Positions 1 through 64,000 of a stretch of 64,000 bases of DNA are shown in pieces. The translations under genes were made by a program, and so were the position numbers. The stretch comes from Bacteroides uniformis (GTDB taxonomy: Bacteria > Bacteroidota > Bacteroidia > Bacteroidales > Bacteroidaceae), in NCBI RefSeq assembly GCF_025147485.1, contig NZ_CP102263.1:2679501-2743500 (forward strand), given 5' to 3'. The notes beneath the pieces were generated by a model. It saw nothing but the letters and a program-made list of their open reading frames with translations, had not been told where the DNA came from and made no database searches. Every line of letters starts with the position of its first letter. Within the stretch, counting starts at the first letter, position 1.

Positions 1-173
1 CTATAGAGTCACATAAGGTAAGTTATGCTCATCTTGCATTAGATGATTTCAATGCTTATTTCATAGATCGAGCAAAACAATTGCTTGACAGAATAGAGCA
101 AGCGACAGGCAAATCTGTCTCAGGAAGAGATAGCGAAGAAACAATCCGTGAATTTGGTGTTGCTTTAATATAG
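1..173 (+). CDS. C-terminal fragment of an unrecognised protein
   Basis: An open frame enters from the left edge and stops at TAG 171-173, giving about 56 residues. The part read is helical and charged (it contains DDFNAYFIDRAKQLLDRIEQ) and ends in GVALI. I do not recognise the family. It lies 53 bases before the YobI-type NTPase on the same strand and shares its AT-rich composition, so the two may form one cargo operon of the mobile element. No start is visible. Confidence 0.5.
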   Translation, partial: IESHKVSYAHLALDDFNAYFIDRAKQLLDRIEQATGKSVSGRDSEETIREFGVALI

Positions 174-226
174 ATAGCAATCTGTAACAAACTAGAAAAA
201 TATGATTAATAAATAGCTGAAAATAA

Positions 227-2131
227 ATGAACTGGAGATTTTGGAAGAAAATATGTGCAAATAATTCGATGGAGGATGATAAACAAGTATCATTAACTCC
301 TGCTCTGCTTAATCGTGATAGTGAAAGTGATAAGAAGCAGTATAGGAGTGTTTTGAATCTTGCACGAAAACTAGAAGAGAAAGACATATTGAACATTGCT
401 CTTACTGGTCCTTATGGATCCGGTAAGAGTTCCATTCTTCGCTCTTTGATGAAAGACTATCGTAAATACAAATATCTTTCAATATCTCTTGCTACTCTAA
501 AGTCACCATTAGATGATAAAAAGAATAAAATAGATATTGATACGATGAATAATCGTATTGAATACAGCATTCTTCAACAACTTATTTATAAAGAAAAACA
601 AGAGACGCTTTATAACTCCAGATTAAAAAGGATTTATCATAAATCAACTTGGGCTCAATATGCTTTATCTTTTGCAATAATATTTTATATTGTTGCCTTA
701 ATTATTGTATTTGAACCATCATTTTTGGAGGTGGATTGGATTTGCAATCGCTTAAGTAATCCAGTATTAAATAAATGGTCTGATATTTTTGCTCTATCAT
801 ATATATTTGTTGCAACAATAATATTCGTTCAAAAGACTGTCAAATCATTGAGTAATAGTAAACTGAATAAGTTAAATCTAAAGAATGGAGAGATTGAATT
901 AAAAGAAAACAAAGAAGATACATCCGTTTTCAATAAGCACATGGATGAGATTGTCTATTTCTTTGAGGTTACTGATTATAATGTTGTGATTATAGAAGAT
1001 TTAGATAGATTTGATAATACGGATATTTTTCTTAAGTTAAGAGAGGTAAATCAACTCTTGAATCAGTCAAACTCTGTGGGGCGTAAAGTTACGTTCATTT
1101 ATGCGGTTAAAGATGATATGTTTTTTGATGAAGAACGTACTAAATTCTTTGATTATATCACAACTGTAATCCCAATAATCAATTCTTCAAACTCGGCAGA
1201 CAAACTGAAAGAGGAACTAGAGATAAAAGGCTATTCAGATCTTAATGTCGAGGTAATAGACAGTTTGGCTTTTTTCATTGACGATATGAGATTACTGAAG
1301 AATATTGTCAATGAATATGCCCAATATAGAGAAAAACTTGATGAGAAACTTGATCAAAACAAACTTCTTGCAATGATTGTATATAAAAACTACCATCCAA
1401 AAGATTTTGCTGATCTGCATAAAGGAAAGGGTGTTTTGTATGATTGTTTGCATAAGAAAAGTGAATTATTGGTTGAGCGCAATAGACAGATTGACGAGCG
1501 TATTAATGGAATAACTAAAAAACTTCAATCTTTAGAAGCGACACATGCCATACAAGAAAAAGAATTAAGGCTGATTTATATTGAAGGGTATCGTAGAAAA
1601 TTATCAAAACAAAATGAAAATAATGCCTTTTTGTTTTTTGTCGAAAACAATTTTATACCTCTTGAAGATATCGCAGAAAATGAAACGTTATTTAATTCCT
1701 TTATATCGCAATCCTCATTTCGATATCAATGTTTTAAGAGGCATCAAACTAACACATATTATGGTGTTAGATATTATTATGATACATCTGAAGATAGTTG
1801 CAATATTCAATTCAGTCAAATAGAGAAAATAGTTAATTCTACCTTTACCTACCATGAGCGATTAGAAGCCTTGCGAGAAGGGGAAAAAAGATATCGTGAA
1901 CAAATCAAGATACTAGAATTATCTCGTAATAATCATTATGCTACTCCAATACAAGAACTGTTGCTGGATGTTGATATGCAGACGCATAAAATTTTTAGTG
2001 AACTCAATGTCTCTAAAATGCTTGAAGTTTTCTTGAAAGAAGGACTTATAAATGAAGATTACTTTGATTATATATCTTTCTTTTTTGGTAAGTCAATTAA
2101 TAAGCACGACCATGATTTATCCTTGAATTAA
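227..2131 (+). CDS. YobI-family P-loop NTPase, N-terminal part (frameshifted)
   Basis: This is the N-terminal 634 residues of a YobI/KAP-type P-loop NTPase. The Walker A motif GPYGSGKSS is at residues 61-69 and a Walker B motif (VVIIEDLDRF) at 253-262. Two hydrophobic segments near 142-162 and 187-203 lie between them, a layout typical of membrane-anchored KAP/YobI NTPases. YobI-type proteins are usually about 1,200 residues. Here the frame ends early at 2131, and the missing C-terminal half continues in the next frame from about 2116. The family is found in prophages and mobile elements and is suspected of defence roles; its biochemical function is not established. Composition is much more AT-rich than the chromosome to the right, as expected for acquired cargo. 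Confidence 0.8.
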   Translation: MNWRFWKKICANNSMEDDKQVSLTPALLNRDSESDKKQYRSVLNLARKLEEKDILNIALTGPYGSGKSSILRSLMKDYRKYKYLSISLATLKSPLDDKKNKIDIDTMNNRIEYSILQQLIYKEKQETLYNSRLKRIYHKSTWAQYALSFAIIFYIVALIIVFEPSFLEVDWICNRLSNPVLNKWSDIFALSYIFVATIIFVQKTVKSLSNSKLNKLNLKNGEIELKENKEDTSVFNKHMDEIVYFFEVTDYNVVIIEDLDRFDNTDIFLKLREVNQLLNQSNSVGRKVTFIYAVKDDMFFDEERTKFFDYITTVIPIINSSNSADKLKEELEIKGYSDLNVEVIDSLAFFIDDMRLLKNIVNEYAQYREKLDEKLDQNKLLAMIVYKNYHPKDFADLHKGKGVLYDCLHKKSELLVERNRQIDERINGITKKLQSLEATHAIQEKELRLIYIEGYRRKLSKQNENNAFLFFVENNFIPLEDIAENETLFNSFISQSSFRYQCFKRHQTNTYYGVRYYYDTSEDSCNIQFSQIEKIVNSTFTYHERLEALREGEKRYREQIKILELSRNNHYATPIQELLLDVDMQTHKIFSELNVSKMLEVFLKEGLINEDYFDYISFFFGKSINKHDHDLSLN

Positions 2132-2145
2132 AACTTCGGCATAGT

Positions 2146-3846
2146 TTGCCGTATGACTATCATATAGATAAAGTAGGGCAGTGCGTAAAAAACATTCCTG
2201 ATAAATGTTACAACGATGTAAGTATATTGAATATTCAGGTGGTCGATTGTATTTGTCAGCATCTTGAAGAAGCAAATAACTCAAAACTTCATTCGATAGC
2301 ACAAGTTATTATGCATAATAAAAAGTGGGACTTTTTGATTGACTTCTATAAATCAGTTGAAGATTCAAGCTCGCTTTTCAACCATTTGGGCAGTATCGTT
2401 GATGGATTATGGAAGATCTTCGTGAAACAGAATTCCGATGAATTATTCGAGTCTTGGTTACGATTCCTCGAATTGAACCATTCCACCAAAGAAAGTCGTA
2501 ACTGGTTGAATAAACACTTCGCATTTATATCTCATAGAGTAGATCTCATAGGTTTTGATACAATCAAACAAATAGTGTCGAATGGAAAACTGATTTTTAC
2601 AGATATAGATGCAGAGTCTAGGTGTTTGCTTGAGTATGTTGTAGAAAACAAAGCATATATGTTGACACCAGAAAATGTTGTATGCGCATTTGTTCATTAT
2701 CGAAATGAGAGGGTGGAAACATTGGATAATTATCCTTTAAATGTTACAATACTGAGGAGCTGTAAATCAGCTAAATCTATATCAGATTATATAGATGAAT
2801 GTTTTGACAATGCACTAAATAATGTATTTATTACAGATACGGCAAAAAAAGAGAGTGTGGGAATTATTCTTGAAATTATTAATTCTGAGGATATAACAGA
2901 GGACACAAAACGCAAATACCTTTCTGGGCAACAGAATAAAGTTTCTCTTTCCGATGTTAACAATATACAGTGGGAGTTCGCTATTGAAGTTGATATAGTT
3001 ATACCAGCATGGCCTGAGATATATGCATTTTATGAGAGTCAGAATAATGTAATGATTTCCAGTTTGCGAATATTCATTACCAAACATATTGATGAATTAA
3101 CAGATATATCTGAATTGGATGATACTCAGAAAGAACTACTGGCACACAGTGCTTTATTGACATCAGATTTTGAAATTTTGGTATACGATAAACTTGTCAA
3201 AATCTTTGATGGAGTTACATTTAAGGATGCGGATATTAACAGTGTAGATAACGCTCATTTTAAGTCGTTACTTTGTGCTGATATGCTTCCATATAGCACA
3301 TATTATACGACAACAATTAGAGACAATCATAGTGATGTACTTACTTATTATGTAGATAAGTATTTGGATGAGTGTATTATAGAAATAGAGGAGTTGCCTA
3401 CAGATATGAGGCTATACAAGCATCTTATGAAAAATCCAAGAGTAATCGGTGAAAAAGCTCTAAGTGTAGTTCAACATTTTCTTCCTCATATTGTGTGGGA
3501 TAACGAATTGGCAAATATCACTCTTCCTGTGTTGAAAAACAATATTGAAAAATTTGATTATGACATAGAGAAGAACATTTTGGTCGCCTCTACTAATTTG
3601 CCAGAGCGATTGTCTTTTTTGATAGACTTGGTTGAAAAGTTTAGAGATGATTTTGACATTGTGACAGAATTAATAGAGTCTTTAGGCGATTCTTATCGAA
3701 GTATTACAGATAAATCAAAAAAGGCTACTATAGAAAATAATCACATGAATGAAATGCTTTTAGGGAAGCTAAAAACTATTGGATATATCTCATCATATAG
3801 AGAAGATGATGATAAACTTCGTGTAAGTCATAAACGTAATCACTAA
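2146..3846 (+). CDS. YobI-family NTPase, C-terminal part after a frameshift
   Basis: This 566-residue frame continues the preceding NTPase and is probably not a separate gene. It has no ATG: the first usable start is TTG at 2146. The frame is open back to 2116, where it reads FILELKLRHSL directly after KHDHD of the upstream frame. Adding one T to the TTT run at 2116-2118 would restore a protein of about 1,206 residues, the usual YobI length. The region is helical with no recognised catalytic motif, as expected for the variable C-terminal half. It could be a true loss of function, programmed frameshifting or a sequencing error. The gene converges on the mobilization operon across a terminator at 3923-3963. 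Confidence 0.7.
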   Translation: MPYDYHIDKVGQCVKNIPDKCYNDVSILNIQVVDCICQHLEEANNSKLHSIAQVIMHNKKWDFLIDFYKSVEDSSSLFNHLGSIVDGLWKIFVKQNSDELFESWLRFLELNHSTKESRNWLNKHFAFISHRVDLIGFDTIKQIVSNGKLIFTDIDAESRCLLEYVVENKAYMLTPENVVCAFVHYRNERVETLDNYPLNVTILRSCKSAKSISDYIDECFDNALNNVFITDTAKKESVGIILEIINSEDITEDTKRKYLSGQQNKVSLSDVNNIQWEFAIEVDIVIPAWPEIYAFYESQNNVMISSLRIFITKHIDELTDISELDDTQKELLAHSALLTSDFEILVYDKLVKIFDGVTFKDADINSVDNAHFKSLLCADMLPYSTYYTTTIRDNHSDVLTYYVDKYLDECIIEIEELPTDMRLYKHLMKNPRVIGEKALSVVQHFLPHIVWDNELANITLPVLKNNIEKFDYDIEKNILVASTNLPERLSFLIDLVEKFRDDFDIVTELIESLGDSYRSITDKSKKATIENNHMNEMLLGKLKTIGYISSYREDDDKLRVSHKRNH

Positions 3847-3922
3847 ATCAAATGCAAGAGAATAGAGGAATTTATAACTAAAGTTATGGAAAGAAAAGGG
3901 ATTGTTTGATAACGAATAAAAT

Positions 3923-3963
3923 AAAGTCTCAACCGATAGCATTCCTATCCGATTGAGACTTTT
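3923..3963. terminator. Bidirectional terminator between the NTPase and mobilization operon
   Basis: A long stem pairs AAAGTCTCAA at 3923-3932 with TTGAGACTTT at 3953-3962, extended by CCGATAG/CTATCCG with a small bulge around a CATTC loop. It sits between two converging transcripts and is flanked by A and T runs on both sides. Confidence 0.75.
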
Positions 3964-3966
3964 CGT

Positions 3967-4506
3967 TTATTTATCCCTGTCCGAAAACTTCTGTATAATT
4001 ACAGCAATACCAATCCCCAAAACAACCATAAGAATACAACCAATAACAGCCTTCCAAATCAATCCGGAATGCAAAATCTCTGCATTAGCTACTATCATGC
4101 ACACGAAAAAAGAAGATAGAGCAACTACAATGGTAATCAAAATGTAGAATGCCGTATCTGGGATGGGGATGGCATTGCTGGCTTTCTTTATTCTTCGCTC
4201 GGCTTCCTTACATTTGCTCTCAATCTGGCTGAGAAAATTGTATAGAAGGGTCGCACCGAATTCTACTGCTAACTTCTGTATTTCTTCAGAAATAATAGGT
4301 TTGCACTCATGTATAGAGTCGGATAGATTTTCAACTTCTGTTCTCAGCTTATATACGTTGTCATTCAGGCTGACAAGTTCCTTTGCGTTGATATCGAGTA
4401 ACTGCTTTTCTTCCTCCAGATATTCATTCTTGGGAGTGGCTTTTATGGCTTCCGCTTCACTCATTTCCGAGGAAAAATCGAATTTCTTTTTCATGTTCGG
4501 TTTCAT
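3967..4506 (-). CDS. Small coiled-coil membrane protein, third gene of the mobilization operon
   Basis: A 179-residue protein with a charged, coiled-coil-like N-terminal half (about residues 30-110) and two C-terminal transmembrane segments (about 117-140 and 150-171). It starts 4 bases after the relaxase stop codon, so it is translated with the mobC-relaxase pair. Proteins of this layout commonly follow relaxase genes on Bacteroides mobilizable elements. I do not know a proven function; a role in presenting the relaxosome to the membrane coupling machinery is inference from position. Confidence 0.65.
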   Translation of the reverse strand: MKPNMKKKFDFSSEMSEAEAIKATPKNEYLEEEKQLLDINAKELVSLNDNVYKLRTEVENLSDSIHECKPIISEEIQKLAVEFGATLLYNFLSQIESKCKEAERRIKKASNAIPIPDTAFYILITIVVALSSFFVCMIVANAEILHSGLIWKAVIGCILMVVLGIGIAVIIQKFSDRDK

Positions 4507-4510
4507 GGGC

Positions 4511-5722
4511 TTATCGTTTTAATCCTGTTTTCAGTTTCTTTCCTAACGAACGACTGGCGGCATGAGCGCATCTGCGAGCCCATTGCAAATTGTCTTCATC
4601 CTTGTCTCTCCACGGAAGGTCGCTTTGTGAGCCTCCACCACCTCCACCGGTTGTTACGTTGGGGGTATCTATCAGTCCGACAAATATAGCTACTGCCATA
4701 TCGGTAAGTTCCTGACAGTTGGCAATAAACCTGTAATCAAATTCGTCATTAAAACAGTCAAGTATTTTTTCCGGAATATAGAATCTGTAATCCTTACCTT
4801 CATGGCTGAGGGCATAGGAAATCATATCCTGACTATATGTGAGATATTGGGTATAGTCAATAGGAGCAACCTTATGTATCGCTGCCTGTTGAACGGCTTT
4901 GGGAGCATTATTTCTAATGACGGTAGCTGACTGATGGTGCAGTTTCTCCCATGTCGCAGGAAGTTTCGAGACCATCAGGTTCCTGCCGATTCCCAATTCT
5001 GAAGCCTTGTATTTGGTGTTTCCATTCATGAGGGCATATCCACGAAGAATACCTTTCTTGTCCTCTCTTTCATGGACGGTATAACCTTTCCGTATAAGAG
5101 TGTTCTTGTACTCATCCCATGACCATGATGGCATTGCTTTCAACACCTCCATACAGTCCCGGTTCACTTGTGGAATGTTACGATTTCTGATTTGTTCTGC
5201 AGTCGTCCAGCCACGTTTCTTTGCCACTCGCTCGGCGGCACGTTGCGCCCGAAGATGAATGTTATGGTCGTTGTTGATATTGCCATTTTCATCCAAACGG
5301 CAGACCGCAGCATGGAGGTGGGGAACTTCGCCTTTGGATTCTGTATGCAGCCAAACAGAGTATTTACTGTTAGCTAAATTGGTTGGACAGGAACGGATTT
5401 TTCCATCCTTGCCGGTAATCACCTGTTTGTCGAACTCCTCGGCGAAATCTTGCCAAAGTTTTTGCCAATCTTCGATGTCATAGAATTGGGTATGTTTGGG
5501 CGATGGACTCAACTCGATTCTGATAACGGAGTTCTTTATCGGGCGATGCTGGGATATGGTCAACTGCATGGAGTTCCATATCCCCATAGCGTCCGGTTCT
5601 GAGGGCAACAGATTGTCCAATACCCGATAAATTTTCTCCGGATGCTTCTTATGTTGTGATTCACCGGTAATGTAACGGAGGTCGTTGATGCCGTGCGATA
5701 TGGCTTTGGCTTTTGCAATCAT
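4511..5722 (-). CDS. Relaxase/mobilization nuclease (MobB type)
   Basis: This 403-residue relaxase should nick one strand at oriT and start conjugal transfer of the element. The HUH-type metal site is visible as H126 followed by PHLH at residues 134-137. A Gly-rich linker (six glycines) lies near residue 365, and the C-terminus is basic. Its ATG overlaps the stop codon of the upstream MobC-like gene by 4 bases, showing translational coupling. The size and two-gene arrangement match Bacteroides mobilization proteins that borrow the transfer apparatus of a co-resident conjugative element. No transfer (tra) genes are seen here, so the element is mobilizable and not self-transmissible, as far as the window shows. 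Confidence 0.85.
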   Translation of the reverse strand: MIAKAKAISHGINDLRYITGESQHKKHPEKIYRVLDNLLPSEPDAMGIWNSMQLTISQHRPIKNSVIRIELSPSPKHTQFYDIEDWQKLWQDFAEEFDKQVITGKDGKIRSCPTNLANSKYSVWLHTESKGEVPHLHAAVCRLDENGNINNDHNIHLRAQRAAERVAKKRGWTTAEQIRNRNIPQVNRDCMEVLKAMPSWSWDEYKNTLIRKGYTVHEREDKKGILRGYALMNGNTKYKASELGIGRNLMVSKLPATWEKLHHQSATVIRNNAPKAVQQAAIHKVAPIDYTQYLTYSQDMISYALSHEGKDYRFYIPEKILDCFNDEFDYRFIANCQELTDMAVAIFVGLIDTPNVTTGGGGGGSQSDLPWRDKDEDNLQWARRCAHAASRSLGKKLKTGLKR

Positions 5723-6147
5723 TCTTCTTCGGATTTAAGGTTGGACGGAATTTTGTTCTTCTCTTTTACAGTATTCAGGAACTGGCAGACACTTTCGGCT
5801 ACATTGCCAAGTTCCTTGAGCCAGTTGACCATGAACGGAATCTGATTGAACATTGCCATGCGCTGCTTTGTGGACATTCCGTGTAGGGCGGAGGTGTATT
5901 TTACGAGGTCTGCCCGACAATCGTCCAGATTCTGCAACAGGGCTGCTTCTTCTTTCGTAAGTCTCACTTTGGGCTTGAAGTTATAGGCACACGACAATAG
6001 GTAATCACTTATGGTCATACCGCATTGGGTAGCCATTGATTTTATATACTCCTTTTGAGTAGGAGTGACTTTCGCTCCGATGAAGACGTTTCTGGTTTCT
6101 TTAGAGGAGTTCGATGTATTTTCAATATCTTCTTTCATTTGAATCAT
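5719..6147 (-). CDS. mobC: MobC-like relaxosome accessory protein
   Basis: A 142-residue protein with an N-terminal segment (about residues 22-50, FIGAKVTPTQKEYIKSMA) resembling the ribbon-helix-helix and helical region of MobC/BmgB-type accessory proteins. Such proteins bind oriT next to the nick site and help the relaxase melt DNA. The gene overlaps the relaxase start by 4 bases. The space upstream (6148-6452) holds an inverted repeat proposed below as oriT. Start choice: ATG at 6147 is used; an in-frame ATG three codons later is equally possible. Confidence 0.8.
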   Translation of the reverse strand: MIQMKEDIENTSNSSKETRNVFIGAKVTPTQKEYIKSMATQCGMTISDYLLSCAYNFKPKVRLTKEEAALLQNLDDCRADLVKYTSALHGMSTKQRMAMFNQIPFMVNWLKELGNVAESVCQFLNTVKEKNKIPSNLKSEEE

Positions 6148-6164
6148 TGTTATAATTGTGAATA

Positions 6165-6189
6165 GGTGCGAGCTTGCGAGTACCGCACC
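6165..6189. other. Candidate oriT hairpin
   Basis: GGTGCG at 6165-6170 and CGCACC at 6184-6189 form a 6-bp inverted repeat around a 13-base loop, 18 bases upstream of the MobC-like start. A second, weaker inverted repeat (AACC/GGTT) lies near 6224-6243. Placement directly before mobC is where oriT is expected. The nick site is not identified. Confidence 0.4.
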
Positions 6190-6452
6190 GGCGAGGGAAC
6201 TGAGCAGGCAAGAGTGCCAGTGTACAACCGTAACGTAGTGAGGTTATACCTTGGCATATCTTGCAACAGATACCTGTTGATGCTTTCCGGCAAGCCATAT
6301 TGGATGTACATACAGAATCGGCAGACGGATTTGAACCAGAAACTAAGATATTCATCTAAAAGAGGGGGGATAGAATGAATACCTTGTGTGCAACCCCTGA
6401 CTACTTTGCTTTATTCTTATATATACGCCCCGACAATAAAGTAAAGTTGAAC
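6190..6452. other. Intergenic region between the mobilization and ATPase operons
   Basis: With the candidate oriT it makes a stretch of about 305 bases without a convincing gene. Open frames here are short, lack plausible start contexts and resemble no family I know. The left part probably belongs to the transfer origin. I see no clear terminator for the ATPase gene that ends at 6453. Confidence 0.4.
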
Positions 6453-7523
6453 TCAATAATGGTATTCTGGATTGAAGGCATAATCTTTCCCTTCTTTTAT
6501 AACCATTTGTTTGTCACTGAGCAATGTTGCGACCTTTACCGCCTTGTTATAACCGAGTTTTATACCCTGTAATCCGTAACCCTCTTGCAAGCGTTCTATA
6601 TAATCATCGTAATTGTTGATGTTGCCATTGGCAAAAACGGCATTCAATGCTGGACGATGTACATTCTTTGGAATCTCCTTGTCCGGATCGAACGGTCCTT
6701 TGGTTGGTCGTCCGGTCTTCTTCTCTTTTGGCAGATAGGACTCTACCGGTTCGGGTATGGCTTCCTCGTTTATGCGGAAAGCGAAAGGTTCAAACTCACG
6801 GTCGCGGATATGCACGGCTTCGACCACGCTTATGGTCTTGTCCTCTTTATCCACCTCGATCTGCATAATGGTTTCCGCTTTATTGTTGAGTTCAGTGCCG
6901 ATGTGACCACGAGCATGTTCGTCATTCTTGTTCTGATGCAGTACGGTATGGATGTGAATCTGTCTGTCGTCCGTCCACTGCATGAATTTGGAGATGATAT
7001 CGGTAGATTCACCGGGAGAATTGATGTCATACAGGAAATCACGAATGCCATCTATGATGACCAATCCCAAATCCGGTATTGTGCCAATGGCCTGTTCGAC
7101 TATCGCCAGACGTAGTTTAGGGGAGAACTTGCGTAGAGCCAGCATGAGCAGATTATCCGGTTTCTTGTCTTCCGGCAATTCAGCTAAACGTAGGATTCGT
7201 TTCAATATCTGCTGGCAATGATGTCGTCCTTGCTCCGTGTCGATGTACAGAATATTTCGCTTATTATCGGGAAAAGTGGACCGATAATGAAGAACGGTGC
7301 TGTTTCTCAATGCCGATGCGACTATGGCCGATACGTTAAAGGTTTTCTTGCTTTTGGCTTTTCCGATGGACGCACTGAAGTTTCCTAATGTACCGATAAC
7401 AGCATCGTCTACCATCAGCACCACTGGCGACTGCTCGTAGGTATTCGTCACGCTCACGATTGAATCTTCCATGTAAACCGCCAATTCTTCACATGAAGGA
7501 GTCGTATTGTCCGTCTTCTCCAT
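6453..7523 (-). CDS. RepA-like AAA ATPase of the mobile element
   Basis: A 356-residue RecA-fold ATPase similar in layout to the RepA/DnaB-like helicases carried by Bacteroides mobilizable elements. A variant Walker A (GKAKSKKT) occurs near residues 54-61 and a Walker B (LGLVIIDG) near 151-158. The C-terminal part (about 270-350, after GRPTKGPFDPDKE) looks like a winged-helix DNA-binding segment. It probably acts in replication of the excised circular form or in primosome loading. The start lies 2 bases after the stop of the upstream HTH gene, so the two are co-translated. Confidence 0.75.
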   Translation of the reverse strand: MEKTDNTTPSCEELAVYMEDSIVSVTNTYEQSPVVLMVDDAVIGTLGNFSASIGKAKSKKTFNVSAIVASALRNSTVLHYRSTFPDNKRNILYIDTEQGRHHCQQILKRILRLAELPEDKKPDNLLMLALRKFSPKLRLAIVEQAIGTIPDLGLVIIDGIRDFLYDINSPGESTDIISKFMQWTDDRQIHIHTVLHQNKNDEHARGHIGTELNNKAETIMQIEVDKEDKTISVVEAVHIRDREFEPFAFRINEEAIPEPVESYLPKEKKTGRPTKGPFDPDKEIPKNVHRPALNAVFANGNINNYDDYIERLQEGYGLQGIKLGYNKAVKVATLLSDKQMVIKEGKDYAFNPEYHY

Positions 7524-7525
7524 CT

Positions 7526-7900
7526 TTACCAGTTTTTCGGGTTCGGTTTACGACGATGGGATGCGAGCATGGACTCATTCTCTTCCTCAAAACTTTGCGG
7601 AGCCGGAGTCTTTCGGGAAGATTCCAGCCATCTATCCAGTTCATCACGATAGATGTAGAGATGTTTTCCTTGTTTTATAACCGGAATATCATCCTTTTTG
7701 ACCTTGTAATAAAAGGTTGACAACGGCATTTTAAGATAGTTGCAAGCCTCCTGTACGGTCATGGGAACGTGCGTGTTCTCTTTGGTTTCGTACTGCTTGG
7801 AAAGTTTCTCCGTTAGCAGATTTTCCATACTTGCGATTCTGTCGCATAGTTCGCCCACCACAGTCGGCAGGTCGTTGAATGTCAGTTGGTCTTTTTCCAT
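7526..7900 (-). CDS. Excisionase-like helix-turn-helix protein
   Basis: A 124-residue protein with a MerR/HTH_17-type DNA-binding domain at about residues 47-92 (MTVQEACNYLKMPLSTFYYK, then a wing and DELDRWLE). This is the layout of excisionases and element-encoded regulators. A predicted coiled coil precedes it. The downstream ATPase gene begins 2 bases after its stop, so it may autoregulate the pair. It could act as the recombination directionality factor or as a replication regulator; sequence alone does not decide. Confidence 0.75.
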   Translation of the reverse strand: MEKDQLTFNDLPTVVGELCDRIASMENLLTEKLSKQYETKENTHVPMTVQEACNYLKMPLSTFYYKVKKDDIPVIKQGKHLYIYRDELDRWLESSRKTPAPQSFEEENESMLASHRRKPNPKNW

Positions 7901-7999
7901 ATTATACTCTTTTAATCGTTTAATATACTGCGAACCAACTCAATGAAACCTTGCAGAACAATACAGACCGGATTAATTATTTCGTCTGCATGCGTTTTT

Positions 8000-8806
8000 T
8001 TAGTCTGAGTTACTATTATCTGTTTCTAAATGGAAGCGATAATCGCCTTTATCGGGCACGTCAATAGGAATCTGACTAGGAACTTGATCCCGTAAATTAA
8101 GTTTGAGATATTCAAGAGTCGCATTTTCGAGTTCGTGAGGAAATGAAGACTTGATAAAAATGGCTCTTTTTGCCAATGATACTCCCAAGCGTTCACCTAC
8201 ATTCCATGCCAGATGGCGAAGTCCCGGTGATCTCAGTGGATTATCTATATTGGAGCGAATGGGCTTGTATAAATCGGATCTATCACAGGCCATATACTCA
8301 ATATTAGAAATGAGGATTGCAATAGCTTCTTTAGACAGATAGGGTGCGGTTTTAATAGTTACATATTCACGAATAGCATTCATGACTTCTACTTGTTTTT
8401 CTGCTTCTTTCTTTTTGATGTTCTCTCGTATTGTATCATAATTATCTATAACTGAATTATTGGGCTGTTCAATAGTTTGAATTTCATCTGCACAATCGGT
8501 TTTTATTTCGAAACCAGAGTCAGTAATAATAGGAGATTGCCGGTCAAAAGAAAAATTGATTGGATTCTTCGTCAACCATGTGTAGAAAAATCGTTGCAGT
8601 AGACCACACAATAGGATTGTAACCACAAGGCCGATTATAACTGGAGTCGTTATTGTTGTGGTATTGATTTTGTGATAAGTGAATAGGTAAGTGTCTACTG
8701 CCACATAGGCAATTACCAATAATGCAAGAATAAAACTTATCCTCTTGGTCCGAATTTGAGTATTATTTGTCATCTGCTGCAAGTATTTGAAATGGTTATA
8801 TGGCAA
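8000..8806 (-). CDS. Two-TM membrane protein of unknown function
   Basis: A 268-residue protein with two N-terminal transmembrane segments (about residues 24-44 and 54-74) followed by a soluble, helical cytoplasmic domain with no recognised motif. It lies between the integrase and the HTH gene on the same strand. I cannot name a family. Similar small-membrane-plus-soluble proteins occur in Bacteroides mobile elements. Translation may start at the second methionine (MTNNTQIRTKR), which would place the first hydrophobic stretch nearer the N-terminus. Confidence 0.6.
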   Translation of the reverse strand: MPYNHFKYLQQMTNNTQIRTKRISFILALLVIAYVAVDTYLFTYHKINTTTITTPVIIGLVVTILLCGLLQRFFYTWLTKNPINFSFDRQSPIITDSGFEIKTDCADEIQTIEQPNNSVIDNYDTIRENIKKKEAEKQVEVMNAIREYVTIKTAPYLSKEAIAILISNIEYMACDRSDLYKPIRSNIDNPLRSPGLRHLAWNVGERLGVSLAKRAIFIKSSFPHELENATLEYLKLNLRDQVPSQIPIDVPDKGDYRFHLETDNSNSD

Positions 8807-8874
8807 AGTTATGTGCTATATTCCAGATATATATAATTAGTGATGACGAATCGCTCAATATTTGTAAAAAATAA

Positions 8875-8916
8875 CGGTTAGAGTATGATTTCAGACTAAA
8901 AATCATACTCTAACCG
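8875..8916 (-). terminator. Terminator after the integrase gene
   Basis: A perfect 17-bp stem (CGGTTAGAGTATGATTT at 8875-8891 with its complement at 8900-8916) has an 8-base loop. On the minus strand it is followed by TTATTTTTTAC. It lies 25 bases beyond the integrase stop. Confidence 0.8.
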
Positions 8917-8940
8917 CTTAAAAATAGGGATAAGTGGCTG

Positions 8941-10056
8941 TCAGTCCTTCCGTGTCAAGGTAATCTTCTTGCTAGCTTCACGTTTGTTGGCATCCACTAC
9001 TTTGATATACCTTTGAGTGGTGGTGATACTCTTGTGTGCCATGATGCTCTGTATGGTGCGGATGTCCGTTCCGGCAGCTGCTTGTAGCGTTGCAAATGTT
9101 CTACGATACGAGTGAAATGTTATGTTCTTGGTAATTCCGGCAGAACGAATCCACTCTTTCATTGGGATTTGCGTCCAACTACGCATAAGTCCCTTGAATA
9201 CCAAACCTTTCTTTTCAGAATTATAGCCTATCAATCCCAATGCTTCTTCACTAATAGGAATGATATCTTCCGCTTTGTTTTTTTGTGTAATGATATGTAC
9301 GCATTTCCCTCCGGCTGAGTAGTCTACAATATCTTCCCAGCATAGTGCGAGTATATCACTGATACGTAAACTGGTCATACATGAAAACAGCGATGCTATT
9401 TTCAGAATGGGCTTCTTGCACGGTGTTTCAGCCAACTTGTACAGTTCATCTACAGACAGATACTCCTTGACTACATCCTCTGTTTCAATCTTATCCAAAA
9501 AATCATTGACATTGGTCTTTATCATTCCATTGCGGTAGAGTATTTTCAGGAATCCCCTGAAGGTAGACCAGTATCCCGATGCGGAGTTTCGTGTTATGCG
9601 TCCTTTGCGTCTCAGTTTTTTAGCTGTGAGCAGATACTCCCGAAACTTGTTGCAAAGGTCTATGTCAATCTCTTCAAAAGTACATTTACCATGTACGAAG
9701 TTGTTGAAATGCAGATAGACAAACTCCCATTTCTGGTCATGCTTACGGAGTTGCTTGCGATAATGCTCCAAGAAGTCTGCCTTGAGTTTGTACTTGTCAA
9801 AGAAGTCATACCGTTCATTGACAACTGACTCGAACCTGCGGCAACGGATGGCTTCGGCTTTCTCGGTCATTACCTCGTTGAAATTCTGTTCTCGTTTGTT
9901 TCTCGGATTGGCATAGACATAGATGCCAAGCGATTCATGACGGATAACTTTCATAGTCTCTTTGTCTCGATACCCAGGATAATAATCTAGATAGAAAGAC
10001 ATCATTCTACCTTTTAACGGACGTGTTCTCAACGTTACTGTTTTACATTCATGCAT
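8941..10056 (-). CDS. Tyrosine recombinase/integrase of the mobile element
   Basis: A 371-residue site-specific recombinase that should integrate and excise the element. It has an N-terminal arm-binding-like domain (about 1-85), a SAM-like core-binding domain (about 86-185) and a catalytic domain (about 195-360). The catalytic set is visible: R231 in SLRISDILALCW, H315-x-x-R318 in HSYRRTFATL, H341 in MAHKS and nucleophile Y350 in QRYIKV. K259 is a candidate for the beta-hairpin lysine. It is separated from mnmE by one regulatory gene, consistent with an attachment site at the mnmE 3' end. Confidence 0.9.
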   Translation of the reverse strand: MHECKTVTLRTRPLKGRMMSFYLDYYPGYRDKETMKVIRHESLGIYVYANPRNKREQNFNEVMTEKAEAIRCRRFESVVNERYDFFDKYKLKADFLEHYRKQLRKHDQKWEFVYLHFNNFVHGKCTFEEIDIDLCNKFREYLLTAKKLRRKGRITRNSASGYWSTFRGFLKILYRNGMIKTNVNDFLDKIETEDVVKEYLSVDELYKLAETPCKKPILKIASLFSCMTSLRISDILALCWEDIVDYSAGGKCVHIITQKNKAEDIIPISEEALGLIGYNSEKKGLVFKGLMRSWTQIPMKEWIRSAGITKNITFHSYRRTFATLQAAAGTDIRTIQSIMAHKSITTTQRYIKVVDANKREASKKITLTRKD

Positions 10057-10173
10057 ACTAATATATTTTTATGGTTATTATTAATTCGCTGGCAAAACTC
10101 TGTAATGTAATCATGCAGATTATCTACAGCAGAGATTAATTTTTGAATAATTAATGGATAGCGACAAATTAGA

Positions 10174-11052
10174 TTATTTGTGAACACCCATAACCCTGTC
10201 AAACTCTACTTTTAGGAATCGGACGAACCGTCCGTTCTTCTCGCGATTGATCTGATGGAATTGCAGAATTCCGTAAACAGAGTCGCGGGAGAGTTTGAAT
10301 TTTTCCATAGCCTCCTTGACGGTATAGTATTCCGCTTTGCTCTCCTGTTCTGAACTCTTCGAGAGGTCGAAGTGGAGCTTTGAGTAGAATATCTGCCCAT
10401 GTTCCTTCTTGGATGGGATATTGTTCCGATACACCTGCGAACGGATGGCGACGCGTGTCATACCGTATTTTTCCTGAATATCTTCCGGTGTGTACCATTC
10501 GGTCAAGTCGGAATCCACCTCGTATTTGGCAAAGGCAGCATCGATATGTTTCTTGCTATAATAGTTGAATTGGCGTATTCGTACCTTCGGAACTTTGTGC
10601 TGCCGTGTATAAGTCCACACCCATTTGGCGTTGACCTTATATTTCTCTGCAATTTCTTCAGCAGTGTAATACTCAGTGATGTCGAAGTCCTCTTTAGGCA
10701 TGATGCGCTCATACGGTTTGGTTTTCATCATTAGTTCGATGTCAGCACGACGAATGAGCGACTTCTTACCACTGATGCGTGAAGCCCGAAGTTTGGATTC
10801 CTTTACCAATTTATATATGTATTGTCTGGTTACGCCCATCAACTTTGCTGCTTGGGCAAAAGAGAAGAAATCCTGTCCCTCGGCGGCTTGTCGAGGTTGT
10901 AGCAACTCTTGCGAGCGTTTCAACTGCCGCTTGCGTTCCCGGATGCGTTCTTTGTAGCCAAGATTGGAACACTGATGGCTACAATAGCAGGTCGTTGTCT
11001 TTTGAGCTATAAATGGCTTTCCACACCATTGACAAATCTTTCTTACTTCCAT
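10174..11052 (-). CDS. Zinc-ribbon protein with four tandem helix-turn-helix repeats
   Basis: A 292-residue putative DNA-binding protein. The N-terminus carries a Cys cluster CQWCGKPF...CYCSHQC (residues 8-28), probably a zinc ribbon. Four excisionase-like HTH units follow: about 62-110 (FSFAQAAKLMGVTRQYIYKL), 127-175 (YTAEEIAEKYKVNAKWVW), 186-230 (YTPEDIQEKYGMTRVAIR) and 241-288 (YTVKEAMEKFKLSRDSVY). Each HTH is followed by a short wing. It is the outermost gene at the element's right end. Direct repeats upstream at 11102-11141 could be its targets. Likely roles are recombination directionality or control of the element; neither is shown. Confidence 0.75.
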   Translation of the reverse strand: MEVRKICQWCGKPFIAQKTTTCYCSHQCSNLGYKERIRERKRQLKRSQELLQPRQAAEGQDFFSFAQAAKLMGVTRQYIYKLVKESKLRASRISGKKSLIRRADIELMMKTKPYERIMPKEDFDITEYYTAEEIAEKYKVNAKWVWTYTRQHKVPKVRIRQFNYYSKKHIDAAFAKYEVDSDLTEWYTPEDIQEKYGMTRVAIRSQVYRNNIPSKKEHGQIFYSKLHFDLSKSSEQESKAEYYTVKEAMEKFKLSRDSVYGILQFHQINREKNGRFVRFLKVEFDRVMGVHK

Positions 11053-11101
11053 ATTTTCCTCGTTTATATTGGGGATAATTTCTCCTTATTTCTCCCGGAT
11101 T

Positions 11102-11141
11102 TTGTCAACACATGTAAACCATTGTCAACACACGTCAACTA
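11102..11141. repeat. Tandem 20-bp direct repeat at the element's right end
   Basis: Two abutting copies of 20 bp, TTGTCAACACATGTAAACCA and TTGTCAACACACGTCAACTA, match at 17 of 20 positions. They lie 50 bases upstream of the four-HTH gene and about 180 bases from mnmE. Candidates are integrase arm sites or operators of the HTH protein. Confidence 0.6.
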
Positions 11142-11257
11142 ATGCGTCATTGTGACATTCGGGCTAACCGTGAATTTGTGTCGCGGTAGAAATATGATAG
11201 AAAAATATGGATAAAAACCGTTACTACCAAATAAGGATTAGAAAGTGTTAAAATAGA

Positions 11258-11280
11258 AAAGCCGCTGAAATACAGCGACT
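11258..11280 (-). terminator. Terminator downstream of mnmE
   Basis: A short stem (CGCTG/CAGCG with GC extension, loop AAATA) is followed on the minus strand by TTTTCTATTTT. It would end the mnmE transcript. If the element junction is at the mnmE stop codon, this terminator belongs to the element. Confidence 0.5.
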
Positions 11281-11323
11281 TTATTCTAAATGGTTATAAT
11301 TGGTTATGGCAGTTTCTAAGCCA

Positions 11324-12718
11324 TCATTTGCCGATGCAAAAATGTTCGAAAATATTCCCAAGTACCATATCGTTCGTAACTTCCCCTGCAATATCGCTTA
11401 GATGGAAAATGCATTCGCGGATATCTTGTGAAACAAAATCTCCGGATAGATTTTCTGCTAATCCTTGTTGGACCCGGTGGATGGCTTCCAAGGCATGGGT
11501 CAAAGCCTCGTAGTGGCGTATATTCGTGACAATGACATCGTTTTGGGTAACCGTGGGCAGGTTAGCGGCAGAGATTAGCATTTGCTGAAGCTTGTCGAGG
11601 TTGGTACGTCCTTTGGCAGAGATGGAGATGCATTGCACATTAGTAGCGGCCACGGTGAAACTGGAGTTGGGGATGGTTGAGGCATCTTGCACCAAATCGG
11701 TCTTGTTGAATACGAGAATGAGCCGTTTCCCTTCGCAACGGGGAAGTATCTGGGTAGTTAGTTGTGGTATCCGTGAGACGGCATTCGTGGCATCAACTAT
11801 CCAGAGCACGATTTCCGCCTGCTCCAATTTCTGGAAGGTTCGCTCAATTCCTAGGTTCTCGATGGTGTCGTTCGTTTCGCGTATGCCTGCCGTATCAATA
11901 AATCGGAAAGTTATCCCACCAAGATTGACTGTGTCTTCTATCACATCGCGGGTTGTCCCGTGTATGTCGCTTACAATGGCTCGTTCCTCGTTTAGTAGTG
12001 CATTCAACAGGGTGGATTTACCAGCGTTCGTTTCGCCGATGATGGCTACGGGCACGCCGTTCTTGATGGCATTGCCTACACTGAAGGATTGTACTAAACG
12101 GGAAATTACCTGCTCTATGCCGTCTGCTAGGAGACATAGCTCGGAGCGGTCGGCAAATTCCAGTTCTTCGTGGTCGCTGAAGTCCAGCTCCAGTTCTATG
12201 AGTGATGTGAAGTGCAGCAATTGGTCGCGTAGTGAGGCCAGCTCTTTACTGAACCCACCGCGCATTTGGCTCATGGCGAGGCGGTGAGTGGCGGCAGAGG
12301 TGGAGGCGATGAGGTCGGCCACGGCTTCGGCCTGGCTTAGGTCCATTTTGCCGCCCAAGAAGGCCCGTTGCGTGTACTCACCGGGAGCGGCCAGGCGGCA
12401 ACCATTGCCGATGAGCAATTGCAACACCTTCTGAAGAATATAGCTCGAACCGTGGCACATGATTTCCGTGCTATCCTCGCCCGTGTACGAGTGGGGGGCA
12501 CGGAATAAGCTTACAAGTACTTCGTCTATGATGTTTTCTTCTTCATGGATATGACCGAAGGTAAGTGTGTATGGCTTGGCATCCTTCAGCTTCTTCCCCT
12601 TCCGGGCAGGGGTAAATATGCGGGATGTTATCTCTATGGCATCCGGTCCGGAGACACGGATGCATCCTATGGCTCCCCCTTGGGCGGTGGCTATGGCACA
12701 AATGGTATCTTGGTTCAT
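11324..12718 (-). CDS. mnmE: tRNA modification GTPase MnmE
   Basis: MnmE works with MnmG to install the 5-carboxymethylaminomethyl group on U34 of certain tRNAs, using GTP hydrolysis and a folate cofactor. The 464-residue protein has an N-terminal folate-binding domain, a G domain and a helical domain. The G domain shows a P-loop GETNAGKST (about 216-224), DTAG and NKTD. The protein ends in the universal FCIGK, whose Cys is catalytic. The start is ATG at 12718 (MNQDTICAIA): a longer frame to 12745 exists, but the promoter at 12743-12750 would leave it untranscribed. The intact 3' end abuts the mobile element. Confidence 0.95.
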   Translation of the reverse strand: MNQDTICAIATAQGGAIGCIRVSGPDAIEITSRIFTPARKGKKLKDAKPYTLTFGHIHEEENIIDEVLVSLFRAPHSYTGEDSTEIMCHGSSYILQKVLQLLIGNGCRLAAPGEYTQRAFLGGKMDLSQAEAVADLIASTSAATHRLAMSQMRGGFSKELASLRDQLLHFTSLIELELDFSDHEELEFADRSELCLLADGIEQVISRLVQSFSVGNAIKNGVPVAIIGETNAGKSTLLNALLNEERAIVSDIHGTTRDVIEDTVNLGGITFRFIDTAGIRETNDTIENLGIERTFQKLEQAEIVLWIVDATNAVSRIPQLTTQILPRCEGKRLILVFNKTDLVQDASTIPNSSFTVAATNVQCISISAKGRTNLDKLQQMLISAANLPTVTQNDVIVTNIRHYEALTHALEAIHRVQQGLAENLSGDFVSQDIRECIFHLSDIAGEVTNDMVLGNIFEHFCIGK

Positions 12719-12742
12719 TTTATCCGGCTTATTTTTATTCAG

Positions 12743-12750
12743 CAAAGATA
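12743..12750 (-). promoter_or_regulatory. mnmE promoter -7 element
   Basis: TATCTTTG on the minus strand, 25 bases before the ATG. It fixes the mnmE start at 12718. Confidence 0.6.
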
Positions 12751-12803
12751 ATGGTTTCTTTACAAAAAAGAGAGATGGTGATTCAACTTATGGGCTTTTA
12801 TCG

Positions 12804-12811
12804 TAACTTTG
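12804..12811 (+). promoter_or_regulatory. Promoter -7 element reading into a gene relic
   Basis: TAACTTTG on the plus strand is divergent from the mnmE promoter and points at the response-regulator relic that follows. No intact plus-strand gene lies behind it. Confidence 0.45.
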
Positions 12812-12841
12812 TGCAAATCGATAATGGATAGATGCTTATAA

Positions 12842-13003
12842 AGCCTAATCCGCCTCTGTGCCCATTGTGGGTATAGCAGGACATTGCTACACTATACAGA
12901 CCAGCAACGGGCACGTCAGGCAGGATGTGATGAAGTCATTACTAAACCCTACTCCTAGGATTGGCTGAAGGAAAGGGAGGAGCATTTCTTGAAGGATACT
13001 TAG
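12842..13003 (+). pseudogene. Relic of a response-regulator receiver domain
   Basis: The plus-strand frame from 12842 reads the end of a receiver domain: residues RARQAGCDEVITKPYS match the AGCDxxxxKP signature around the conserved lysine and proline. A TAG at 12956 interrupts it. The frame then continues with the expected terminal helix (DWLKEREEHFL) to a stop at 13001, overlapping the 3' end of the uridine phosphorylase gene by a few bases. The N-terminal receiver half and any kinase or output domain are missing. It looks like the decayed tail of a hybrid two-component gene. The assignment rests on one short motif. Confidence 0.5.
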
Positions 13004-13878
13004 ATACGGTCGAGTACTGTTTTGATAAGAGTATCTATCGTATTCTTGTATCCCGTGTTAGCTTCTTTTATCAGGCGGTTGGCAATGACCATGCATACCG
13101 TCATGGCCTTGTGCCCCATCAGACGGCTCAAGCCTGCCAGGGCAGAACTTTCCATCTCGAAGTTGGTAATACGGTAGCCGTTGTATTCAAATTTTTCAAT
13201 CTTCTCATTCTGATGTGGGTCGGCAAGCGGCACGCGTAACTCGCGTCCTTGAGGTCCGAAGAAGCCCCCGGCGGCAATCGTTACGCCACGTACCATGTCG
13301 TTTTGTGCGATGCGGTCTATCAGTTCAGTGCTTGCATCAATGACGTAGAGGGCAGGGGCACACATGTTGCCGGACCATCCCATATGGTTGAGGAAGGCAC
13401 GCTCCATGGGCAGGTCGCACACGGAGTTGCGTCCGGCATAGAAGTTGAGCAGCCCATCGAAACCAATGGACTTTTCAGAACATACGAATGTGCCTACCGG
13501 AGTGTAGGGTTGCAAGCCGCCGCAGGTGCCGATACGTACCAGCTCAAGGCTACGCAGATGGGGCTTTTCTTCGCGCGTCTCGAAATCGATGTTTGCCAGG
13601 GCATCCAGTTCGTTCATCACGATATCGATGTTGTCACATCCGATACCGGTGGAAACCACCGTAATACGTTTCCCCTGGTAAGTACCGGTGATAGTCTTGA
13701 ACTCGCGGCTTTCCACTTCACATTCCTTGTTCTCGAAATGGGAGGCAACCAGTGCCACCCGTCCGGGGTCGCCTACCAAGATGACTTTGTCTGCCAGCCA
13801 TTCGGGCTTTACGTGAAGATGAAATACAGAACCGTCTTCATTGATGATCAGTTCGGAAGAGGCGAAATATTTCTTCAT
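13000..13878 (-). CDS. udp: Uridine phosphorylase-family nucleoside phosphorylase
   Basis: A 292-residue PNP/UDP-family enzyme that should cleave uridine with phosphate to uracil and ribose-1-phosphate in pyrimidine salvage. Signatures are GDPGR near residue 37-41 (phosphate binding), the RIGTCGGL segment near 115-122 and NFEMESSAL near 238-246 (ribose-binding Glu). Purine specificity cannot be fully excluded from sequence alone. It is a single gene between a terminator (13912-13954) and the relic downstream. Confidence 0.8.
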   Translation of the reverse strand: MKKYFASSELIINEDGSVFHLHVKPEWLADKVILVGDPGRVALVASHFENKECEVESREFKTITGTYQGKRITVVSTGIGCDNIDIVMNELDALANIDFETREEKPHLRSLELVRIGTCGGLQPYTPVGTFVCSEKSIGFDGLLNFYAGRNSVCDLPMERAFLNHMGWSGNMCAPALYVIDASTELIDRIAQNDMVRGVTIAAGGFFGPQGRELRVPLADPHQNEKIEKFEYNGYRITNFEMESSALAGLSRLMGHKAMTVCMVIANRLIKEANTGYKNTIDTLIKTVLDRI

Positions 13879-13911
13879 ATGCTTGAGGCTTTAATCTTTT
13901 GTTTATAAATA

Positions 13912-13954
13912 GAAACGCCGGGAACCGATTCTTGTTCACCGGTTCCGGCGTTTC
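13912..13954 (-). terminator. Terminator of the TPR-NfeD-FloA operon
   Basis: The stem GAAACGCCGG.AACCG pairs with CGGTT.CCGGCGTTTC across an internal loop and is followed on the minus strand by TATTTAT. It lies 17 bases beyond the floA stop. Confidence 0.75.
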
Positions 13955-13971
13955 GTCAGTTACTTTCCGGG

Positions 13972-14973
13972 TTATTTACTCAACGGCTGGCTGGTATTGC
14001 CCGTCGTCGGTTTGGCAATGTTTTCGCGCATGGAAGTGTCGGCTTCTATATTCTTCATCCGGTAATAGTCCATGATACCCAGATTGCCGTTGCGGAATGC
14101 TTCGGCCATGGCCTTGGGTACTTCCGCTTCTGCCTCGATAACTTTGGCACGGGCTTCCTGGGCCTTTGCCTTCATTTCCTGCTCTGTGGCTACGGCCATG
14201 GCGCGGCGTTCCTCTGCCTTGGCTTGAGCAATGTTCTTGTCGGCATTGGCTTGGTCTATCTGCAGGGCGGCACCGATATTCTTACCTATGTCAATATCAG
14301 CAATGTCAATGGACAGAATTTCGAATGCTGTTCCGGCATCCAACCCCTTGCGCAATACCAGTTTGGAGATAGAATCCGGATTCTCCAATACAGACTTATG
14401 ATTCTCTGACGAACCGATGGAAGACACAATACCCTCGCCTACACGGGCCAGAATCGTGTCTTCTCCGGCACCGCCCACCAATTGGCGGATATTGGCGCGC
14501 ACCGTTACACGGGCCTTGGCAATCAGCTGGATACCGTCTTTGGCAACAGCTGTCACGGGAGGGGTGTCAATTACTTTGGGGTTAACGGACATCTGTACGG
14601 CTTCGAATACGTCACGGCCGGCAAGGTCGATGGCGGTTGCCATCTGGAACGGCAGCTCGATATTGGCTTTAGAGGCGGATACCAGTGCGTGTACCACCCG
14701 CTCTACGTGACCTCCGGCAAGGTAGTGCGCTTCCAGTTCGTCGCGCGTGATGTTTTGCAATCCTGCTTTATGAGCTTCAATCATGCCGGGCACAATGATA
14801 TAAGGAGGGACATTACGGATGCGCATCAGGAAAAGTTGTACCAGCGAGATGTTTACTCCCGATACTTTGGCAGACAGCCACAAGAAGAACGGTACATAAT
14901 GGAAGAAAAGTACCAGGAAAATAATGCCTCCTATAATGAGGAAGGCGGTTAAATACATTGTGCTTGGATCCAT
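13972..14973 (-). CDS. floA: Flotillin-like protein FloA
   Basis: A 333-residue membrane scaffold that organises functional membrane microdomains. An N-terminal hydrophobic segment (about residues 8-30) is followed by a PHB/SPFH-like domain and the repetitive Ala/Glu-rich region typical of flotillins (about 235-295, [20 protein letters not shown]). Length and sequence fit the bacterial FloA family (formerly UPF0365). The NfeD-family gene lies 51 bases upstream on the same strand, the usual floA/nfeD pairing. Confidence 0.92.
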
Positions 14974-15024
14974 GAGATTAAATATTAATTGTTAGTTATA
15001 AATAATAGGTTGATTTCAGAAATT

Positions 15025-15495
15025 TCACTGCTTGAGCCGTTCCACTAAGAGGACTCCGTCGGCAATACGGTCTACGATAATCGGAGTCTTTTCGTTCAGG
15101 AAGCCGTCTGATGACTTTACTTCCACGATGTCTCCGTTGATTTCGGCATAGCCGATAAGAGCCAGGCGGGTAGTGGTTACGCCTATATCGCCTACCTTGA
15201 CTTTTTCCTCGGCACTACGGTCTACTTTGGAGGTGATGTTTTTTTTCAATGCAATTTTGTCGAGTGTCTTGGAGCGCATGAACCATACCAACGAGCCGAT
15301 ACAAGCCAGGGCAGATATGATAAGCGTAATGACACCTGCCGTGGTGCCCATATAGGCAAAGGCATAGTAGTTGGCAAAGATGATGCAACCTCCTGCCAGA
15401 AAACCGGCAACGCTGATGCCCGGAATTACGAATAATTCCACTAAGAACAAGATTACTGCTCCTATAATCAATGAGGCGATAATGAGTATATCCAT
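15025..15495 (-). CDS. NfeD-family membrane protein
   Basis: A 156-residue short NfeD protein: three or four N-terminal transmembrane segments (about 5-25, 28-48, 50-70) followed by a C-terminal OB-fold (about 95-155, VGDIGVTTTRLALIGYAEIN). It lacks the N-terminal serine-protease domain of long NfeD forms. It partners flotillins, and floA follows it. The stop of the upstream TPR gene is 8 bases before its start, so the three are one transcript. Confidence 0.88.
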   Translation of the reverse strand: MDILIIASLIIGAVILFLVELFVIPGISVAGFLAGGCIIFANYYAFAYMGTTAGVITLIISALACIGSLVWFMRSKTLDKIALKKNITSKVDRSAEEKVKVGDIGVTTTRLALIGYAEINGDIVEVKSSDGFLNEKTPIIVDRIADGVLLVERLKQ

Positions 15496-15503
15496 AGTTG
15501 TCT

Positions 15504-16934
15504 TTATTTGGTGGCTTGTTTTTCCAGGTTGCGCACTTGAATGGCAGTTTGCTCCATCTCAGTGGACAATTGCCGTACACGTTGCTCCAGGTCGAGGATG
15601 GCGGCGGACATCTTGTCCTTTTCCTGCTTGTTGGCTCGGGAGTATTCCGAACGCATATCTTCCAGTTTCTCCTGCAGTTGTTTGTAGCTCTGCTCCAGCT
15701 GATTGTATTTGCCATACGAGGCTTTGGCCTGCGGGGAGCGGAAATCGTCCAGCTGGTAGTAGGTGGAGTGGTCGTCAATGATGAATTGGAAATCATGCTT
15801 CTTGGTGGTCTGCGGCTTTGCGTTGGCAGCAGTCCGAAGTCTTTCTTGGGCGGCCTCTACCGCATCGGTGTCCGTCCATGTGTCCTTGATAGAGTGAAGT
15901 TGCGCCAATGATATCATCTTGTCCGGGTCCATCCCTTCGTAGTTGTACACTTGCTTGGATGAGTTGGGAATGAATACATAGATGCACACTTTGCCTTCCG
16001 GCTGGTAGCGGTCGGAGGCAAACCATCCCAAGTCGTTGAATTCGTCGATGACGTACATATAGTCGTTGTAGGGCGAATTGAACGGCATGCCCACATTTTC
16101 CGGCATCAGATAGGAGTCGGTATTCGTATTGTAACGGGTGACGAAAATATCATATCCTCCCATCGAGCCAGGGCCATCCGAAGCATAGTAGATAGTGATA
16201 CCGTCCGTAAGTACATAGGGATAGTCTGCATTCATGGCCTCGTTGATGCTTCCGGGCAACAAGCTGCCATCACTCCATTTGTCCAGCAACTTGTTGCGCG
16301 AAAGGATACTGAGGGTGCTGTCCGGTTGCATTTCGCTATAATATAGCTTATTGCCCAGCTCCGTTTCGTATACCGTTCCGCCTTCCTTACCGGAATCATT
16401 GAAGTAGGTGTCGTACATGAACAGCTTGCCCGATTCGGGGCTGATTTTGTATGCATCCAGGAATTTTTCCTTGTCTACCACAAAGCTGTCGATGAAGCAG
16501 ACCTCTTCCACGCCTTTCAGCATGCGCAAGTTGGATTTGCTTTTTTCCAATAATTGTTCGGCCTCTTCGGTGGAGCGTTTTCTCTTTCTCAGGTCGGAAA
16601 TGTAGGTCTCATAAGTCTCGATGGCTTCTTCGAACCGATATAAATCATTGTATGCCCGGGCCAAATAGAGTTGCCCGCTGGGGACGCGTCTCTTGACGGC
16701 GCTTTCCAGGTGTTTCAAGGCTTCTGCGGGTTCGCCGGTTTCCAGGCAACATACACCGTACCATAGGTTGTAATTTCCATTGCCAGGTTGTGTCTTGACG
16801 AGTTTCTTGAAAGTGGGCTTGGCTTCTTCGTATTCTCCCTTCTCGTACAAGGCTTTGGCTTCTGCCAGGCTTTGTGCGGAAATTGTTATGCTCAAAAGGC
16901 CGAATAGAAAGAAAAGGATATATTTTTTATTCAT
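15504..16934 (-). CDS. Secreted TPR / PD40 beta-propeller protein
   Basis: A 476-residue exported protein. It has a signal peptide (about 1-20, FFLFGLLSITISAQS), TPR-like repeats (about 21-130), a PD40/WD40-like segment (about 175-330, including YYASDGPGSMGGYDIFV) and a C-terminal coiled coil (about 410-470). The same TPR-plus-propeller layout occurs in Bacteroidetes envelope proteins of the OmpA-associated type, though no OmpA domain is present. It is first in the operon with nfeD and floA, so a role in the envelope or membrane microdomains is inferred. Confidence 0.75.
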   Translation of the reverse strand: MNKKYILFFLFGLLSITISAQSLAEAKALYEKGEYEEAKPTFKKLVKTQPGNGNYNLWYGVCCLETGEPAEALKHLESAVKRRVPSGQLYLARAYNDLYRFEEAIETYETYISDLRKRKRSTEEAEQLLEKSKSNLRMLKGVEEVCFIDSFVVDKEKFLDAYKISPESGKLFMYDTYFNDSGKEGGTVYETELGNKLYYSEMQPDSTLSILSRNKLLDKWSDGSLLPGSINEAMNADYPYVLTDGITIYYASDGPGSMGGYDIFVTRYNTNTDSYLMPENVGMPFNSPYNDYMYVIDEFNDLGWFASDRYQPEGKVCIYVFIPNSSKQVYNYEGMDPDKMISLAQLHSIKDTWTDTDAVEAAQERLRTAANAKPQTTKKHDFQFIIDDHSTYYQLDDFRSPQAKASYGKYNQLEQSYKQLQEKLEDMRSEYSRANKQEKDKMSAAILDLEQRVRQLSTEMEQTAIQVRNLEKQATK

Positions 16935-16962
16935 ATTGATACATGCTGATTGTTCAGAAGGT

Positions 16963-16970
16963 CAAAAATA
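16963..16970 (-). promoter_or_regulatory. Promoter of the TPR-NfeD-FloA operon
   Basis: TATTTTTG on the minus strand, 29 bases before the ATG. Confidence 0.5.
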
Positions 16971-17043
16971 CAAATTTATCGTGAATAAAGCTGGTTTCCG
17001 TAATTCTATTTTGTTAATTCTTCTTTAAATCGTTCTTTTGCCT

Positions 17044-17051
17044 TACTTTTG
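17044..17051 (+). promoter_or_regulatory. ttcA promoter -7 element
   Basis: TACTTTTG on the plus strand followed by GCAACC, about 49 bases before the ttcA start. It is divergent from the TPR-operon promoter. Confidence 0.55.
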
Positions 17052-17069
17052 CAACCGGAAGAGCTATAA

Positions 17070-17094
17070 TTCATAACTTATAACTCATAACTCG
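17070..17094. repeat. Heptamer microsatellite before ttcA
   Basis: TAACTTA, TAACTCA and TAACTCG follow one another in register, preceded by TTCA. The array ends 5 bases before the ttcA ATG. Confidence 0.7.
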
Positions 17095-17099
17095 TATCA

Positions 17100-17849
17100 A
17101 TGGCACGATTTACTGAAGAAGAAAAGATGTTGCGCCGCATAGACAAGCGGTTTAGCAAAGGTGTGGTGGAATATGGGCTGATAGAGGACGGCGATAAGAT
17201 TCTTATCGGGCTTTCGGGAGGCAAGGACTCTTTGGCGCTGGTGGAATTGTTGGCACGGCGTGCCCGTGTCTATAAACCCCGTTTTTCCGTTGTCGCCGTA
17301 CATGTAGTGATGAAGAATATACCTTATCAAAGCGATGTGGACTATCTGAGGGAGTACGTAGAGTCGTGGGGAGTGCCTTTTGTTCTCTTTGAAACGGAGT
17401 TTGATGCCACGACAGATACCCGCAAGTCTCCTTGTTTTCTTTGCTCTTGGAATAGGCGGAAGGCATTGTTTACCGTAGCCAAGGAGCAGGGATGCAATAA
17501 AATCGCGTTAGGCCATCACATGGATGATATTCTGGAGACCTTGCTGATGAATATCACCTATCAGGGAGCGTTCAGCTCTATGCCCCCCCGGCTGGTAATG
17601 AAGAAGTTTGATATGACGATTATCCGTCCGATGTGTCTGGTACATGAGGCGGATTTGATGGAGTTGGCGCAAGTGAGGGGGTATCGTAAGCAGGTGAAGA
17701 ATTGTCCGTATGAGTCACAATCCAGTCGTAGTGCAATGAAAGGCATTCTGAAACAGTTGGAGGAAATGAATCCTGAGGCACGCTATAGTCTATGGGGGAG
17801 TATGACGAATGTGCAAGAGGAATTGCTGCCTGCAATCATTAATCATTAA
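17100..17849 (+). CDS. ttcA: tRNA 2-thiocytidine synthetase TtcA family
   Basis: A 249-residue PP-loop ATPase of the TtcA/TilS-like group, which thiolates C32 of tRNA with an iron-sulfur cluster. The PP-loop SGGKDS is at about residues 39-44. A CFLC motif (about 117-120) and a later Cys (NCPYES, about 201) fit the cluster ligands. GHHMDD (about 142-147) is the second nucleotide-binding motif. Its last four codons and stop fall inside a heptamer repeat array that continues to the next start codon. Confidence 0.85.
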   Translation: MARFTEEEKMLRRIDKRFSKGVVEYGLIEDGDKILIGLSGGKDSLALVELLARRARVYKPRFSVVAVHVVMKNIPYQSDVDYLREYVESWGVPFVLFETEFDATTDTRKSPCFLCSWNRRKALFTVAKEQGCNKIALGHHMDDILETLLMNITYQGAFSSMPPRLVMKKFDMTIIRPMCLVHEADLMELAQVRGYRKQVKNCPYESQSSRSAMKGILKQLEEMNPEARYSLWGSMTNVQEELLPAIINH

Positions 17850-17868
17850 TCACTAATCATTAATCACT
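17834..17868. repeat. Heptamer microsatellite spanning the ttcA end and DUF486 leader
   Basis: About five heptamers of the form TAATCAT/TAATCAC run in register through the ttcA stop codon and end 2-3 bases before the next ATG. An almost identical string occurs in inverted orientation at 47701-47729. Confidence 0.75.
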
Positions 17869-17870
17869 AT

Positions 17871-18239
17871 ATGAAAGCATTTTATACCATTTTGCTATTG
17901 ATTGTATCTAATATTTTCATGACGTTTGCCTGGTATGGGCATCTGAAGCTACAAGAGACAAAAGTCATCTCCAACTGGCCGTTGTATGCCGTGGTGCTGT
18001 TTTCCTGGGTAATAGCTTTGGCAGAGTATTCTTGCCAGGTTCCGGCCAATCGGATAGGCTTTTTAGGCAATGGAGGCCCGTTCTCATTGATGCAACTCAA
18101 AGTGATTCAGGAAGTAATCACTTTGATTATCTTTACGGTGTTCACAACGGTTCTTTTCAAGGGGGAAACGCTGCATTGGAATCATTTTGCCGCTTTTGTA
18201 TGTCTGGTACTGGCGGTATATTTTGTATTTTATAAATGA
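17871..18239 (+). CDS. DMT-family small membrane protein (DUF486)
   Basis: A 122-residue protein with four transmembrane segments (about 3-23, 34-52, 70-95, 102-120), matching the DUF486 group of the drug/metabolite transporter superfamily. The conserved block around EYSCQVPANRIG (about residues 52-63) is present. Substrate is unknown. It follows ttcA by 21 bases, all of them heptamer repeat, and so probably shares its transcript. Confidence 0.85.
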   Translation: MKAFYTILLLIVSNIFMTFAWYGHLKLQETKVISNWPLYAVVLFSWVIALAEYSCQVPANRIGFLGNGGPFSLMQLKVIQEVITLIIFTVFTTVLFKGETLHWNHFAAFVCLVLAVYFVFYK

Positions 18240-18260
18240 TGGGTTAATCGCATTTGCACA

Positions 18261-19277
18261 TTATTTCATATACTTCTCCATTCCTTTTGTTAAGAACGTT
18301 TGAAGCTTTCCTTCTTCATCCGTATAAATGAAACAGGCGTCGATATCCGGATGTGCATCCGCCACGCGTTCTGCTTCTTCCAGCCCCATCACCATGAATG
18401 CCGTGGCATAGGCGTCTGCACTCATGCAATCTTTGGCAATGACGGTGGCTGACAAGATGCTGTGCTGTACCGGATAGCCGGTACGCGGGTCGATGGTATG
18501 CGCATATTTCTTTCCGTCTTTATAGTAGTAGTTGCGATAATTGCCCGATGTAGCCATGCCTAAATCCGTGACTAGCAGCACTGCTTGCAGTTCCTGGTTC
18601 ACTGCCAGTGAGTCGTCTATCGGCTTGTTCAAACCGATGCGCCAAGGTCCATTTTGAGGGTTTTGCCCGTGAACAACCACTTCTCCGCCTATATCGACCA
18701 TAAAGTTGCGGATACCCTTCTTCTTCAGAAGTTGGGCTATGACATCTACTGCATATCCTTTTGCCACAGCGCTGCACGAGAGCATTATACGCGAGTCTGT
18801 TTTCACCACTTTCCCTTCATCGGACAATTTTACTTTTTCGTATCCTGTCATCTCCAGCAGGCTGTCTATCATGGCAGAGTCGGGGAAGTTACCCTTCTTG
18901 AACCCAAATCCCCAGGCATTGGCAAGAGGGGCAACGGTGATATCGAAGGCACCATCGGTCTCCCGGGAGATTTCCATGCTACGTCGGAAGACGTTGGTAA
19001 AGAATGTGTCGGGCACAATGTCCTCGTTGCGGTTGATGCGCGTAATGGTCGCCGTGTCATTGAAAGGGGACAAGGAACCGTCGAAACGTTTGAGTTCCGC
19101 TTCTATCTCCGCCTTCAGATTTTGGTCACATTGATAAGTCACTTTATATACCGTACCGAATATCAGTCCGTTATCCGTCTGATAAGGAGTGACTTGGTTG
19201 TGGCGGGCAAGTATCCAGATGGTTCCCAGTACCAGTAGGGCAATCCATAAAAAATTCCGTTGTACTTTCTTTTCCAT
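18261..19277 (-). CDS. apbE: FAD:protein FMN transferase ApbE
   Basis: A 338-residue ApbE flavin transferase that attaches FMN covalently to threonine residues of membrane redox proteins such as Rnf and Nqr subunits. There is an N-terminal signal anchor (about 9-25). The family block SGNYRNYYYKDGKKYAHTID is at about residues 237-256, and DIGGEVVVHG at about 190. It is last in a minus-strand operon led by the DUF4199 gene. Its own substrates are not encoded in the window. Confidence 0.9.
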   Translation of the reverse strand: MEKKVQRNFLWIALLVLGTIWILARHNQVTPYQTDNGLIFGTVYKVTYQCDQNLKAEIEAELKRFDGSLSPFNDTATITRINRNEDIVPDTFFTNVFRRSMEISRETDGAFDITVAPLANAWGFGFKKGNFPDSAMIDSLLEMTGYEKVKLSDEGKVVKTDSRIMLSCSAVAKGYAVDVIAQLLKKKGIRNFMVDIGGEVVVHGQNPQNGPWRIGLNKPIDDSLAVNQELQAVLLVTDLGMATSGNYRNYYYKDGKKYAHTIDPRTGYPVQHSILSATVIAKDCMSADAYATAFMVMGLEEAERVADAHPDIDACFIYTDEEGKLQTFLTKGMEKYMK

Positions 19278-19303
19278 ATCCTATCTGAGTTTTTACTTTT
19301 TAA

Positions 19304-19882
19304 TTAAAAGAAGAGATGCTCTACCAATATCTTGGTACCGATGATGACGAGGATAATCCCTCCCCAAAGTTCGGCGCGCAGTCTGCGGGCTATGCCACAT
19401 CCGAAACGGATGCCGAACATCAGGCCGACCATCGACAAGGCGAATGATACAAAACCGATAATGCCGATGGGGGAAAGAATAGCCGAGAATTGCTTGATAC
19501 CGAGGAATGCAAACGAAACACCTACCGCCAATGCATCGATGCTGGTTGCCACGGCCAGAGCGAGCACCACCTTCAGGCTGGTAGGGTCATACTCGTGCTT
19601 GCAATCTTCGTCCTTGAAGGATTCCATTATCATGCGTCCGCCCAGGAAGGCAAGGATACCGAATGCAATCCAATGGTCAATACTTTCTATCAGGTGGCTG
19701 AAAAAACTGGCGCCTATCCATCCCAGCAGAGGCATCAAAGCCTGGAAAAAGCCGAAGCTGATGGCCATCACCAGCATAGGGCGCAGCCGGGCGCGTTTCA
19801 ATATAATTCCGCTGGCTATAGAAACGGCGAAACAATCCATCGCAAGTCCTACGGCCAGTAGCCAAATCTCTAACCCTGTCAT
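19304..19882 (-). CDS. mntP: Manganese efflux pump MntP
   Basis: A 192-residue, six-TM Mn(II) exporter. Two internal repeats each carry the acidic signature: AMDCFAVSIASG (residues about 14-25) and ATSIDALAVGVSF (about 111-123). A cytoplasmic loop with HEYDP lies between. No yybP-ykoY-type leader is visible upstream, since the preceding gene ends 7 bases away. Regulation must come from the operon promoter or an internal one not seen. Confidence 0.9.
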   Translation of the reverse strand: MTGLEIWLLAVGLAMDCFAVSIASGIILKRARLRPMLVMAISFGFFQALMPLLGWIGASFFSHLIESIDHWIAFGILAFLGGRMIMESFKDEDCKHEYDPTSLKVVLALAVATSIDALAVGVSFAFLGIKQFSAILSPIGIIGFVSFALSMVGLMFGIRFGCGIARRLRAELWGGIILVIIGTKILVEHLFF

Positions 19883-19889
19883 AAGTCGC

Positions 19890-20672
19890 TTAAAGAGGTA
19901 GTTTATAAGTTATCGTATAGGTTACTCCCATCGTGTTGGAGCCATATTTCCCGAAACCGGGCACATACCACGGGTCACCGTATTCATCGGCCGAGGCGGA
20001 CAATTTGAACTTGAAGCGTAGTGACCAGCCCATGTACAATGCCTTCCAGACGTGCGCCCGGATACCGACACAAAATTCCGCCCATTGCATGGAGCCTTTC
20101 ATTCCTTTATGGTTATAGGGCAGGCTGCCTCCCCATATCTCGTCGTCCAGATTCGGATTGCCTACGATGCCACCGTATATCGGGTCGTCCAGTCCCAAGG
20201 CGTCTACATCGTACTTGAAGCTACTTACACCGTAACGCAAGCCTACGAGTAGCATGTGTCCGTGCTGCTTCTTGTATAGCGTGTTATAGTCCATTCCTAT
20301 GCGGAAGTAGGGGGCATTGCTTTTGTAGTGTATGCCTTTGTCACTCCAGGTGTCCGTGGAGCCATATCCCAATTCGGCAATAGGGAAGAAGCGGTTCTTG
20401 AGGTTTACGTCCACGGATACTTCGGAACTCAGGAAATCTCCTCCAAATACGGAACTTCCGATTCCCCACAAGTCCAAGCCGACGGACATGCCGTTGTATA
20501 ACGGATAGTGCACTTCTTCTTTCGCGTCCTTCTTCTCCTTCTTGGGAGGTGCTCCCTGGGGGGGGACGGTAGGATTCCCGTTCTGCGCCCGTAGGGGGAG
20601 GAACATCAGCAGGCAGAGTGCCAGACTAATAGAATAACTTAAGATTTTCCTTTCCATAGATGCCTGCTTCAT
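19890..20672 (-). CDS. Outer-membrane-like beta-barrel protein (DUF6048 type)
   Basis: A 260-residue exported protein. The signal peptide ends at LRAQ (about residue 29) and is followed by a Pro/Lys-rich linker (PPKKEKKDAKEE). The rest is beta-rich with alternating aromatic residues, consistent with a small outer-membrane barrel. I believe it belongs to DUF6048, a Bacteroidetes family often found beside the next gene's family. The start overlaps the preceding gene by 47 bases; a second start at MERKILSY (20657) would still overlap. Confidence 0.65.
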   Translation of the reverse strand: MKQASMERKILSYSISLALCLLMFLPLRAQNGNPTVPPQGAPPKKEKKDAKEEVHYPLYNGMSVGLDLWGIGSSVFGGDFLSSEVSVDVNLKNRFFPIAELGYGSTDTWSDKGIHYKSNAPYFRIGMDYNTLYKKQHGHMLLVGLRYGVSSFKYDVDALGLDDPIYGGIVGNPNLDDEIWGGSLPYNHKGMKGSMQWAEFCVGIRAHVWKALYMGWSLRFKFKLSASADEYGDPWYVPGFGKYGSNTMGVTYTITYKLPL

Positions 20673-21111
20673 TGTCTTTGATGTATATCGAGTCCAGAGA
20701 GATGCGGGTGCACGTTACGCTTGTGATGGCCTGCTTCATCTGATAGCCGCAATCCATCGATAGGAAATAGGGGGTGTTGGTGTGGCGTATCACCATCGTG
20801 TCACTCTTGGTCCGGCTATACTTGAATATCAGCTTGGTGGAATCCTCCGTATAGCGCAGTGGCAGGGAGATGTCGTGTACCTTCTTCTGGTTGTTGATGA
20901 TGATGGAGTCGGTGCCGTATGCTGTGACGGTGAGCGAGTCGAGCGTGTCGTTCTCCACGTATTGGGTTTCGGGGTCTACTCTATAAAGAATGCAATTCAC
21001 CATGGGGCGTGCCGTCATGGAGCAATCTGCCTCCTCCGAGCAGGAGATAGCTATGCTTATTATCGGGCAAAGGACAGCTCCGAGTATGACAAGTCTGACT
21101 AATTTTTTCAT
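20626..21111 (-). CDS. Lipoprotein of DUF6452 type
   Basis: A 161-residue lipoprotein: a hydrophobic leader ends in a lipobox around AISCSEEADC (Cys near residue 24). A beta-rich domain follows that includes SIIINNQKKVHDISLPL. It is probably DUF6452, a Bacteroidetes-only family of unknown function. It lies 2 bases downstream of the glycosyltransferase and overlaps the barrel protein gene, so the three are translationally coupled. A shared envelope role is inference. Confidence 0.65.
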   Translation of the reverse strand: MKKLVRLVILGAVLCPIISIAISCSEEADCSMTARPMVNCILYRVDPETQYVENDTLDSLTVTAYGTDSIIINNQKKVHDISLPLRYTEDSTKLIFKYSRTKSDTMVIRHTNTPYFLSMDCGYQMKQAITSVTCTRISLDSIYIKDNEAGIYGKENLKLFY

Positions 21112-21113
21112 CG

Positions 21114-22067
21114 TTAAATGGTTTTCTCTATTTGATATTTGTTTCGTTCCGGGGCATTACGTGAAATCAGCTCTCCGAGGAATCCTGCCACGAACAGTTG
21201 TGTGCCGATAATCATGGAGGTCAACGAGAGGTAGAAGTAGGGAGAGTCCGTCACAAGGCGGTAGGGCATGCCATGGTGCATGTAGTACAACTTGCTGACA
21301 CCCACTATGACCACGGCTATGAAGCCGAAGATGAACATCAGCGAACCCAGCAATCCGAAAAAGTGCATGGGCTTGATGCCGAACCGGGAAAGGAACCAAA
21401 GGGAAAGCAAGTCCAGATACCCGTTTACAAAACGGTTCAGCCCGAACTTGGTCTTTCCGTATTTGCGTGCCTGATGGTGCACCACTTTCTCGCCGATTTT
21501 CTTGAAGCCGGCGTTCTTGGCCAGGTAAGGGATGTAGCGGTGCATTTCGCCGTATACTTCTATATTCTTGACCACCTCTTTGCGATACGCCTTCAGTCCG
21601 CAATTAAAGTCGTGCAGGTTTTTGATGCCCGATACTTTGCGGGCGGTGGCATTGAACAATTTGGTGGGGAGGGTCTTCGACAACGGGTCGTAACGTTTCT
21701 GCTTCCAGCCCGATACGAGGTCATAGCCGTCTTGGGTAATCATGCGGTAGAGTTCGGGTATTTCGTCGGGGCTGTCCTGCAGGTCGGCGTCCATGGTTAT
21801 CACGACGTCGCCTTGTGCTTGTTCGAAACCACAGAACAATGCCGGCGACTTCCCGTAGTTGCGGCGGAACTTAATGCCCCGTACCTTGTCCGGAGCTTGT
21901 GCCTGCAATTGTTCGATTACCTGCCAGGAACGGTCGGTACTTCCGTCGTTCACGAAAATCACTTCGTATGAAAAACCGTTGGCATTCATCACCCGCTCAA
22001 TCCATGCGAACAGTTCGGGGAGTGATTCTTCTTCATTATATAGTGGTACGACAACTGAAATATCCAT
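21114..22067 (-). CDS. Family 2 glycosyltransferase, membrane-anchored
   Basis: A 317-residue GT2 enzyme of the dolichyl-/undecaprenyl-phosphate sugar transferase type. Motifs: VVPLYNEEES (7-16), NDGSTD (40-45) and the metal-binding DADLQD (about 94-99). Two C-terminal transmembrane helices (about 230-255 and 270-295) resemble GtrB and ArnC. It likely charges undecaprenyl phosphate with a sugar for envelope glycan modification. Donor and acceptor cannot be read from sequence. It is the second gene of the operon. Confidence 0.85.
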   Translation of the reverse strand: MDISVVVPLYNEEESLPELFAWIERVMNANGFSYEVIFVNDGSTDRSWQVIEQLQAQAPDKVRGIKFRRNYGKSPALFCGFEQAQGDVVITMDADLQDSPDEIPELYRMITQDGYDLVSGWKQKRYDPLSKTLPTKLFNATARKVSGIKNLHDFNCGLKAYRKEVVKNIEVYGEMHRYIPYLAKNAGFKKIGEKVVHHQARKYGKTKFGLNRFVNGYLDLLSLWFLSRFGIKPMHFFGLLGSLMFIFGFIAVVIVGVSKLYYMHHGMPYRLVTDSPYFYLSLTSMIIGTQLFVAGFLGELISRNAPERNKYQIEKTI

Positions 22068-22121
22068 TGATGTATGATTTTTCTATTTACAATTGAAATA
22101 ACATTTCTTTTTACTGTTCCG

Positions 22122-22667
22122 TCACTTTGCCGGAGCGTTGTCTTTCTTGCGTCTCATCACGAACAAGGCGGTGGGGAAAGCCAGTATCGAACCCCAAAAC
22201 ACATTGGACGATATCATCTGTAGCGTAATGTCGATAGGACTGAGCAGTCGGGCTGTCTCCAGAGCTTCCTGATAGGTGGCGATGTACGAATCCATTCCCG
22301 GCATGTTGCTTTGGGCAAGCGTGTCTACCATCGTTTCGCACGTGTTTATCACATATCCGTGGTCTATGAACCTGAAGTAGATGTAGTGTGCCACAGCGGC
22401 AAGCAGCGCGGCAAACATATACATGAAAACGGTGAATATCCATGCATGCAGAAAGCTGATGCCGCCTCCGCATACCTGATTACGATACATCCGTGCATAA
22501 TAATATCCCATAAAAGGTACGCATAGCGTGAGTCCCATGAAAAGGAAAAGTAAAAAAGGAACCGACAGTCCCACCGGAAAGAGTATGAACTTCAATATCC
22601 AAAAACCTCCCATATAGGTACCGAACAGCATTGCGTATCGTTGCGTGTAACCTCTATTTTCTGTCAT
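22122..22667 (-). CDS. DUF4199 membrane protein
   Basis: A 181-residue protein with four transmembrane segments (about 15-35, 38-58, 72-98, 150-170), matching the DUF4199 family of Bacteroidetes. Function unknown. The start is set at ATG 22667 (MTENRGYTQRY): a longer frame reaches 22697, but the promoter at 22687-22694 lies inside that extension. It is the first gene of a six-gene minus-strand operon ending with apbE. Confidence 0.8.
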   Translation of the reverse strand: MTENRGYTQRYAMLFGTYMGGFWILKFILFPVGLSVPFLLFLFMGLTLCVPFMGYYYARMYRNQVCGGGISFLHAWIFTVFMYMFAALLAAVAHYIYFRFIDHGYVINTCETMVDTLAQSNMPGMDSYIATYQEALETARLLSPIDITLQMISSNVFWGSILAFPTALFVMRRKKDNAPAK

Positions 22668-22686
22668 CTTTCTTAGAAATAATGTG

Positions 22687-22694
22687 CAAAGGTA
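22687..22694 (-). promoter_or_regulatory. Promoter of the DUF4199-apbE operon
   Basis: TACCTTTG on the minus strand followed by CACAT, 20 bases before the ATG. Confidence 0.6.
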
Positions 22695-22770
22695 CAAATA
22701 TAGTTGGATTCAAGGGCAAGCCGATGTGCAGATTTTAATTTTTAATTCTTTAATTTTTCATTATTAATTA

Positions 22771-22811
22771 AAAAAGAAAAGGTGATACATTTCGTATCAC
22801 CTTTTCTTTTT
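22771..22811 (-). terminator. Terminator of the SRP RNA-tRNA transcript
   Basis: AAAAGAAAAGGTGATAC pairs with GTATCACCTTTTCTTTT around a 5-base loop. The minus strand continues with T-rich sequence. It lies directly beyond the tRNA 3' end. Confidence 0.8.
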
Positions 22812-22814
22812 CTG

Positions 22815-22888
22815 AGCCTCTTGTCGGATTCGAACCAACGACCCCGAGATTACAAATCACGTGCTCTGGCCAACTGAGCTAAAGAGGC
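22815..22888 (-). tRNA. tRNA-Thr (anticodon TGT)
   Basis: A 74-nt cloverleaf on the minus strand. The acceptor stem is GCCTCTT with AAGAGGC. The D arm reads AGCTCAGTTGGCCAGAGC. The anticodon loop TTTGTAA gives TGT, reading ACA threonine codons. The T arm is GTTGG-TTCGAAT-CCGAC. The middle pair of the anticodon stem is a U-U mismatch. CCA is not encoded. Its 5' end lies only 4 nt after the SRP RNA. Confidence 0.92.
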
Positions 22889-22892
22889 GGGT

Positions 22893-22988
22893 GGGTAAGC
22901 TTGCTATATCGCGCCGCTACAACCAACTACCTTTGCTGCGATCAAGCCCTGGAGGATTCGAAGGGAGCTGGCCGTATAGGACTTACCC
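22893..22988 (-). ncRNA. ffs: SRP RNA, 4.5S-type
   Basis: About 96 nt on the minus strand. The ends pair (GGGTAAG at the 5' end with CTTACCC at the 3' end). The central part carries GCAGCAAAGGTAG and, further on, GCGATATAGCAAGC. These align with the conserved symmetric-loop regions of bacterial 4.5S RNA (AGCAGCCAAGGCAG and GGGATGTAGCTGGC in E. coli). The RNA is the scaffold of the signal recognition particle with Ffh. A strong promoter lies just upstream, and tRNA-Thr follows after 4 nt. Confidence 0.8.
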
Positions 22989-23006
22989 GTTTTTGTTTTG
23001 CGGTTG

Positions 23007-23014
23007 CAAAGGTA
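23007..23014 (-). promoter_or_regulatory. Promoter of the SRP RNA-tRNA-Thr unit
   Basis: TACCTTTG on the minus strand followed by CAACC. It predicts a transcript start near 23000, about 12 nt before the mature SRP RNA. Confidence 0.65.
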
Positions 23015-23174
23015 GACATTATTTTGAAATCTGCAATAGCTTGTGGCGATTTTTTTATTTGTTTTTTTAGATTCTCTGTTCTATTCCTCTTCATGGCCTT
23101 CTTATATAGACACTTTGGAGGGGAGGTACGGATTCTTTCCGGCATTACGATGGACAAATATTCCTTTTACTAGA

Positions 23175-23274
23175 AAGTATTCGTCCGACATATGTAACCT
23201 TATCGTCCGACGGCTGTTGAATTATCGTCCGACAGCTGTCGGACGATAATTCAACAGCCGTCGGACGAATACTT
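23175..23274. repeat. 22-bp-period array with a 66-bp perfect palindrome
   Basis: The core CGTCCGAC occurs at 23182, 23204 and 23226, exactly 22 bp apart. Its complement GTCGGACG occurs at 23238 and 23260, again 22 bp apart. The stretch 23203-23268 is a perfect palindrome with 33-bp arms and no loop. An outer 15-bp inverted repeat (23175-23189 with 23260-23274) competes with it. The array lies between the divergent SRP RNA and beta-glucan regulator transcripts. The rest of the 23015-23390 gap shows nothing else I recognise. Confidence 0.85.
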
Positions 23275-23390
23275 CTTAGTATACCGGAATCTAAAGTATA
23301 GTTATGCAAAAGATTGCCATTTGAGAAGAAAATAATAATCGGGGACGAAAAAACAGATAGGCTATTGTGTGCTACCTTGAAAATAAGCAT

Positions 23391-23398
23391 TATTTTTG
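23391..23398 (+). promoter_or_regulatory. Promoter of the sensor-regulator gene
   Basis: TATTTTTG on the plus strand, 29 bases before the ATG at 23427. Confidence 0.5.
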
Positions 23399-23426
23399 TG
23401 CAACTAACTATATAGTCATTATACGC

Positions 23427-26318
23427 ATGAACAAACACATATTGTCATTCTACCTTTTTTTCTGCCTTTTTCTTTTTCCCCCTTTGGTCGAAGCAATTGC
23501 CGGCTGGAATAGCTTTATCGTCAATTTTGATAAAAGTGTTTATGGTAAGGGGACCCAGACTTGGCAGATAGCACCCTATGATGACAAGTGGGTATATTTC
23601 GCCAACAAGAACGGTATGGTGCAATTTGATGGCAATGTCTGGAATGTGTTTCCATTGAACAATGCTTCCGATGTGCGTTCCGTTCTGGCTTCTGCCACCC
23701 AAAAAAGAATTTATGTGGGGGGCATCAATGAATTCGGCTATTATGAACCGGATACGGACGGTTCTTTGGCCTATCATTGCATGTCCGATACTTTGGAGAG
23801 TTCCGTTCGTTTTCTTGGAAATGTGTGGGGCATCCATGAGACAGACAATATCTTGTATTTCCAAGGGGACGGGTGCGTGGTGAAGTACCTGAACGGCAAA
23901 TATACCGCCATTGAAATGAATGCCAAGATAGACTGTTCCAATATGGTCAATGGTATTCTTTACATCGGTACGGACAGAGGCGTATGGCTTTTGGTTGGAA
24001 ACACTTTTTTCCCTCTTCAGGGTGCCGATGCGTTGGCTTCCAAGCGTATTCGTGGCATTATACCTTATAAGAAAGGTGTTCTGGTGGTGACTGCATACAA
24101 CGGACTTTACTATTGTGACGGGCGTACGATGGAACCGTTTGTCACCGGTGCCGAAGAGTTTATGCGTGAGAATGAAGTCTTTTGCGTAGCCAAAAAGGAT
24201 GATAAGATTGCCTTGGGAACCATTCATAAAGGATTGGTACTGGTGGATTGCAGCACCATGCAACTGAAATATTTCAATGAGAACAACGGCTTGCGTAACA
24301 ATACGGTGCTTTCTGTCTCCTTCGATACGACCGGAAACCTCTGGGCCGGTCTGGATAGCGGCATTGACTACGTCTGTCTGAGTTCTCCTTTTACGAATCT
24401 CTATTCCTATCCTTATTCTTACGGCACGGGATATACGGCGGCGGTAGAAGGCGGCTATCTTTATTTAGGCACCAATCGGGGGCTGTATTACACTTCTTAT
24501 CCGGTACAGATGAACGGCGATTTGCCGGATATCCGTCCGATGCCCCAATCCAGCGGACAGGTCTGGAACCTTTGCCGTATAGGTGATGAACTCTTCTGTC
24601 TGCACGACCGTGGTATTTTCCTTATCAATGGTACTTCCGTAAAACGTGTGACGGACATTACCGGCGTCTGGTGTTGCCAACTTGTGGCAGGACGTACGGA
24701 CCTTATGTATGTCGGGGTATATAACGGTATTTATTTGGTTGGGAAAAAGAATGGAGAATGGCAGGTGGTTGGCAAGATTGAGGGTATGAACGATTCTTGC
24801 CGTCTTTTTGAGCAGGAAAGCGATAAGGTGATTTGGGTGTACAATACAGACCACGTTACCCGTGTGGATTTGGATAATGATTTGACAAAAGCTGTCCGTA
24901 TAAAGGAATATAGCGCGAAGGATGGTTTTCCGGTAGGACGTGATATGTATATAGCGAAGATAGAAGACCGGGTGTATTTTGCCACTCCCCGGGGAATCTA
25001 TAAGCATAATCCTCATAAAGATGTCATGGAGCCTTGTCCGGATATGAACAACCTTTTGAATGGCACCGCGGCCTATTCGCGTATCTTGGAGTATCACGAT
25101 AAGTTGATTAGTTTGAGCCCTCACGAAATCTGTATTGCCAATCTGGGTACCTATAAGCGGGGGGCGAATACAAGCATTAATCCCATCCAGCAATCGCTGA
25201 TTGAACTGGTACCCGGTTTTGAAACGATTATTCCTCTTTCAGATTCGCTGATGGTGGTTCCTAATGAAGGAGGTTTCGCTTTATTCAGCATCCCGGCCGT
25301 AAGAGAGCGTCAGGATCGTAGCCACTCCTTATATATAAGGAACATGTATCTGTCTTATCCCAAGGATTCATTGGTATATACCGCAAACTTTTTAGGAGAG
25401 AAGCCGGTTCCGGTGATAGCTTATTCCATGAATTCCGTTCGTTTTGACTATGCCCTTTCTTTTTTTTCGGTAGGGGATGATATCCGTTTTCAATATCGTT
25501 TGAATAAGGGAGGCTGGTCCGATTTTACAACGGTACGCACCAAGGAGTATAGTAATCTGTCGGAAGGTGAATATACGTTTGAAGTTAAAGCGGTCTTTCC
25601 TGACGGTACGACATCATCGGATACAATCGCCTTCCGTATACTTCCACCGTGGTATCGTAGTGCTGCTGCATACGTTTGTTATATCATCTTGGCTTTGCTT
25701 GCCTTATGGTATGTCTATCGTTGGGATGATGTCCGTGTGAAACGGAAGAAACAGCAGGCGGTAATCGAGAAAGATAAAGAGTTGCACGATATGGAAAGGG
25801 AGTACGAAGAGGAGAAAGCCCGTCAGGAAAAGCAGATTATGCAGCTGGAGAAAGAAAAATTGGAATACGATTTGCAACATAAGAGTCAGGAAATGGCCAA
25901 TCTGATGATAAACTTTGTCCGTAAGAATGAAATGCTGACTGAAATCAAGTCAGAGATACTTAAAGTATCCGCCTTGCTGAAGGGTGAGGGGGCTCGGGAA
26001 GGAAAACAGCAACTCATACTTATTAATAATAAAATAGACGGTAATATACAGAGTGATGAGGTTTTGAAGCGTATTGAAGACCAGTTCGATTTGATACATA
26101 ACAATTTTATGAAACGTCTTCATGCCAAGCATCCTGAACTTTCCCACAACGAACGCATGATGTGCGCTTATCTAAAGATGAATCTTTCCACGAAAGAAAT
26201 AGCACCTCTGCTGAACATTTCGGTTCGTGGAGTTGAAACAATCCGTTATCGTCTTCGTAAGAAGTTCGCTTTAGAGAGAGAGGATAGTTTGACGGATTAT
26301 TTAAGCAATAAACTGTAG
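23427..26318 (+). CDS. Membrane-spanning propeller sensor with LuxR-type HTH output
   Basis: A 963-residue regulator that probably senses beta-1,3-glucan oligosaccharides in the periplasm and activates the adjacent locus. Order: signal peptide (1-20), repeated propeller units (about 25-630), a Y_Y_Y-type domain (about 660-735), one transmembrane helix (about 743-764), a cytoplasmic coiled coil (about 770-830) and a C-terminal LuxR-like HTH (about 905-950, LSTKEIAPLLNISVRGVETI). It resembles a hybrid two-component sensor outside the cell but has no histidine kinase or receiver domain inside, so signalling is one-step. The start is ATG 23427 (MNKHILSFYL); the upstream extension has no signal peptide and precedes the transcript start. 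SusC follows after a terminator. Confidence 0.82.
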   Translation: MNKHILSFYLFFCLFLFPPLVEAIAGWNSFIVNFDKSVYGKGTQTWQIAPYDDKWVYFANKNGMVQFDGNVWNVFPLNNASDVRSVLASATQKRIYVGGINEFGYYEPDTDGSLAYHCMSDTLESSVRFLGNVWGIHETDNILYFQGDGCVVKYLNGKYTAIEMNAKIDCSNMVNGILYIGTDRGVWLLVGNTFFPLQGADALASKRIRGIIPYKKGVLVVTAYNGLYYCDGRTMEPFVTGAEEFMRENEVFCVAKKDDKIALGTIHKGLVLVDCSTMQLKYFNENNGLRNNTVLSVSFDTTGNLWAGLDSGIDYVCLSSPFTNLYSYPYSYGTGYTAAVEGGYLYLGTNRGLYYTSYPVQMNGDLPDIRPMPQSSGQVWNLCRIGDELFCLHDRGIFLINGTSVKRVTDITGVWCCQLVAGRTDLMYVGVYNGIYLVGKKNGEWQVVGKIEGMNDSCRLFEQESDKVIWVYNTDHVTRVDLDNDLTKAVRIKEYSAKDGFPVGRDMYIAKIEDRVYFATPRGIYKHNPHKDVMEPCPDMNNLLNGTAAYSRILEYHDKLISLSPHEICIANLGTYKRGANTSINPIQQSLIELVPGFETIIPLSDSLMVVPNEGGFALFSIPAVRERQDRSHSLYIRNMYLSYPKDSLVYTANFLGEKPVPVIAYSMNSVRFDYALSFFSVGDDIRFQYRLNKGGWSDFTTVRTKEYSNLSEGEYTFEVKAVFPDGTTSSDTIAFRILPPWYRSAAAYVCYIILALLALWYVYRWDDVRVKRKKQQAVIEKDKELHDMEREYEEEKARQEKQIMQLEKEKLEYDLQHKSQEMANLMINFVRKNEMLTEIKSEILKVSALLKGEGAREGKQQLILINNKIDGNIQSDEVLKRIEDQFDLIHNNFMKRLHAKHPELSHNERMMCAYLKMNLSTKEIAPLLNISVRGVETIRYRLRKKFALEREDSLTDYLSNKL

Positions 26319-26358
26319 CCTTTAGATATTAACTTCCTTTAAAAGAAGGAAGAGTATG

Positions 26359-26388
26359 AAAGGGAGGAATGTTAAATTTCTCCCTTTT
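26359..26388 (+). terminator. Terminator of the sensor-regulator gene
   Basis: AAAGGGAG at the left and CTCCCTTTT at the right enclose an imperfect stem ending in a T run, about 40 bases after the stop. Confidence 0.65.
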
Positions 26389-26463
26389 GTGTTATATAAC
26401 ATGTTGTGACGTAATACTTAAAAGTATATATTAATTATTGATTATTAGTAAGTTATTTGCTGA

Positions 26464-26506
26464 TGACGTATTGATAACGTATTTGAATTTCAGATTTGAC
26501 GTATTT
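26464..26506. promoter_or_regulatory. Candidate operator repeats before susC
   Basis: TGACGTATT at 26464, TAACGTATT at 26475 and TGACGTATT at 26497 are spaced 11 and 22 bp apart, and a related TGACGTAAT lies at 26407. They sit 41-83 bp upstream of the susC -7 element and are candidate binding sites for the adjacent HTH regulator. Confidence 0.5.
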
Positions 26507-26546
26507 AAGAATGATTGTTTTTTATTTGTTTTATTGCATTTTACTC

Positions 26547-26554
26547 TATGTTTG
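26547..26554 (+). promoter_or_regulatory. susC promoter -7 element
   Basis: TATGTTTG on the plus strand followed by CACTG. It predicts a leader of about 50 nt to the ATG at 26610. Confidence 0.55.
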
Positions 26555-26609
26555 CACTGTTCGATTGAGAACAAAACCGAGAAACGTTAATCTTAATTTA
26601 GTAAAACTT

Positions 26610-29600
26610 ATGAAAAAGTTATTATCAGTTTTATTTCTGTTAAGCTTTACCTTGGCTTCTGTATATGCCCAAAATATACAGGTAAAAGGTACAGTGGTAA
26701 GCGGTTCGGATAATGAACCGTTGCCTGGAGTAAATGTGGTAGTTAAAGGAACTACCAATGGTGGAATTACTGATTTGGACGGTAATTTTACATTGTCGGT
26801 TCCTGCCGACGCAACACTTTCTATTACCTATATTGGTTTTAAGTCGCAAGAAGTAGCGGTAAATGGAAAAAATTCCTTGAAAATAGTTCTTCAGGAAGAT
26901 TCAGAAACGCTGGACGAAGTAGTAGTGGTGGGGTATGGTGTTCAGAAAAAAAGTGTGGTAACAGCATCTATTGCCAAAGTTAGTAGTGAGGATTTGGAAA
27001 ACAAATCTCCGGTGCGTATGGATAATGCATTGAAAGGTTTGGCTGCAGGTGTGGATGTAACTTCAGCTTCTGGTCAGCCGGGTGATTCTCCTCGTGTACG
27101 TGTACGTGGTATTGGTACTATCAACAATAGTGATCCGCTCTACATTGTAGACGGTATGCCTATTGGGGGTGGTCTTGATTTTGTAAATCCTAATGATATC
27201 GAGTCTATCGAAGTGTTGAAAGATGCTGCTTCTGGTGCTATCTATGGTGCGCGTGCTGCTAATGGCGTTATTCTAGTAACTACCAAAAAAGGTAAGATGG
27301 GTAAGGCACAAATTAATTACAATTTTTCTTATGGCTGGCAGAGTGCATGGAAGAGACGTGATGTGACTAGTGCGACAGACTATGCTATCCTTCAGAATGA
27401 AGCCAATGTGAATGGTGGTCAGGCTCCAATTTATGCAGATCCTTATAATTTGATTGATGCTAATGGAAATTCTATCAAAGGATTTGGCACTGATTGGCAA
27501 GATCTTGTTTTCTATGACAATGCTCCGGTAGTGAATCATGATGTGACAGTTAGTGGTGCATCGGAAAAAGTAAATTATTATTTGTCTTTGGGGTATTATT
27601 CACAAGATGGTATTGTTGGTGGTAATCACGGACATTCTAATTATGACCGTTTGACTATTCGTTCCAATACTCAATATAATCTAATTGATGCATCTAAAGA
27701 ACGCGGTTTCCTTAATAAATTGGATTTAGGTGTAAATTTGGCTTATATGCGTACGCATTCAACAGGTGTTGGTACTAACTCTGAATTCGGTTCAATTTTG
27801 GGATCGGCTCTTTATCTGTCTCCTATTTTGACCCCTACATTGACTGGTGATGCAGCTGAAAAGATGATTGAAACTTATAAAGATTTTGATTTGCCTCGTG
27901 ATGCAAATGGTGATCCTTATACAGTACCTGGCTATGGAGGAGCTTATCAGGAAATGAATAATCCGCTGGCTATGATGACATTGACTCCTACAAAGAATTG
28001 GTCGCATAAGTTTGTTCCAAAGTTTTCTATTGATCTTCAATTGTGGGATAATTTGAAGTATCACTTCAATTATAGTGCTGATATGGGATTTTGGGGTAAT
28101 GAAGGGGCTACTAAGAGCAAGTATTATCTCTCAGCTAATAATAAGGCAACACATACTAATGCATCTTCATTCAAGGCACAGAATGTGACATGGCAGATTG
28201 AAAATACATTGACTTATGATAAAACTATCGGCAAACATACATTTGGTGTTGTATTAGGACAGTCTGCCCTTAAATATAAGGGAGATCAACTTGGTGGTAA
28301 CCGTTGGAATCTGGTGAATCCTAATAAACCTTCTATTGATTATGCTACAGGGAATGTTGAATATACAAAGGATGCAGATGGTAATATTACTGGTGCTACA
28401 GTTCAGTATGGCGTTTATGGAGGTCCTTATACAGAACATAGAATGTCATCTATGTTTGCTCGTTTGAGTTATAACTATAATGAACGCTATATGATTCAGG
28501 CTACAATCCGTCGTGATGGTTCAAGTCGTTTTGGTATTAATAATAAATATGGTACATTCCCTTCAGTATCTGTGGGATGGAATGTGACAAATGAGGAATT
28601 TATGGCTGATACGCGAGAATGGTTGTCTAACCTAAAGGTTCGTGCCAGTTGGGGTAAGAATGGTAATGATAACATAGCCGAATTTGGTTATACTTCATTG
28701 ACAGCCATGGGTAATAATGTCCTTTTGGGCAAAGATGCCATCAAATGGAATGGTTCTAAAGCACAACGTTTGGCAAATCCTGATTTGAAATGGGAAGAGA
28801 GTGAACAAACTGACTTGGGTATTGATTTGGGATTCTTTAATAATGCTTTAACATTCAGTGCCGACTATTACATAAAGAAAACCAATGGCATGATTATTAC
28901 GATGCCTATCCCGAGTTATGTAGGTGAAACTAAGCCTCTTGGTAACGTAGGTGATATGGAAAATAGTGGTTTTGAGTTTGAACTTGGCTATAAATGGAAT
29001 ATTGCTGATGCTAAATTTGCAGTAAAGGGAAATGCTACTTATCTTAAAAATGAATTGAAGAATTTGGGAAATGATACTGGCTATATGGATTTAGATGGTA
29101 TTCAAGGATTCTCTGGCGGCGGTACACGCGGCTCTAACGGACAACCTTTCCCCTATTTCTATGGTTACAAGACTGACGGTGTTTTCCAGAATATGGATGA
29201 AGTTCGTGCTTATGTCAATAAAGATGGTAAAATGATTATGCCGGATGCGGTTCCTGGTGATACACGTTTTGTGGATGTAAATGGTGATGGCAGCATCTCG
29301 GCAGATGACCGTACTAACATTGGTAATGGTACTCCGGATTGGACTTATGGTTTGAATCTCAATGCTGATTGGAAAGGCTTTGATTTTAATATTTTCTTCC
29401 AAGGTGTGGCTGGTGCTGATGTGTTTGATGGCACTTATCGTACAGATGTTGCTTCTGGTAACTATCCTTCTTGGATGTTGGGACGTTGGACTGGTGAAGG
29501 TACTTCTAATAAGTATCCTCGTCTGGCTGTCGGTAATGCAACGAACTGGATGGTATCTGATCTTTATGTTTGTGATGGTTCATATCTTCGTCTTAAGAAT

Positions 29601-29813
29601 ATTACTTTGGGATATACATTGCCTAAGACTCTTACTCGCAAACTTACTATTGAACGTCTGCGTGTGTATGTGCAAGCTGAAAATCTTGTGACTTGGACCA
29701 AATATTGGGGATTTGATCCTGAAATTTCTTCAGGTGCAACTTCTCTTGGTGTTGACCGTGGTATTTATCCGCAGGCTCGCACATATACAGTAGGTGTAAA
29801 TGTTTCTTTCTAA
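26610..29813 (+). CDS. SusC-like TonB-dependent outer-membrane transporter
   Basis: A 1,067-residue outer-membrane porin that imports glucan oligosaccharides using TonB energy. Order: signal peptide (1-21, ending VYAQ), carboxypeptidase-regulatory-like domain (about 22-100), TonB-box region (LDEVVVVGYG near 105-114), plug domain (about 120-225) and beta-barrel to the C-terminal VNVSF. The start is ATG 26610 (MKKLLSVLFL); a longer frame to 26496 carries no signal. The SusD partner starts 18 bases after its stop. The neighbouring GH16/GH158/GH3 enzymes indicate beta-1,3-glucan as substrate. Confidence 0.93.
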   Translation: MKKLLSVLFLLSFTLASVYAQNIQVKGTVVSGSDNEPLPGVNVVVKGTTNGGITDLDGNFTLSVPADATLSITYIGFKSQEVAVNGKNSLKIVLQEDSETLDEVVVVGYGVQKKSVVTASIAKVSSEDLENKSPVRMDNALKGLAAGVDVTSASGQPGDSPRVRVRGIGTINNSDPLYIVDGMPIGGGLDFVNPNDIESIEVLKDAASGAIYGARAANGVILVTTKKGKMGKAQINYNFSYGWQSAWKRRDVTSATDYAILQNEANVNGGQAPIYADPYNLIDANGNSIKGFGTDWQDLVFYDNAPVVNHDVTVSGASEKVNYYLSLGYYSQDGIVGGNHGHSNYDRLTIRSNTQYNLIDASKERGFLNKLDLGVNLAYMRTHSTGVGTNSEFGSILGSALYLSPILTPTLTGDAAEKMIETYKDFDLPRDANGDPYTVPGYGGAYQEMNNPLAMMTLTPTKNWSHKFVPKFSIDLQLWDNLKYHFNYSADMGFWGNEGATKSKYYLSANNKATHTNASSFKAQNVTWQIENTLTYDKTIGKHTFGVVLGQSALKYKGDQLGGNRWNLVNPNKPSIDYATGNVEYTKDADGNITGATVQYGVYGGPYTEHRMSSMFARLSYNYNERYMIQATIRRDGSSRFGINNKYGTFPSVSVGWNVTNEEFMADTREWLSNLKVRASWGKNGNDNIAEFGYTSLTAMGNNVLLGKDAIKWNGSKAQRLANPDLKWEESEQTDLGIDLGFFNNALTFSADYYIKKTNGMIITMPIPSYVGETKPLGNVGDMENSGFEFELGYKWNIADAKFAVKGNATYLKNELKNLGNDTGYMDLDGIQGFSGGGTRGSNGQPFPYFYGYKTDGVFQNMDEVRAYVNKDGKMIMPDAVPGDTRFVDVNGDGSISADDRTNIGNGTPDWTYGLNLNADWKGFDFNIFFQGVAGADVFDGTYRTDVASGNYPSWMLGRWTGEGTSNKYPRLAVGNATNWMVSDLYVCDGSYLRLKNITLGYTLPKTLTRKLTIERLRVYVQAENLVTWTKYWGFDPEISSGATSLGVDRGIYPQARTYTVGVNVSF

Positions 29814-29831
29814 TCTAAAAATAAGAACTAT

Positions 29832-31421
29832 ATGAAAACAAATAAAATATTAGCAATAGGCTTACTTGCTGCCGCTACAGTGTTGACTACCGGTTGCAGT
29901 GACAGTTTTCTTGAGGTGGAAAATCCGACAGGTGAACCATTGGAAGATTATTATACTACGGATGAGCATATTCAGGAAGCTCTGATTGCCGCCTATGACC
30001 CTCTCCATTGGCCAGATTGGGGATTGGGACAGTACAATGCCTTGAATATTGACGGTGAAATTATGGGCGATAATTTTTGGGTAGGTGGTGCAACCAAGAC
30101 CGATATGCAGAATTGGCATATGTTGTTTAATTATGAGGCTAATGAAAATAATACACTTGGCTCTCTTTGGACAGTGGACTATTCTGGTATCAAACGTTGT
30201 AATGACTTACTGAAATATCTTGATTGGGGTACTGATGTTACTGAGGCCAATCGTAAACTCTATGAGATGCAAGCCCGTTTACTACGTGTTTTCTATTATA
30301 ATATGTTGTGGCATTATTTTGGTAATGTACCTTTCTATTTGGAGAATCTTTCCGAACCTCCTTATACGGCTCCGCAATATACTGCCGATCAGGTTTATGC
30401 TGAGTTGATCGCAGAACTTGAAGCTGTAATTGACTCTAAGGTGTTACCTTTGAAATATTATAAAACAATCAAAGAAGGTAAAGAAGTTGACGACGAAGGT
30501 CAGTTGGGACGTGTCACTCAAGCTATGGCTTATATGGTATATGCTGAAATGGTAATGTATCAGAATGATGAAAGTCGTTTCTCAAAAGCTTTAGGTTATA
30601 TGAAGGAGCTTATTGATAGTCCTAGCTTTAGATTGAATCCTAGTTTTGCCAACATCTGGGAAACGGAAGGTGAATGGTGTGACGAATCTATCTGGGAAAT
30701 TAATTATGAGCAAACTAATAACGAACGTGGCTGGGGAAGTCCGTTAGCTGTTGGTGGTACAGTGCTTCCTACTCTGATTTCTCCTAACTCTTTCCCAGGT
30801 GATGATGGTTGGTCAAAGGGTAATGATGGCTGGGGATTTATGCCCATGCGTCTTGAAACTTATCAAATGTTTAGTGAACAAGACAAACGTCGTGATGCAA
30901 CTTGCTGGGTGATTGCCGAAGATGTAGAATATACGAAACGTTATCAAGATACTCATATTTGGTTACAAAAATATCGTCCGTATGATAAGAACTTCAAGCA
31001 GTCTTCCGGTGACCAGAATTTGAACTATAATAACAATTATCGTTATTATCGTTATGCTGAGACATTACTAAATGCTGCAGAACTTTCTCTTCGTACAGGT
31101 GGAAGTGGTACAGGTGAGGCTAAGACATGGTTGAACGAAGTTCGCACCCGTGCCGGTTTGGCTGGACTTGCAAACGTTACGGTTGACGATGTACTTACAG
31201 AACGTCGTTTGGAATTTGTAGGTGAAGGCAAGCGTTATTTTGATTTGGTACGTGCTGAAGGAATCAGTGGAGCATCAGCCAGCAATAAGGCTACTACTGC
31301 ACTGGTCCCCGATGAATATGGTTACCGTACTAATTCTTGGACTGCCAAGAAGAAATACATTCCTATTGCACAAGGAGAGTTGGATTCCGATCCGGCTTTG
31401 GTTCAGAATGCTTATAAATAG
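29832..31421 (+). CDS. SusD-like surface glycan-binding lipoprotein
   Basis: A 529-residue SusD/RagB protein that caps the SusC pore and binds the incoming glycan at the cell surface. The lipobox TTGC places the mature Cys at residue 22. The N-terminal SusD domain has TPR-like helices, and the C-terminal half carries the RagB signature LLNAAELSLRTGGSGTGEA near residues 410-430 and RRLEFVGEGKRYFDLVR near 457-473. It is co-transcribed with susC. Confidence 0.93.
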   Translation: MKTNKILAIGLLAAATVLTTGCSDSFLEVENPTGEPLEDYYTTDEHIQEALIAAYDPLHWPDWGLGQYNALNIDGEIMGDNFWVGGATKTDMQNWHMLFNYEANENNTLGSLWTVDYSGIKRCNDLLKYLDWGTDVTEANRKLYEMQARLLRVFYYNMLWHYFGNVPFYLENLSEPPYTAPQYTADQVYAELIAELEAVIDSKVLPLKYYKTIKEGKEVDDEGQLGRVTQAMAYMVYAEMVMYQNDESRFSKALGYMKELIDSPSFRLNPSFANIWETEGEWCDESIWEINYEQTNNERGWGSPLAVGGTVLPTLISPNSFPGDDGWSKGNDGWGFMPMRLETYQMFSEQDKRRDATCWVIAEDVEYTKRYQDTHIWLQKYRPYDKNFKQSSGDQNLNYNNNYRYYRYAETLLNAAELSLRTGGSGTGEAKTWLNEVRTRAGLAGLANVTVDDVLTERRLEFVGEGKRYFDLVRAEGISGASASNKATTALVPDEYGYRTNSWTAKKKYIPIAQGELDSDPALVQNAYK

Positions 31422-31452
31422 TTTACCATAACTCCATTAATAAATAATTGAT

Positions 31453-32826
31453 ATGAAAAATATATTTAAATATATGGCAGGCGTGTTGGTTGCTGGTTTT
31501 GCAATGACTTCATGTTCGCCTGAAGATTTTACGGGAGCCAATGGCAATATCCCACAAGCATCGGATTATACTGATAACTTTAAAGTTACTGTAGATCAGA
31601 CAACCAATTATGCAAACTTTGAATTTACTTCTGCTCCTGGAGTGTCTCCTATTTGGATAATTGACGGCGCTTATCAAGCCTCATATGGTTTTTCCAAATA
31701 TTATCGTAAAAAAGGTTCATATACAGTAGAATGTAAAGTAAAGAACGCAAATGGCATTAGTGATGGTTCGATAACCAAAACCTTTGAAATAGAGAAGACT
31801 ATTATGAACGGTTTTGGTGGTTTTGTGGAAGATAGTGAATTTAACATGTTTAAGGGAGTAACTTTCAATGTGGCATCTTTCTACTATGCTCCAGGATGGG
31901 GGCAGATTGCAGATCCAAAATATACTTATCAGAATGGTGCATTTGTTGTTTCCTTACCGGAAGCTACTACCGATCAGTGGCAAGCTCAGATGCATGTGGA
32001 ATTGGATAAGGTAATTGCTTTGTCAGTGGATAAAACCTATGATTTTTCGGTGATAATCACTTCTACTACCAAACATCCGGGCGTGACGGTTAAAGTACAG
32101 CAGAAAGGTGATGACAATACGTTTATCAATATGCAGCGTGTGGCTTTAGATGCTAATGAGCCTAAGTGTATATGGTTCAGTAACGTACCCGGTGTGAATA
32201 TTACCGATTTGAAGTTTGCACTTGATTTTGGTGGTAATGAAGCTAATACGGATATTACTTTGGAAAGCTTTGTCTTGAAAGACCATGCTAATGATGACGG
32301 TACGGAAATTCCTGAAGTACAAGAGCCTGAACCTTCTTGGGTGAAGGTGGATAGTGAAGACAATCTTTGGAACGGGGCAACCTTTACCAATACTTTCTTC
32401 TATGCAAACCCGGATTGGAGTGCTAGACCTAATCCAGATTTAGTGGTGGATGGAAATGCTTATACACTCACTTTCCCTGATGCTACTGAAGCACAATGGC
32501 AGAACCAGTTCTCGTTTGTTACAGATTTGTCAGCCGATACAGAAACTGCCTATGATTTCTGTGTCACTCTAAATCCTAGTACTGATTTGAAGGGGGTAAC
32601 AGTAAAACTGGTTCAGACTGATGAACCTGATGTCAAACATGATGATAACTTCTTCTTTGCAGAACAGACGGATTTGTTGGGTAATGAAGATAATAAATTT
32701 TGGGTTGCAAATAAAAAGGCGCCTAAAGATATGCATGCTATATCTTTAGTCTTGGATTTTGGTGGAAATCCTGCTGACACAAAAGTGACTATTAAAGATA
32801 TTATTTTCCAGACTCATAGAGATTGA
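31453..32826 (+). CDS. Surface glycan-binding protein (SusE-position lipoprotein)
   Basis: A 457-residue lipoprotein (lipobox near FAMTSC, Cys at about 21). It has an N-terminal PKD/Ig-like domain (about 35-115) and two similar beta-sandwich modules (about 125-280 and 295-455). The modules share the pattern FxxVASFYYAPGW/WNGATFTNTFFYANPDW and the Trp-Gln-Ala/Asn-Gln element. Duplicated CBM-like modules after SusD are typical of SGBP-B proteins. In the B. uniformis beta-1,3-glucan locus the equivalent protein binds laminarin-type glucans. No catalytic residues are expected. Confidence 0.82.
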   Translation: MKNIFKYMAGVLVAGFAMTSCSPEDFTGANGNIPQASDYTDNFKVTVDQTTNYANFEFTSAPGVSPIWIIDGAYQASYGFSKYYRKKGSYTVECKVKNANGISDGSITKTFEIEKTIMNGFGGFVEDSEFNMFKGVTFNVASFYYAPGWGQIADPKYTYQNGAFVVSLPEATTDQWQAQMHVELDKVIALSVDKTYDFSVIITSTTKHPGVTVKVQQKGDDNTFINMQRVALDANEPKCIWFSNVPGVNITDLKFALDFGGNEANTDITLESFVLKDHANDDGTEIPEVQEPEPSWVKVDSEDNLWNGATFTNTFFYANPDWSARPNPDLVVDGNAYTLTFPDATEAQWQNQFSFVTDLSADTETAYDFCVTLNPSTDLKGVTVKLVQTDEPDVKHDDNFFFAEQTDLLGNEDNKFWVANKKAPKDMHAISLVLDFGGNPADTKVTIKDIIFQTHRD

Positions 32827-32873
32827 TGGCTAGTATTAGATAGAATATTGGTCTGCTAAAAGCAGTGAATAAT

Positions 32874-32934
32874 AAAAAGGGGGAAGGATGTGGGTTATCT
32901 TGGCAATTGCTGGAGTTTCATCCTTTCCCTTTTT
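32874..32934 (+). terminator. Long hairpin between the binding-protein and GH16 genes
   Basis: AAAAAGGGGGAAGGATG at 32874-32890 pairs with CATCCTTTCCCTTTTT at 32919-32934 with one mismatch, followed by CTCTAC. It may act as a partial terminator separating transport genes from enzyme genes. Confidence 0.55.
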
Positions 32935-32964
32935 CTCTACTTATGTTGTAAAATATATATATAT

Positions 32965-34326
32965 ATGAAATACTATTGTCTATTATCTATTCTTTTGTTT
33001 TCGTTGATTGCTTGTGGCAGTAGCGATGACAAGGAACCGCAATCCGAGGATGTTACCATTAAATGTTCTCCTGAAAAGATAGAGGCTGTTGCACAAGCTA
33101 GCCAATATGTGGTGAATGTGGTTTGTTCTGGTAAAGAGTGGACAGCTTTTGCCTCTGATGATTGCAGTTCATGGGTCAAAGTAAATGTAATGGGTTCTTC
33201 TTCTAGCCAAGGCACAGCGACAGTTATAGTCAGTGCTCATACGGGTACTACTTCTCGTACTGGTACGGTGGTGGTTAAATCTGGTGCTACTCGTGTATCT
33301 ATTCCTCTTACGCAAGCGGCTCCTTTATCAGTGTCACAGACTGAGTTGTATTCTAATTCTATAGGAGAATCTTTTGTCTTATCTGTTATTGCTTCTGGCG
33401 AATGGAATGTGAAATCCAATGATAGTTGGATTAGCGCAGAAAAAAATAGTGGGGAAATTGTTGTGACCACTTTAGCTAATGATGCAAAGATTTCCCGTAC
33501 GGGTACAGTTGAGGTTGTGGCTGGTGCAGAGAAAGTAACGGTAACAGTTATTCAAGAATCGGCTGAAGATCTGGATATCAATACTCCTGAGGGGTATCGG
33601 TTGGTTTGGCATGATGAATTTAATGAGGGCACATCTCTTGGCAATGATTGGACACACGAGGTTCAAGGAGCAGGGTGGGTAAATAATGAACTTCAAAATT
33701 ACGTCAATGGTTCTGCTGACGGAAAGCGTGTGACAGAACTTGTGGACGGTAAGTTGAATATTAATTGTTTCAAAGGCTCCGATGGTAAAATTTACTCTGG
33801 TCGTGTGTATGCTAAAGTGAATACTGGTTGGGAATATGGCTATTTTGAAGCACGTATCATGTTGCCTGAAGGCAAGGGGACGTGGCCGGCTTTTTGGATG
33901 ATGCCAGTTGGTAATGACTGGAATACTAACCCATGGCCCATGTGTGGTGAAATAGACATTATGGAGGAAGTGGGAGTCGTACCCAACGAAGTCTCTTCGT
34001 CTATCCATACGCAAGATTATAATCATACTATAGGTACGCAGAAAACACATGCCATGACTATAGAACAGGCAGAAGGAGAATTTCATCTCTATGCTTTAGA
34101 GTGGACAGAAGATGCCATCACTACATACGTGGATGGCAAGGTACAGTTGGCTGTTACCAAGCAACAATTGGGAGCTGGTCATAATCAATGGCCTTTCCAT
34201 TATGCTTTCTATCCCATTCTGAATCTGGCTTGGGGCGGTGATTGGGGTGGAATGAACGGTGTGGATGAGTCTGCTCTTCCTGTAACGATGAAGGTGGACT
34301 ATGTACGCGTGTTTCAGAAAAAATAG
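32965..34326 (+). CDS. GH16 endo-beta-1,3(4)-glucanase lipoprotein
   Basis: A 453-residue surface endoglucanase. Lipobox LIAC puts the mature Cys at about residue 17. Two BACON-type beta domains follow (about 30-118 and 123-200), then the GH16 domain (about 210-452) with the catalytic motif GEIDIMEE. E329 is the likely nucleophile and E334 the acid/base. The MEE form with the extra residue is that of beta-1,3-glucanases. The start is ATG 32965 (MKYYCLLSIL), after the hairpin. It should cut long glucan at the cell surface to feed SusC/D. Confidence 0.9.
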   Translation: MKYYCLLSILLFSLIACGSSDDKEPQSEDVTIKCSPEKIEAVAQASQYVVNVVCSGKEWTAFASDDCSSWVKVNVMGSSSSQGTATVIVSAHTGTTSRTGTVVVKSGATRVSIPLTQAAPLSVSQTELYSNSIGESFVLSVIASGEWNVKSNDSWISAEKNSGEIVVTTLANDAKISRTGTVEVVAGAEKVTVTVIQESAEDLDINTPEGYRLVWHDEFNEGTSLGNDWTHEVQGAGWVNNELQNYVNGSADGKRVTELVDGKLNINCFKGSDGKIYSGRVYAKVNTGWEYGYFEARIMLPEGKGTWPAFWMMPVGNDWNTNPWPMCGEIDIMEEVGVVPNEVSSSIHTQDYNHTIGTQKTHAMTIEQAEGEFHLYALEWTEDAITTYVDGKVQLAVTKQQLGAGHNQWPFHYAFYPILNLAWGGDWGGMNGVDESALPVTMKVDYVRVFQKK

Positions 34327-34363
34327 AGCCTTCATATTTAAATTTTATTTAAATATGAAGGCT
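34327..34363 (+). terminator. Hairpin between the GH16 and GH158 genes
   Basis: A 17-bp stem (AGCCTTCATATTTAAAT and its complement) with a 3-base loop is followed by GAATGTTTTTTATTT. It may attenuate transcription into GH158 and GH3. Confidence 0.65.
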
Positions 34364-34414
34364 GAATGTTTTTTATTTATAACATAAATACCTTATGCTT
34401 TAGGACAATTGATA

Positions 34415-35704
34415 ATGAAAAAAGAAAAAATATTTATTTTTATCTGTTTAGTTTTGTTGTCTGCCTGTTCTCCTTCTTCTCTAGACGGTATTGTAATAGA
34501 GAAAGCGGCAGACGGTTATAAACTTTCCATTGACGGAAGAGAAACCTATATTAAAGGCGTAGGCGGCACATATCGGTTGGACATTGCCGCCCAGAGTGGT
34601 GCCAATGCCTTCAGAACCTGGGGAGGTAATGTGGAGGAGATAAAGAAAAACCTGGCATTGGCTTCGGAGCACAACATGTACGTAATGCAGGGAATAGGCA
34701 TGACCAAAGACTCTATACGCTATTACGATGATGAATATAAGAACAAGATGCGCGAAGAAGTCCGCTTGTTGGCAGAAACGTTCAAGAATGATACGAGTTT
34801 GCTGGCTTGGGGTATTGGCAATGAAATTGAGTTGGGAAATGCTAATATAGCTGCCGCATGGAATTTTGTGGAAGAACTGGCACAGCTGATTAAGTCGATA
34901 GACAAGCGTCATCTGGTTTCGACAGTGATTTCCTACAATCCGTCGGCATTGGACTCTGTGGCAAAGTATGCTCCGTCTCTCGATTATGTGGGCATCAATG
35001 TATATGGTCCGATGGGAGAGGTGCAGGCTGTTGTTGACCGGTCGGACTACAAGGGTGCATTTATGATTACCGAGTGGGGACCGACCGGTTGGTGGGAAAC
35101 AGCGTCAACCGAGTGGAAGGCACCCATAGAGCAGACCAGTGAAGAAAAACGGCAGGTATACGAAGAGCGTTATACGCAATATATTTCTGCCAATACCCGT
35201 TGCTTGGGCTCTTTTGTATTCTTGTGGGGACAAAAAGAAGAACGTACGCCTACTTGGTTCAGTATGTTTGTAGAGGATAAGGTGGATTCACTGCCATTGA
35301 AAGGAGAGAAAACTCCTATGGTGGAGGCCATGCAAAGAGTGTGGACCGGCAAGGAATTGGATGAAACGGCTCCGATAGTTCGGGGCATGACTATCGATGG
35401 TAAAAGTGCCATTGATAATGTCCGTATCAAAGCAGGTACTTTATTTAAGGCGGAGGTTTCCGTCACAGATAAGGAGAACGATTCTTTGGCTTATGTGTGG
35501 GAAGTACTGAAAGAGGCTACAGTCTTGGGTTTTGGAGGTTCTTATGAGCCACGTCCGGAAAGAATGGGTGACGTGGCCGTGTCAGACAAGAATGTGTATG
35601 AGACTATGATTAAAGTTCCCGGGGAATATCGTTTGTACGTATATGTACTTGATAATACGGGCTTTGTCTCAACAGCAAATATTCCATTTCAAGTAATAGA
35701 TTAA
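34415..35704 (+). CDS. GH158 endo-beta-1,3-glucanase lipoprotein
   Basis: A 429-residue clan GH-A (TIM barrel) enzyme (lipobox LLSAC, Cys at about 18) with a C-terminal Ig-like domain (about 320-429). With the start at ATG 34415 the acid/base E is residue 137 (WGIGNE) and the nucleophile E is 220 (MITEWGPTG). Those are the numbers I recall for the characterised B. uniformis GH158 beta-1,3-glucanase. This supports both the family call and the start codon; an ATG two codons earlier is also in frame. It acts with GH16 on laminarin-type glucans. The GH3 gene follows after 2 bases. Confidence 0.85.
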   Translation: MKKEKIFIFICLVLLSACSPSSLDGIVIEKAADGYKLSIDGRETYIKGVGGTYRLDIAAQSGANAFRTWGGNVEEIKKNLALASEHNMYVMQGIGMTKDSIRYYDDEYKNKMREEVRLLAETFKNDTSLLAWGIGNEIELGNANIAAAWNFVEELAQLIKSIDKRHLVSTVISYNPSALDSVAKYAPSLDYVGINVYGPMGEVQAVVDRSDYKGAFMITEWGPTGWWETASTEWKAPIEQTSEEKRQVYEERYTQYISANTRCLGSFVFLWGQKEERTPTWFSMFVEDKVDSLPLKGEKTPMVEAMQRVWTGKELDETAPIVRGMTIDGKSAIDNVRIKAGTLFKAEVSVTDKENDSLAYVWEVLKEATVLGFGGSYEPRPERMGDVAVSDKNVYETMIKVPGEYRLYVYVLDNTGFVSTANIPFQVID

Positions 35705-35706
35705 AG

Positions 35707-37959
35707 ATGAAAACAATGAAAATGCTCTCTGCTTGTTTATTGCTGCTTCCTTTTATATCTTGTACTCAAGTGCAGGATACAAAAAATGACGCAGTCATCG
35801 AGCAGAAAATAGAAACGCTGTTGTCCAGTATGACATTGGAGGAAAAGATAGGGCAGATGAACCAGATTTCTTCTTATGGCAACATAGAGGATATGAGCGG
35901 ATTGATAAAGAAAGGTGAAGTCGGGTCTATCCTGAATGAAGTAGATCCGGTGCGTGTCAATGCCTTGCAGCGTGTGGCAATGGAGGAGTCCCGCTTGGGC
36001 ATCCCCTTGCTGATGGCGCGTGATGTAATCCATGGTTTCAAGACCATATTCCCTATTCCCTTGGGACAAGCGGCATCTTTCAACCCGCAGGTGGCTAAGG
36101 ATGGTGCACGGGTAGCGGCTGTGGAGGCTTCTGCCGTGGGTATCCGCTGGACATTTGCGCCGATGATAGATGTGGCTCGCGATCCCCGTTGGGGGCGTAT
36201 GGCCGAAGGATGTGGCGAAGATACTTATTTGACTTCAGTGATGGGTGTTGCTATGGTTGAAGGTTTCCAGGGAGATTCGCTGAACAGTCCGACTTCCATA
36301 GCCGCATGTCCTAAACATTTTGTAGGTTATGGTGCTGCCGAGGGCGGGCGTGATTATAATTCCACTTTCATTCCGGAGCGTCGTTTGAGGGATGTATACC
36401 TTCCTCCTTTTGAAGCTGTGGCCAAGGCAGGGGCAGCCACTTTCATGACTTCGTTTAATGACAATGACGGAGCACCGTCTACCGGAAACACTTTTATTTT
36501 GAAAGATGTGCTTCGTGGTGAATGGGGATTTGATGGAATAGTAGTGTCAGACTGGGCTTCGGTAGCCGAAATGATGGCACATGGCTTTGCTGCCGATTCT
36601 AAAGAGGCAGCAATGAAGGCGGTGAATGCTGGTGTGGATATGGAGATGGTCAGCTATACGTTTGTCAAGGAATTGCCGGAATTGATAAAAGAAGGTAAGG
36701 TCAAGAAGTCTGCTATAGACGATGCCGTGCGGAATATTCTGCGTATCAAATTCCGGTTGGGACTGTTTGATAATCCTTATGTGGATGAGAAACGGATAGA
36801 GGAACTTTATGCTCCTTCTCATCTGGAGGCTGCCAAGCAAGCTGCTGTGGAATCGGCCATCTTGTTGAAGAACGAAAAGGAGACATTGCCTTTGCAATCT
36901 TCGGTAAAGACGGTTGCTGTGGTAGGTCCGATGGCAAATGCACCTTATGACCAATTGGGTACCTGGATATTTGATGGTGACAAGACAAAAACCGTGACAC
37001 CGTTGAAGGCTATCAAGGAACTGGTGGGGGACAAAGTGCAGGTGATATACGAGCCGGGTCTGACTTATAGCCGTGACAAGAATATGGCAGGTGTTGCCAA
37101 AGCCGCTGCTGCCGCTGCACGTGCTGATGTTATTTTGGCGTTTGTAGGCGAAGAGGCTATTCTTTCAGGAGAGGCGCATTGCCTGGCCGACCTGAACCTG
37201 CAAGGTGCGCAAAGCGAACTGATTGCCGCTTTGGCGAAAACAGGAAAACCGGTGGTTACTGTCGTAATGGCAGGGCGTCCGTTGACCATAGGAAAGGAAG
37301 TCGAACTCTCGTCAGCTGTACTTTATTCGTTCCATCCCGGAACCATGGGAGGACCGGCATTGGCCGACTTGCTGTGGGGTAAGGCTGTGCCAAGTGGCAA
37401 GACTCCGGTGACTTTCCCGAAGATGGTAGGACAGATACCGGTTTATTATGCTCATAACAGTTCCGGACGTCCGGCTACGCGGAATGAGGTTTTGCTGAAT
37501 GACATTCCGTTGGAAGCGGGGCAGACTTCGTTGGGATGTACTTCTTTCTATATGGATGCAGGTTTCGATCCGCTGTATCCTTTTGGCTACGGTCTGTCGT
37601 ATACGACGTTCAAATATGATAATGTGAAACTCTCGTCAGCCAATCTGAAGAAGGAAGATGTGCTGACTGTGACTTTCGACCTTGAGAATACCGGAAAGTA
37701 TGAAGGTACCGAGGTAGCCCAGCTTTACGTGCAGGACAAGTTTGCTTCGGTGACCCGTCCGGTGAAAGAGCTGAAACGCTTTGCTCGCGTCACATTGAAG
37801 CCGGGTGAGAAGAAAAATGTATCGTTTGAACTTCCGATAAGTGAACTTGCTTTCTGGAATATAGATATGGTGAAGACGGTGGAAGCCGGAGACTTTGCTC
37901 TTTGGGTGGCACCGGATAGCCAAAGTGGAGAAGAAGTTTTCTTTAAGGTAGTAGATTGA
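35707..37959 (+). CDS. GH3 beta-glucosidase
   Basis: A 750-residue exo-acting beta-glucosidase that should reduce imported gluco-oligosaccharides to glucose. A lipobox-like leader (LPFISC, Cys at about 19) suggests membrane attachment in the periplasm. Order: GH3 TIM-barrel domain (about 30-345) with KHF and nucleophile D282 in GIVVSDW, GH3 C-terminal alpha/beta domain (about 385-600) and fibronectin-III-like domain (about 645-735). It starts 2 bases after the GH158 stop and closes the locus, followed by a strong terminator. Confidence 0.92.
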   Translation: MKTMKMLSACLLLLPFISCTQVQDTKNDAVIEQKIETLLSSMTLEEKIGQMNQISSYGNIEDMSGLIKKGEVGSILNEVDPVRVNALQRVAMEESRLGIPLLMARDVIHGFKTIFPIPLGQAASFNPQVAKDGARVAAVEASAVGIRWTFAPMIDVARDPRWGRMAEGCGEDTYLTSVMGVAMVEGFQGDSLNSPTSIAACPKHFVGYGAAEGGRDYNSTFIPERRLRDVYLPPFEAVAKAGAATFMTSFNDNDGAPSTGNTFILKDVLRGEWGFDGIVVSDWASVAEMMAHGFAADSKEAAMKAVNAGVDMEMVSYTFVKELPELIKEGKVKKSAIDDAVRNILRIKFRLGLFDNPYVDEKRIEELYAPSHLEAAKQAAVESAILLKNEKETLPLQSSVKTVAVVGPMANAPYDQLGTWIFDGDKTKTVTPLKAIKELVGDKVQVIYEPGLTYSRDKNMAGVAKAAAAAARADVILAFVGEEAILSGEAHCLADLNLQGAQSELIAALAKTGKPVVTVVMAGRPLTIGKEVELSSAVLYSFHPGTMGGPALADLLWGKAVPSGKTPVTFPKMVGQIPVYYAHNSSGRPATRNEVLLNDIPLEAGQTSLGCTSFYMDAGFDPLYPFGYGLSYTTFKYDNVKLSSANLKKEDVLTVTFDLENTGKYEGTEVAQLYVQDKFASVTRPVKELKRFARVTLKPGEKKNVSFELPISELAFWNIDMVKTVEAGDFALWVAPDSQSGEEVFFKVVD

Positions 37960-37978
37960 TTGTTGATTTAAGGTTAAA

Positions 37979-38018
37979 AAGAGAAGGGGCGGACCGTGAC
38001 GGTTCGCCCCTTCTGCTT
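37979..38018. terminator. Terminator after the beta-glucan locus
   Basis: AGAAGGGGCG.ACCG pairs with CGGT.CGCCCCTTCT around a 4-base loop and is followed by T-rich sequence. It separates the locus from the convergent enolase gene. Confidence 0.75.
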
Positions 38019-38048
38019 TCTTCTTTATAAGCCCCGCCTTCCGGCAAA

Positions 38049-39358
<1,310 letters not shown>

Positions 39359-39417
39359 TCAATTTTAATTATAAACTATCTTACTAACAAATGAAAACAA
39401 GGAATTGTTTTTCGTTT

Positions 39418-40086
39418 TTAATCCTTTATTGTAATGCCTAAAAGAGCAGTCAACTCCATGGCTTGGGAAGTATTGACGATGGCTCCCCGTATGTCGGGCA
39501 GGTTGAGGCGTATACCTCCTATGTGCGAGTCGCTCAAGTCGATTCCTCTTAGAGGGGTGTGTGAAAACTCGGATTCTACCAGCTCACAGTTTTCAAAGGC
39601 GATGGAGGCAAGTTTGCAGTTGTTGACGTCGCTGTTGCGCAAGTCACAAGAGGTGAAGCGGGCTTGATTGATTTTACTCATGGAAAGATTGAGGTATCTG
39701 GCATTGCAGTCCTTCATTGTCAGATGGTTCAATATTGTTTCCGGCAGATTGGTTCCCACCAGTTTGCAGGATATGAATTCCACTCTGAACAGAGAACTTT
39801 CGGCAAATGAGATGTTGGAAAGGTCGCAATGTTCAAAACGTACATCAGTGAAATGGCAGGATTTCAGTTTGCAGGCGCTGAATTGGATATGACTGAAAGT
39901 ACAGTTGGTGATGCTTTTGTAGGAATACTCCATGTGTTCCTCTGTCCGTTTACCGAAGTGAAGGTCTCTGACAGTTTCTTCCGTATTCAGCCATTCTTCC
40001 AATGATTTGGAACTTTCACTTTGTCCCTCTAAGGTAGGAGGGATGATGCGTACGGGAGGCATGACAAAAGGCTTGCTGGGTTTCAT
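39418..40086 (-). CDS. Pentapeptide-repeat protein
   Basis: A 222-residue protein whose residues about 60-205 fit the pentapeptide-repeat pattern A(N/D)Lxx, for example LSNISFAESSLFRVEF and LRNSDVNNCKLASIAF, forming a right-handed quadrilateral beta helix. The N-terminal 55 residues are unlike the repeat. Function unknown; no toxin or gyrase-protection role can be read from sequence. It starts 13 bases after crcB and is probably co-transcribed with it. Confidence 0.8.
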   Translation of the reverse strand: MKPSKPFVMPPVRIIPPTLEGQSESSKSLEEWLNTEETVRDLHFGKRTEEHMEYSYKSITNCTFSHIQFSACKLKSCHFTDVRFEHCDLSNISFAESSLFRVEFISCKLVGTNLPETILNHLTMKDCNARYLNLSMSKINQARFTSCDLRNSDVNNCKLASIAFENCELVESEFSHTPLRGIDLSDSHIGGIRLNLPDIRGAIVNTSQAMELTALLGITIKD

Positions 40087-40099
40087 AGGGGTGTTTGGG

Positions 40100-40477
40100 T
40101 TATATACAGCGTCCGAAGGCGCCGCCGGCGAAGGCTGCCAGGACTCCTAATGTGATACTTAATAAGGTATATAAGGCAAACATTCCGTAGAATTCTTGCT
40201 TTATCAGAATCAGTCCGTCATTGCTGAAAGTGGAGAAGGTGGTGAATCCTCCGCACAGACCGGTAGTCAGCAACAGCCGTACCTCAGTAGAAAGGTTGAA
40301 ACGGGCGGATAAGGTATAGAATAGCCCGATGAGGAAACTTCCGAGGATATTGACTGTGAATGTAGCCCATGGGAAAGAGTAGGGGACTATGCGCTCGTGG
40401 AGCATCATCTGCACGCAGTAGCGCAGTACGCTGCCGGTACCGCCGCCAAGGAATATAGCTATCAGTAATCTAGTCAT
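40100..40477 (-). CDS. crcB: Fluoride channel CrcB/Fluc
   Basis: A 125-residue fluoride-exporting channel that works as an antiparallel dimer. Four transmembrane segments are visible. Family motifs: GGGTGSVLRY (11-20), WATFTVNILGSFLIG (37-51) and TGLCGGFTTFSTFS (about 72-85), the last forming the Na+ and fluoride pore. The predicted leader is only about 20 nt, so there is no room for a fluoride riboswitch. Confidence 0.93.
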   Translation of the reverse strand: MTRLLIAIFLGGGTGSVLRYCVQMMLHERIVPYSFPWATFTVNILGSFLIGLFYTLSARFNLSTEVRLLLTTGLCGGFTTFSTFSNDGLILIKQEFYGMFALYTLLSITLGVLAAFAGGAFGRCI

Positions 40478-40503
40478 AGGTTGTCTGGGGTTGGTTTTGG
40501 CTG

Positions 40504-40511
40504 CAAAGGTA
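40504..40511 (-). promoter_or_regulatory. crcB promoter -7 element
   Basis: TACCTTTG on the minus strand followed by CAGCC, 27 bases before the ATG. Confidence 0.6.
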
Positions 40512-40666
40512 GTGAAGACAAAGGAATTTCAGTAAATCATAGCCCGAAATTTCATAAAGCGATTCTGTACTGGGGGAAGTAGTTATTGGTGGGATGTATA
40601 TAATTTTGATATTTGATATGAGTGATTGCCAATCTTGGTTCCGGATAGTTCGTGATGGGGCAGAAG

Positions 40667-40747
40667 CGATTTACTAAATCTTCCTCCAAGATTTAGTAAA
40701 TCGTTGCCGGAGATTTAGTAAAATGTCCGGGAGATTTTAGTAAACGA
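40667..40747. repeat. 21-22-bp-period array with an inverted first copy
   Basis: The core AGATTTAGTAAA begins at 40689 and 40711, and as AGATTTTAGTAAA at 40732 (spacing 22 and 21). An inverted copy at 40670-40681 pairs with the first direct copy: CGATTTACTAAATCTT (40667-40682) and its perfect complement (40688-40703) around CCTCC. The surrounding 40512-41063 region holds no gene, and no other structure that I recognise. Confidence 0.8.
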
Positions 40748-41063
40748 GTAGAAGGGGCTTTGGAAGGATGACTGGTTTGTCTGTATTTTTGGATACGGTA
40801 ATAACTTGTGAAACTTGAGCCACTCTTGAAATTGAGGTCTTAACCGTTCAAATGCCATATTGTAGAGACCTCTCTAGAACCTTGTCTTGATAATCAGCGA
40901 TTTATTTTCATTGGCTGTAGAGATTGTACCCATTCCTTCTCATTCTCTTCCTGCCTTTCTTTCTTCACTTGTAGAGAAGGGTTGTTTTTAATTTGTTGTT
41001 TTTTAGAGTTTTAACGAAATTGGTTGTAGATGTCATTTCCTTGTATTCCCGTCATTCACACCC

Positions 41064-41071
41064 TAACTTTG
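41064..41071 (+). promoter_or_regulatory. Promoter of the HU-like gene
   Basis: TAACTTTG on the plus strand followed by CAACATC. It predicts a leader of about 125 nt that contains a short UUCG-loop hairpin (AGGC-TTCG-GCCT) near 41149-41160. Confidence 0.55.
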
Positions 41072-41202
41072 CAACATCGAATTCAAGAGAATGAAAGTTT
41101 ATCGTTGAGGCCTCACGATGGATCTCCACTTCTTGAAAGAGAGGAAAAGGCTTCGGCCTATTTATTACATTATTATATTAACTTTCTAAAACATTAAAAA
41201 TT

Positions 41203-41547
41203 ATGGGACTTCAGTATGTAGTGGCAAAGAGAATCTTTGGTTTTGACAAGGACAAAAATGTAAAGTATGTAGCTAAATCCGTAGGAGCGGGTGAATTGGA
41301 TTTTGATAAGTTATGTGCCAAAGTGAGCCGTATTCTTGGTATTCACAGAAAGACGGTGGACTTAGTGGCTGCAGGACTGGTGGACATCATGTCGGAAGAA
41401 ATAGACGATGGAAAGACTGTTCGTTTAGGTGATTTCGGATTGTTCCGCCCTTCTTTTGTAGGGAAGAGTGCTGATACGGAGGCTGGCGTTTCGGCCAGTA
41501 ACATTGTCCGTAAACGTATTCTGTTTTTTCCGGGGGAAAGCTTTTAG
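41203..41547 (+). CDS. HU-HIG-type DNA-binding protein, frameshifted near its end
   Basis: A 114-residue reading of a histone-like HU-family protein of the Bacteroides HU-HIG type: MGLQYVVAKRIFGFDKDKN, then the HU dimer core with KVSRILGIHRKTVDLVAAGLVDIM. The frame ends at TAG 41545-41547 right after FFPGESF. Skipping one T in the preceding TTTT run leads directly into SQMLGNMSVTKMVV and an acidic Gly/Ser/Asn-rich tail, ending at a stop at 41687-41689. The intact product would be about 161 residues, and such tails are normal for this family. The change could be a mutation, a +1 frameshift site or a sequencing error. The protein probably binds DNA non-specifically. Confidence 0.75.
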   Translation: MGLQYVVAKRIFGFDKDKNVKYVAKSVGAGELDFDKLCAKVSRILGIHRKTVDLVAAGLVDIMSEEIDDGKTVRLGDFGLFRPSFVGKSADTEAGVSASNIVRKRILFFPGESF

Positions 41548-41870
41548 TCAAATGTTGGGCAATATGAGCGTCACCAAGATGGTGGTTCCCGATACGGACT
41601 ATACGGATGGAAGTAGCAATGGTGGAGGGGATAACTCCAATCCTTCGGGAGGCAATGACGGGGACCAAGGTGAAAATCCTTTGGGATAATTCCAGTGCAC
41701 GATTAAAGTTGTAAAAATATGGAGGGCGAAGTTTTCGTAGCGATACTTCTCCTTCTATTTTGTTTGTAGGCAGGATATTGTTCAAGGGAAGTTGGTTTTC
41801 ATGCAAACGTTTGCCGACAAATCATCTATCATTTTAGTTTAATTGCGTCAGAGTGTATTTCTTTCCTGCC

Positions 41871-41878
41871 TATATTTG
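41871..41878 (+). promoter_or_regulatory. GH97 promoter -7 element
   Basis: TATATTTG on the plus strand followed by CATCTGG, 30 bases before the ATG at 41908. Confidence 0.55.
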
Positions 41879-41892
41879 CATCTGGAACATAA

Positions 41893-44070
<2,178 letters not shown>

Positions 44071-44106
44071 TTTAGGGTAGAAAGAGTTTTTATTAGGCAT
44101 TAGTGA

Positions 44107-44144
44107 GGCCCCGCAGAAGTCCAATCTTTGCGGGGCTTTTTTTT
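44107..44144 (+). terminator. Terminator of the GH97 gene
   Basis: GCCCCGCA pairs with TGCGGGGC and is followed by eight T. Confidence 0.9.
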
Positions 44145-44227
44145 GTGTTAGGGTAAGCTCATTCTTATACCGTAAAAATAGCATCAAGACCCGAGTTTTT
44201 GGTAAGTCCGTTCTTTGGGGAAACCTT

Positions 44228-44235
44228 TATTTTTG
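44228..44235 (+). promoter_or_regulatory. Promoter of the flavodoxin-ferredoxin gene
   Basis: TATTTTTG on the plus strand followed by CACTC, 42 bases before the ATG. Confidence 0.5.
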
Positions 44236-44276
44236 CACTCAGATAACAGATTGCATAATCATTAAAAATCAGAGAT

Positions 44277-45218
44277 ATGAATACGGATAAGAAAATCAGT
44301 CGTCGGGAGGCTTTAAAGCGTATGGGATTTGCCGTGATGAGCAGTGCTATCGCATCTTCCGGCCTACTCTCGTTGGCATCCTGCGAAACAAAAAGGAGTA
44401 AGCGTATCATCTTTTATTTTACCGGAACGGGTAACAGTCTTTACATCGCCCGTCAGTTGGCTGGAGAGAACGCAGAATTGTTGAGTATCCCTCAGATGGT
44501 GAAACGGGGGAAGTATGAATTTGAGGCAGATGAAATCGGCATCGTTTATCCCATCTACGGTCATATGCCTCCCTATATGGTACGGCAGTTCATTCGGAAA
44601 GCAAAACTGAAGGCAGAATACAAGTTTGCTGTCCTCACCTATGGTGCAAGGAAGTGCGATGCGGTAGAGATTTGGGACCGTATATCCCGTAAAGCCGACA
44701 ATGCGTTTGACTATATCAACACTATCATCATGGTGGATAACTGGCTACCCAACTTCGACATGAACGAGCAACTCAAGATAGACAAGCACATCCCCGAGAA
44801 CTTGCAGAAGATAACGGCAGATATCAACAGTCGGCAGCATTGGCACGAACCGGTGACGGAGGAGGAACGGCAACAGCACCAAGGTTTTATGCAGCGGAGT
44901 GGACTCGACCCCGAGGTGGGCTTCCTGATGAAAAGCGAGAAGTTCTTTACCGTGACCGATGTTTGTATTGACTGTGGCATTTGTACCTACGTTTGTCCGC
45001 GCGGCAACTATGAGCTGACGTCGAGAGGAGTGAAGACGTCCGGTGACTGCGAGTTCTGTTTTGCCTGCATACAGAATTGTCCGCAGAAGGCTATTCAGTT
45101 CATAAAGCAGGAAGATGGCTCTTTTCCTGACGGAACGGAGAAGAACCCCAATGCCCGCTATCGTAATGAGCATATTTCGCTAATAGATCTGAAACGGGCA
45201 AACAATCAAAAACTATAA
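44277..45218 (+). CDS. Flavodoxin-ferredoxin fusion (EFR1 family) with a Tat-like leader
   Basis: A 313-residue electron carrier. An N-terminal twin-arginine leader (SRREALKRMGF, 8-18) is followed by a lipobox-like LASC near 36-39. A flavodoxin-like domain comes next (about 45-190, YFTGTGNSLYIARQLAG binding FMN phosphate). Two [4Fe-4S] motifs follow: CIDCGICTYVCPRG (about 228-241) and CEFCFACIQNCPQ (about 257-269). The family is usually cytosolic, so the export signal is notable. It converges on the AraC-family gene with 3 bases between stops. Redox partner unknown. Confidence 0.82.
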   Translation: MNTDKKISRREALKRMGFAVMSSAIASSGLLSLASCETKRSKRIIFYFTGTGNSLYIARQLAGENAELLSIPQMVKRGKYEFEADEIGIVYPIYGHMPPYMVRQFIRKAKLKAEYKFAVLTYGARKCDAVEIWDRISRKADNAFDYINTIIMVDNWLPNFDMNEQLKIDKHIPENLQKITADINSRQHWHEPVTEEERQQHQGFMQRSGLDPEVGFLMKSEKFFTVTDVCIDCGICTYVCPRGNYELTSRGVKTSGDCEFCFACIQNCPQKAIQFIKQEDGSFPDGTEKNPNARYRNEHISLIDLKRANNQKL

Positions 45219-45221
45219 TCA

Positions 45222-46028
45222 TTAACCTCTGTATTTTGTCGGATTTACACCCAGATGTTGTTGTACGTAACGGCTAAAATAAGCAGGAGAGGAAAAACCG
45301 AACATATCGGAAATACGGACGAACGTTAGTGATTTGTCGCGCAGCAAACGCGAGATGTCGAGTGTGGTATAACGGTTTATCCAGTAGTTTGCTGTATAAC
45401 CGCTTACTTTCTTGGAAACTTCCGAAAGATATTTGGAGGTGACACATAGGCAGTCGGCATAATAGGTCACTTCACGATGCTCGCGGAAAGTTCCGTTCTC
45501 CAGCATGTTGAGGAAACGGCTCATGATGGAAGCATTTTGTACAGAGATATTGTCCTCGCCATATAGATGGGAGTGGAAATCGAAGAAGTCGAGTATCAAC
45601 ATCTGTGTGGAGGCGATAAGCATATCGCGATGGAAATGATGGTCTGTATTCCGGAGTCTGTATTCCACTTGTTCAAAATCCCGGAGACATAGCTCTTGCT
45701 GTTCGGTAGTCAGGGACATGATAGGATTGAGAAATAGGGAAAGTTGCCCTTTCATGCCGTAGTTGTTCTGTGGTGTACTCAGCACCACAAAGCCCGATGC
45801 GATATAGATGACCTTTACGCGAAAATCTTCTGAAGGTTGAATTTTCTCTACCAGTTTTCCTTTGCGGACAATCATCAGGTCGCCGGCACGTAGCTCGCGC
45901 TCCTCTCCATTGTACTTCAATCGGCAGATTCCTGACAGACAGAGGGCGTGTGCAAGATAGCCACTGTATGCGTCCGTCCCCAGACCTTGAAGAGTATCGG
46001 CTATTATAATATTTGCGGTTTCTCCCAT
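45222..46028 (-). CDS. AraC-family transcriptional regulator
   Basis: A 268-residue regulator with an N-terminal cupin-like sensing domain (about 20-90) and a C-terminal AraC double HTH (about 170-266). The second HTH ends in the family signature FGFSSPAYFSRYVQQHLGVNPTKYRG. The ligand is not evident. The target could be the convergent flavodoxin-ferredoxin gene or the divergent PurF-like gene. Confidence 0.88.
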   Translation of the reverse strand: MGETANIIIADTLQGLGTDAYSGYLAHALCLSGICRLKYNGEERELRAGDLMIVRKGKLVEKIQPSEDFRVKVIYIASGFVVLSTPQNNYGMKGQLSLFLNPIMSLTTEQQELCLRDFEQVEYRLRNTDHHFHRDMLIASTQMLILDFFDFHSHLYGEDNISVQNASIMSRFLNMLENGTFREHREVTYYADCLCVTSKYLSEVSKKVSGYTANYWINRYTTLDISRLLRDKSLTFVRISDMFGFSSPAYFSRYVQQHLGVNPTKYRG

Positions 46029-46052
46029 TATACAGTTGTTTGGTTTCGATCA

Positions 46053-46060
46053 CAAAAGTA
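46053..46060 (-). promoter_or_regulatory. Promoter of the AraC-family gene
   Basis: TACTTTTG on the minus strand followed by TGATCG, 25 bases before the ATG. Confidence 0.5.
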
Positions 46061-46152
46061 TATGTTTCCAATAATATAACTTCTATTGTGGGCAAGAAAT
46101 ATATTGCCTTTTTTATTCATTTCAAATCTGCCCGAATTTCGCAAATTCTTCA

Positions 46153-46160
46153 TACCTTTG
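46153..46160 (+). promoter_or_regulatory. Promoter of the PurF-like gene
   Basis: TACCTTTG on the plus strand followed by CATCC. It predicts a start near 46167, 33 bases before the ATG at 46200, and rules out the longer reading frame. Confidence 0.6.
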
Positions 46161-46199
46161 CATCCGTTAATTTTAGAAACCAATAACAAAACAGAACTT

Positions 46200-47612
46200 A
46201 TGGGAGGTTTTTTCGGAACAGTCGCCAAGGCAACAAGCTGTGTGGCAGATTTGTTTTACGGCACAGATTATAATTCACATTTAGGGACAAAACGTGGTGG
46301 GTTGGCTACATACGATGCAGAAACGGAGCAGTTTACCCGTTCCATTCACAATCTGGAAAGCACTTATTTCCGCACGAAGTTTGAGGATGAACTGGATAAG
46401 TTCAAAGGAAATTCCGGAATAGGAATCATCAGTGACACAGACCCTCAACCCCTTATCCTTAACTCCCACCTCGGTCGCTTTGCCATTGTAACGGTAGCCA
46501 AAATAGTAAATCTGCAAGAACTGGAAACAAAACTGTTGGCCCAAAACATGCACTTCGCCGAACTCAGTTCGGGCAAAACCAATCAGACGGAACTTATCGC
46601 CCTCCTTATTATACAAGGAAAGACATTTGTCGAAGGAATTGAAAATGTGTATAAGCATATCAAAGGTTCCTGCTCCATGCTGTTATTGACGGAAGACGGC
46701 ATCATTGCCGCTCGCGACCGCTGGGGACGTACTCCGATTGTGATTGGCAAGAAAGACGGAGCGTATGCCGCCACAAGTGAGTCGAGCAGCTTTCCGAATC
46801 TTGGTTATGAGATAGACCGTTATTTGGGACCCGGAGAGATTGTTCGCCTGCGTGCCGATGGTGTGGAACAGATGCGCAAGCCTGATGAGGGAATGCAGAT
46901 TTGTTCCTTCCTATGGGTATATTACGGTTTCCCCACTTCCTGCTACGAAGGTAAGAATGTGGAGGAAGTGCGTTTTGCCTCCGGTTTCAAGATGGCACAG
47001 ACAGATAAGTCAGAGGTGGATTGTGCCTGCGGTATTCCTGATTCGGGTGTAGGTATGGCGCTTGGGTATGCCGAAGGTAAAGGAGTTCCTTATCATCGTG
47101 CCATTTCCAAATATACTCCGACTTGGCCTCGTAGTTTTACTCCCAGCAAGCAGGAATTGCGTTCGCTGGTGGCAAAGATGAAGCTGATTCCCAATCGTGC
47201 CATGCTCGAGGGTAAGCGTCTGCTGTTCTGTGATGACTCTATTGTCCGGGGGACCCAGTTGCACGACAATGTGAAGGTGCTGTATGAGTATGGTGCCAAG
47301 GAGGTGCATATCCGGATTGCTTGTCCTCCATTGATATATAGCTGCCCGTTTGTAGGATTCACGGCTTCCAAAAGCGACATGGAACTGATTACCCGTCGTG
47401 TCATCAAGGAACTGGAGGGTGACGAGAATAAGAATCTCGATAAGTATGCCACTACCGGCTCACCCGAATACGAAAAGATGGTGGACGTTATCCGCGAGCG
47501 TTTCGGACTTTCATCCTTGAAGTTCAATACGTTGGAAACTCTGGTTGAGGCTATCGGATTGCCTAAGTGTAAGATATGTACGCATTGTTTTGATGGTAGC
47601 AGCCATTTTTGA
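46200..47612 (+). CDS. Amidophosphoribosyltransferase-like protein lacking the N-terminal Cys
   Basis: A 470-residue PurF-family protein. PurF makes phosphoribosylamine from PRPP and glutamine. The N-terminal Ntn-glutaminase fold is present, but the sequence begins MGGFFGT where active PurF has MCGIVG: the nucleophilic Cys is Gly. The PRPP loop is intact (LLFCDDSIVRGTQ, about 341-353). The C-terminal KCKICTHCFDG fits the iron-sulfur ligands of B. subtilis-type PurF. It may use ammonia, depend on another glutaminase, or be a regulatory paralogue. Confidence 0.82.
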   Translation: MGGFFGTVAKATSCVADLFYGTDYNSHLGTKRGGLATYDAETEQFTRSIHNLESTYFRTKFEDELDKFKGNSGIGIISDTDPQPLILNSHLGRFAIVTVAKIVNLQELETKLLAQNMHFAELSSGKTNQTELIALLIIQGKTFVEGIENVYKHIKGSCSMLLLTEDGIIAARDRWGRTPIVIGKKDGAYAATSESSSFPNLGYEIDRYLGPGEIVRLRADGVEQMRKPDEGMQICSFLWVYYGFPTSCYEGKNVEEVRFASGFKMAQTDKSEVDCACGIPDSGVGMALGYAEGKGVPYHRAISKYTPTWPRSFTPSKQELRSLVAKMKLIPNRAMLEGKRLLFCDDSIVRGTQLHDNVKVLYEYGAKEVHIRIACPPLIYSCPFVGFTASKSDMELITRRVIKELEGDENKNLDKYATTGSPEYEKMVDVIRERFGLSSLKFNTLETLVEAIGLPKCKICTHCFDGSSHF

Positions 47613-47641
47613 TTGACATTTTGTCCTTAAGAAATAAAAAA

Positions 47642-47679
47642 GAGGCGTGAATTGCTTGGCAGTTCACGCCCCTTTTTTT
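47642..47679 (+). terminator. Terminator of the PurF-like gene
   Basis: GGCGTGAA pairs with TTCACGCC around an 11-base loop and is followed by CCTTTTTTT. Confidence 0.85.
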
Positions 47680-47700
47680 ATCTTTACAGCACAAAATAGT

Positions 47701-47802
47701 GGTTAATGATTAGTGATTAATGATTAATGCCATTCGGATAATGCTTTTCGCCAATTACTAATCACTGACCATTAATCACTAACCATTAATCACTAATCAT
47801 TA
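47701..47802. repeat. Opposed heptamer arrays in the pepT leader
   Basis: Heptamers of TAATCAY type run in inverted orientation at 47701-47729 and in direct orientation at 47754-47802. A 19-bp perfect complement (47704-47722 with 47784-47802) lets them close a hairpin ending 6 bases before the pepT ATG. Confidence 0.75.
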
Positions 47803-47808
47803 TTCATC

Positions 47809-49032
47809 ATGACTTTAGTAGAACGTTTTTTAAAGTACGTAAGCTTCGATACTCAGTCCAGTGAAGAGACTGAGATTACTCCGAGTACTCCGGGGCAAAT
47901 GGTGTTTGCCCGGTATCTGAAAGAAGAATTGGAAACTTTGGGTCTGGAAGAAATCACGTTGGACGAAAATGGTTATCTGTTCGCCACTCTTCCTGCCAAT
48001 ACAGACAAGCCGTTGCCCGTCATCGGCTTTATTGCCCACATGGATACAAGCCCCGATATGAGTGGCAAGAATGTTTCTCCGCGTATCGTGCAGAATTATG
48101 ACGGTAAGGACATTGTTCTTTGCGCCGAAGAGAATGTGGTTCTTTCTCCTGCCCAGTTCCCCGAACTGCTCGACCATCAAGGGGAAGATTTGATTGTGAC
48201 CGACGGCAAGACCTTGCTTGGTGCCGATGATAAAGCCGGTATTGCCGAAATTGTATCGGCGGTGGTATATCTGAAGGAGCACCCCGAAATCAAGCACGGT
48301 AAAATCCGTATCGGCTTTAATCCGGATGAGGAAATCGGTCTGGGCGCCCATAAGTTCAATGTAGCGCAGTTCGGTTGCGAATGGGCCTATACCATGGATG
48401 GCGGAGAAGTGGGTGAACTTGAATTCGAGAACTTCAATGCGGCCTCTGCCAAGATAAGCTTCAAGGGACGGAATGTGCATCCGGGCTATGCCAAGAATAA
48501 GATGATTAACTCTATCCGCGTTGCCAACCGTTTCATGTCCATGCTTCCGGCTGACGAGGCTCCGGAGCATACCGAAGGTTACGAAGGTTTCTATCATCTG
48601 ATAGGTATTACCGGCGAGGTGGAGCAGACAACAGTCTCTTACATTATCCGTGACCACGACCGCACCCGCTTCGAAGAGCGCAAGAAGGAGATGGAACGTC
48701 TTGTGGCAAAAATCAATGAAGAATACGGTCCGGGTACCGCTACTCTGGAACTTCGCGACCAATACTATAATATGCGCGAGCAGATTGAACCGGTGATGCA
48801 TATCATCGACACCGCTTTTGCCGCCATGAAGGCGGTAGGTGTAGAGCCTCGTGTAAAAGCCATTCGCGGAGGTACGGACGGCGCCCAGCTCTCTTTCAAG
48901 GGCCTGCCTTGTCCCAATATCTTTGCCGGTGGCTTGAACTTCCACGGCCGCTATGAGTTCGTGCCTATCCAGAACATGGAGAAAGCCATGAACGTCATCG
49001 TCAAGATTGCCGAGCTCGTAGCAAGCAAATAG
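47809..49032 (+). CDS. pepT: Peptidase T (tripeptide aminopeptidase)
   Basis: A 407-residue M20B dizinc aminopeptidase that removes the N-terminal residue from tripeptides in the cytoplasm. Metal-site blocks: HMDTSPD (about 76-82), LLGADDKAG (about 136-144) and NPDEEIG (about 171-177). GGTDGAQLS is near 352-360. Full length. gcvT follows after 31 bases. The leader is made of heptamer repeats. Confidence 0.93.
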
Positions 49033-49036
49033 ATAA

Positions 49037-49053
49037 TTCATAACTCATAACTC
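49037..49053. repeat. Heptamer microsatellite before gcvT
   Basis: TTCA then TAACTCA TAACTCT in register, the same heptamer as upstream of ttcA, 10 bases before the gcvT ATG. Confidence 0.6.
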
Positions 49054-49063
49054 TAATAGTTCC

Positions 49064-50152
49064 ATGAAAACCACTCCGTTTACCGAAAAACACATCTCGC
49101 TGGGTGCCAAGATGCACGAGTTTGCGGGATATAATATGCCTATCGAGTATTCCGGCATCATTGACGAGCATCTTACAGTATGTCAGGGTGTCGGTGTATT
49201 CGACGTCTCACACATGGGAGAATTTTGGGTGAAAGGTCCCCATGCTTTGGACTTTCTGCAGAAAGTGACTTCCAATAACATAGCTGCCCTCACACCGGGG
49301 AAAGTACAGTATACCTGCTTCCCAAATGAAAATGGAGGCATTGTGGACGACCTTCTGGTCTATCATTATGAGCCGGAGAAATACCTGCTTGTCGTGAATG
49401 CGTCGAACATTGAGAAAGACTGGAACTGGTGTGTGTCTCATAACACGGAAGGCGCTGAATTGGAAAATGCTTCCGAGCACATGGCACAGCTTGCTGTGCA
49501 AGGACCGAAGGCTATTCAGGCTTTGCAGAAGCTGACTTCCATTAATCTTTCCGACCTTCCTTACTATACTTTTACCCACGGTGAGTTTGCCGGAGAAAAG
49601 GATGTCATTATCTCCAATACCGGATATACCGGCGCGGGTGGTTTTGAACTTTACTTCTATCCGGAGGCTGCCATGAAGATTTGGGATGCCGTGTTCGAGG
49701 CAGGCGCGGAGTTCGGCATTAAGCCAGTTGGTCTGGGTGCGCGCGATACGCTTCGTCTGGAAATGGGATTCTGTTTGTATGGCAATGATTTGGATGACAC
49801 CACTTCGCCCATTGAAGCGGGTTTAGGATGGATTACCAAGTTTGTGGAGGGAAAGAACTTCACCAATCGCCCGATGCTGGAAAAACAGAAAGCGGAAGGC
49901 ACTACCCGTAAGTTGGTGGGATTTGAGATGATAGACCGCGGTATCCCCCGTCATGGTTACGAGCTGTATAGTACAGACGGTATTGCCATCGGTGTGGTTA
50001 CCTCCGGAACTATGTCGCCTACCCGTAAGATTGGTATCGGAATGGGGTATATCAGACCCGAATACAGCAAGGTCGGTACGGAAATCTGCATTGACATGCG
50101 GGGACGTAAGCTGAAAGCTGTGGTTGTGAAGCCGCCGTTCCGCAAACAGTAG
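49064..50152 (+). CDS. gcvT: Aminomethyltransferase GcvT (glycine cleavage T protein)
   Basis: A 362-residue folate enzyme that transfers the methylene unit from the aminomethyl group on H protein to tetrahydrofolate. The folate site appears in [11 protein letters not shown] (about 46-56) with Asp in the DVSH motif. [11 protein letters not shown] occurs near 226-236, and the family C-terminal domain is complete. The other gcv genes are not in the window. It is linked to pepT only by position. Confidence 0.93.
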
Positions 50153-50169
50153 TTTGAATAAATGACTGA

Positions 50170-50219
50170 GAATGAAGAATTTGGCTGCGCAATGATGCCG
50201 CATGACAAATTCTTCATTC
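50170..50219. terminator. Hairpin between gcvT and the M48-like gene
   Basis: GAATGAAGAATTTG pairs perfectly with CAAATTCTTCATTC across a 22-base loop, between convergent genes. The flanking T run is weak. Confidence 0.55.
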
Positions 50220-50242
50220 TTCATTCTTAGTTATTCCTTTCT

Positions 50243-51766
50243 CTATATTCTGCTTATCCTGTCCAGCATTTGGTTTGCCCAACCTATCTCTTTATTGGTC
50301 CATTCCTTTTCGGTTCCTTCTATGCCCTGGCCTTCGTAGGCCGAAAGCAAGGTGATATATTCTTTCAGTATATCAGCGGCTTGGGCTTGTTTGTTCATGC
50401 GCATCAATAATAGTATTTTTTGTTTATATATGTCCAGATTGGGGCTTGTTCCTGCCATCTCCTGGGCTTTATCAAGCATGGCGAGGCAGCGGTTGTTCAC
50501 TTCTTCCGTATTAGACAGTGCCATTTCCGCTTTTACCAGGATGATGTAGTCATTGTCCGTGGCTAGTCTGTTGTCAATGTTCTTGCGTATCAGCCGGGCA
50601 GTTTCCTTATAGCGCTTGTTGGCGTAGTTCATACTTGCGTTGAAAGAAACGACATCGCTGGTGGTCCGTAGGTAGGGGCGGGCACTCAGGCTATGGGATT
50701 CACCGGCCTTTTCTATACGCTTTTGCAGGTTGCCGATGCTGCCGTAGCGAGGAATGTCCTTGTTGCGTTGGTGCAGGTTGTAATACCCTATAATTTTACC
50801 GAGGGCCGATGCGATTCCGTCGGGATTATAGCCCTTGAATGCCAGAAGTTGGCGCGCAAGGCGGTCTGAAGAGATTTCCTGGGAAGTTTTGTATTTCATC
50901 CCCAACCGGTCCGTTGCCGGAATGCTCAAAAGGGAAGCGATGGCTCCGATATCTGCCACCAGACTGACGGCATAAGCATCTTCATTATCGTCCCAGTAGG
51001 CCACATCGAGGGCTGCGCTGGCGGTAGTGGCAAAGACATCTGCCCAAAAAGCTGCACGCTTGGCACGCCGCTCGGCACGATAAATGTTGTTTACCTGATG
51101 GTCGAGGACGAAATGTCCCAGCTCACATGCGATGACGGCGGCCAGTTCGTCTTCGGAATCAAGAGTGCAGAGGAGGCCTGTACTGATAACCATGGAGCCG
51201 TTGGGAAGCATGAAGGCATCTGGTTCGGACGACTGGATGATACGTATGTTCAGGCTTTCTCCACGATTGCTGTCAATGGTGGTGGCATTCAGTTTGGAGA
51301 ATATTCCTTGTACGTACGAGGTTATGTAGTCGTCCTGATAGGCTATCTCGTTCAGTTTATCGAGATAGTCCAGGCATTCTTCGTCGATTTCCTGGCGCAG
51401 TTTGTGCTTGTAACCGCGGTCGTTGAAATATTCGTAAAGATGATTCTTCAGGTATATTTGCTGCCAGAATTCCCAGTCCGTTTCCGGAGCGGATATGGCA
51501 ATGATACCCATCTCATCCGAAGGAATGGTTTCTTGTATGCCATTCACTTCGACGGCATAGTAAATGTTATCGCTGTTTTCACCGGGATTGTTCATTTTGA
51601 CAACCCGGCGGATAATGACCGGGGTACCGGCGGGAGATTGCTGGTACTCTTTTGTCAATTCTCCTTTGATGGCGATGTTTCCGCTTAAGTCCTTGTGCTT
51701 GGGTTTGGCAAACCCTGCCGTTGTGACAAGGATTGTTAGGATGAATAGGGTGGCGAGTCGTTTCAT
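50243..51766 (-). CDS. M48-like secreted protein with a degenerate zinc site and TPR tail
   Basis: A 507-residue exported protein (signal peptide about 1-19). The M48 peptidase-like core is at about residues 120-330 and TPR-like helices follow at about 355-495. The zinc-binding HExxH is CELGH (C214, E215, H218), and the downstream ExxD/EAD motif reads SSDRLA, so two of three zinc ligands are missing. It is probably a pseudoprotease with a chaperone or scaffold role like the non-proteolytic part of BepA. The start is ATG 51766 (MKRLATLFIL); the promoter at 51797-51804 excludes the longer frame. Confidence 0.78.
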   Translation of the reverse strand: MKRLATLFILTILVTTAGFAKPKHKDLSGNIAIKGELTKEYQQSPAGTPVIIRRVVKMNNPGENSDNIYYAVEVNGIQETIPSDEMGIIAISAPETDWEFWQQIYLKNHLYEYFNDRGYKHKLRQEIDEECLDYLDKLNEIAYQDDYITSYVQGIFSKLNATTIDSNRGESLNIRIIQSSEPDAFMLPNGSMVISTGLLCTLDSEDELAAVIACELGHFVLDHQVNNIYRAERRAKRAAFWADVFATTASAALDVAYWDDNEDAYAVSLVADIGAIASLLSIPATDRLGMKYKTSQEISSDRLARQLLAFKGYNPDGIASALGKIIGYYNLHQRNKDIPRYGSIGNLQKRIEKAGESHSLSARPYLRTTSDVVSFNASMNYANKRYKETARLIRKNIDNRLATDNDYIILVKAEMALSNTEEVNNRCLAMLDKAQEMAGTSPNLDIYKQKILLLMRMNKQAQAADILKEYITLLSAYEGQGIEGTEKEWTNKEIGWANQMLDRISRI

Positions 51767-51796
51767 GATTATGGTATGTTTTCGGTTTCGATGATA

Positions 51797-51804
51797 CAAA
51801 AATA
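51797..51804 (-). promoter_or_regulatory. Promoter of the M48-like gene
   Basis: TATTTTTG on the minus strand followed by TATCATC, 31 bases before the ATG. Confidence 0.5.
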
Positions 51805-51888
51805 GGAAAGTGTTTTTCCCCTTTCTTGTTTTTTCCCCTATTCTGTGATAGGAGATTCCCTATTTATCGCTCAGCGGGAGGCGGAAAC

Positions 51889-51926
51889 AAAAAAGGGAAC
51901 CTTTCAGTGAAAGACTCCCTTTTTTC
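51889..51926 (-). terminator. Terminator of the L31 gene
   Basis: AAAAAAGGGA..CTTTC pairs with GAAAG..TCCCTTTTTT. On the minus strand it ends in a T run. Confidence 0.75.
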
Positions 51927-51943
51927 AGTTTGCTTGAAACTGA

Positions 51944-52195
51944 TTATTTCTTACGGTTACCGTAACGGCTCATGAACTTATCAACACGACCGGCGGTGTC
52001 AACCAGCTTGGACTTACCAGTGTAGAACGGGTGAGAAGTGCTGGAGATTTCCAGCTTTACCAGCGGATAAGTTTCACCTTCGAATTCGATAGTCTCTTTC
52101 GTGTTGCAAGTGGAACGAGACAAGAATACATCACCATTTGACATATCTTTAAATACTACCGGACGGTAATTTTCAGGATGAATACCTTTTTTCAT
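51944..52195 (-). CDS. rpmE2: Ribosomal protein L31 type B
   Basis: An 83-residue large-subunit protein. The sequence [20 protein letters not shown] is typical of type B (zinc-free) L31: the CxxC zinc motif of type A is absent, and a single Cys (RSTCNTK) remains. The start is ATG 52195; a longer frame to 52276 overlaps the promoter. It has its own promoter and terminator. Confidence 0.95.
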
Positions 52196-52272
52196 TTTGA
52201 TATTTTCTTTTAAAAATTTATATTCTGTTACTATTTTGGTAATAAATAGTGTAATGGTCTTCTTTTCAGAGC

Positions 52273-52280
52273 GCAAAGAT
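52273..52280 (-). promoter_or_regulatory. L31 promoter -7 element
   Basis: TATCTTTG on the minus strand followed by CGCTC, 78 bases before the L31 ATG. Confidence 0.6.
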
Positions 52281-52383
52281 AGTGCAAGTTGGAGACTCTA
52301 CAAAATAAATTCAGATTTATTTTTATTTAGTAGGTTTATCGCATTTTATTTCTGATTTTTGCAGGACTTAATCTTGTGAATTT

Positions 52384-53391
52384 ATGAGGAAACTACTTGT
52401 CTTATGCTCTTTCTGGCTGTGCGTGGCAACGCTGGGGGCACAAAATGCGGAACGGAAACTGTATAGTGTTGCGTTCTACAATCTTGAGAACTTATTTGAT
52501 ACGATTCATGATGCAGGTAAGAATGACTATGAGTTCCTGCCTAACGGCAGTTACCAGTGGACGGCAAAGAAGTATGAGTCCAAGCTGCAGAACCTTTCCA
52601 AAGTGTTGGGGTCCCTTTCGCGTGATTTAGTGCCGGAAGGTCCGGCATTCATCGGTGTGGCAGAGGCAGAGAACAGCCGGGTGCTGGAAGACCTCGTGAA
52701 GCAGCCGGCCATTTCCAATTATGAGTTCGTGCATTATGAAGGACCGGACAGACGGGGCATCGACTGTGCCTTGCTGTACGACCCGAAGCAATTCAGCGTT
52801 ACCCACTCAAAGTTGGTGCTTTCCACTCCTTTTGAGGGGGATACGGTGCACTTGACGCGTGGCTTCTTGATTGTGGACGGACAACTGGCGGGAGAGCGTG
52901 TCTGCGTGATAGTGAACCACTGGCCCTCCCGTGGGGCAAAGTCGCCGGTGCGTGTGCATGCAGCCAGGCAGGTAAAGGCCTTGAAGGACTCTCTGATGCG
53001 TAGCGACAAGAAGCTGAAGCTCATCGTGATGGGGGATATGAATGACGACCCGATGGACGAAAGCATGGAGGTGCTGGGAGCGCGCAAATATCCGAAGCAG
53101 GTGAAGAAAGGCGAATTCTACAATCCCTGGTGGGTGACGCTGGAAGACAAGGGAGTGGGGACATTGCTCTATCGGGGCAAGTGGAACTTGTTTGACCAGA
53201 TTGTCATTTCGAAACCGTTGCTGAAGGCTAAGAAAGGGTTGCGCTATGATCACAATGAAGTTTTCATCCGCGATTATCTGATTCAGCAGGATGGCAAATA
53301 CAAAGGTTCCCCCTTGCGTACGCATGGGGGCAGGACTTGGCTGAACGGTTACAGTGACCATTTGCCGACCATCATCTATCTGAAAAATTAG
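52384..53391 (+). CDS. Secreted endonuclease/exonuclease/phosphatase-family protein
   Basis: A 335-residue member of the EEP (DNase I-like) fold with a signal peptide (1-19, ending LGAQ). Motifs: NLENLFD (about 34-40), VAEAEN (about 95-100, metal-binding Glu), VNHWPSRG (about 178-185), MGDMNDDP (about 217-224) and SDHLP near the C-terminus. All catalytic positions are in place. The substrate could be extracellular nucleic acid or a phosphoester; this is not decided by sequence. Confidence 0.85.
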   Translation: MRKLLVLCSFWLCVATLGAQNAERKLYSVAFYNLENLFDTIHDAGKNDYEFLPNGSYQWTAKKYESKLQNLSKVLGSLSRDLVPEGPAFIGVAEAENSRVLEDLVKQPAISNYEFVHYEGPDRRGIDCALLYDPKQFSVTHSKLVLSTPFEGDTVHLTRGFLIVDGQLAGERVCVIVNHWPSRGAKSPVRVHAARQVKALKDSLMRSDKKLKLIVMGDMNDDPMDESMEVLGARKYPKQVKKGEFYNPWWVTLEDKGVGTLLYRGKWNLFDQIVISKPLLKAKKGLRYDHNEVFIRDYLIQQDGKYKGSPLRTHGGRTWLNGYSDHLPTIIYLKN

Positions 53392-53417
53392 TATTACATA
53401 ATAATGTGTAAACAGAT

Positions 53418-53449
53418 GCCGGAGAGCAAACATGTTCTCCGGCTTTTTT
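53418..53449 (+). terminator. Terminator of the EEP-family gene
   Basis: GCCGGAGA pairs with TCTCCGGC and is followed by six T. Confidence 0.88.
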
Positions 53450-53626
53450 GTTGATAGAAGTATAGATGGCAAAAGTATGGCTGGCAGAGATAAATGCAAA
53501 GAGTTTGTAATATAGAGATTACAATAATCTGTTAAATGAAGCCAATAGCTTTAAAATAGAATGGATTTGGTAGGATGAGCCGGATATTTTATTCCCGTCA
53601 AGTTCTTTACTTTAAAGGATAATGAT

Positions 53627-53634
53627 TACTTTTG
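53627..53634 (+). promoter_or_regulatory. fba promoter -7 element
   Basis: TACTTTTG on the plus strand followed by CGTAG, 39 bases before the ATG. Confidence 0.55.
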
Positions 53635-53673
53635 CGTAGAATTTTAATTCACTAACAATAAAATTTAAACAAA

Positions 53674-54684
53674 ATGGTTAATTACAAAGATTTAGGACTG
53701 GTAAACACAAGAGAGATGTTTGCTAAGGCTATCAAAGGTGGATATGCTATTCCGGCATTCAACTTCAACAATATGGAACAGATGCAGGCTATCATCAAGG
53801 CTGCAGTTGAAACAAAGTCTCCGGTTATTCTTCAGGTATCTAAGGGTGCCCGTCAGTATGCCAACGCTACGCTGTTGCGTTACATGGCTCAGGGTGCTGT
53901 TGAGTACGCTAAGGAATTGGGTTGCAAACATCCTGAAATTGTTCTTCACCTTGACCACGGAGATACATTCGAAACTTGCAAGAGCTGTATCGACTCCGGT
54001 TTCTCTTCAGTAATGATTGACGGTTCACACCTTCCGTACGAAGAAAACGTTGCACTGACTAAGAAGGTAGTTGACTATGCCCATCAGTTCGACGTAACTG
54101 TAGAAGGCGAACTCGGTGTATTGGCCGGTGTAGAAGATGAAGTTTCTGCAGAACACCATACATATACTAATCCTGAAGAAGTTATTGACTTCGCTACCCG
54201 TACAGGTTGCGATTCACTGGCTATCTCAATCGGTACTTCTCATGGTGCATACAAGTTCAAACCCGAACAATGCCACGTTGACCCTGCTACCGGTCGTCTG
54301 GTTCCTCCTCCTTTGGAATTTGCCGTTCTGGATGCTGTAATGGAGAAACTTCCGGGATTCCCCATCGTTCTTCACGGTTCTTCTTCAGTTCCTCAGGAAG
54401 AAGTTGATACTATCAACAAGTATGGTGGTAAGCTGGAAGCTGCTATCGGTATCCCCGAAGAGCAGTTGCGTAAGGCTGCCAAGTCTGCTGTTTGCAAAAT
54501 CAACATCGACTCTGACTCACGTCTGGCTATGACAGCTGCTATCCGCAAGACATTTGCTGAAAAACCGGCAGAATTCGACCCGCGTAAGTATCTGGGTCCG
54601 GCTCGTGACAATATGGAAAAACTGTACAAGCATAAAATCATCAACGTGCTTGGTTCAGAGAACAAATTGGCTCAACTGGACTAA
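53674..54684 (+). CDS. fba: Class II fructose-bisphosphate aldolase
   Basis: A 336-residue zinc aldolase of glycolysis and gluconeogenesis that splits fructose-1,6-bisphosphate. Motifs: PAFNFNNMEQ (about 26-35), zinc-binding LHLDHGDTF (about 90-98), the second metal segment VEGELG (about 137-142) and SIGTSHGAYKF (about 190-200). The codon pattern is regular, as for a highly expressed gene. A hairpin terminator follows. Confidence 0.94.
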   Translation: MVNYKDLGLVNTREMFAKAIKGGYAIPAFNFNNMEQMQAIIKAAVETKSPVILQVSKGARQYANATLLRYMAQGAVEYAKELGCKHPEIVLHLDHGDTFETCKSCIDSGFSSVMIDGSHLPYEENVALTKKVVDYAHQFDVTVEGELGVLAGVEDEVSAEHHTYTNPEEVIDFATRTGCDSLAISIGTSHGAYKFKPEQCHVDPATGRLVPPPLEFAVLDAVMEKLPGFPIVLHGSSSVPQEEVDTINKYGGKLEAAIGIPEEQLRKAAKSAVCKINIDSDSRLAMTAAIRKTFAEKPAEFDPRKYLGPARDNMEKLYKHKIINVLGSENKLAQLD

Positions 54685-54717
54685 TCGAAAGATAATCCGA
54701 ATATAGCGTCAGCCCTT

Positions 54718-54743
54718 GCAATATTGATGTTGCAAGGGCTGAC
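54718..54743 (+). terminator. Hairpin after fba
   Basis: GTCAGCCCTTGCAA pairs perfectly with TTGCAAGGGCTGAC; the downstream T run is short (TTGTTAT). Confidence 0.65.
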
Positions 54744-54818
54744 TTGTTATATATAGGCCGGTGTTGTGGGATGGTTAAGTTCGCCGGTTATTTCAGAAGC
54801 GGATGTTTCAACGTGTAC

Positions 54819-54988
54819 AACAGTCTGTTTCCTTTAACAAAACAGTCTGTTTCCCTTAACTGAACAGTTTGTTTCAATAAAGAGAACACTTCGTTCCAAT
54901 ATGCAAAAACACTTCGTTCCAATACGTAAGAACACTTTGTTTCTACATATCCGAACACTTTGTTTCTCTATACTGGAACAAAGTGTTC
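54819..54988. repeat. Seven-copy 22-23-bp-period array closed by an inverted copy
   Basis: A 13-bp core begins at 54819, 54841, 54863, 54885, 54908, 54931 and 54954, so spacing is 22 or 23 bp. It drifts from AACAGTCTGTTTC through AACAGTTTGTTTC and AACACTTCGTTCC to AACACTTTGTTTC; neighbours are most alike. An inverted copy at 54975-54987 pairs with the seventh copy to form a 14-bp hairpin with 8-base loop. The array lies between convergent fba and the amylase gene. Confidence 0.88.
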
Positions 54989-55069
54989 ACCGTTATGAAC
55001 TAACAGATTAGCTATATTTGAGACCGGTGAAAAGCATATCCCCGTGACACCTATTCCATACTAAAAATC

Positions 55070-55128
55070 CCTTGCAGATGGCTGGCAGGCGAGGTGTCTG
55101 CAAGCTATCTGCAAGGGAGATTTGCAAG
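55070..55128. repeat. Short inverted and direct repeats of a TTGCAG core
   Basis: CCCTTGCAGAT at 55070-55080 pairs perfectly with ATCTGCAAGGG at 55107-55117. Further copies of TCTGCAAG-type cores start near 55097, 55108 and 55121 and a degenerate CTGGCAGGC lies at 55082. Spacing is about 10-13 bp. Confidence 0.6.
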
Positions 55129-55154
55129 AATGAGCTCTCTGTGTGGAGTGCGCG

Positions 55155-57005
55155 TTATAATTCTATCACTAATGATTCTCTGGGGCCCATCTTCAGCTCT
55201 TCACCGAAGGTGATGGCCTTGCCGCTAAGAATATCTTTTCCCTGCTTGCTGTCTTTTAGGATTTCCTTGTAGAATTTCAAAGGAACGGTGGTCTCTGCAT
55301 CTGTACCGTTCAGCATCACGAATATCGTCTTGCCTTCGTACTGGCGTGCGTAGGCATAAACACCATTCTGTACCATGAACTGCACCATGCTGCCTTTGGC
55401 AATCACATCGTTTCCTTTGCGCCAGTTTAGGATGGTCTTGTAGAAGTCGTAGCACTCGTTCTGTATTTTGGTACGTCCGGCTGGGGTCAGTGCGTTTGTT
55501 GCGTCACCGGTCCATCCGCCGGGGAAGTCCTTGCGGACATAGCCGTCGCTCTTGCTCTTCACGCCATTCATCATGACTTCCGTTCCGTAGTAGAGTTGCG
55601 GAATGCGGCGGGTGGTAAGCAGCAGGGTAGAGGCTTGCTTCAGCATCGGAAGGTTGTTGCCTTCGCCCAGGAAGCGGTCGGTGTCGTGGTTTTCGATGAA
55701 TGCCAGTACGGAAGCGGGGTTGGGGTAGAGGAAGTCGTATACGAAGTTATTGTATATGCGGTCCAGTCCCTTGAACCAAGTTTCGGTCTGTTCATTCTTG
55801 GCGGTGTTTATCTTGTCGAAGAAGCTGAAGTCCATAACGGTCTTGAGGTTACTGTTCTTGGGGGCTGATAGCTTGGAATCCTTCTGCCACCAGGCGGTGT
55901 AGGCGGGTTCGGTAACCCAGGTCTCGCCCACGGTGTTGTAGTTGGGATATTCTTCGTTGAGCTCTTTCATCCAGTTGCTCATGGCATCATAGTCGGCATA
56001 CGGGTAAGTGTCCATGCGGATGCCGTCGATGTTGGCGAATTCAATCCACCAGAAACTGTTCTGTACCAGGTAGCGGTAAACGTGAGGATTCTTCTGGTTG
56101 AGGTCGGGCATGGAAGGTACAAACCAGCCGTCGTTCATCTGGTCGGCATCGTACTGGGAAGTATAAGGGTCTACGTGCGGGGTCAGTTTGAAGGAGGTCT
56201 GCACGAAGTTGTTTTCGTGGTCGGGGTTGTTGAACCAATCTTTGGAGGGCATGTCCTTAATCCATACATGCTCTACGCCGCAGTGGTTGAAAATCATGTC
56301 CATTACGATTTTGATGCCGCGTGCATGGGCTTTTTCAATCAGTTGCTTGTATTCTTCGTTGGTACCGAAGCGCGGGTCTACCTTGTAGTAGTCTGTGGTG
56401 GCATAGCCGTGATAGGAACCGCCGGTCATGTTGTTTTCCAGTACCGGAGTAAACCAGAGGGCTGTGACGCCGAGGTTGGAGAAGTAGTCCAGGTGTTGTT
56501 CGATGCCGGCAAGGTCACCGCCGTGGCGTGCATTGGGGTCATTGCGGTCTATCTTGTACTCGGCCATGCCCGCAATCTGGTCATTGTCCGGGTTGCCATT
56601 GGCAAAGCGGTCGGGCATCAGCAGGTACAGTGCGTCGGAGGCGTCGAAACCTTTATGTTCGCAACCTTTCTTGTTGCGTGCCTTCAGTTCATATTCCTTT
56701 ACGAGTTTCTTTTTTCCTTCAGTGAAGGTGAGGTTGAATTTGCCGGGTTTTACATCCTTGTCCAGTTTCAGATAGACCAGGAGGTAGTTGTTGCTTTCCA
56801 GCTTGACGGTGCTGCTCAATGAGACGCCGGGATAATTGACGGATACTGCCGCGTTGCCGATGCCTTCGCCATAGACCATCAGCTGGAGTTCCGGGTTCTG
56901 CATGCCGGTGTACCAAAACGGAGGGTCGATTTTGTTCACATTCATAGCTGCATACGTACTGAGGGAGAGTAAGAGTGTTCCCAAGATTAAGAATACTTTT
57001 TTCAT
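55155..57005 (-). CDS. GH13 neopullulanase-like alpha-amylase (SusA type)
   Basis: A 616-residue periplasmic enzyme. Signal peptide (1-19), N-terminal Ig-like domain typical of cyclomaltodextrinase/neopullulanase (about 22-115), GH13 barrel (about 125-510) and C-terminal beta domain. Conserved regions: DMIFNHCG, catalytic nucleophile Asp in GIRMDTYPY, acid/base Glu in VGETWV and the transition-state Asp in IENHDTD. Length and sequence closely resemble SusA of the starch system. It stands alone here, without susB-G or susR next to it. Confidence 0.88.
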   Translation of the reverse strand: MKKVFLILGTLLLSLSTYAAMNVNKIDPPFWYTGMQNPELQLMVYGEGIGNAAVSVNYPGVSLSSTVKLESNNYLLVYLKLDKDVKPGKFNLTFTEGKKKLVKEYELKARNKKGCEHKGFDASDALYLLMPDRFANGNPDNDQIAGMAEYKIDRNDPNARHGGDLAGIEQHLDYFSNLGVTALWFTPVLENNMTGGSYHGYATTDYYKVDPRFGTNEEYKQLIEKAHARGIKIVMDMIFNHCGVEHVWIKDMPSKDWFNNPDHENNFVQTSFKLTPHVDPYTSQYDADQMNDGWFVPSMPDLNQKNPHVYRYLVQNSFWWIEFANIDGIRMDTYPYADYDAMSNWMKELNEEYPNYNTVGETWVTEPAYTAWWQKDSKLSAPKNSNLKTVMDFSFFDKINTAKNEQTETWFKGLDRIYNNFVYDFLYPNPASVLAFIENHDTDRFLGEGNNLPMLKQASTLLLTTRRIPQLYYGTEVMMNGVKSKSDGYVRKDFPGGWTGDATNALTPAGRTKIQNECYDFYKTILNWRKGNDVIAKGSMVQFMVQNGVYAYARQYEGKTIFVMLNGTDAETTVPLKFYKEILKDSKQGKDILSGKAITFGEELKMGPRESLVIEL

Positions 57006-57050
57006 GATAGTAACTTTACGGTTAATTTTTGCGCTAATTTAAAACAAATA

Positions 57051-57075
57051 ACGGAGAAAGTTAATCTTTCTCCGT
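57051..57075 (-). terminator. Terminator of the TPR gene
   Basis: ACGGAGAAAG pairs perfectly with CTTTCTCCGT around a 5-base loop. The minus strand continues ATTTGTTTT. Confidence 0.75.
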
Positions 57076-57115
57076 TACTGTACCTTATTATATTATGCAA
57101 ACGTTTTCATTGGGG

Positions 57116-58468
57116 CTATTTGATGGGGGTTACGCTGGCGGTATCGACCTTTCCCTTGAAGAAGTCCTCTTTCTTGCGCTTTTCTCTGATGTCCTTCAGC
57201 CAGTTTTCGGCGGCATTGTATCGGTTGTCTTCTCCGATGATGGGAACTCCGTCCGCATCTACTTCCTGCACTTTGTCCTTGCTGTTTTTCGGACGGGTTT
57301 TCAGGTAGGCCGTTAGGTATCTCTCTGCTTTGGACGCATCTTTCAGATAGTAATAATAGATAAAGGCTGCGTCGTAGAGCAGTTTGTGTTTCTGCCGGTC
57401 GTATTTTTCGTATTGCGTCAGAAGGGTATTCGCCTGGTCGGTGTATTGAAATGCCATCTTGTAGCAGTCCGCAAGCCCCACATATAGGCGGGACATGACA
57501 CTGTCGCTGGGCATGGCGAGGCTTACGGCAGTTTCCAGATAAGTCACTCCATCCTCTTTCCATGATGTCTTGGAGCAGGCGCGTCCCAGATAATAGAGAA
57601 CGTTGATGTTGGTATTGTCATCTTTAAGAGCCCTTTCCAGCAGGTCGTGTGCTGGGTAGAAGTCTTCGAGGGCATAATAGCTGATTCCGGCGTAGAAGCA
57701 GGTTTGGAAAGAACTGTCTTTTTCCTGTAACAGTTGTTCATATCTTTCTATTGCTTTGGGGTAATCTTTGTTCAGGCAATAGGCTTGGGCATTGATGCGG
57801 TTCACAAGGACGTTGGTGGAGTCTATGGAACGGTATTTCTCCGTTATGTTTATGGCGTCTTCATACTGGTGGCCTGCTACATAGATGTTGCCGAGTTTGG
57901 CAGCAGACAGGTAATCATTGGGATATCTTTTCTGTATGTCCAGGTAGGCATCTATCACATGCATGATTTCTGTGTTGTCATAGACTTGCCCCATACTTTC
58001 GGCTCTAAGGTGTAGTACATAGGCGGAACTGTCCCTTTCTGCCAGCAGGTTGCTTTCCTTTAGAGACTCACGGTATCTCTTCATGTTCATCAGCAGACTG
58101 ATATACTGGATGCGTGCGTATTTATTGTCCGGATTTATGTGGAGCGCATTTTGGTAGTAATCCAGTGCCTCGCTATATTTGGCAAGTGATTTGCAGCATT
58201 CGGCAGCTTCAATGTATGCCCGGGGATTGAGAGAATCCTGAGCTACGACTTCCTGAAATACGCTCAGAGCTTCAAGGTTATTGCCCAGCCCTTTCAGCGC
58301 TTTCCCTTTTTGGTAGAGTAGGGGGACGGTCGGGGTTTCTTGATCGATCAGCATCAAGGCTGTTTCATAATCGTAGTTGGCCATCGCCTCTTGAATGGGA
58401 TTTGTGGTCTGTGCCGCCAGAAGCGAACAGCATGCACTGAAACATAAGGAGATAAAAAGCTTTCGCAT
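57116..58468 (-). CDS. Exported tetratricopeptide-repeat protein
   Basis: A 450-residue protein built almost entirely of TPR units (about residues 30-400, for example YSEALDYYQNALHINPDNKYA), after a signal peptide ending LLAAQ (about 17-20). The start is placed at MRKLFISLCF (58468); an ATG 12 bases upstream is also in frame. No catalytic domain. It probably scaffolds envelope proteins. It is the last minus-strand gene before the amylase and is separated from the mmd operon by a terminator. Confidence 0.75.
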   Translation of the reverse strand: MRKLFISLCFSACCSLLAAQTTNPIQEAMANYDYETALMLIDQETPTVPLLYQKGKALKGLGNNLEALSVFQEVVAQDSLNPRAYIEAAECCKSLAKYSEALDYYQNALHINPDNKYARIQYISLLMNMKRYRESLKESNLLAERDSSAYVLHLRAESMGQVYDNTEIMHVIDAYLDIQKRYPNDYLSAAKLGNIYVAGHQYEDAINITEKYRSIDSTNVLVNRINAQAYCLNKDYPKAIERYEQLLQEKDSSFQTCFYAGISYYALEDFYPAHDLLERALKDDNTNINVLYYLGRACSKTSWKEDGVTYLETAVSLAMPSDSVMSRLYVGLADCYKMAFQYTDQANTLLTQYEKYDRQKHKLLYDAAFIYYYYLKDASKAERYLTAYLKTRPKNSKDKVQEVDADGVPIIGEDNRYNAAENWLKDIREKRKKEDFFKGKVDTASVTPIK

Positions 58469-58565
58469 ACAGTATATCATTTATATGAGGTTAAACTGAC
58501 TGCAAGTTACTAAAAAGAATGTATTTACGAAATAATCGTAATCTGTTTTAGATAGATTAACGAAA

Positions 58566-58591
58566 AAGCCCCTCCAAAAATGAAGGGGCTC
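58566..58591 (-). terminator. Terminator of the mmd operon
   Basis: AGCCCCT pairs with AGGGGCT around a 12-base loop. The minus strand continues TTTTTCG. Confidence 0.85.
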
Positions 58592-58637
58592 TAAAATAGT
58601 TCAGAATTCAAGCCGGATAACGGAATGAATAAATGTA

Positions 58638-59807
58638 TTACATTAAGAATCCCAGCAGGATACCTGCTGCTACAGCGGAACCGATTACACCGGCAACGTT
58701 CGGGCCCATGGCATGCATCAGCAGATAGTTGGTAGGATCGTATTCCAGACCTACTACTTGGGAGATACGTGCAGAGTCGGGTACGGCAGATACACCGGCA
58801 TTACCGATCAACGGATTAATCTTGTTGCCTTTCTTCAGGAAGAGGTTGAAAATCTTCACGAAGATGACACCGGATGCTGTGGCAATGACAAATGATAAGG
58901 CGCCCAGACCGAATATCTTGATTGAATCAAGGGTTAAGAACTCGGATGCTTGCGTAGAAGCACCTACTGTCAAACCAAGCAGAATAGTAATGGTATCAAT
59001 CAGCGGACCACTGGCTGTGTTTGCCAGACGACGTGTAACTCCACTTTCTTTCAGTAAATTACCGAAGAACAGCATACCCAGCAAAGGCAGACCGGATGGT
59101 ACAAGGAATGTGGTTAGTAACAAACCGATAATCGGGAACATTACTTTTTCCGTATGTGAAACCACACGGGGAGGTTTCATACGGATAAGACGTTCATTTT
59201 TACTGGTCAGCCAACGCATAATAGGCGGCTGTATCACCGGTACTAATGCCATATATGAATAGGCTGATACCGCAATGGCACCCATTAAGTTAGGAGCCAG
59301 TTTGGAAGAGAGGAAGATGGCAGTCGGACCATCGGCACCACCAATGATACCGATTGCACCAGCCTGCATCGGGTCAAATCCTATGGCAAGGGCAATCATA
59401 TAAGCACCGAATATACCGAATTGGGCTGCTGCACCAACCAACATTAATTTGGGGTTCGATATCAAAGCAGAGAAATCCGTCATGGCACCGATACCCAGGA
59501 ATATGAGTGGCGGGTACCAACCGGAGGTTACTCCCTGGTACAGAATATTAAGTACGGAACCTTCTTCATAGATACCGACTTTTAATCCGGCTTCCATATT
59601 GAAAGGTATATTACCAATCAGCATACCGAAACCGATAGGAATTAATAGCATCGGCTCAAATTCCTTGGCTACAGCCAAGTATATGAAAAACAAACCTACC
59701 AGAAGCATTACCACATGTCCTACCGTTGCATTGGCAAAACCTGTATAAGTCCAGAAGTCGGCAAGGTTGTTTCCTAAAAATGTGATAAATTCTCCCATAT
59801 TATTCAA
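58638..59807 (-). CDS. mmdB: Sodium-pumping decarboxylase beta subunit (MmdB/OadB)
   Basis: A 389-residue integral membrane subunit that couples decarboxylation of the carboxybiotin carrier to Na+ export. It has about nine hydrophobic segments, and the conserved central block GGADGPTAIFLSSKLAP (about 156-172) contains the Asp used for Na+ and proton exchange. C-terminal NAGVSAVPDSARISQ also fits. Its start overlaps the biotin-carrier stop by 8 bases. The neighbouring mmdA and methylmalonyl-CoA epimerase identify the complex as methylmalonyl-CoA decarboxylase rather than oxaloacetate decarboxylase. Confidence 0.9.
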   Translation of the reverse strand: MNNMGEFITFLGNNLADFWTYTGFANATVGHVVMLLVGLFFIYLAVAKEFEPMLLIPIGFGMLIGNIPFNMEAGLKVGIYEEGSVLNILYQGVTSGWYPPLIFLGIGAMTDFSALISNPKLMLVGAAAQFGIFGAYMIALAIGFDPMQAGAIGIIGGADGPTAIFLSSKLAPNLMGAIAVSAYSYMALVPVIQPPIMRWLTSKNERLIRMKPPRVVSHTEKVMFPIIGLLLTTFLVPSGLPLLGMLFFGNLLKESGVTRRLANTASGPLIDTITILLGLTVGASTQASEFLTLDSIKIFGLGALSFVIATASGVIFVKIFNLFLKKGNKINPLIGNAGVSAVPDSARISQVVGLEYDPTNYLLMHAMGPNVAGVIGSAVAAGILLGFLM

Positions 59808-60234
59808 TAATTACGAGGTCAGTACCTTCGAGAACAGAGTCCCCTTTGTTTACATTGATGGCTGTAATCTTACCGTCTTTATCAGCATTGATATTGTTTT
59901 CCATCTTCATGGCTTCCAAAATGATGATAACTTGTCCCTTCTTTACTGTATCGCCGACATTTACTTTGATATCGAGGATTACACCGGGAAGCGGAGATTT
60001 TACACCTGACTTGCCGGTAGAAGCAGCGGCCGGTTTTACTACCGGAGTAGCAGGAGCAGCAGGAGCGGATGTGGCTGCCGGACGTGCTACCGGTTTAACA
60101 ACTACCTTCGGTGCTTTTTCCATTTCAACTTTGTAGGGAGTACCGTTCACTTCTACATGAGCGATGTTGTCTTCAATATCTCCAATGGCAACTTTATATA
60201 CGTTACCGTTAATTTTATATTTATATTCTTTCAT
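59800..60234 (-). CDS. mmdC: Biotin carboxyl carrier subunit of methylmalonyl-CoA decarboxylase
   Basis: A 144-residue carrier protein. An N-terminal segment resembling the decarboxylase gamma-type leader (1-45) is followed by a flexible Ala/Pro linker (about 46-72) and a biotinyl domain (about 73-143). The biotinylation site is Lys in LEAMKMEN (about 109-116). It shuttles CO2 between the carboxyltransferase and membrane subunits. It overlaps mmdB by 8 bases and follows the OadG-like gene by 23 bases. Confidence 0.9.
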   Translation of the reverse strand: MKEYKYKINGNVYKVAIGDIEDNIAHVEVNGTPYKVEMEKAPKVVVKPVARPAATSAPAAPATPVVKPAAASTGKSGVKSPLPGVILDIKVNVGDTVKKGQVIIILEAMKMENNINADKDGKITAINVNKGDSVLEGTDLVIIE

Positions 60235-60257
60235 CGTTTTATTTTATTATGGGTGAC

Positions 60258-61190
60258 TTACTTTTTGTGAGGAGTCTCACGCAACGTATAAATCTTTGAA
60301 CTCCACGGTGAGTAACTGCGTTTTACACGGGTAATGGTAAGTATCGTGTCTTCCACATCGTGTACATCGCTTTGGAATTCGTGCATGGCCATTGAAATGG
60401 CAGCAAAAACTTCTCCCGGAGCCTGCCCCAGTTGTTTCTCTTTTGCTTCTTGTTTATCAGTAATACCTTTAGCTTTCATGGCATTGCGTTTGCTGAGGTT
60501 AACTGATATTTTACCTATAATCTTGAAGGAGATGTAGAGTAATATCAGCCCGCAGAATACAACGCTCATGGCAGAAATAGCCATACCGATACCTACGCTG
60601 TCATGCTCTTCGAATTTTTCCATTTTGGCATTGCTGTCGATAGTCTTGTTGTTGGTACTCGGAGTGACATATTTATCTTCGCTTCCACCCTTTACTTCCC
60701 ATTGGTCGGCTGCATCACTGACACGGGCATAGGATTGGTTGGCTTTTAAAGTACCGGCAGGCACTATGACTTGATCAAGCAATTTCTTGCCGGAATCATA
60801 CAACCCAATCCAGTTGGCATTTGTGGCATCCAGTTTGAAGTTCGTATGAAATGTACCGCGTCTTGGTTCTCCATCAGCCCAGAAAAGTGCATGCTGACGT
60901 GGTTTTATGAGTGTCAGAACGTCACCTTTGGGAATGAAATAACTGGCAGTATCACCCGGCTGGCTGCTGAATTTCAGATAGCAACCTGCAAGGTCGGCGC
61001 TGCCGTATGATCTGTTGAATATTTCAATCCATGCGCTGTGCACACCGTAGTCATCCTGATAGTTGCTTTCGTTGTTGACCAGCACTTCATTCAGCAGCAG
61101 TTTGTTGTTCGATTTCTGTTCTTTGCAAGAAGAGCAAAAGCCTAACACCAGCATCAATGAAAGGAATATTCCGATTTTTGTTTTATTCAT
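60258..61190 (-). CDS. OadG-like subunit fused to a lamin-tail-like domain
   Basis: A 310-residue lipoprotein-like subunit. Leader with lipobox near GFCSSC (about 18-23), an extracytoplasmic lamin-tail-like beta domain (about 30-165, LLLNEVLVNNESNYQDDYG...WIEIFNRS), one transmembrane helix (about 197-220) and a cytoplasmic tail with an OadG-type region. OadG subunits anchor the decarboxylase complex and are normally about 80 residues; the periplasmic domain is the addition. The start is ATG 61190 (MNKTKIGIFL). It sits between mmdA and the biotin carrier. Confidence 0.75.
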   Translation of the reverse strand: MNKTKIGIFLSLMLVLGFCSSCKEQKSNNKLLLNEVLVNNESNYQDDYGVHSAWIEIFNRSYGSADLAGCYLKFSSQPGDTASYFIPKGDVLTLIKPRQHALFWADGEPRRGTFHTNFKLDATNANWIGLYDSGKKLLDQVIVPAGTLKANQSYARVSDAADQWEVKGGSEDKYVTPSTNNKTIDSNAKMEKFEEHDSVGIGMAISAMSVVFCGLILLYISFKIIGKISVNLSKRNAMKAKGITDKQEAKEKQLGQAPGEVFAAISMAMHEFQSDVHDVEDTILTITRVKRSYSPWSSKIYTLRETPHKK

Positions 61191-61221
61191 AATCGTTCTT
61201 GTTTTAGTGTGAAAAGCTTGA

Positions 61222-62775
61222 TTACAAGGGAATATTACCATGCTTCTTAGCCGGGTTAGTCAATTTCTTGGTTTGCAACTGTTGCAGGGCACGAATGATG
61301 CGGAAACGTGTGTTACGCGGTTCGATAACATCATCAATGTAGCCATATTTAGCTGCATTATAAGGATTGGCAAACAACTTGGTGTATTCAGCCTCTTTTT
61401 CAGCCAGGAATTGAGCCGGATTTTCCTGCTCTTTGGCTTCGCGGGCATATAATACTTCTACAGCACCTGCACCACCCATTACAGCGATTTCAGCAGTAGG
61501 CCAAGCATAATTCATGTCGCCACGCAGCTGCTTACAGCTCATCACGATGTGCGAACCACCGTAGGATTTACGCAGTGTGATGGTAACCTTGGGTACAGTA
61601 GCTTCACCGTATGCATACAGCAGTTTGGCACCGTGCAGGATGACGCCGTTGTACTCCTGGCCGGTTCCCGGAAGGAATCCCGGTACGTCTACCAATGATA
61701 CGATAGGAATATTGAAGGCGTCGCAGAAACGGACGAAGCGTGCGCCCTTGCGGGATGCGTTGCTGTCGAGCACACCTGCCAGATACTTCGGCTGGTTGGC
61801 AACAATACCTACGGACTGTCCGTTGAAACGTGCGAAACCAATAATGATATTCTTTGAATAATCTTTTTGGATTTCGAGGAACTCACCATTATCTATGATA
61901 GCACCAATTACCTCGTACATATCGTACGGCTTGTTCGGGTTATCAGGAATGATGTCGTTCAGGGAATCTTCCAGACGGTCGATAGGGTCTGTACAGTCTA
62001 CATAGGGAGCTTCTTCCAGGTTGTTCTGGGGAATGTAGCTCAACAGTTTGCGGATAAGAGCCAAACCTTCTTCTTCTGTCTGTGCAGTAAAATGAGTAAC
62101 ACCAGATTTGGTGGAGTGAACGCTCGCGCCACCCAGGTTTTCCTGGCTTACGTCTTCTCCGGTTACAGTCTTTACTACCTTCGGACCGGTAAGGAACATG
62201 TAGGATGTACCTTCCATCATCAAAGTAAAGTCTGTCAAGGCAGGAGAGTAAACGGCGCCACCGGCACAAGGACCGAAAATACCGGAAATCTGCGGAATGA
62301 CACCCGAAGCAAGTATGTTACGTTGGAAGATTTCAGCGTAGCCAGCCAAGGCATTAATACCTTCCTGAATACGTGCACCGCCCGAGTCGTTGATACCGAT
62401 ACACGGAGCACCCATTTTCATGGCTTGGTCCATAATCTTACAGATTTTCAGAGACATGGTTTCGGACAGTGAACCGGCAGAAACTGTGAAGTCCTGTGCG
62501 AAGATATAAACCAGACGGCCTTCGATTGTACCGCAACCGGTTACTACACCGTCACCGGGGTAGTGTTTCTTTTCCATGCCGAAGTTGGTGCATCTATGTT
62601 CTACGAACATGTCCATTTCTTCGAAACTGCCTTCGTCGAGAAGCATGGCTATGCGCTCGCGAGCTGTATATTTACCCTTCTCGTGTTGCTTTGCAATCGC
62701 TTTTTCACCACCACCGAGACGTGCTGCAGCGCGGCGGTCTATAAGCTCTTTAATCTTTTCAAGTTGATTACTCAT
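61222..62775 (-). CDS. mmdA: Methylmalonyl-CoA decarboxylase carboxyltransferase subunit
   Basis: A 517-residue acyl-CoA carboxyltransferase. It transfers CO2 from methylmalonyl-CoA to biotin, yielding propionyl-CoA in the succinate-propionate pathway. Crotonase-like N and C domains carry [11 protein letters not shown] (about 129-139), [13 protein letters not shown] (about 168-180), VDVPGFLPG (about 366-374) and [11 protein letters not shown] (about 408-418). It is encoded 58 bases downstream of the epimerase gene. The OadG-like gene begins 31 bases after it. Confidence 0.93.
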
Positions 62776-62833
62776 GAATTTATATTCTTTAAGTGTTTAT
62801 ACAATTTATGATTTGATGATTTTACAGTCTTGC

Positions 62834-63250
62834 TTATTCCGGTTTCTCGCAAAGCTCGGTCAGGACACCGAGAGTTGACTTCGGATGCAGGAATGCAATG
62901 TTCAGACCTTCTGCACCTTTGCGGGGAGCTTTGTCTATAAGGCGGATACCTTTTTCTTCGACTTCGGCAAGCGCACCGGCCACTCCGTCTTCAACGGCAA
63001 ATGCCAGATGATGCATGCCACCGTTACCGTTGTTCTTTTCGATGAACTTGGCAATTGTGCTTTCGGGAGAAGTAGGTTCCAACAATTCGATCTTTACATC
63101 GCCCACTTTCAGGAAAGCGGTTCTAACTTTCTGATCTTCCACGGTTTCGATGTTGTAGCATTTCAAACCTAAAACGTTTTCGTAGTACGGAAGGGCTTCT
63201 TCAATGCTCTTAACGGCAATGCCCAGATGCTCAATGTGTGAAATCTTCAT
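62834..63250 (-). CDS. mce: Methylmalonyl-CoA epimerase
   Basis: A 138-residue VOC-fold enzyme that interconverts R- and S-methylmalonyl-CoA, supplying the isomer used by the decarboxylase. MKISHIEHLGIAVKSIEEAL carries the metal His (residue 8), and MHHLAFAVED (about 85-94) the second metal-site region. The start is ATG 63250; a longer frame upstream reads through non-coding leader. It is first in the mmd operon. Confidence 0.93.
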   Translation of the reverse strand: MKISHIEHLGIAVKSIEEALPYYENVLGLKCYNIETVEDQKVRTAFLKVGDVKIELLEPTSPESTIAKFIEKNNGNGGMHHLAFAVEDGVAGALAEVEEKGIRLIDKAPRKGAEGLNIAFLHPKSTLGVLTELCEKPE

Positions 63251-63288
63251 AACTATATAAATTAATGTTAGTATTGTATCCTTTTTAA

Positions 63289-63296
63289 TAAAGGTA
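63289..63296 (-). promoter_or_regulatory. Candidate mmd operon promoter
   Basis: TACCTTTA on the minus strand, one base off the -7 consensus, 38 bases before the epimerase ATG. Confidence 0.4.
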
Positions 63297-63422
63297 TAAA
63301 GCAGCACAAAGAAAGAGAATTCTTCCTTAATAAAGAAATTTTTCATCAATTAATTAATGGTTAATTGAACTTTAGAAGGATTTTTTCAGACTTTAGATAG
63401 AGACCGGTTGTTTTCTTGATAT

Positions 63423-63461
63423 CGTCCGCTAACGGACATCCCCACTGTCCGAAAATGAACA
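63423..63461. promoter_or_regulatory. Two dyad sites upstream of the sigma-54 promoter
   Basis: Site 1 is CGTCCG-CTAA-CGGACA at 63423-63438. Site 2 is TGTCCG-AAAA-TGAACA at 63446-63461. Both fit TGTCCG-N4-CGGACA, and their centres are 23 bp apart, two helical turns. They lie 30-70 bp upstream of the -24 element, where an enhancer-binding activator would bind. Confidence 0.6.
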
Positions 63462-63491
63462 CTTACCCCTCTATGAAACCTTTCCGGCCAC

Positions 63492-63508
63492 TTGGCACAC
63501 TCTTTGCT
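63492..63508 (+). promoter_or_regulatory. Sigma-54 (RpoN) promoter of the TolC-like gene
   Basis: TTGGCAC-N5-TTGCT matches the -24/-12 consensus at every defined position. Transcription would start near 63519, leaving a leader of about 20 nt. Confidence 0.8.
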
Positions 63509-63539
63509 TTTCTGTTTGCGACAATTTTAAAGATTGAAC

Positions 63540-64000
63540 ATGAAAAAGAATATTTTACTTGCAGTTTGTTTTTTGATGCCGTTGGCAACCATGGCGCAGA
63601 ATGATACTTTGGGACATGAACGCAATATTACGCTGTCGGAGGCCATTGTACTGGCCCGTACGCAGTCTGTGGATGCTGCTGTGGCATTGAATGAATTGAA
63701 AACCGCGTATTGGGAATACCGTACATTCCGTGCGGACTTGTTGCCGGAAGTGAATTTCACCGGTACACTACCCAACTATAACAAGTCCTACAGTACCTAC
63801 CAGAATTCCGACGGCTCCTATAGCTTTGTTCGCAACAATACACTGGGGCTGTCCGGACAGCTTTCGGTAGACCAGAACATTTGGTTTACGGGGGGTAAGC
63901 TGTCACTGACTTCTTCGCTGGATTATCTCAAACAACTGGGTTCCGGAGGAGCGAAGCAGTTCATGTCAGTCCCCGTGAGTCTGGAGTTGACGCAACCGGT
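63540..64000 (+). CDS. TolC-family outer-membrane efflux protein, cut by the window edge
   Basis: The first 153 residues of a TolC-like protein; the frame is open to the right edge. Signal peptide ends TMAQ (about residue 20). The following ITLSEAIVLARTQSVDAAVA is the usual start of the OEP helical barrel, and YWEYRTFRADLLPEVNFTG and the aromatic-rich stretch after it also fit. Such genes usually head an efflux operon with membrane-fusion and pump genes, which would lie to the right. It is the only gene here with a sigma-54 promoter. Confidence 0.85.
   Translation, partial: MKKNILLAVCFLMPLATMAQNDTLGHERNITLSEAIVLARTQSVDAAVALNELKTAYWEYRTFRADLLPEVNFTGTLPNYNKSYSTYQNSDGSYSFVRNNTLGLSGQLSVDQNIWFTGGKLSLTSSLDYLKQLGSGGAKQFMSVPVSLELTQP

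What the first reader, a model, noticed from the sequence alone, without database searches (positions are those of the whole stretch)
23175..54988. Three unrelated intergenic arrays share one architecture: short core, 21-23 bp period, inverted closing copy
Seen directly: arrays at 23175-23274, 40667-40747 and 54819-54988 have different cores (CGTCCGAC, AGATTTAGTAAA, AACACTTTGTTTC). Yet all repeat at two helical turns and all contain at least one inverted copy that forms a hairpin with its neighbour. Core sequence is conserved within an array and unrelated between arrays, so the architecture and not the sequence is shared. I know no named family like this. Possible explanations: a replication or repair slippage process that duplicates 22-bp units, phased protein-binding platforms, or substrates of an unknown element.
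Basis: partly seen in the sequence, partly recalled or inferred. Interest (0 to 1): 0.8.

Follow-up and report, generated by a model that had tools for sequence, protein, structure and literature searches.

The report
Bacteroides intergenic 22-bp phased repeat elements
The three odd repeat clusters are real and belong to several families of short DNA elements scattered through gut Bacteroides genomes, each built from its own short word repeated every two turns of the DNA helix, which looks like a row of seats for an unknown DNA-binding protein.

Summary
Confirmed and extended. Each array belongs to a dispersed multi-locus family, and the genome holds many families with one architecture. In 43.0 kb of sampled own non-coding DNA there are 28 arrays of >=3 copies (shuffles 0.8) and 12 of >=4 (0.025); none of the latter lay in ORFs. 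Exact 8-mer repeats peak at 21-23 bp (122 vs 2.7), also in other Bacteroides, not in E. coli; other Bacteroidales are patchy. The register is strict: family 2 has four cores at 22,22,22 bp at all 10 loci examined; a fourth family mostly alternates half-sites at about 10 and 12 bp. In orthologues of families 2 and 3 core letters change less than spacers, though family-3 cores not significantly less than flanks. Units are gained or lost whole and can invert in place. Array 3 is absent in two relatives; another family sits in the array-2 interval of one. Most likely these are MITE-like elements whose body is a phased array of protein-binding sites; the protein, target-site duplication and movement are not shown. 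Nearest named relative: P. gingivalis BrickBuilt. New variant of a known kind.

The parts
23164..23288 (+). Array 1, family-1 element: five GTCCGAC/GTCGGAC cores (3 direct + 2 inverted) with inverted ends, by eye (TACTAGAAAGTATTCG .. CGAATACTTCTTAGTA)
   Evidence: orthologous element in B. muris L150 with 4+1 orientation
23203..23268 (.). 31-bp perfect hairpin inside array 1 (arms 23203-23233 and 23238-23268)
   Evidence: DNA z -11.5; RNA fold of the element z -13.2
40670..40744 (+). Array 2, family-2 element: four TTTA-S-TAAA cores at 40670, 40692, 40714, 40736 (exactly 22 bp apart)
   Evidence: orthologous array in G018
54819..54987 (+). Array 3, family-3 element body: eight AACANNNTGTT cores, spacing 22,22,22,23,23,23,23; the last has the reverse centre (AAG)
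54988..55012 (+). Conserved terminal cap of family 3 (TGAACTAAC at 54996-55004)
   Evidence: 11 own loci; matches in 12 of 158 genomes of the genus at up to 1 mismatch, some probably chance: reversed control 2 hits
54764..55029 (.). Stretch missing from sister species G148, between two CCGGTG copies (54758-54763 and 55024-55029); the array is also absent in G144
55071..55128 (.). A further short array (CTTGCAGAT .. ATCTGCAAG) beside array 3, also present in G148 and, as a near-perfect palindrome, in G144

Best explanation
Each array is one copy of a short (about 75-200 bp) non-coding element belonging to a family dispersed through the genome. The element body is a family-specific core set in a strict 21-23-bp (two-turn) register, sometimes as half-sites every turn. 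It often ends in a cap motif. I infer that the cores are binding sites for a family-specific protein that assembles along one face of the DNA. That would explain why core letters, site number and phase are kept while core orientation and spacer sequence drift. The protein is most likely a transposase- or recombinase-like factor that spreads the element, so the element behaves like a MITE. After arrival the array changes by gain or loss of whole units and by inversion or rewriting of one hairpin arm from the other. Shown: dispersal, register, near-fixed number in families 1 and 2, presence/absence between species, unit indels, inversion in place, and low core divergence in families 2 and 3. Inferred: protein binding, and mobilisation by a trans-acting enzyme.
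For: Dispersed families in the own genome: 7, 3 and at least 11 loci, and in relatives. 21-23-bp peak: own 122 pairs vs 2.7 shuffled, other Bacteroides 55 vs 2.6, E. coli 3 vs 1.3; own ORFs have no peak at 22. Family 2: 4 cores at 22,22,22 in 10 of 10 loci examined, with free orientation. Family 4 (CTGCA/TGCAG): mostly alternating ~10/12-bp half-site spacing over 12 loci, several with an inverted-repeat end motif by eye. Family 3: 23-bp spacing on the cap side and 22-bp on the other, with one switch, in 16 of 19 loci. Core letters: family 2 0/64 changed vs flank 62/338 (p 1.4e-5); family 3 9/345 vs spacer 56/456 (p 3e-7). Gain/loss: array 3 absent in G144 and G148; the array-2 interval holds a different family in G144. 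Units of 22-23 bp gained or lost.
Against: No target-site duplication or clean empty site was found. The array-3 gap in G148 is better read as a deletion between CCGGTG repeats, because G144 keeps the left flank. No partner transposase was found (only Y1_Tnp, PF01797, was searched; absent from the own genome). Family-3 cores are not significantly slower than flanks (p 0.21), so homogenisation between units could mimic constraint. Family 1 shows no core constraint in five orthologue pairs (core 9/120, spacer 10/170, flank 25/941; 6 of the 9 in a pair with an inverted unit). Core positions were picked by the motif itself, which favours low core rates. A dyad core is not a general rule: 6 of 44 arrays at p<0.05, Fisher chi2 99.7 on 88 df. 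Repeat excess exists at other distances too (own 8-20 bp: 64 vs 9.3, 27 of them at 14 bp). Some family-1 elements are old and vertically inherited, so movement, if any, is slow. No vehicle was seen: arrays 1 and 3 have no plasmid match (32, 33; array 2 not searched).
Confidence: 0.45

Rival explanations
1. Neutral minisatellites: replication slippage and template switching at small hairpins duplicate and invert about 22-bp units; nothing binds them and nothing moves them.
For: Unit-sized indels in 4 of 8 orthologue comparisons, including a perfect 23-bp duplication with nearly identical flanks (L003/L222). Internal unit inverted in place (array 1 vs B. muris). Hairpin arms in family 1 match each other better than other elements' arms (10.75 vs 8.75 of 14, permutation p 5e-5, 16 elements). 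Spacers diverge faster than flanks in family 3 (56/456 vs 57/1380).
Against: Exactly four cores at exactly 22,22,22 bp in 10 of 10 family-2 loci examined, and five core positions, by eye, at all 7 own family-1 loci. The same core and cap recur at unlinked loci and in other species. Core letters are kept while spacers saturate (family 2, own vs G018: 0/32 vs 17/39). Slippage gives no reason for the same period in unrelated sequences, or for its concentration in Bacteroides.
Confidence: 0.25
2. Host-owned binding platforms (regulatory, nucleoid or chromosome-organising sites) that are not mobile.
For: Core constraint in family 2 and fixed site number; orthologous family-1 loci shared by several species; 6 of 19 family-1 loci lie between divergent genes, about what placement by chance gives.
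Against: Placement is not promoter-like: 0 of 12 family-3 and 1 of 8 family-2 loci between divergent genes; over 42 classified arrays of all kinds, 10 convergent and 6 divergent against about 5 and 12 expected (p 0.033 and 0.041). Array 3 is absent in two relatives, and the array-2 interval carries an unrelated family in G144.
Confidence: 0.18
3. RNA elements: transcribed hairpins acting as mRNA stabilisers, terminators or paralogous small RNAs.
For: Stable folds (RNA z -13.2, -5.8, -5.2); mild excess between convergent genes; Bacteroides does have multicopy sRNA families (PMC11697453, search listing and passages seen).
Against: No Rfam family at gathering threshold covers the arrays. Family-1 inner arms are fully paired in only 8 of 16 elements. 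Free core orientation in family 2 would break RNA structure (inference). The FopS query sequence quoted in PMC11697453 matches none of the cores by eye.
Confidence: 0.07
4. REP/BIME elements mobilised by a RAYT (Y1 tyrosine transposase).
For: Short extragenic palindromic repeats in clusters; Y1_Tnp matches in 41 of 60 genomes of the order.
Against: No Y1_Tnp match in the own genome, which holds all the families; no unpaired GTAG or CGTC tag next to a single long-stem hairpin (by inspection).
Confidence: 0.03

Closest known systems
BrickBuilt MITE-minisatellite of Porphyromonas gingivalis (PMC4596501; parts 1-3 of 9 and search passages read)
   Same: Same order (recalled); intergenic; 19 loci per genome; imperfect 23-bp tandem units; non-repeat end pieces; unit number differs between strains while loci are mostly shared
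   Different: Direct repeats without spacers or alternating cores; long leader and tail (up to 285 and 318 nt) with IS5-type 12-bp TIRs; one sequence family. Here there are many unrelated families, short caps, strict core register, free core orientation, and a near-fixed number in two families. The BrickBuilt unit is absent from the window at up to 3 mismatches
MITEs in general
   Same: Short, non-coding, intergenic, multi-copy; family 1 and several family-4 elements have inverted ends by eye
   Different: No target-site duplication and no matching IS shown; body made of phased sites
REP/BIME with RAYT (PMC3733652, part 1 of 8 and search passages read)
   Same: Extragenic palindromic clusters with opposite orientations
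   Different: No RAYT domain match in the own genome; no unpaired tag; about 22-bp register of short cores instead of 20-40-bp hairpins
Transposon ends with several ~22-bp transposase sites (Tn7/TnsB, Mu/MuA) and plant En/Spm subterminal TNPA motifs; plasmid iterons (all recalled, no call)
   Same: Multiple short sites at about two helical turns, in either orientation, near the end of an element
   Different: No coding element or replicon seen attached; membership not claimed

Membership tests
MITE | Short non-coding element in several dispersed copies | tested here: met
MITE | Terminal inverted repeats | tested here: inconclusive
   Seen by eye in family 1 and in several family-4 elements; family 3 has one conserved cap only
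MITE | Target-site duplication / clean empty site | tested here: inconclusive
   Array-3 locus: G148 gap between CCGGTG repeats looks like a deletion; G144 lacks the array but the right flank is too diverged for base-exact borders
MITE | Parent IS with the same ends | not tested
   No IS-end search was made
BrickBuilt | 23-nt unit AGAYCATARTATCCTCTCRTRTG | tested here: not met
   0 matches in the window with up to 3 mismatches
BrickBuilt | Tandem 22-23-bp units bounded by conserved end pieces on both sides | tested here: inconclusive
REP/RAYT | Y1_Tnp (RAYT) gene in the genome | tested here: not met
   PF01797: 0 matches in the own genome; 41 of 60 order genomes positive
REP/RAYT | 20-40-bp hairpin with an unpaired GTAG or CGTC tag | tested here: not met
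   Cores of families 1-3 have 3-6-bp arms around 1-3 central bases; by inspection
VNTR minisatellite | Unit number varies between strains | tested here: inconclusive
   Same unit number at 3 of 4 family-3 loci in same-species contigs, the fourth interrupted; whole-unit indels in 4 of 8 between-species comparisons; fixed number in family 2
CRISPR array | Longer near-identical repeats in one direction with unique spacers | tested here: not met
   8-14-bp cores in both orientations; cas genes not searched

The most novel reading that the evidence does not exclude
Bacteroides genomes host an undescribed, diversified class of non-autonomous elements. Each family has its own core and a set, helically phased array of sites in either orientation, serving a family-specific multimeric DNA-handling protein. 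Dozens of such protein/element pairs may coexist, so that the geometry is universal and the sequence is private, and one family can take over the locus of another.
Probability: 0.3. Interest if true: 0.85.

Novelty: new variant of a known kind. Interest (0 to 1): 0.63.

Why it matters
It turns a visual oddity into a measurable genome property: a sharp 21-23-bp repeat peak in Bacteroides intergenic DNA. It gives ready-made probes (array 2: four sites at exactly 22 bp) to fish out the proteins involved. If a single class of proteins explains all families, it would be a new mobile-element or chromosome-organisation system in a dominant gut genus. If not, it shows how hairpins and slippage build phased arrays. 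Either way such dispersed repeats could break draft assemblies and mislead annotation (inference).

Tried and rejected
RAYT/REP: rejected, no Y1_Tnp match in the own genome. Dyad-symmetric core as a general rule: rejected by my own test (6 of 44 arrays at p<0.05, Fisher chi2 99.7 on 88 df); it holds by eye only for some families. tRNA-linked integration: 3 of 22 family loci have a tRNA within about 1.5 kb, no rule. Plasmid or phage carriage: arrays 1 and 3 gave no plasmid match (32, 33; array 2 not searched there). Array 3 gave 4 phage-collection hits, unannotated faecal contigs that align to own-genome loci at 97-99.9%, so I read them as bacterial DNA (34, 48). Two 24-kb window pieces against the phage collection covered none of the arrays with a same-species contig. 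IMG/VR: 1 match for the family-3 cap (L228, not examined further) and 0 for the family-1 turn. FopS/RbpB small RNAs: the query sequence in PMC11697453 does not resemble the cores by eye. Rfam: only SRP RNA and a tRNA reach threshold in the window. Strict hairpin constraint in family 1: only 8 of 16 inner arms are perfectly paired. Same locus hosting different families (gapA downstream, array-2 interval; 29, 102): striking, but not clearly above the base rate of about one >=3-copy array per 1.5 kb of non-coding DNA (37). Literature: in the listings of searches I saw nothing describing such arrays in Bacteroides; bioRxiv and most subscription journals are not in that library.
Full report
What was checked. 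The window is 2679501-2743500 of a 4.63-Mb single-contig genome. Array 1 has five GTCCGAC/GTCGGAC cores, array 2 four TTTA[C/G]TAAA cores exactly 22 bp apart, and array 3 eight AACANNNTGTT cores at 22 and then 23 bp. Folding as single-stranded DNA gives a 31-bp hairpin for array 1, 17 bp for array 2 and 14 bp for the right part of array 3; no shuffle of 200 folded as well.

Is it more than chance? I wrote a detector: 9-mer seed, at most one mismatch, either strand, same-orientation spacing 17-27 bp, opposite 9-30 bp. I ran it on the window and 20 evenly spaced 20-kb stretches of the own genome (464 kb). All 12 arrays of at least four copies were outside ORFs of 90 or more codons. In the 187 non-coding segments (43.0 kb) there were 28 arrays of at least three copies and 12 of at least four. 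Forty dinucleotide shuffles gave a mean of 0.8 (maximum 3) and one in total. Without the window the counts are 23 and 9 in 400 kb, which scales, by inference, to about 100 arrays of at least four copies per genome. A count that does not presuppose the period agrees: exact 8-mer direct repeats in non-coding DNA number 75 at distance 22, 27 at 21 and 20 at 23 (shuffles 1.1, 0.2, 1.4), with echoes at 42 (10) and 44 (38). There is a separate peak at 14 (27). ORFs show no peak at 22.

Taxonomic reach. The 21-23-bp excess is 122 pairs vs 2.7 in the own sample, 90 vs 2.4 without the window, and 55 vs 2.6 in ten other Bacteroides species. It is 3 vs 1.3 in 250 kb of E. coli K-12. Segments with at least one such pair, against 18-20 and 24-26 bp: own 24 of 187 (5, 2), other Bacteroides 14 of 176 (2, 2), E. 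coli 2 of 103 (2, 1). In two samples of other Bacteroidales the pair counts are 15 vs 1.6 and 69 vs 1.8 and the segments 6 of 82 (7, 2) and 8 of 149 (5, 3); 62 of the 69 pairs come from two stretches, one of them with 7-bp repeats, and these samples have larger excesses at 8-20 bp (135 vs 5.2, 129 vs 9.7). Own and other Bacteroides also have an excess at 8-20 bp (64 vs 9.3, 40 vs 11.0). With the detector, arrays of >=3 and >=4 copies were 16 and 6 in other Bacteroides (shuffles 2.3 and 0), 10 and 1 in the first sample of other Bacteroidales (2.2 and 0.05), and none in 100 kb of E. coli (0.1 and 0). I call the trait Bacteroides-centred, not exclusive.

Dispersed families. Array 1 has six further own loci, array 2 two and array 3 at least ten. 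A pattern for the family-1 turn matched 33 stretches in GTDB genomes: 24 labelled Bacteroides, two Phocaeicola, one Bacteroidales; the other six show a single turn without an array. The family-3 cap matches in 12 of 158 genomes of the genus at up to one mismatch, against 2 hits in 2 genomes for the reversed control pattern, so some single hits may be chance. Three further own stretches were compared with two sister species. Of their seven arrays, three (L072:13449, L090:8103, L090:18604) gave many further loci, the two in L086 a few, and two in L072 none.

Strict geometry. Family 2: 10 of 10 loci examined (three own, six in G148, one in G018; two of these are orthologues of own loci; three further G018 hits were not examined) have exactly four cores at 22, 22, 22 bp, with seven different orientation patterns. 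Family 1: all seven own loci read by eye as five core positions, 3+2 or 4+1, counting cores with one or two changed letters. Of 21 other complete elements of this arrangement, 19 read as five; L158 has three and L138 four. Two truncated elements and five differently arranged hits (L141, L149, L154, L155, L156) were set aside. Family 3: 5-9 cores in 19 loci, orthologues included; in 16 the spacing is 23 bp on the cap side and 22 bp on the other with one switch. Exceptions are L003, its orthologue L222, and L211; L022 and L023 lack the cap. Family 4 (own L090:8103-8243, its G148 orthologue and ten relatives): CTGCA and TGCAG half-sites mostly alternating at about 10 and 12 bp, several with an inverted-repeat end motif by eye. 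These regularities are hard to get from slippage alone.

How they change. Between related species whole units come and go: 23 bp at L006/L208, 22 bp at L007/L210, a perfect 23-bp duplication at L003/L222 with one flank difference in the displayed alignment, and several units at L007/L224. Four other comparisons show none, two of them cut by contig ends and one losing homology at the end of the array. In same-species contigs of 97-99.9% identity unit number is the same at 3 of 4 loci, and the fourth is interrupted in mid-array. Array 1 has an orthologue in B. muris with an internal unit inverted and the total of five kept. L013 and its B. fluxus orthologue are mirror images whose inner arms differ between species but match within each. 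In 16 family-1 elements of 3+2 type, chosen from 27 with a located turn, the inner arms pair better within than between elements (10.75 vs 8.75 of 14, permutation p 5e-5), but only 8 of 16 are perfect, so arm correction looks episodic.

Constraint. In two family-2 orthologue pairs core letters changed at 0 of 64 sites against 17 of 78 in spacers and 62 of 338 in flanks, while the centre base flipped at 4 of 8. In the nearer pair (L018/L218) spacers too were unchanged (0 of 39). In seven family-3 pairs (L003/L222 left out) core letters changed at 9 of 345, centres 13 of 128, spacers 56 of 456, flanks 57 of 1380. Five family-1 pairs gave core 9 of 120, spacer 10 of 170, flank 25 of 941, so no sign of constraint, with an inverted unit inflating one pair. 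Fisher tests: family 2 core vs flank p 1.4e-5; family 3 core vs spacer p 3e-7 but core vs flank p 0.21. Core positions were picked by motif in either sequence, and conversion between units could imitate constraint, so binding is inferred, not shown.

Gain and loss. Array 3 is missing from G148 and from G144. In G144 the left flank aligns up to window 54808, about 10 bp before the array; to the right BLAST resumes only at 55155 and the part between is recognisable by eye. So the array is a gain in the own lineage or a loss. The G148 gap lies between two CCGGTG copies and also removes flank present in G144, so it looks like a deletion. At the array-2 locus G018 keeps four phased cores, G144 has an array of another family (CCCAAG..TTGGG) in the same interval, and no family-2 core was found in the 6.0-kb G148 stretch. 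Downstream of gapA some other species carry unrelated arrays and others none, by eye. Given the base rate, such coincidences are not by themselves proof of hotspots.

Placement. Over 42 classified arrays, convergent intervals are somewhat over-represented and divergent ones under-represented (10 and 6 against about 5 and 12; p 0.033 and 0.041). Family 3 has none of 12 between divergent genes, family 2 one of 8, family 1 six of 19. This argues against ordinary operators for family 3, less so for family 1.

Reading. I favour MITE-like dispersed elements whose body is a phased array of binding sites for a family-specific protein (0.45). Neutral minisatellites (0.25), host platforms (0.18), RNA elements (0.07) and RAYT-type REPs (0.03) are the rivals. 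The nearest named thing is BrickBuilt of P. gingivalis (PMC4596501): 23-bp units, end pieces and intergenic sites, but direct units without spacers, long leader and tail, and one family; its unit is absent from the window. Comparisons with Tn7, Mu, En/Spm and iterons are recalled, not tested.

Noticed in passing
window 17066-17093, 17834-17869, 47759-47807, 49033-49053: Heptamer arrays (AATCATT, ATAACTC and similar) end 1-10 bp before ATG-started ORFs at 17100, 17871, 47809 and 49064; such repeats probably give the 14-bp peak.
   Followed up: no
window 55071-55128; L025; L190: A second short array (CTTGCAGAT..ATCTGCAAG) lies beside array 3 and beside another family-3 locus (L025); in G144 (L190) it is a near-perfect palindrome.
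   Followed up: partly
L132 (MT837093) vs L004: In a same-species contig the family-3 array next to tRNA-Leu/tRNA-Gly is cut in mid-array and joined to other DNA.
   Followed up: partly
L086 vs G144 C82:9049-23761: 14.7 kb at 99% identity although other long matches to G144 are mostly about 83-97%: a likely recent transfer that carried two arrays.
   Followed up: no
L072:13449-13531 vs L252 and L255: Own and G144 share an array where G148, closer to the own genome over the window, has a member of the same core family with other spacers.
   Followed up: partly
window 41203-41547: A small ORF that looks like an HU-type DNA-binding protein by eye (no family search) starts about 456 bp from array 2.
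   Followed up: no
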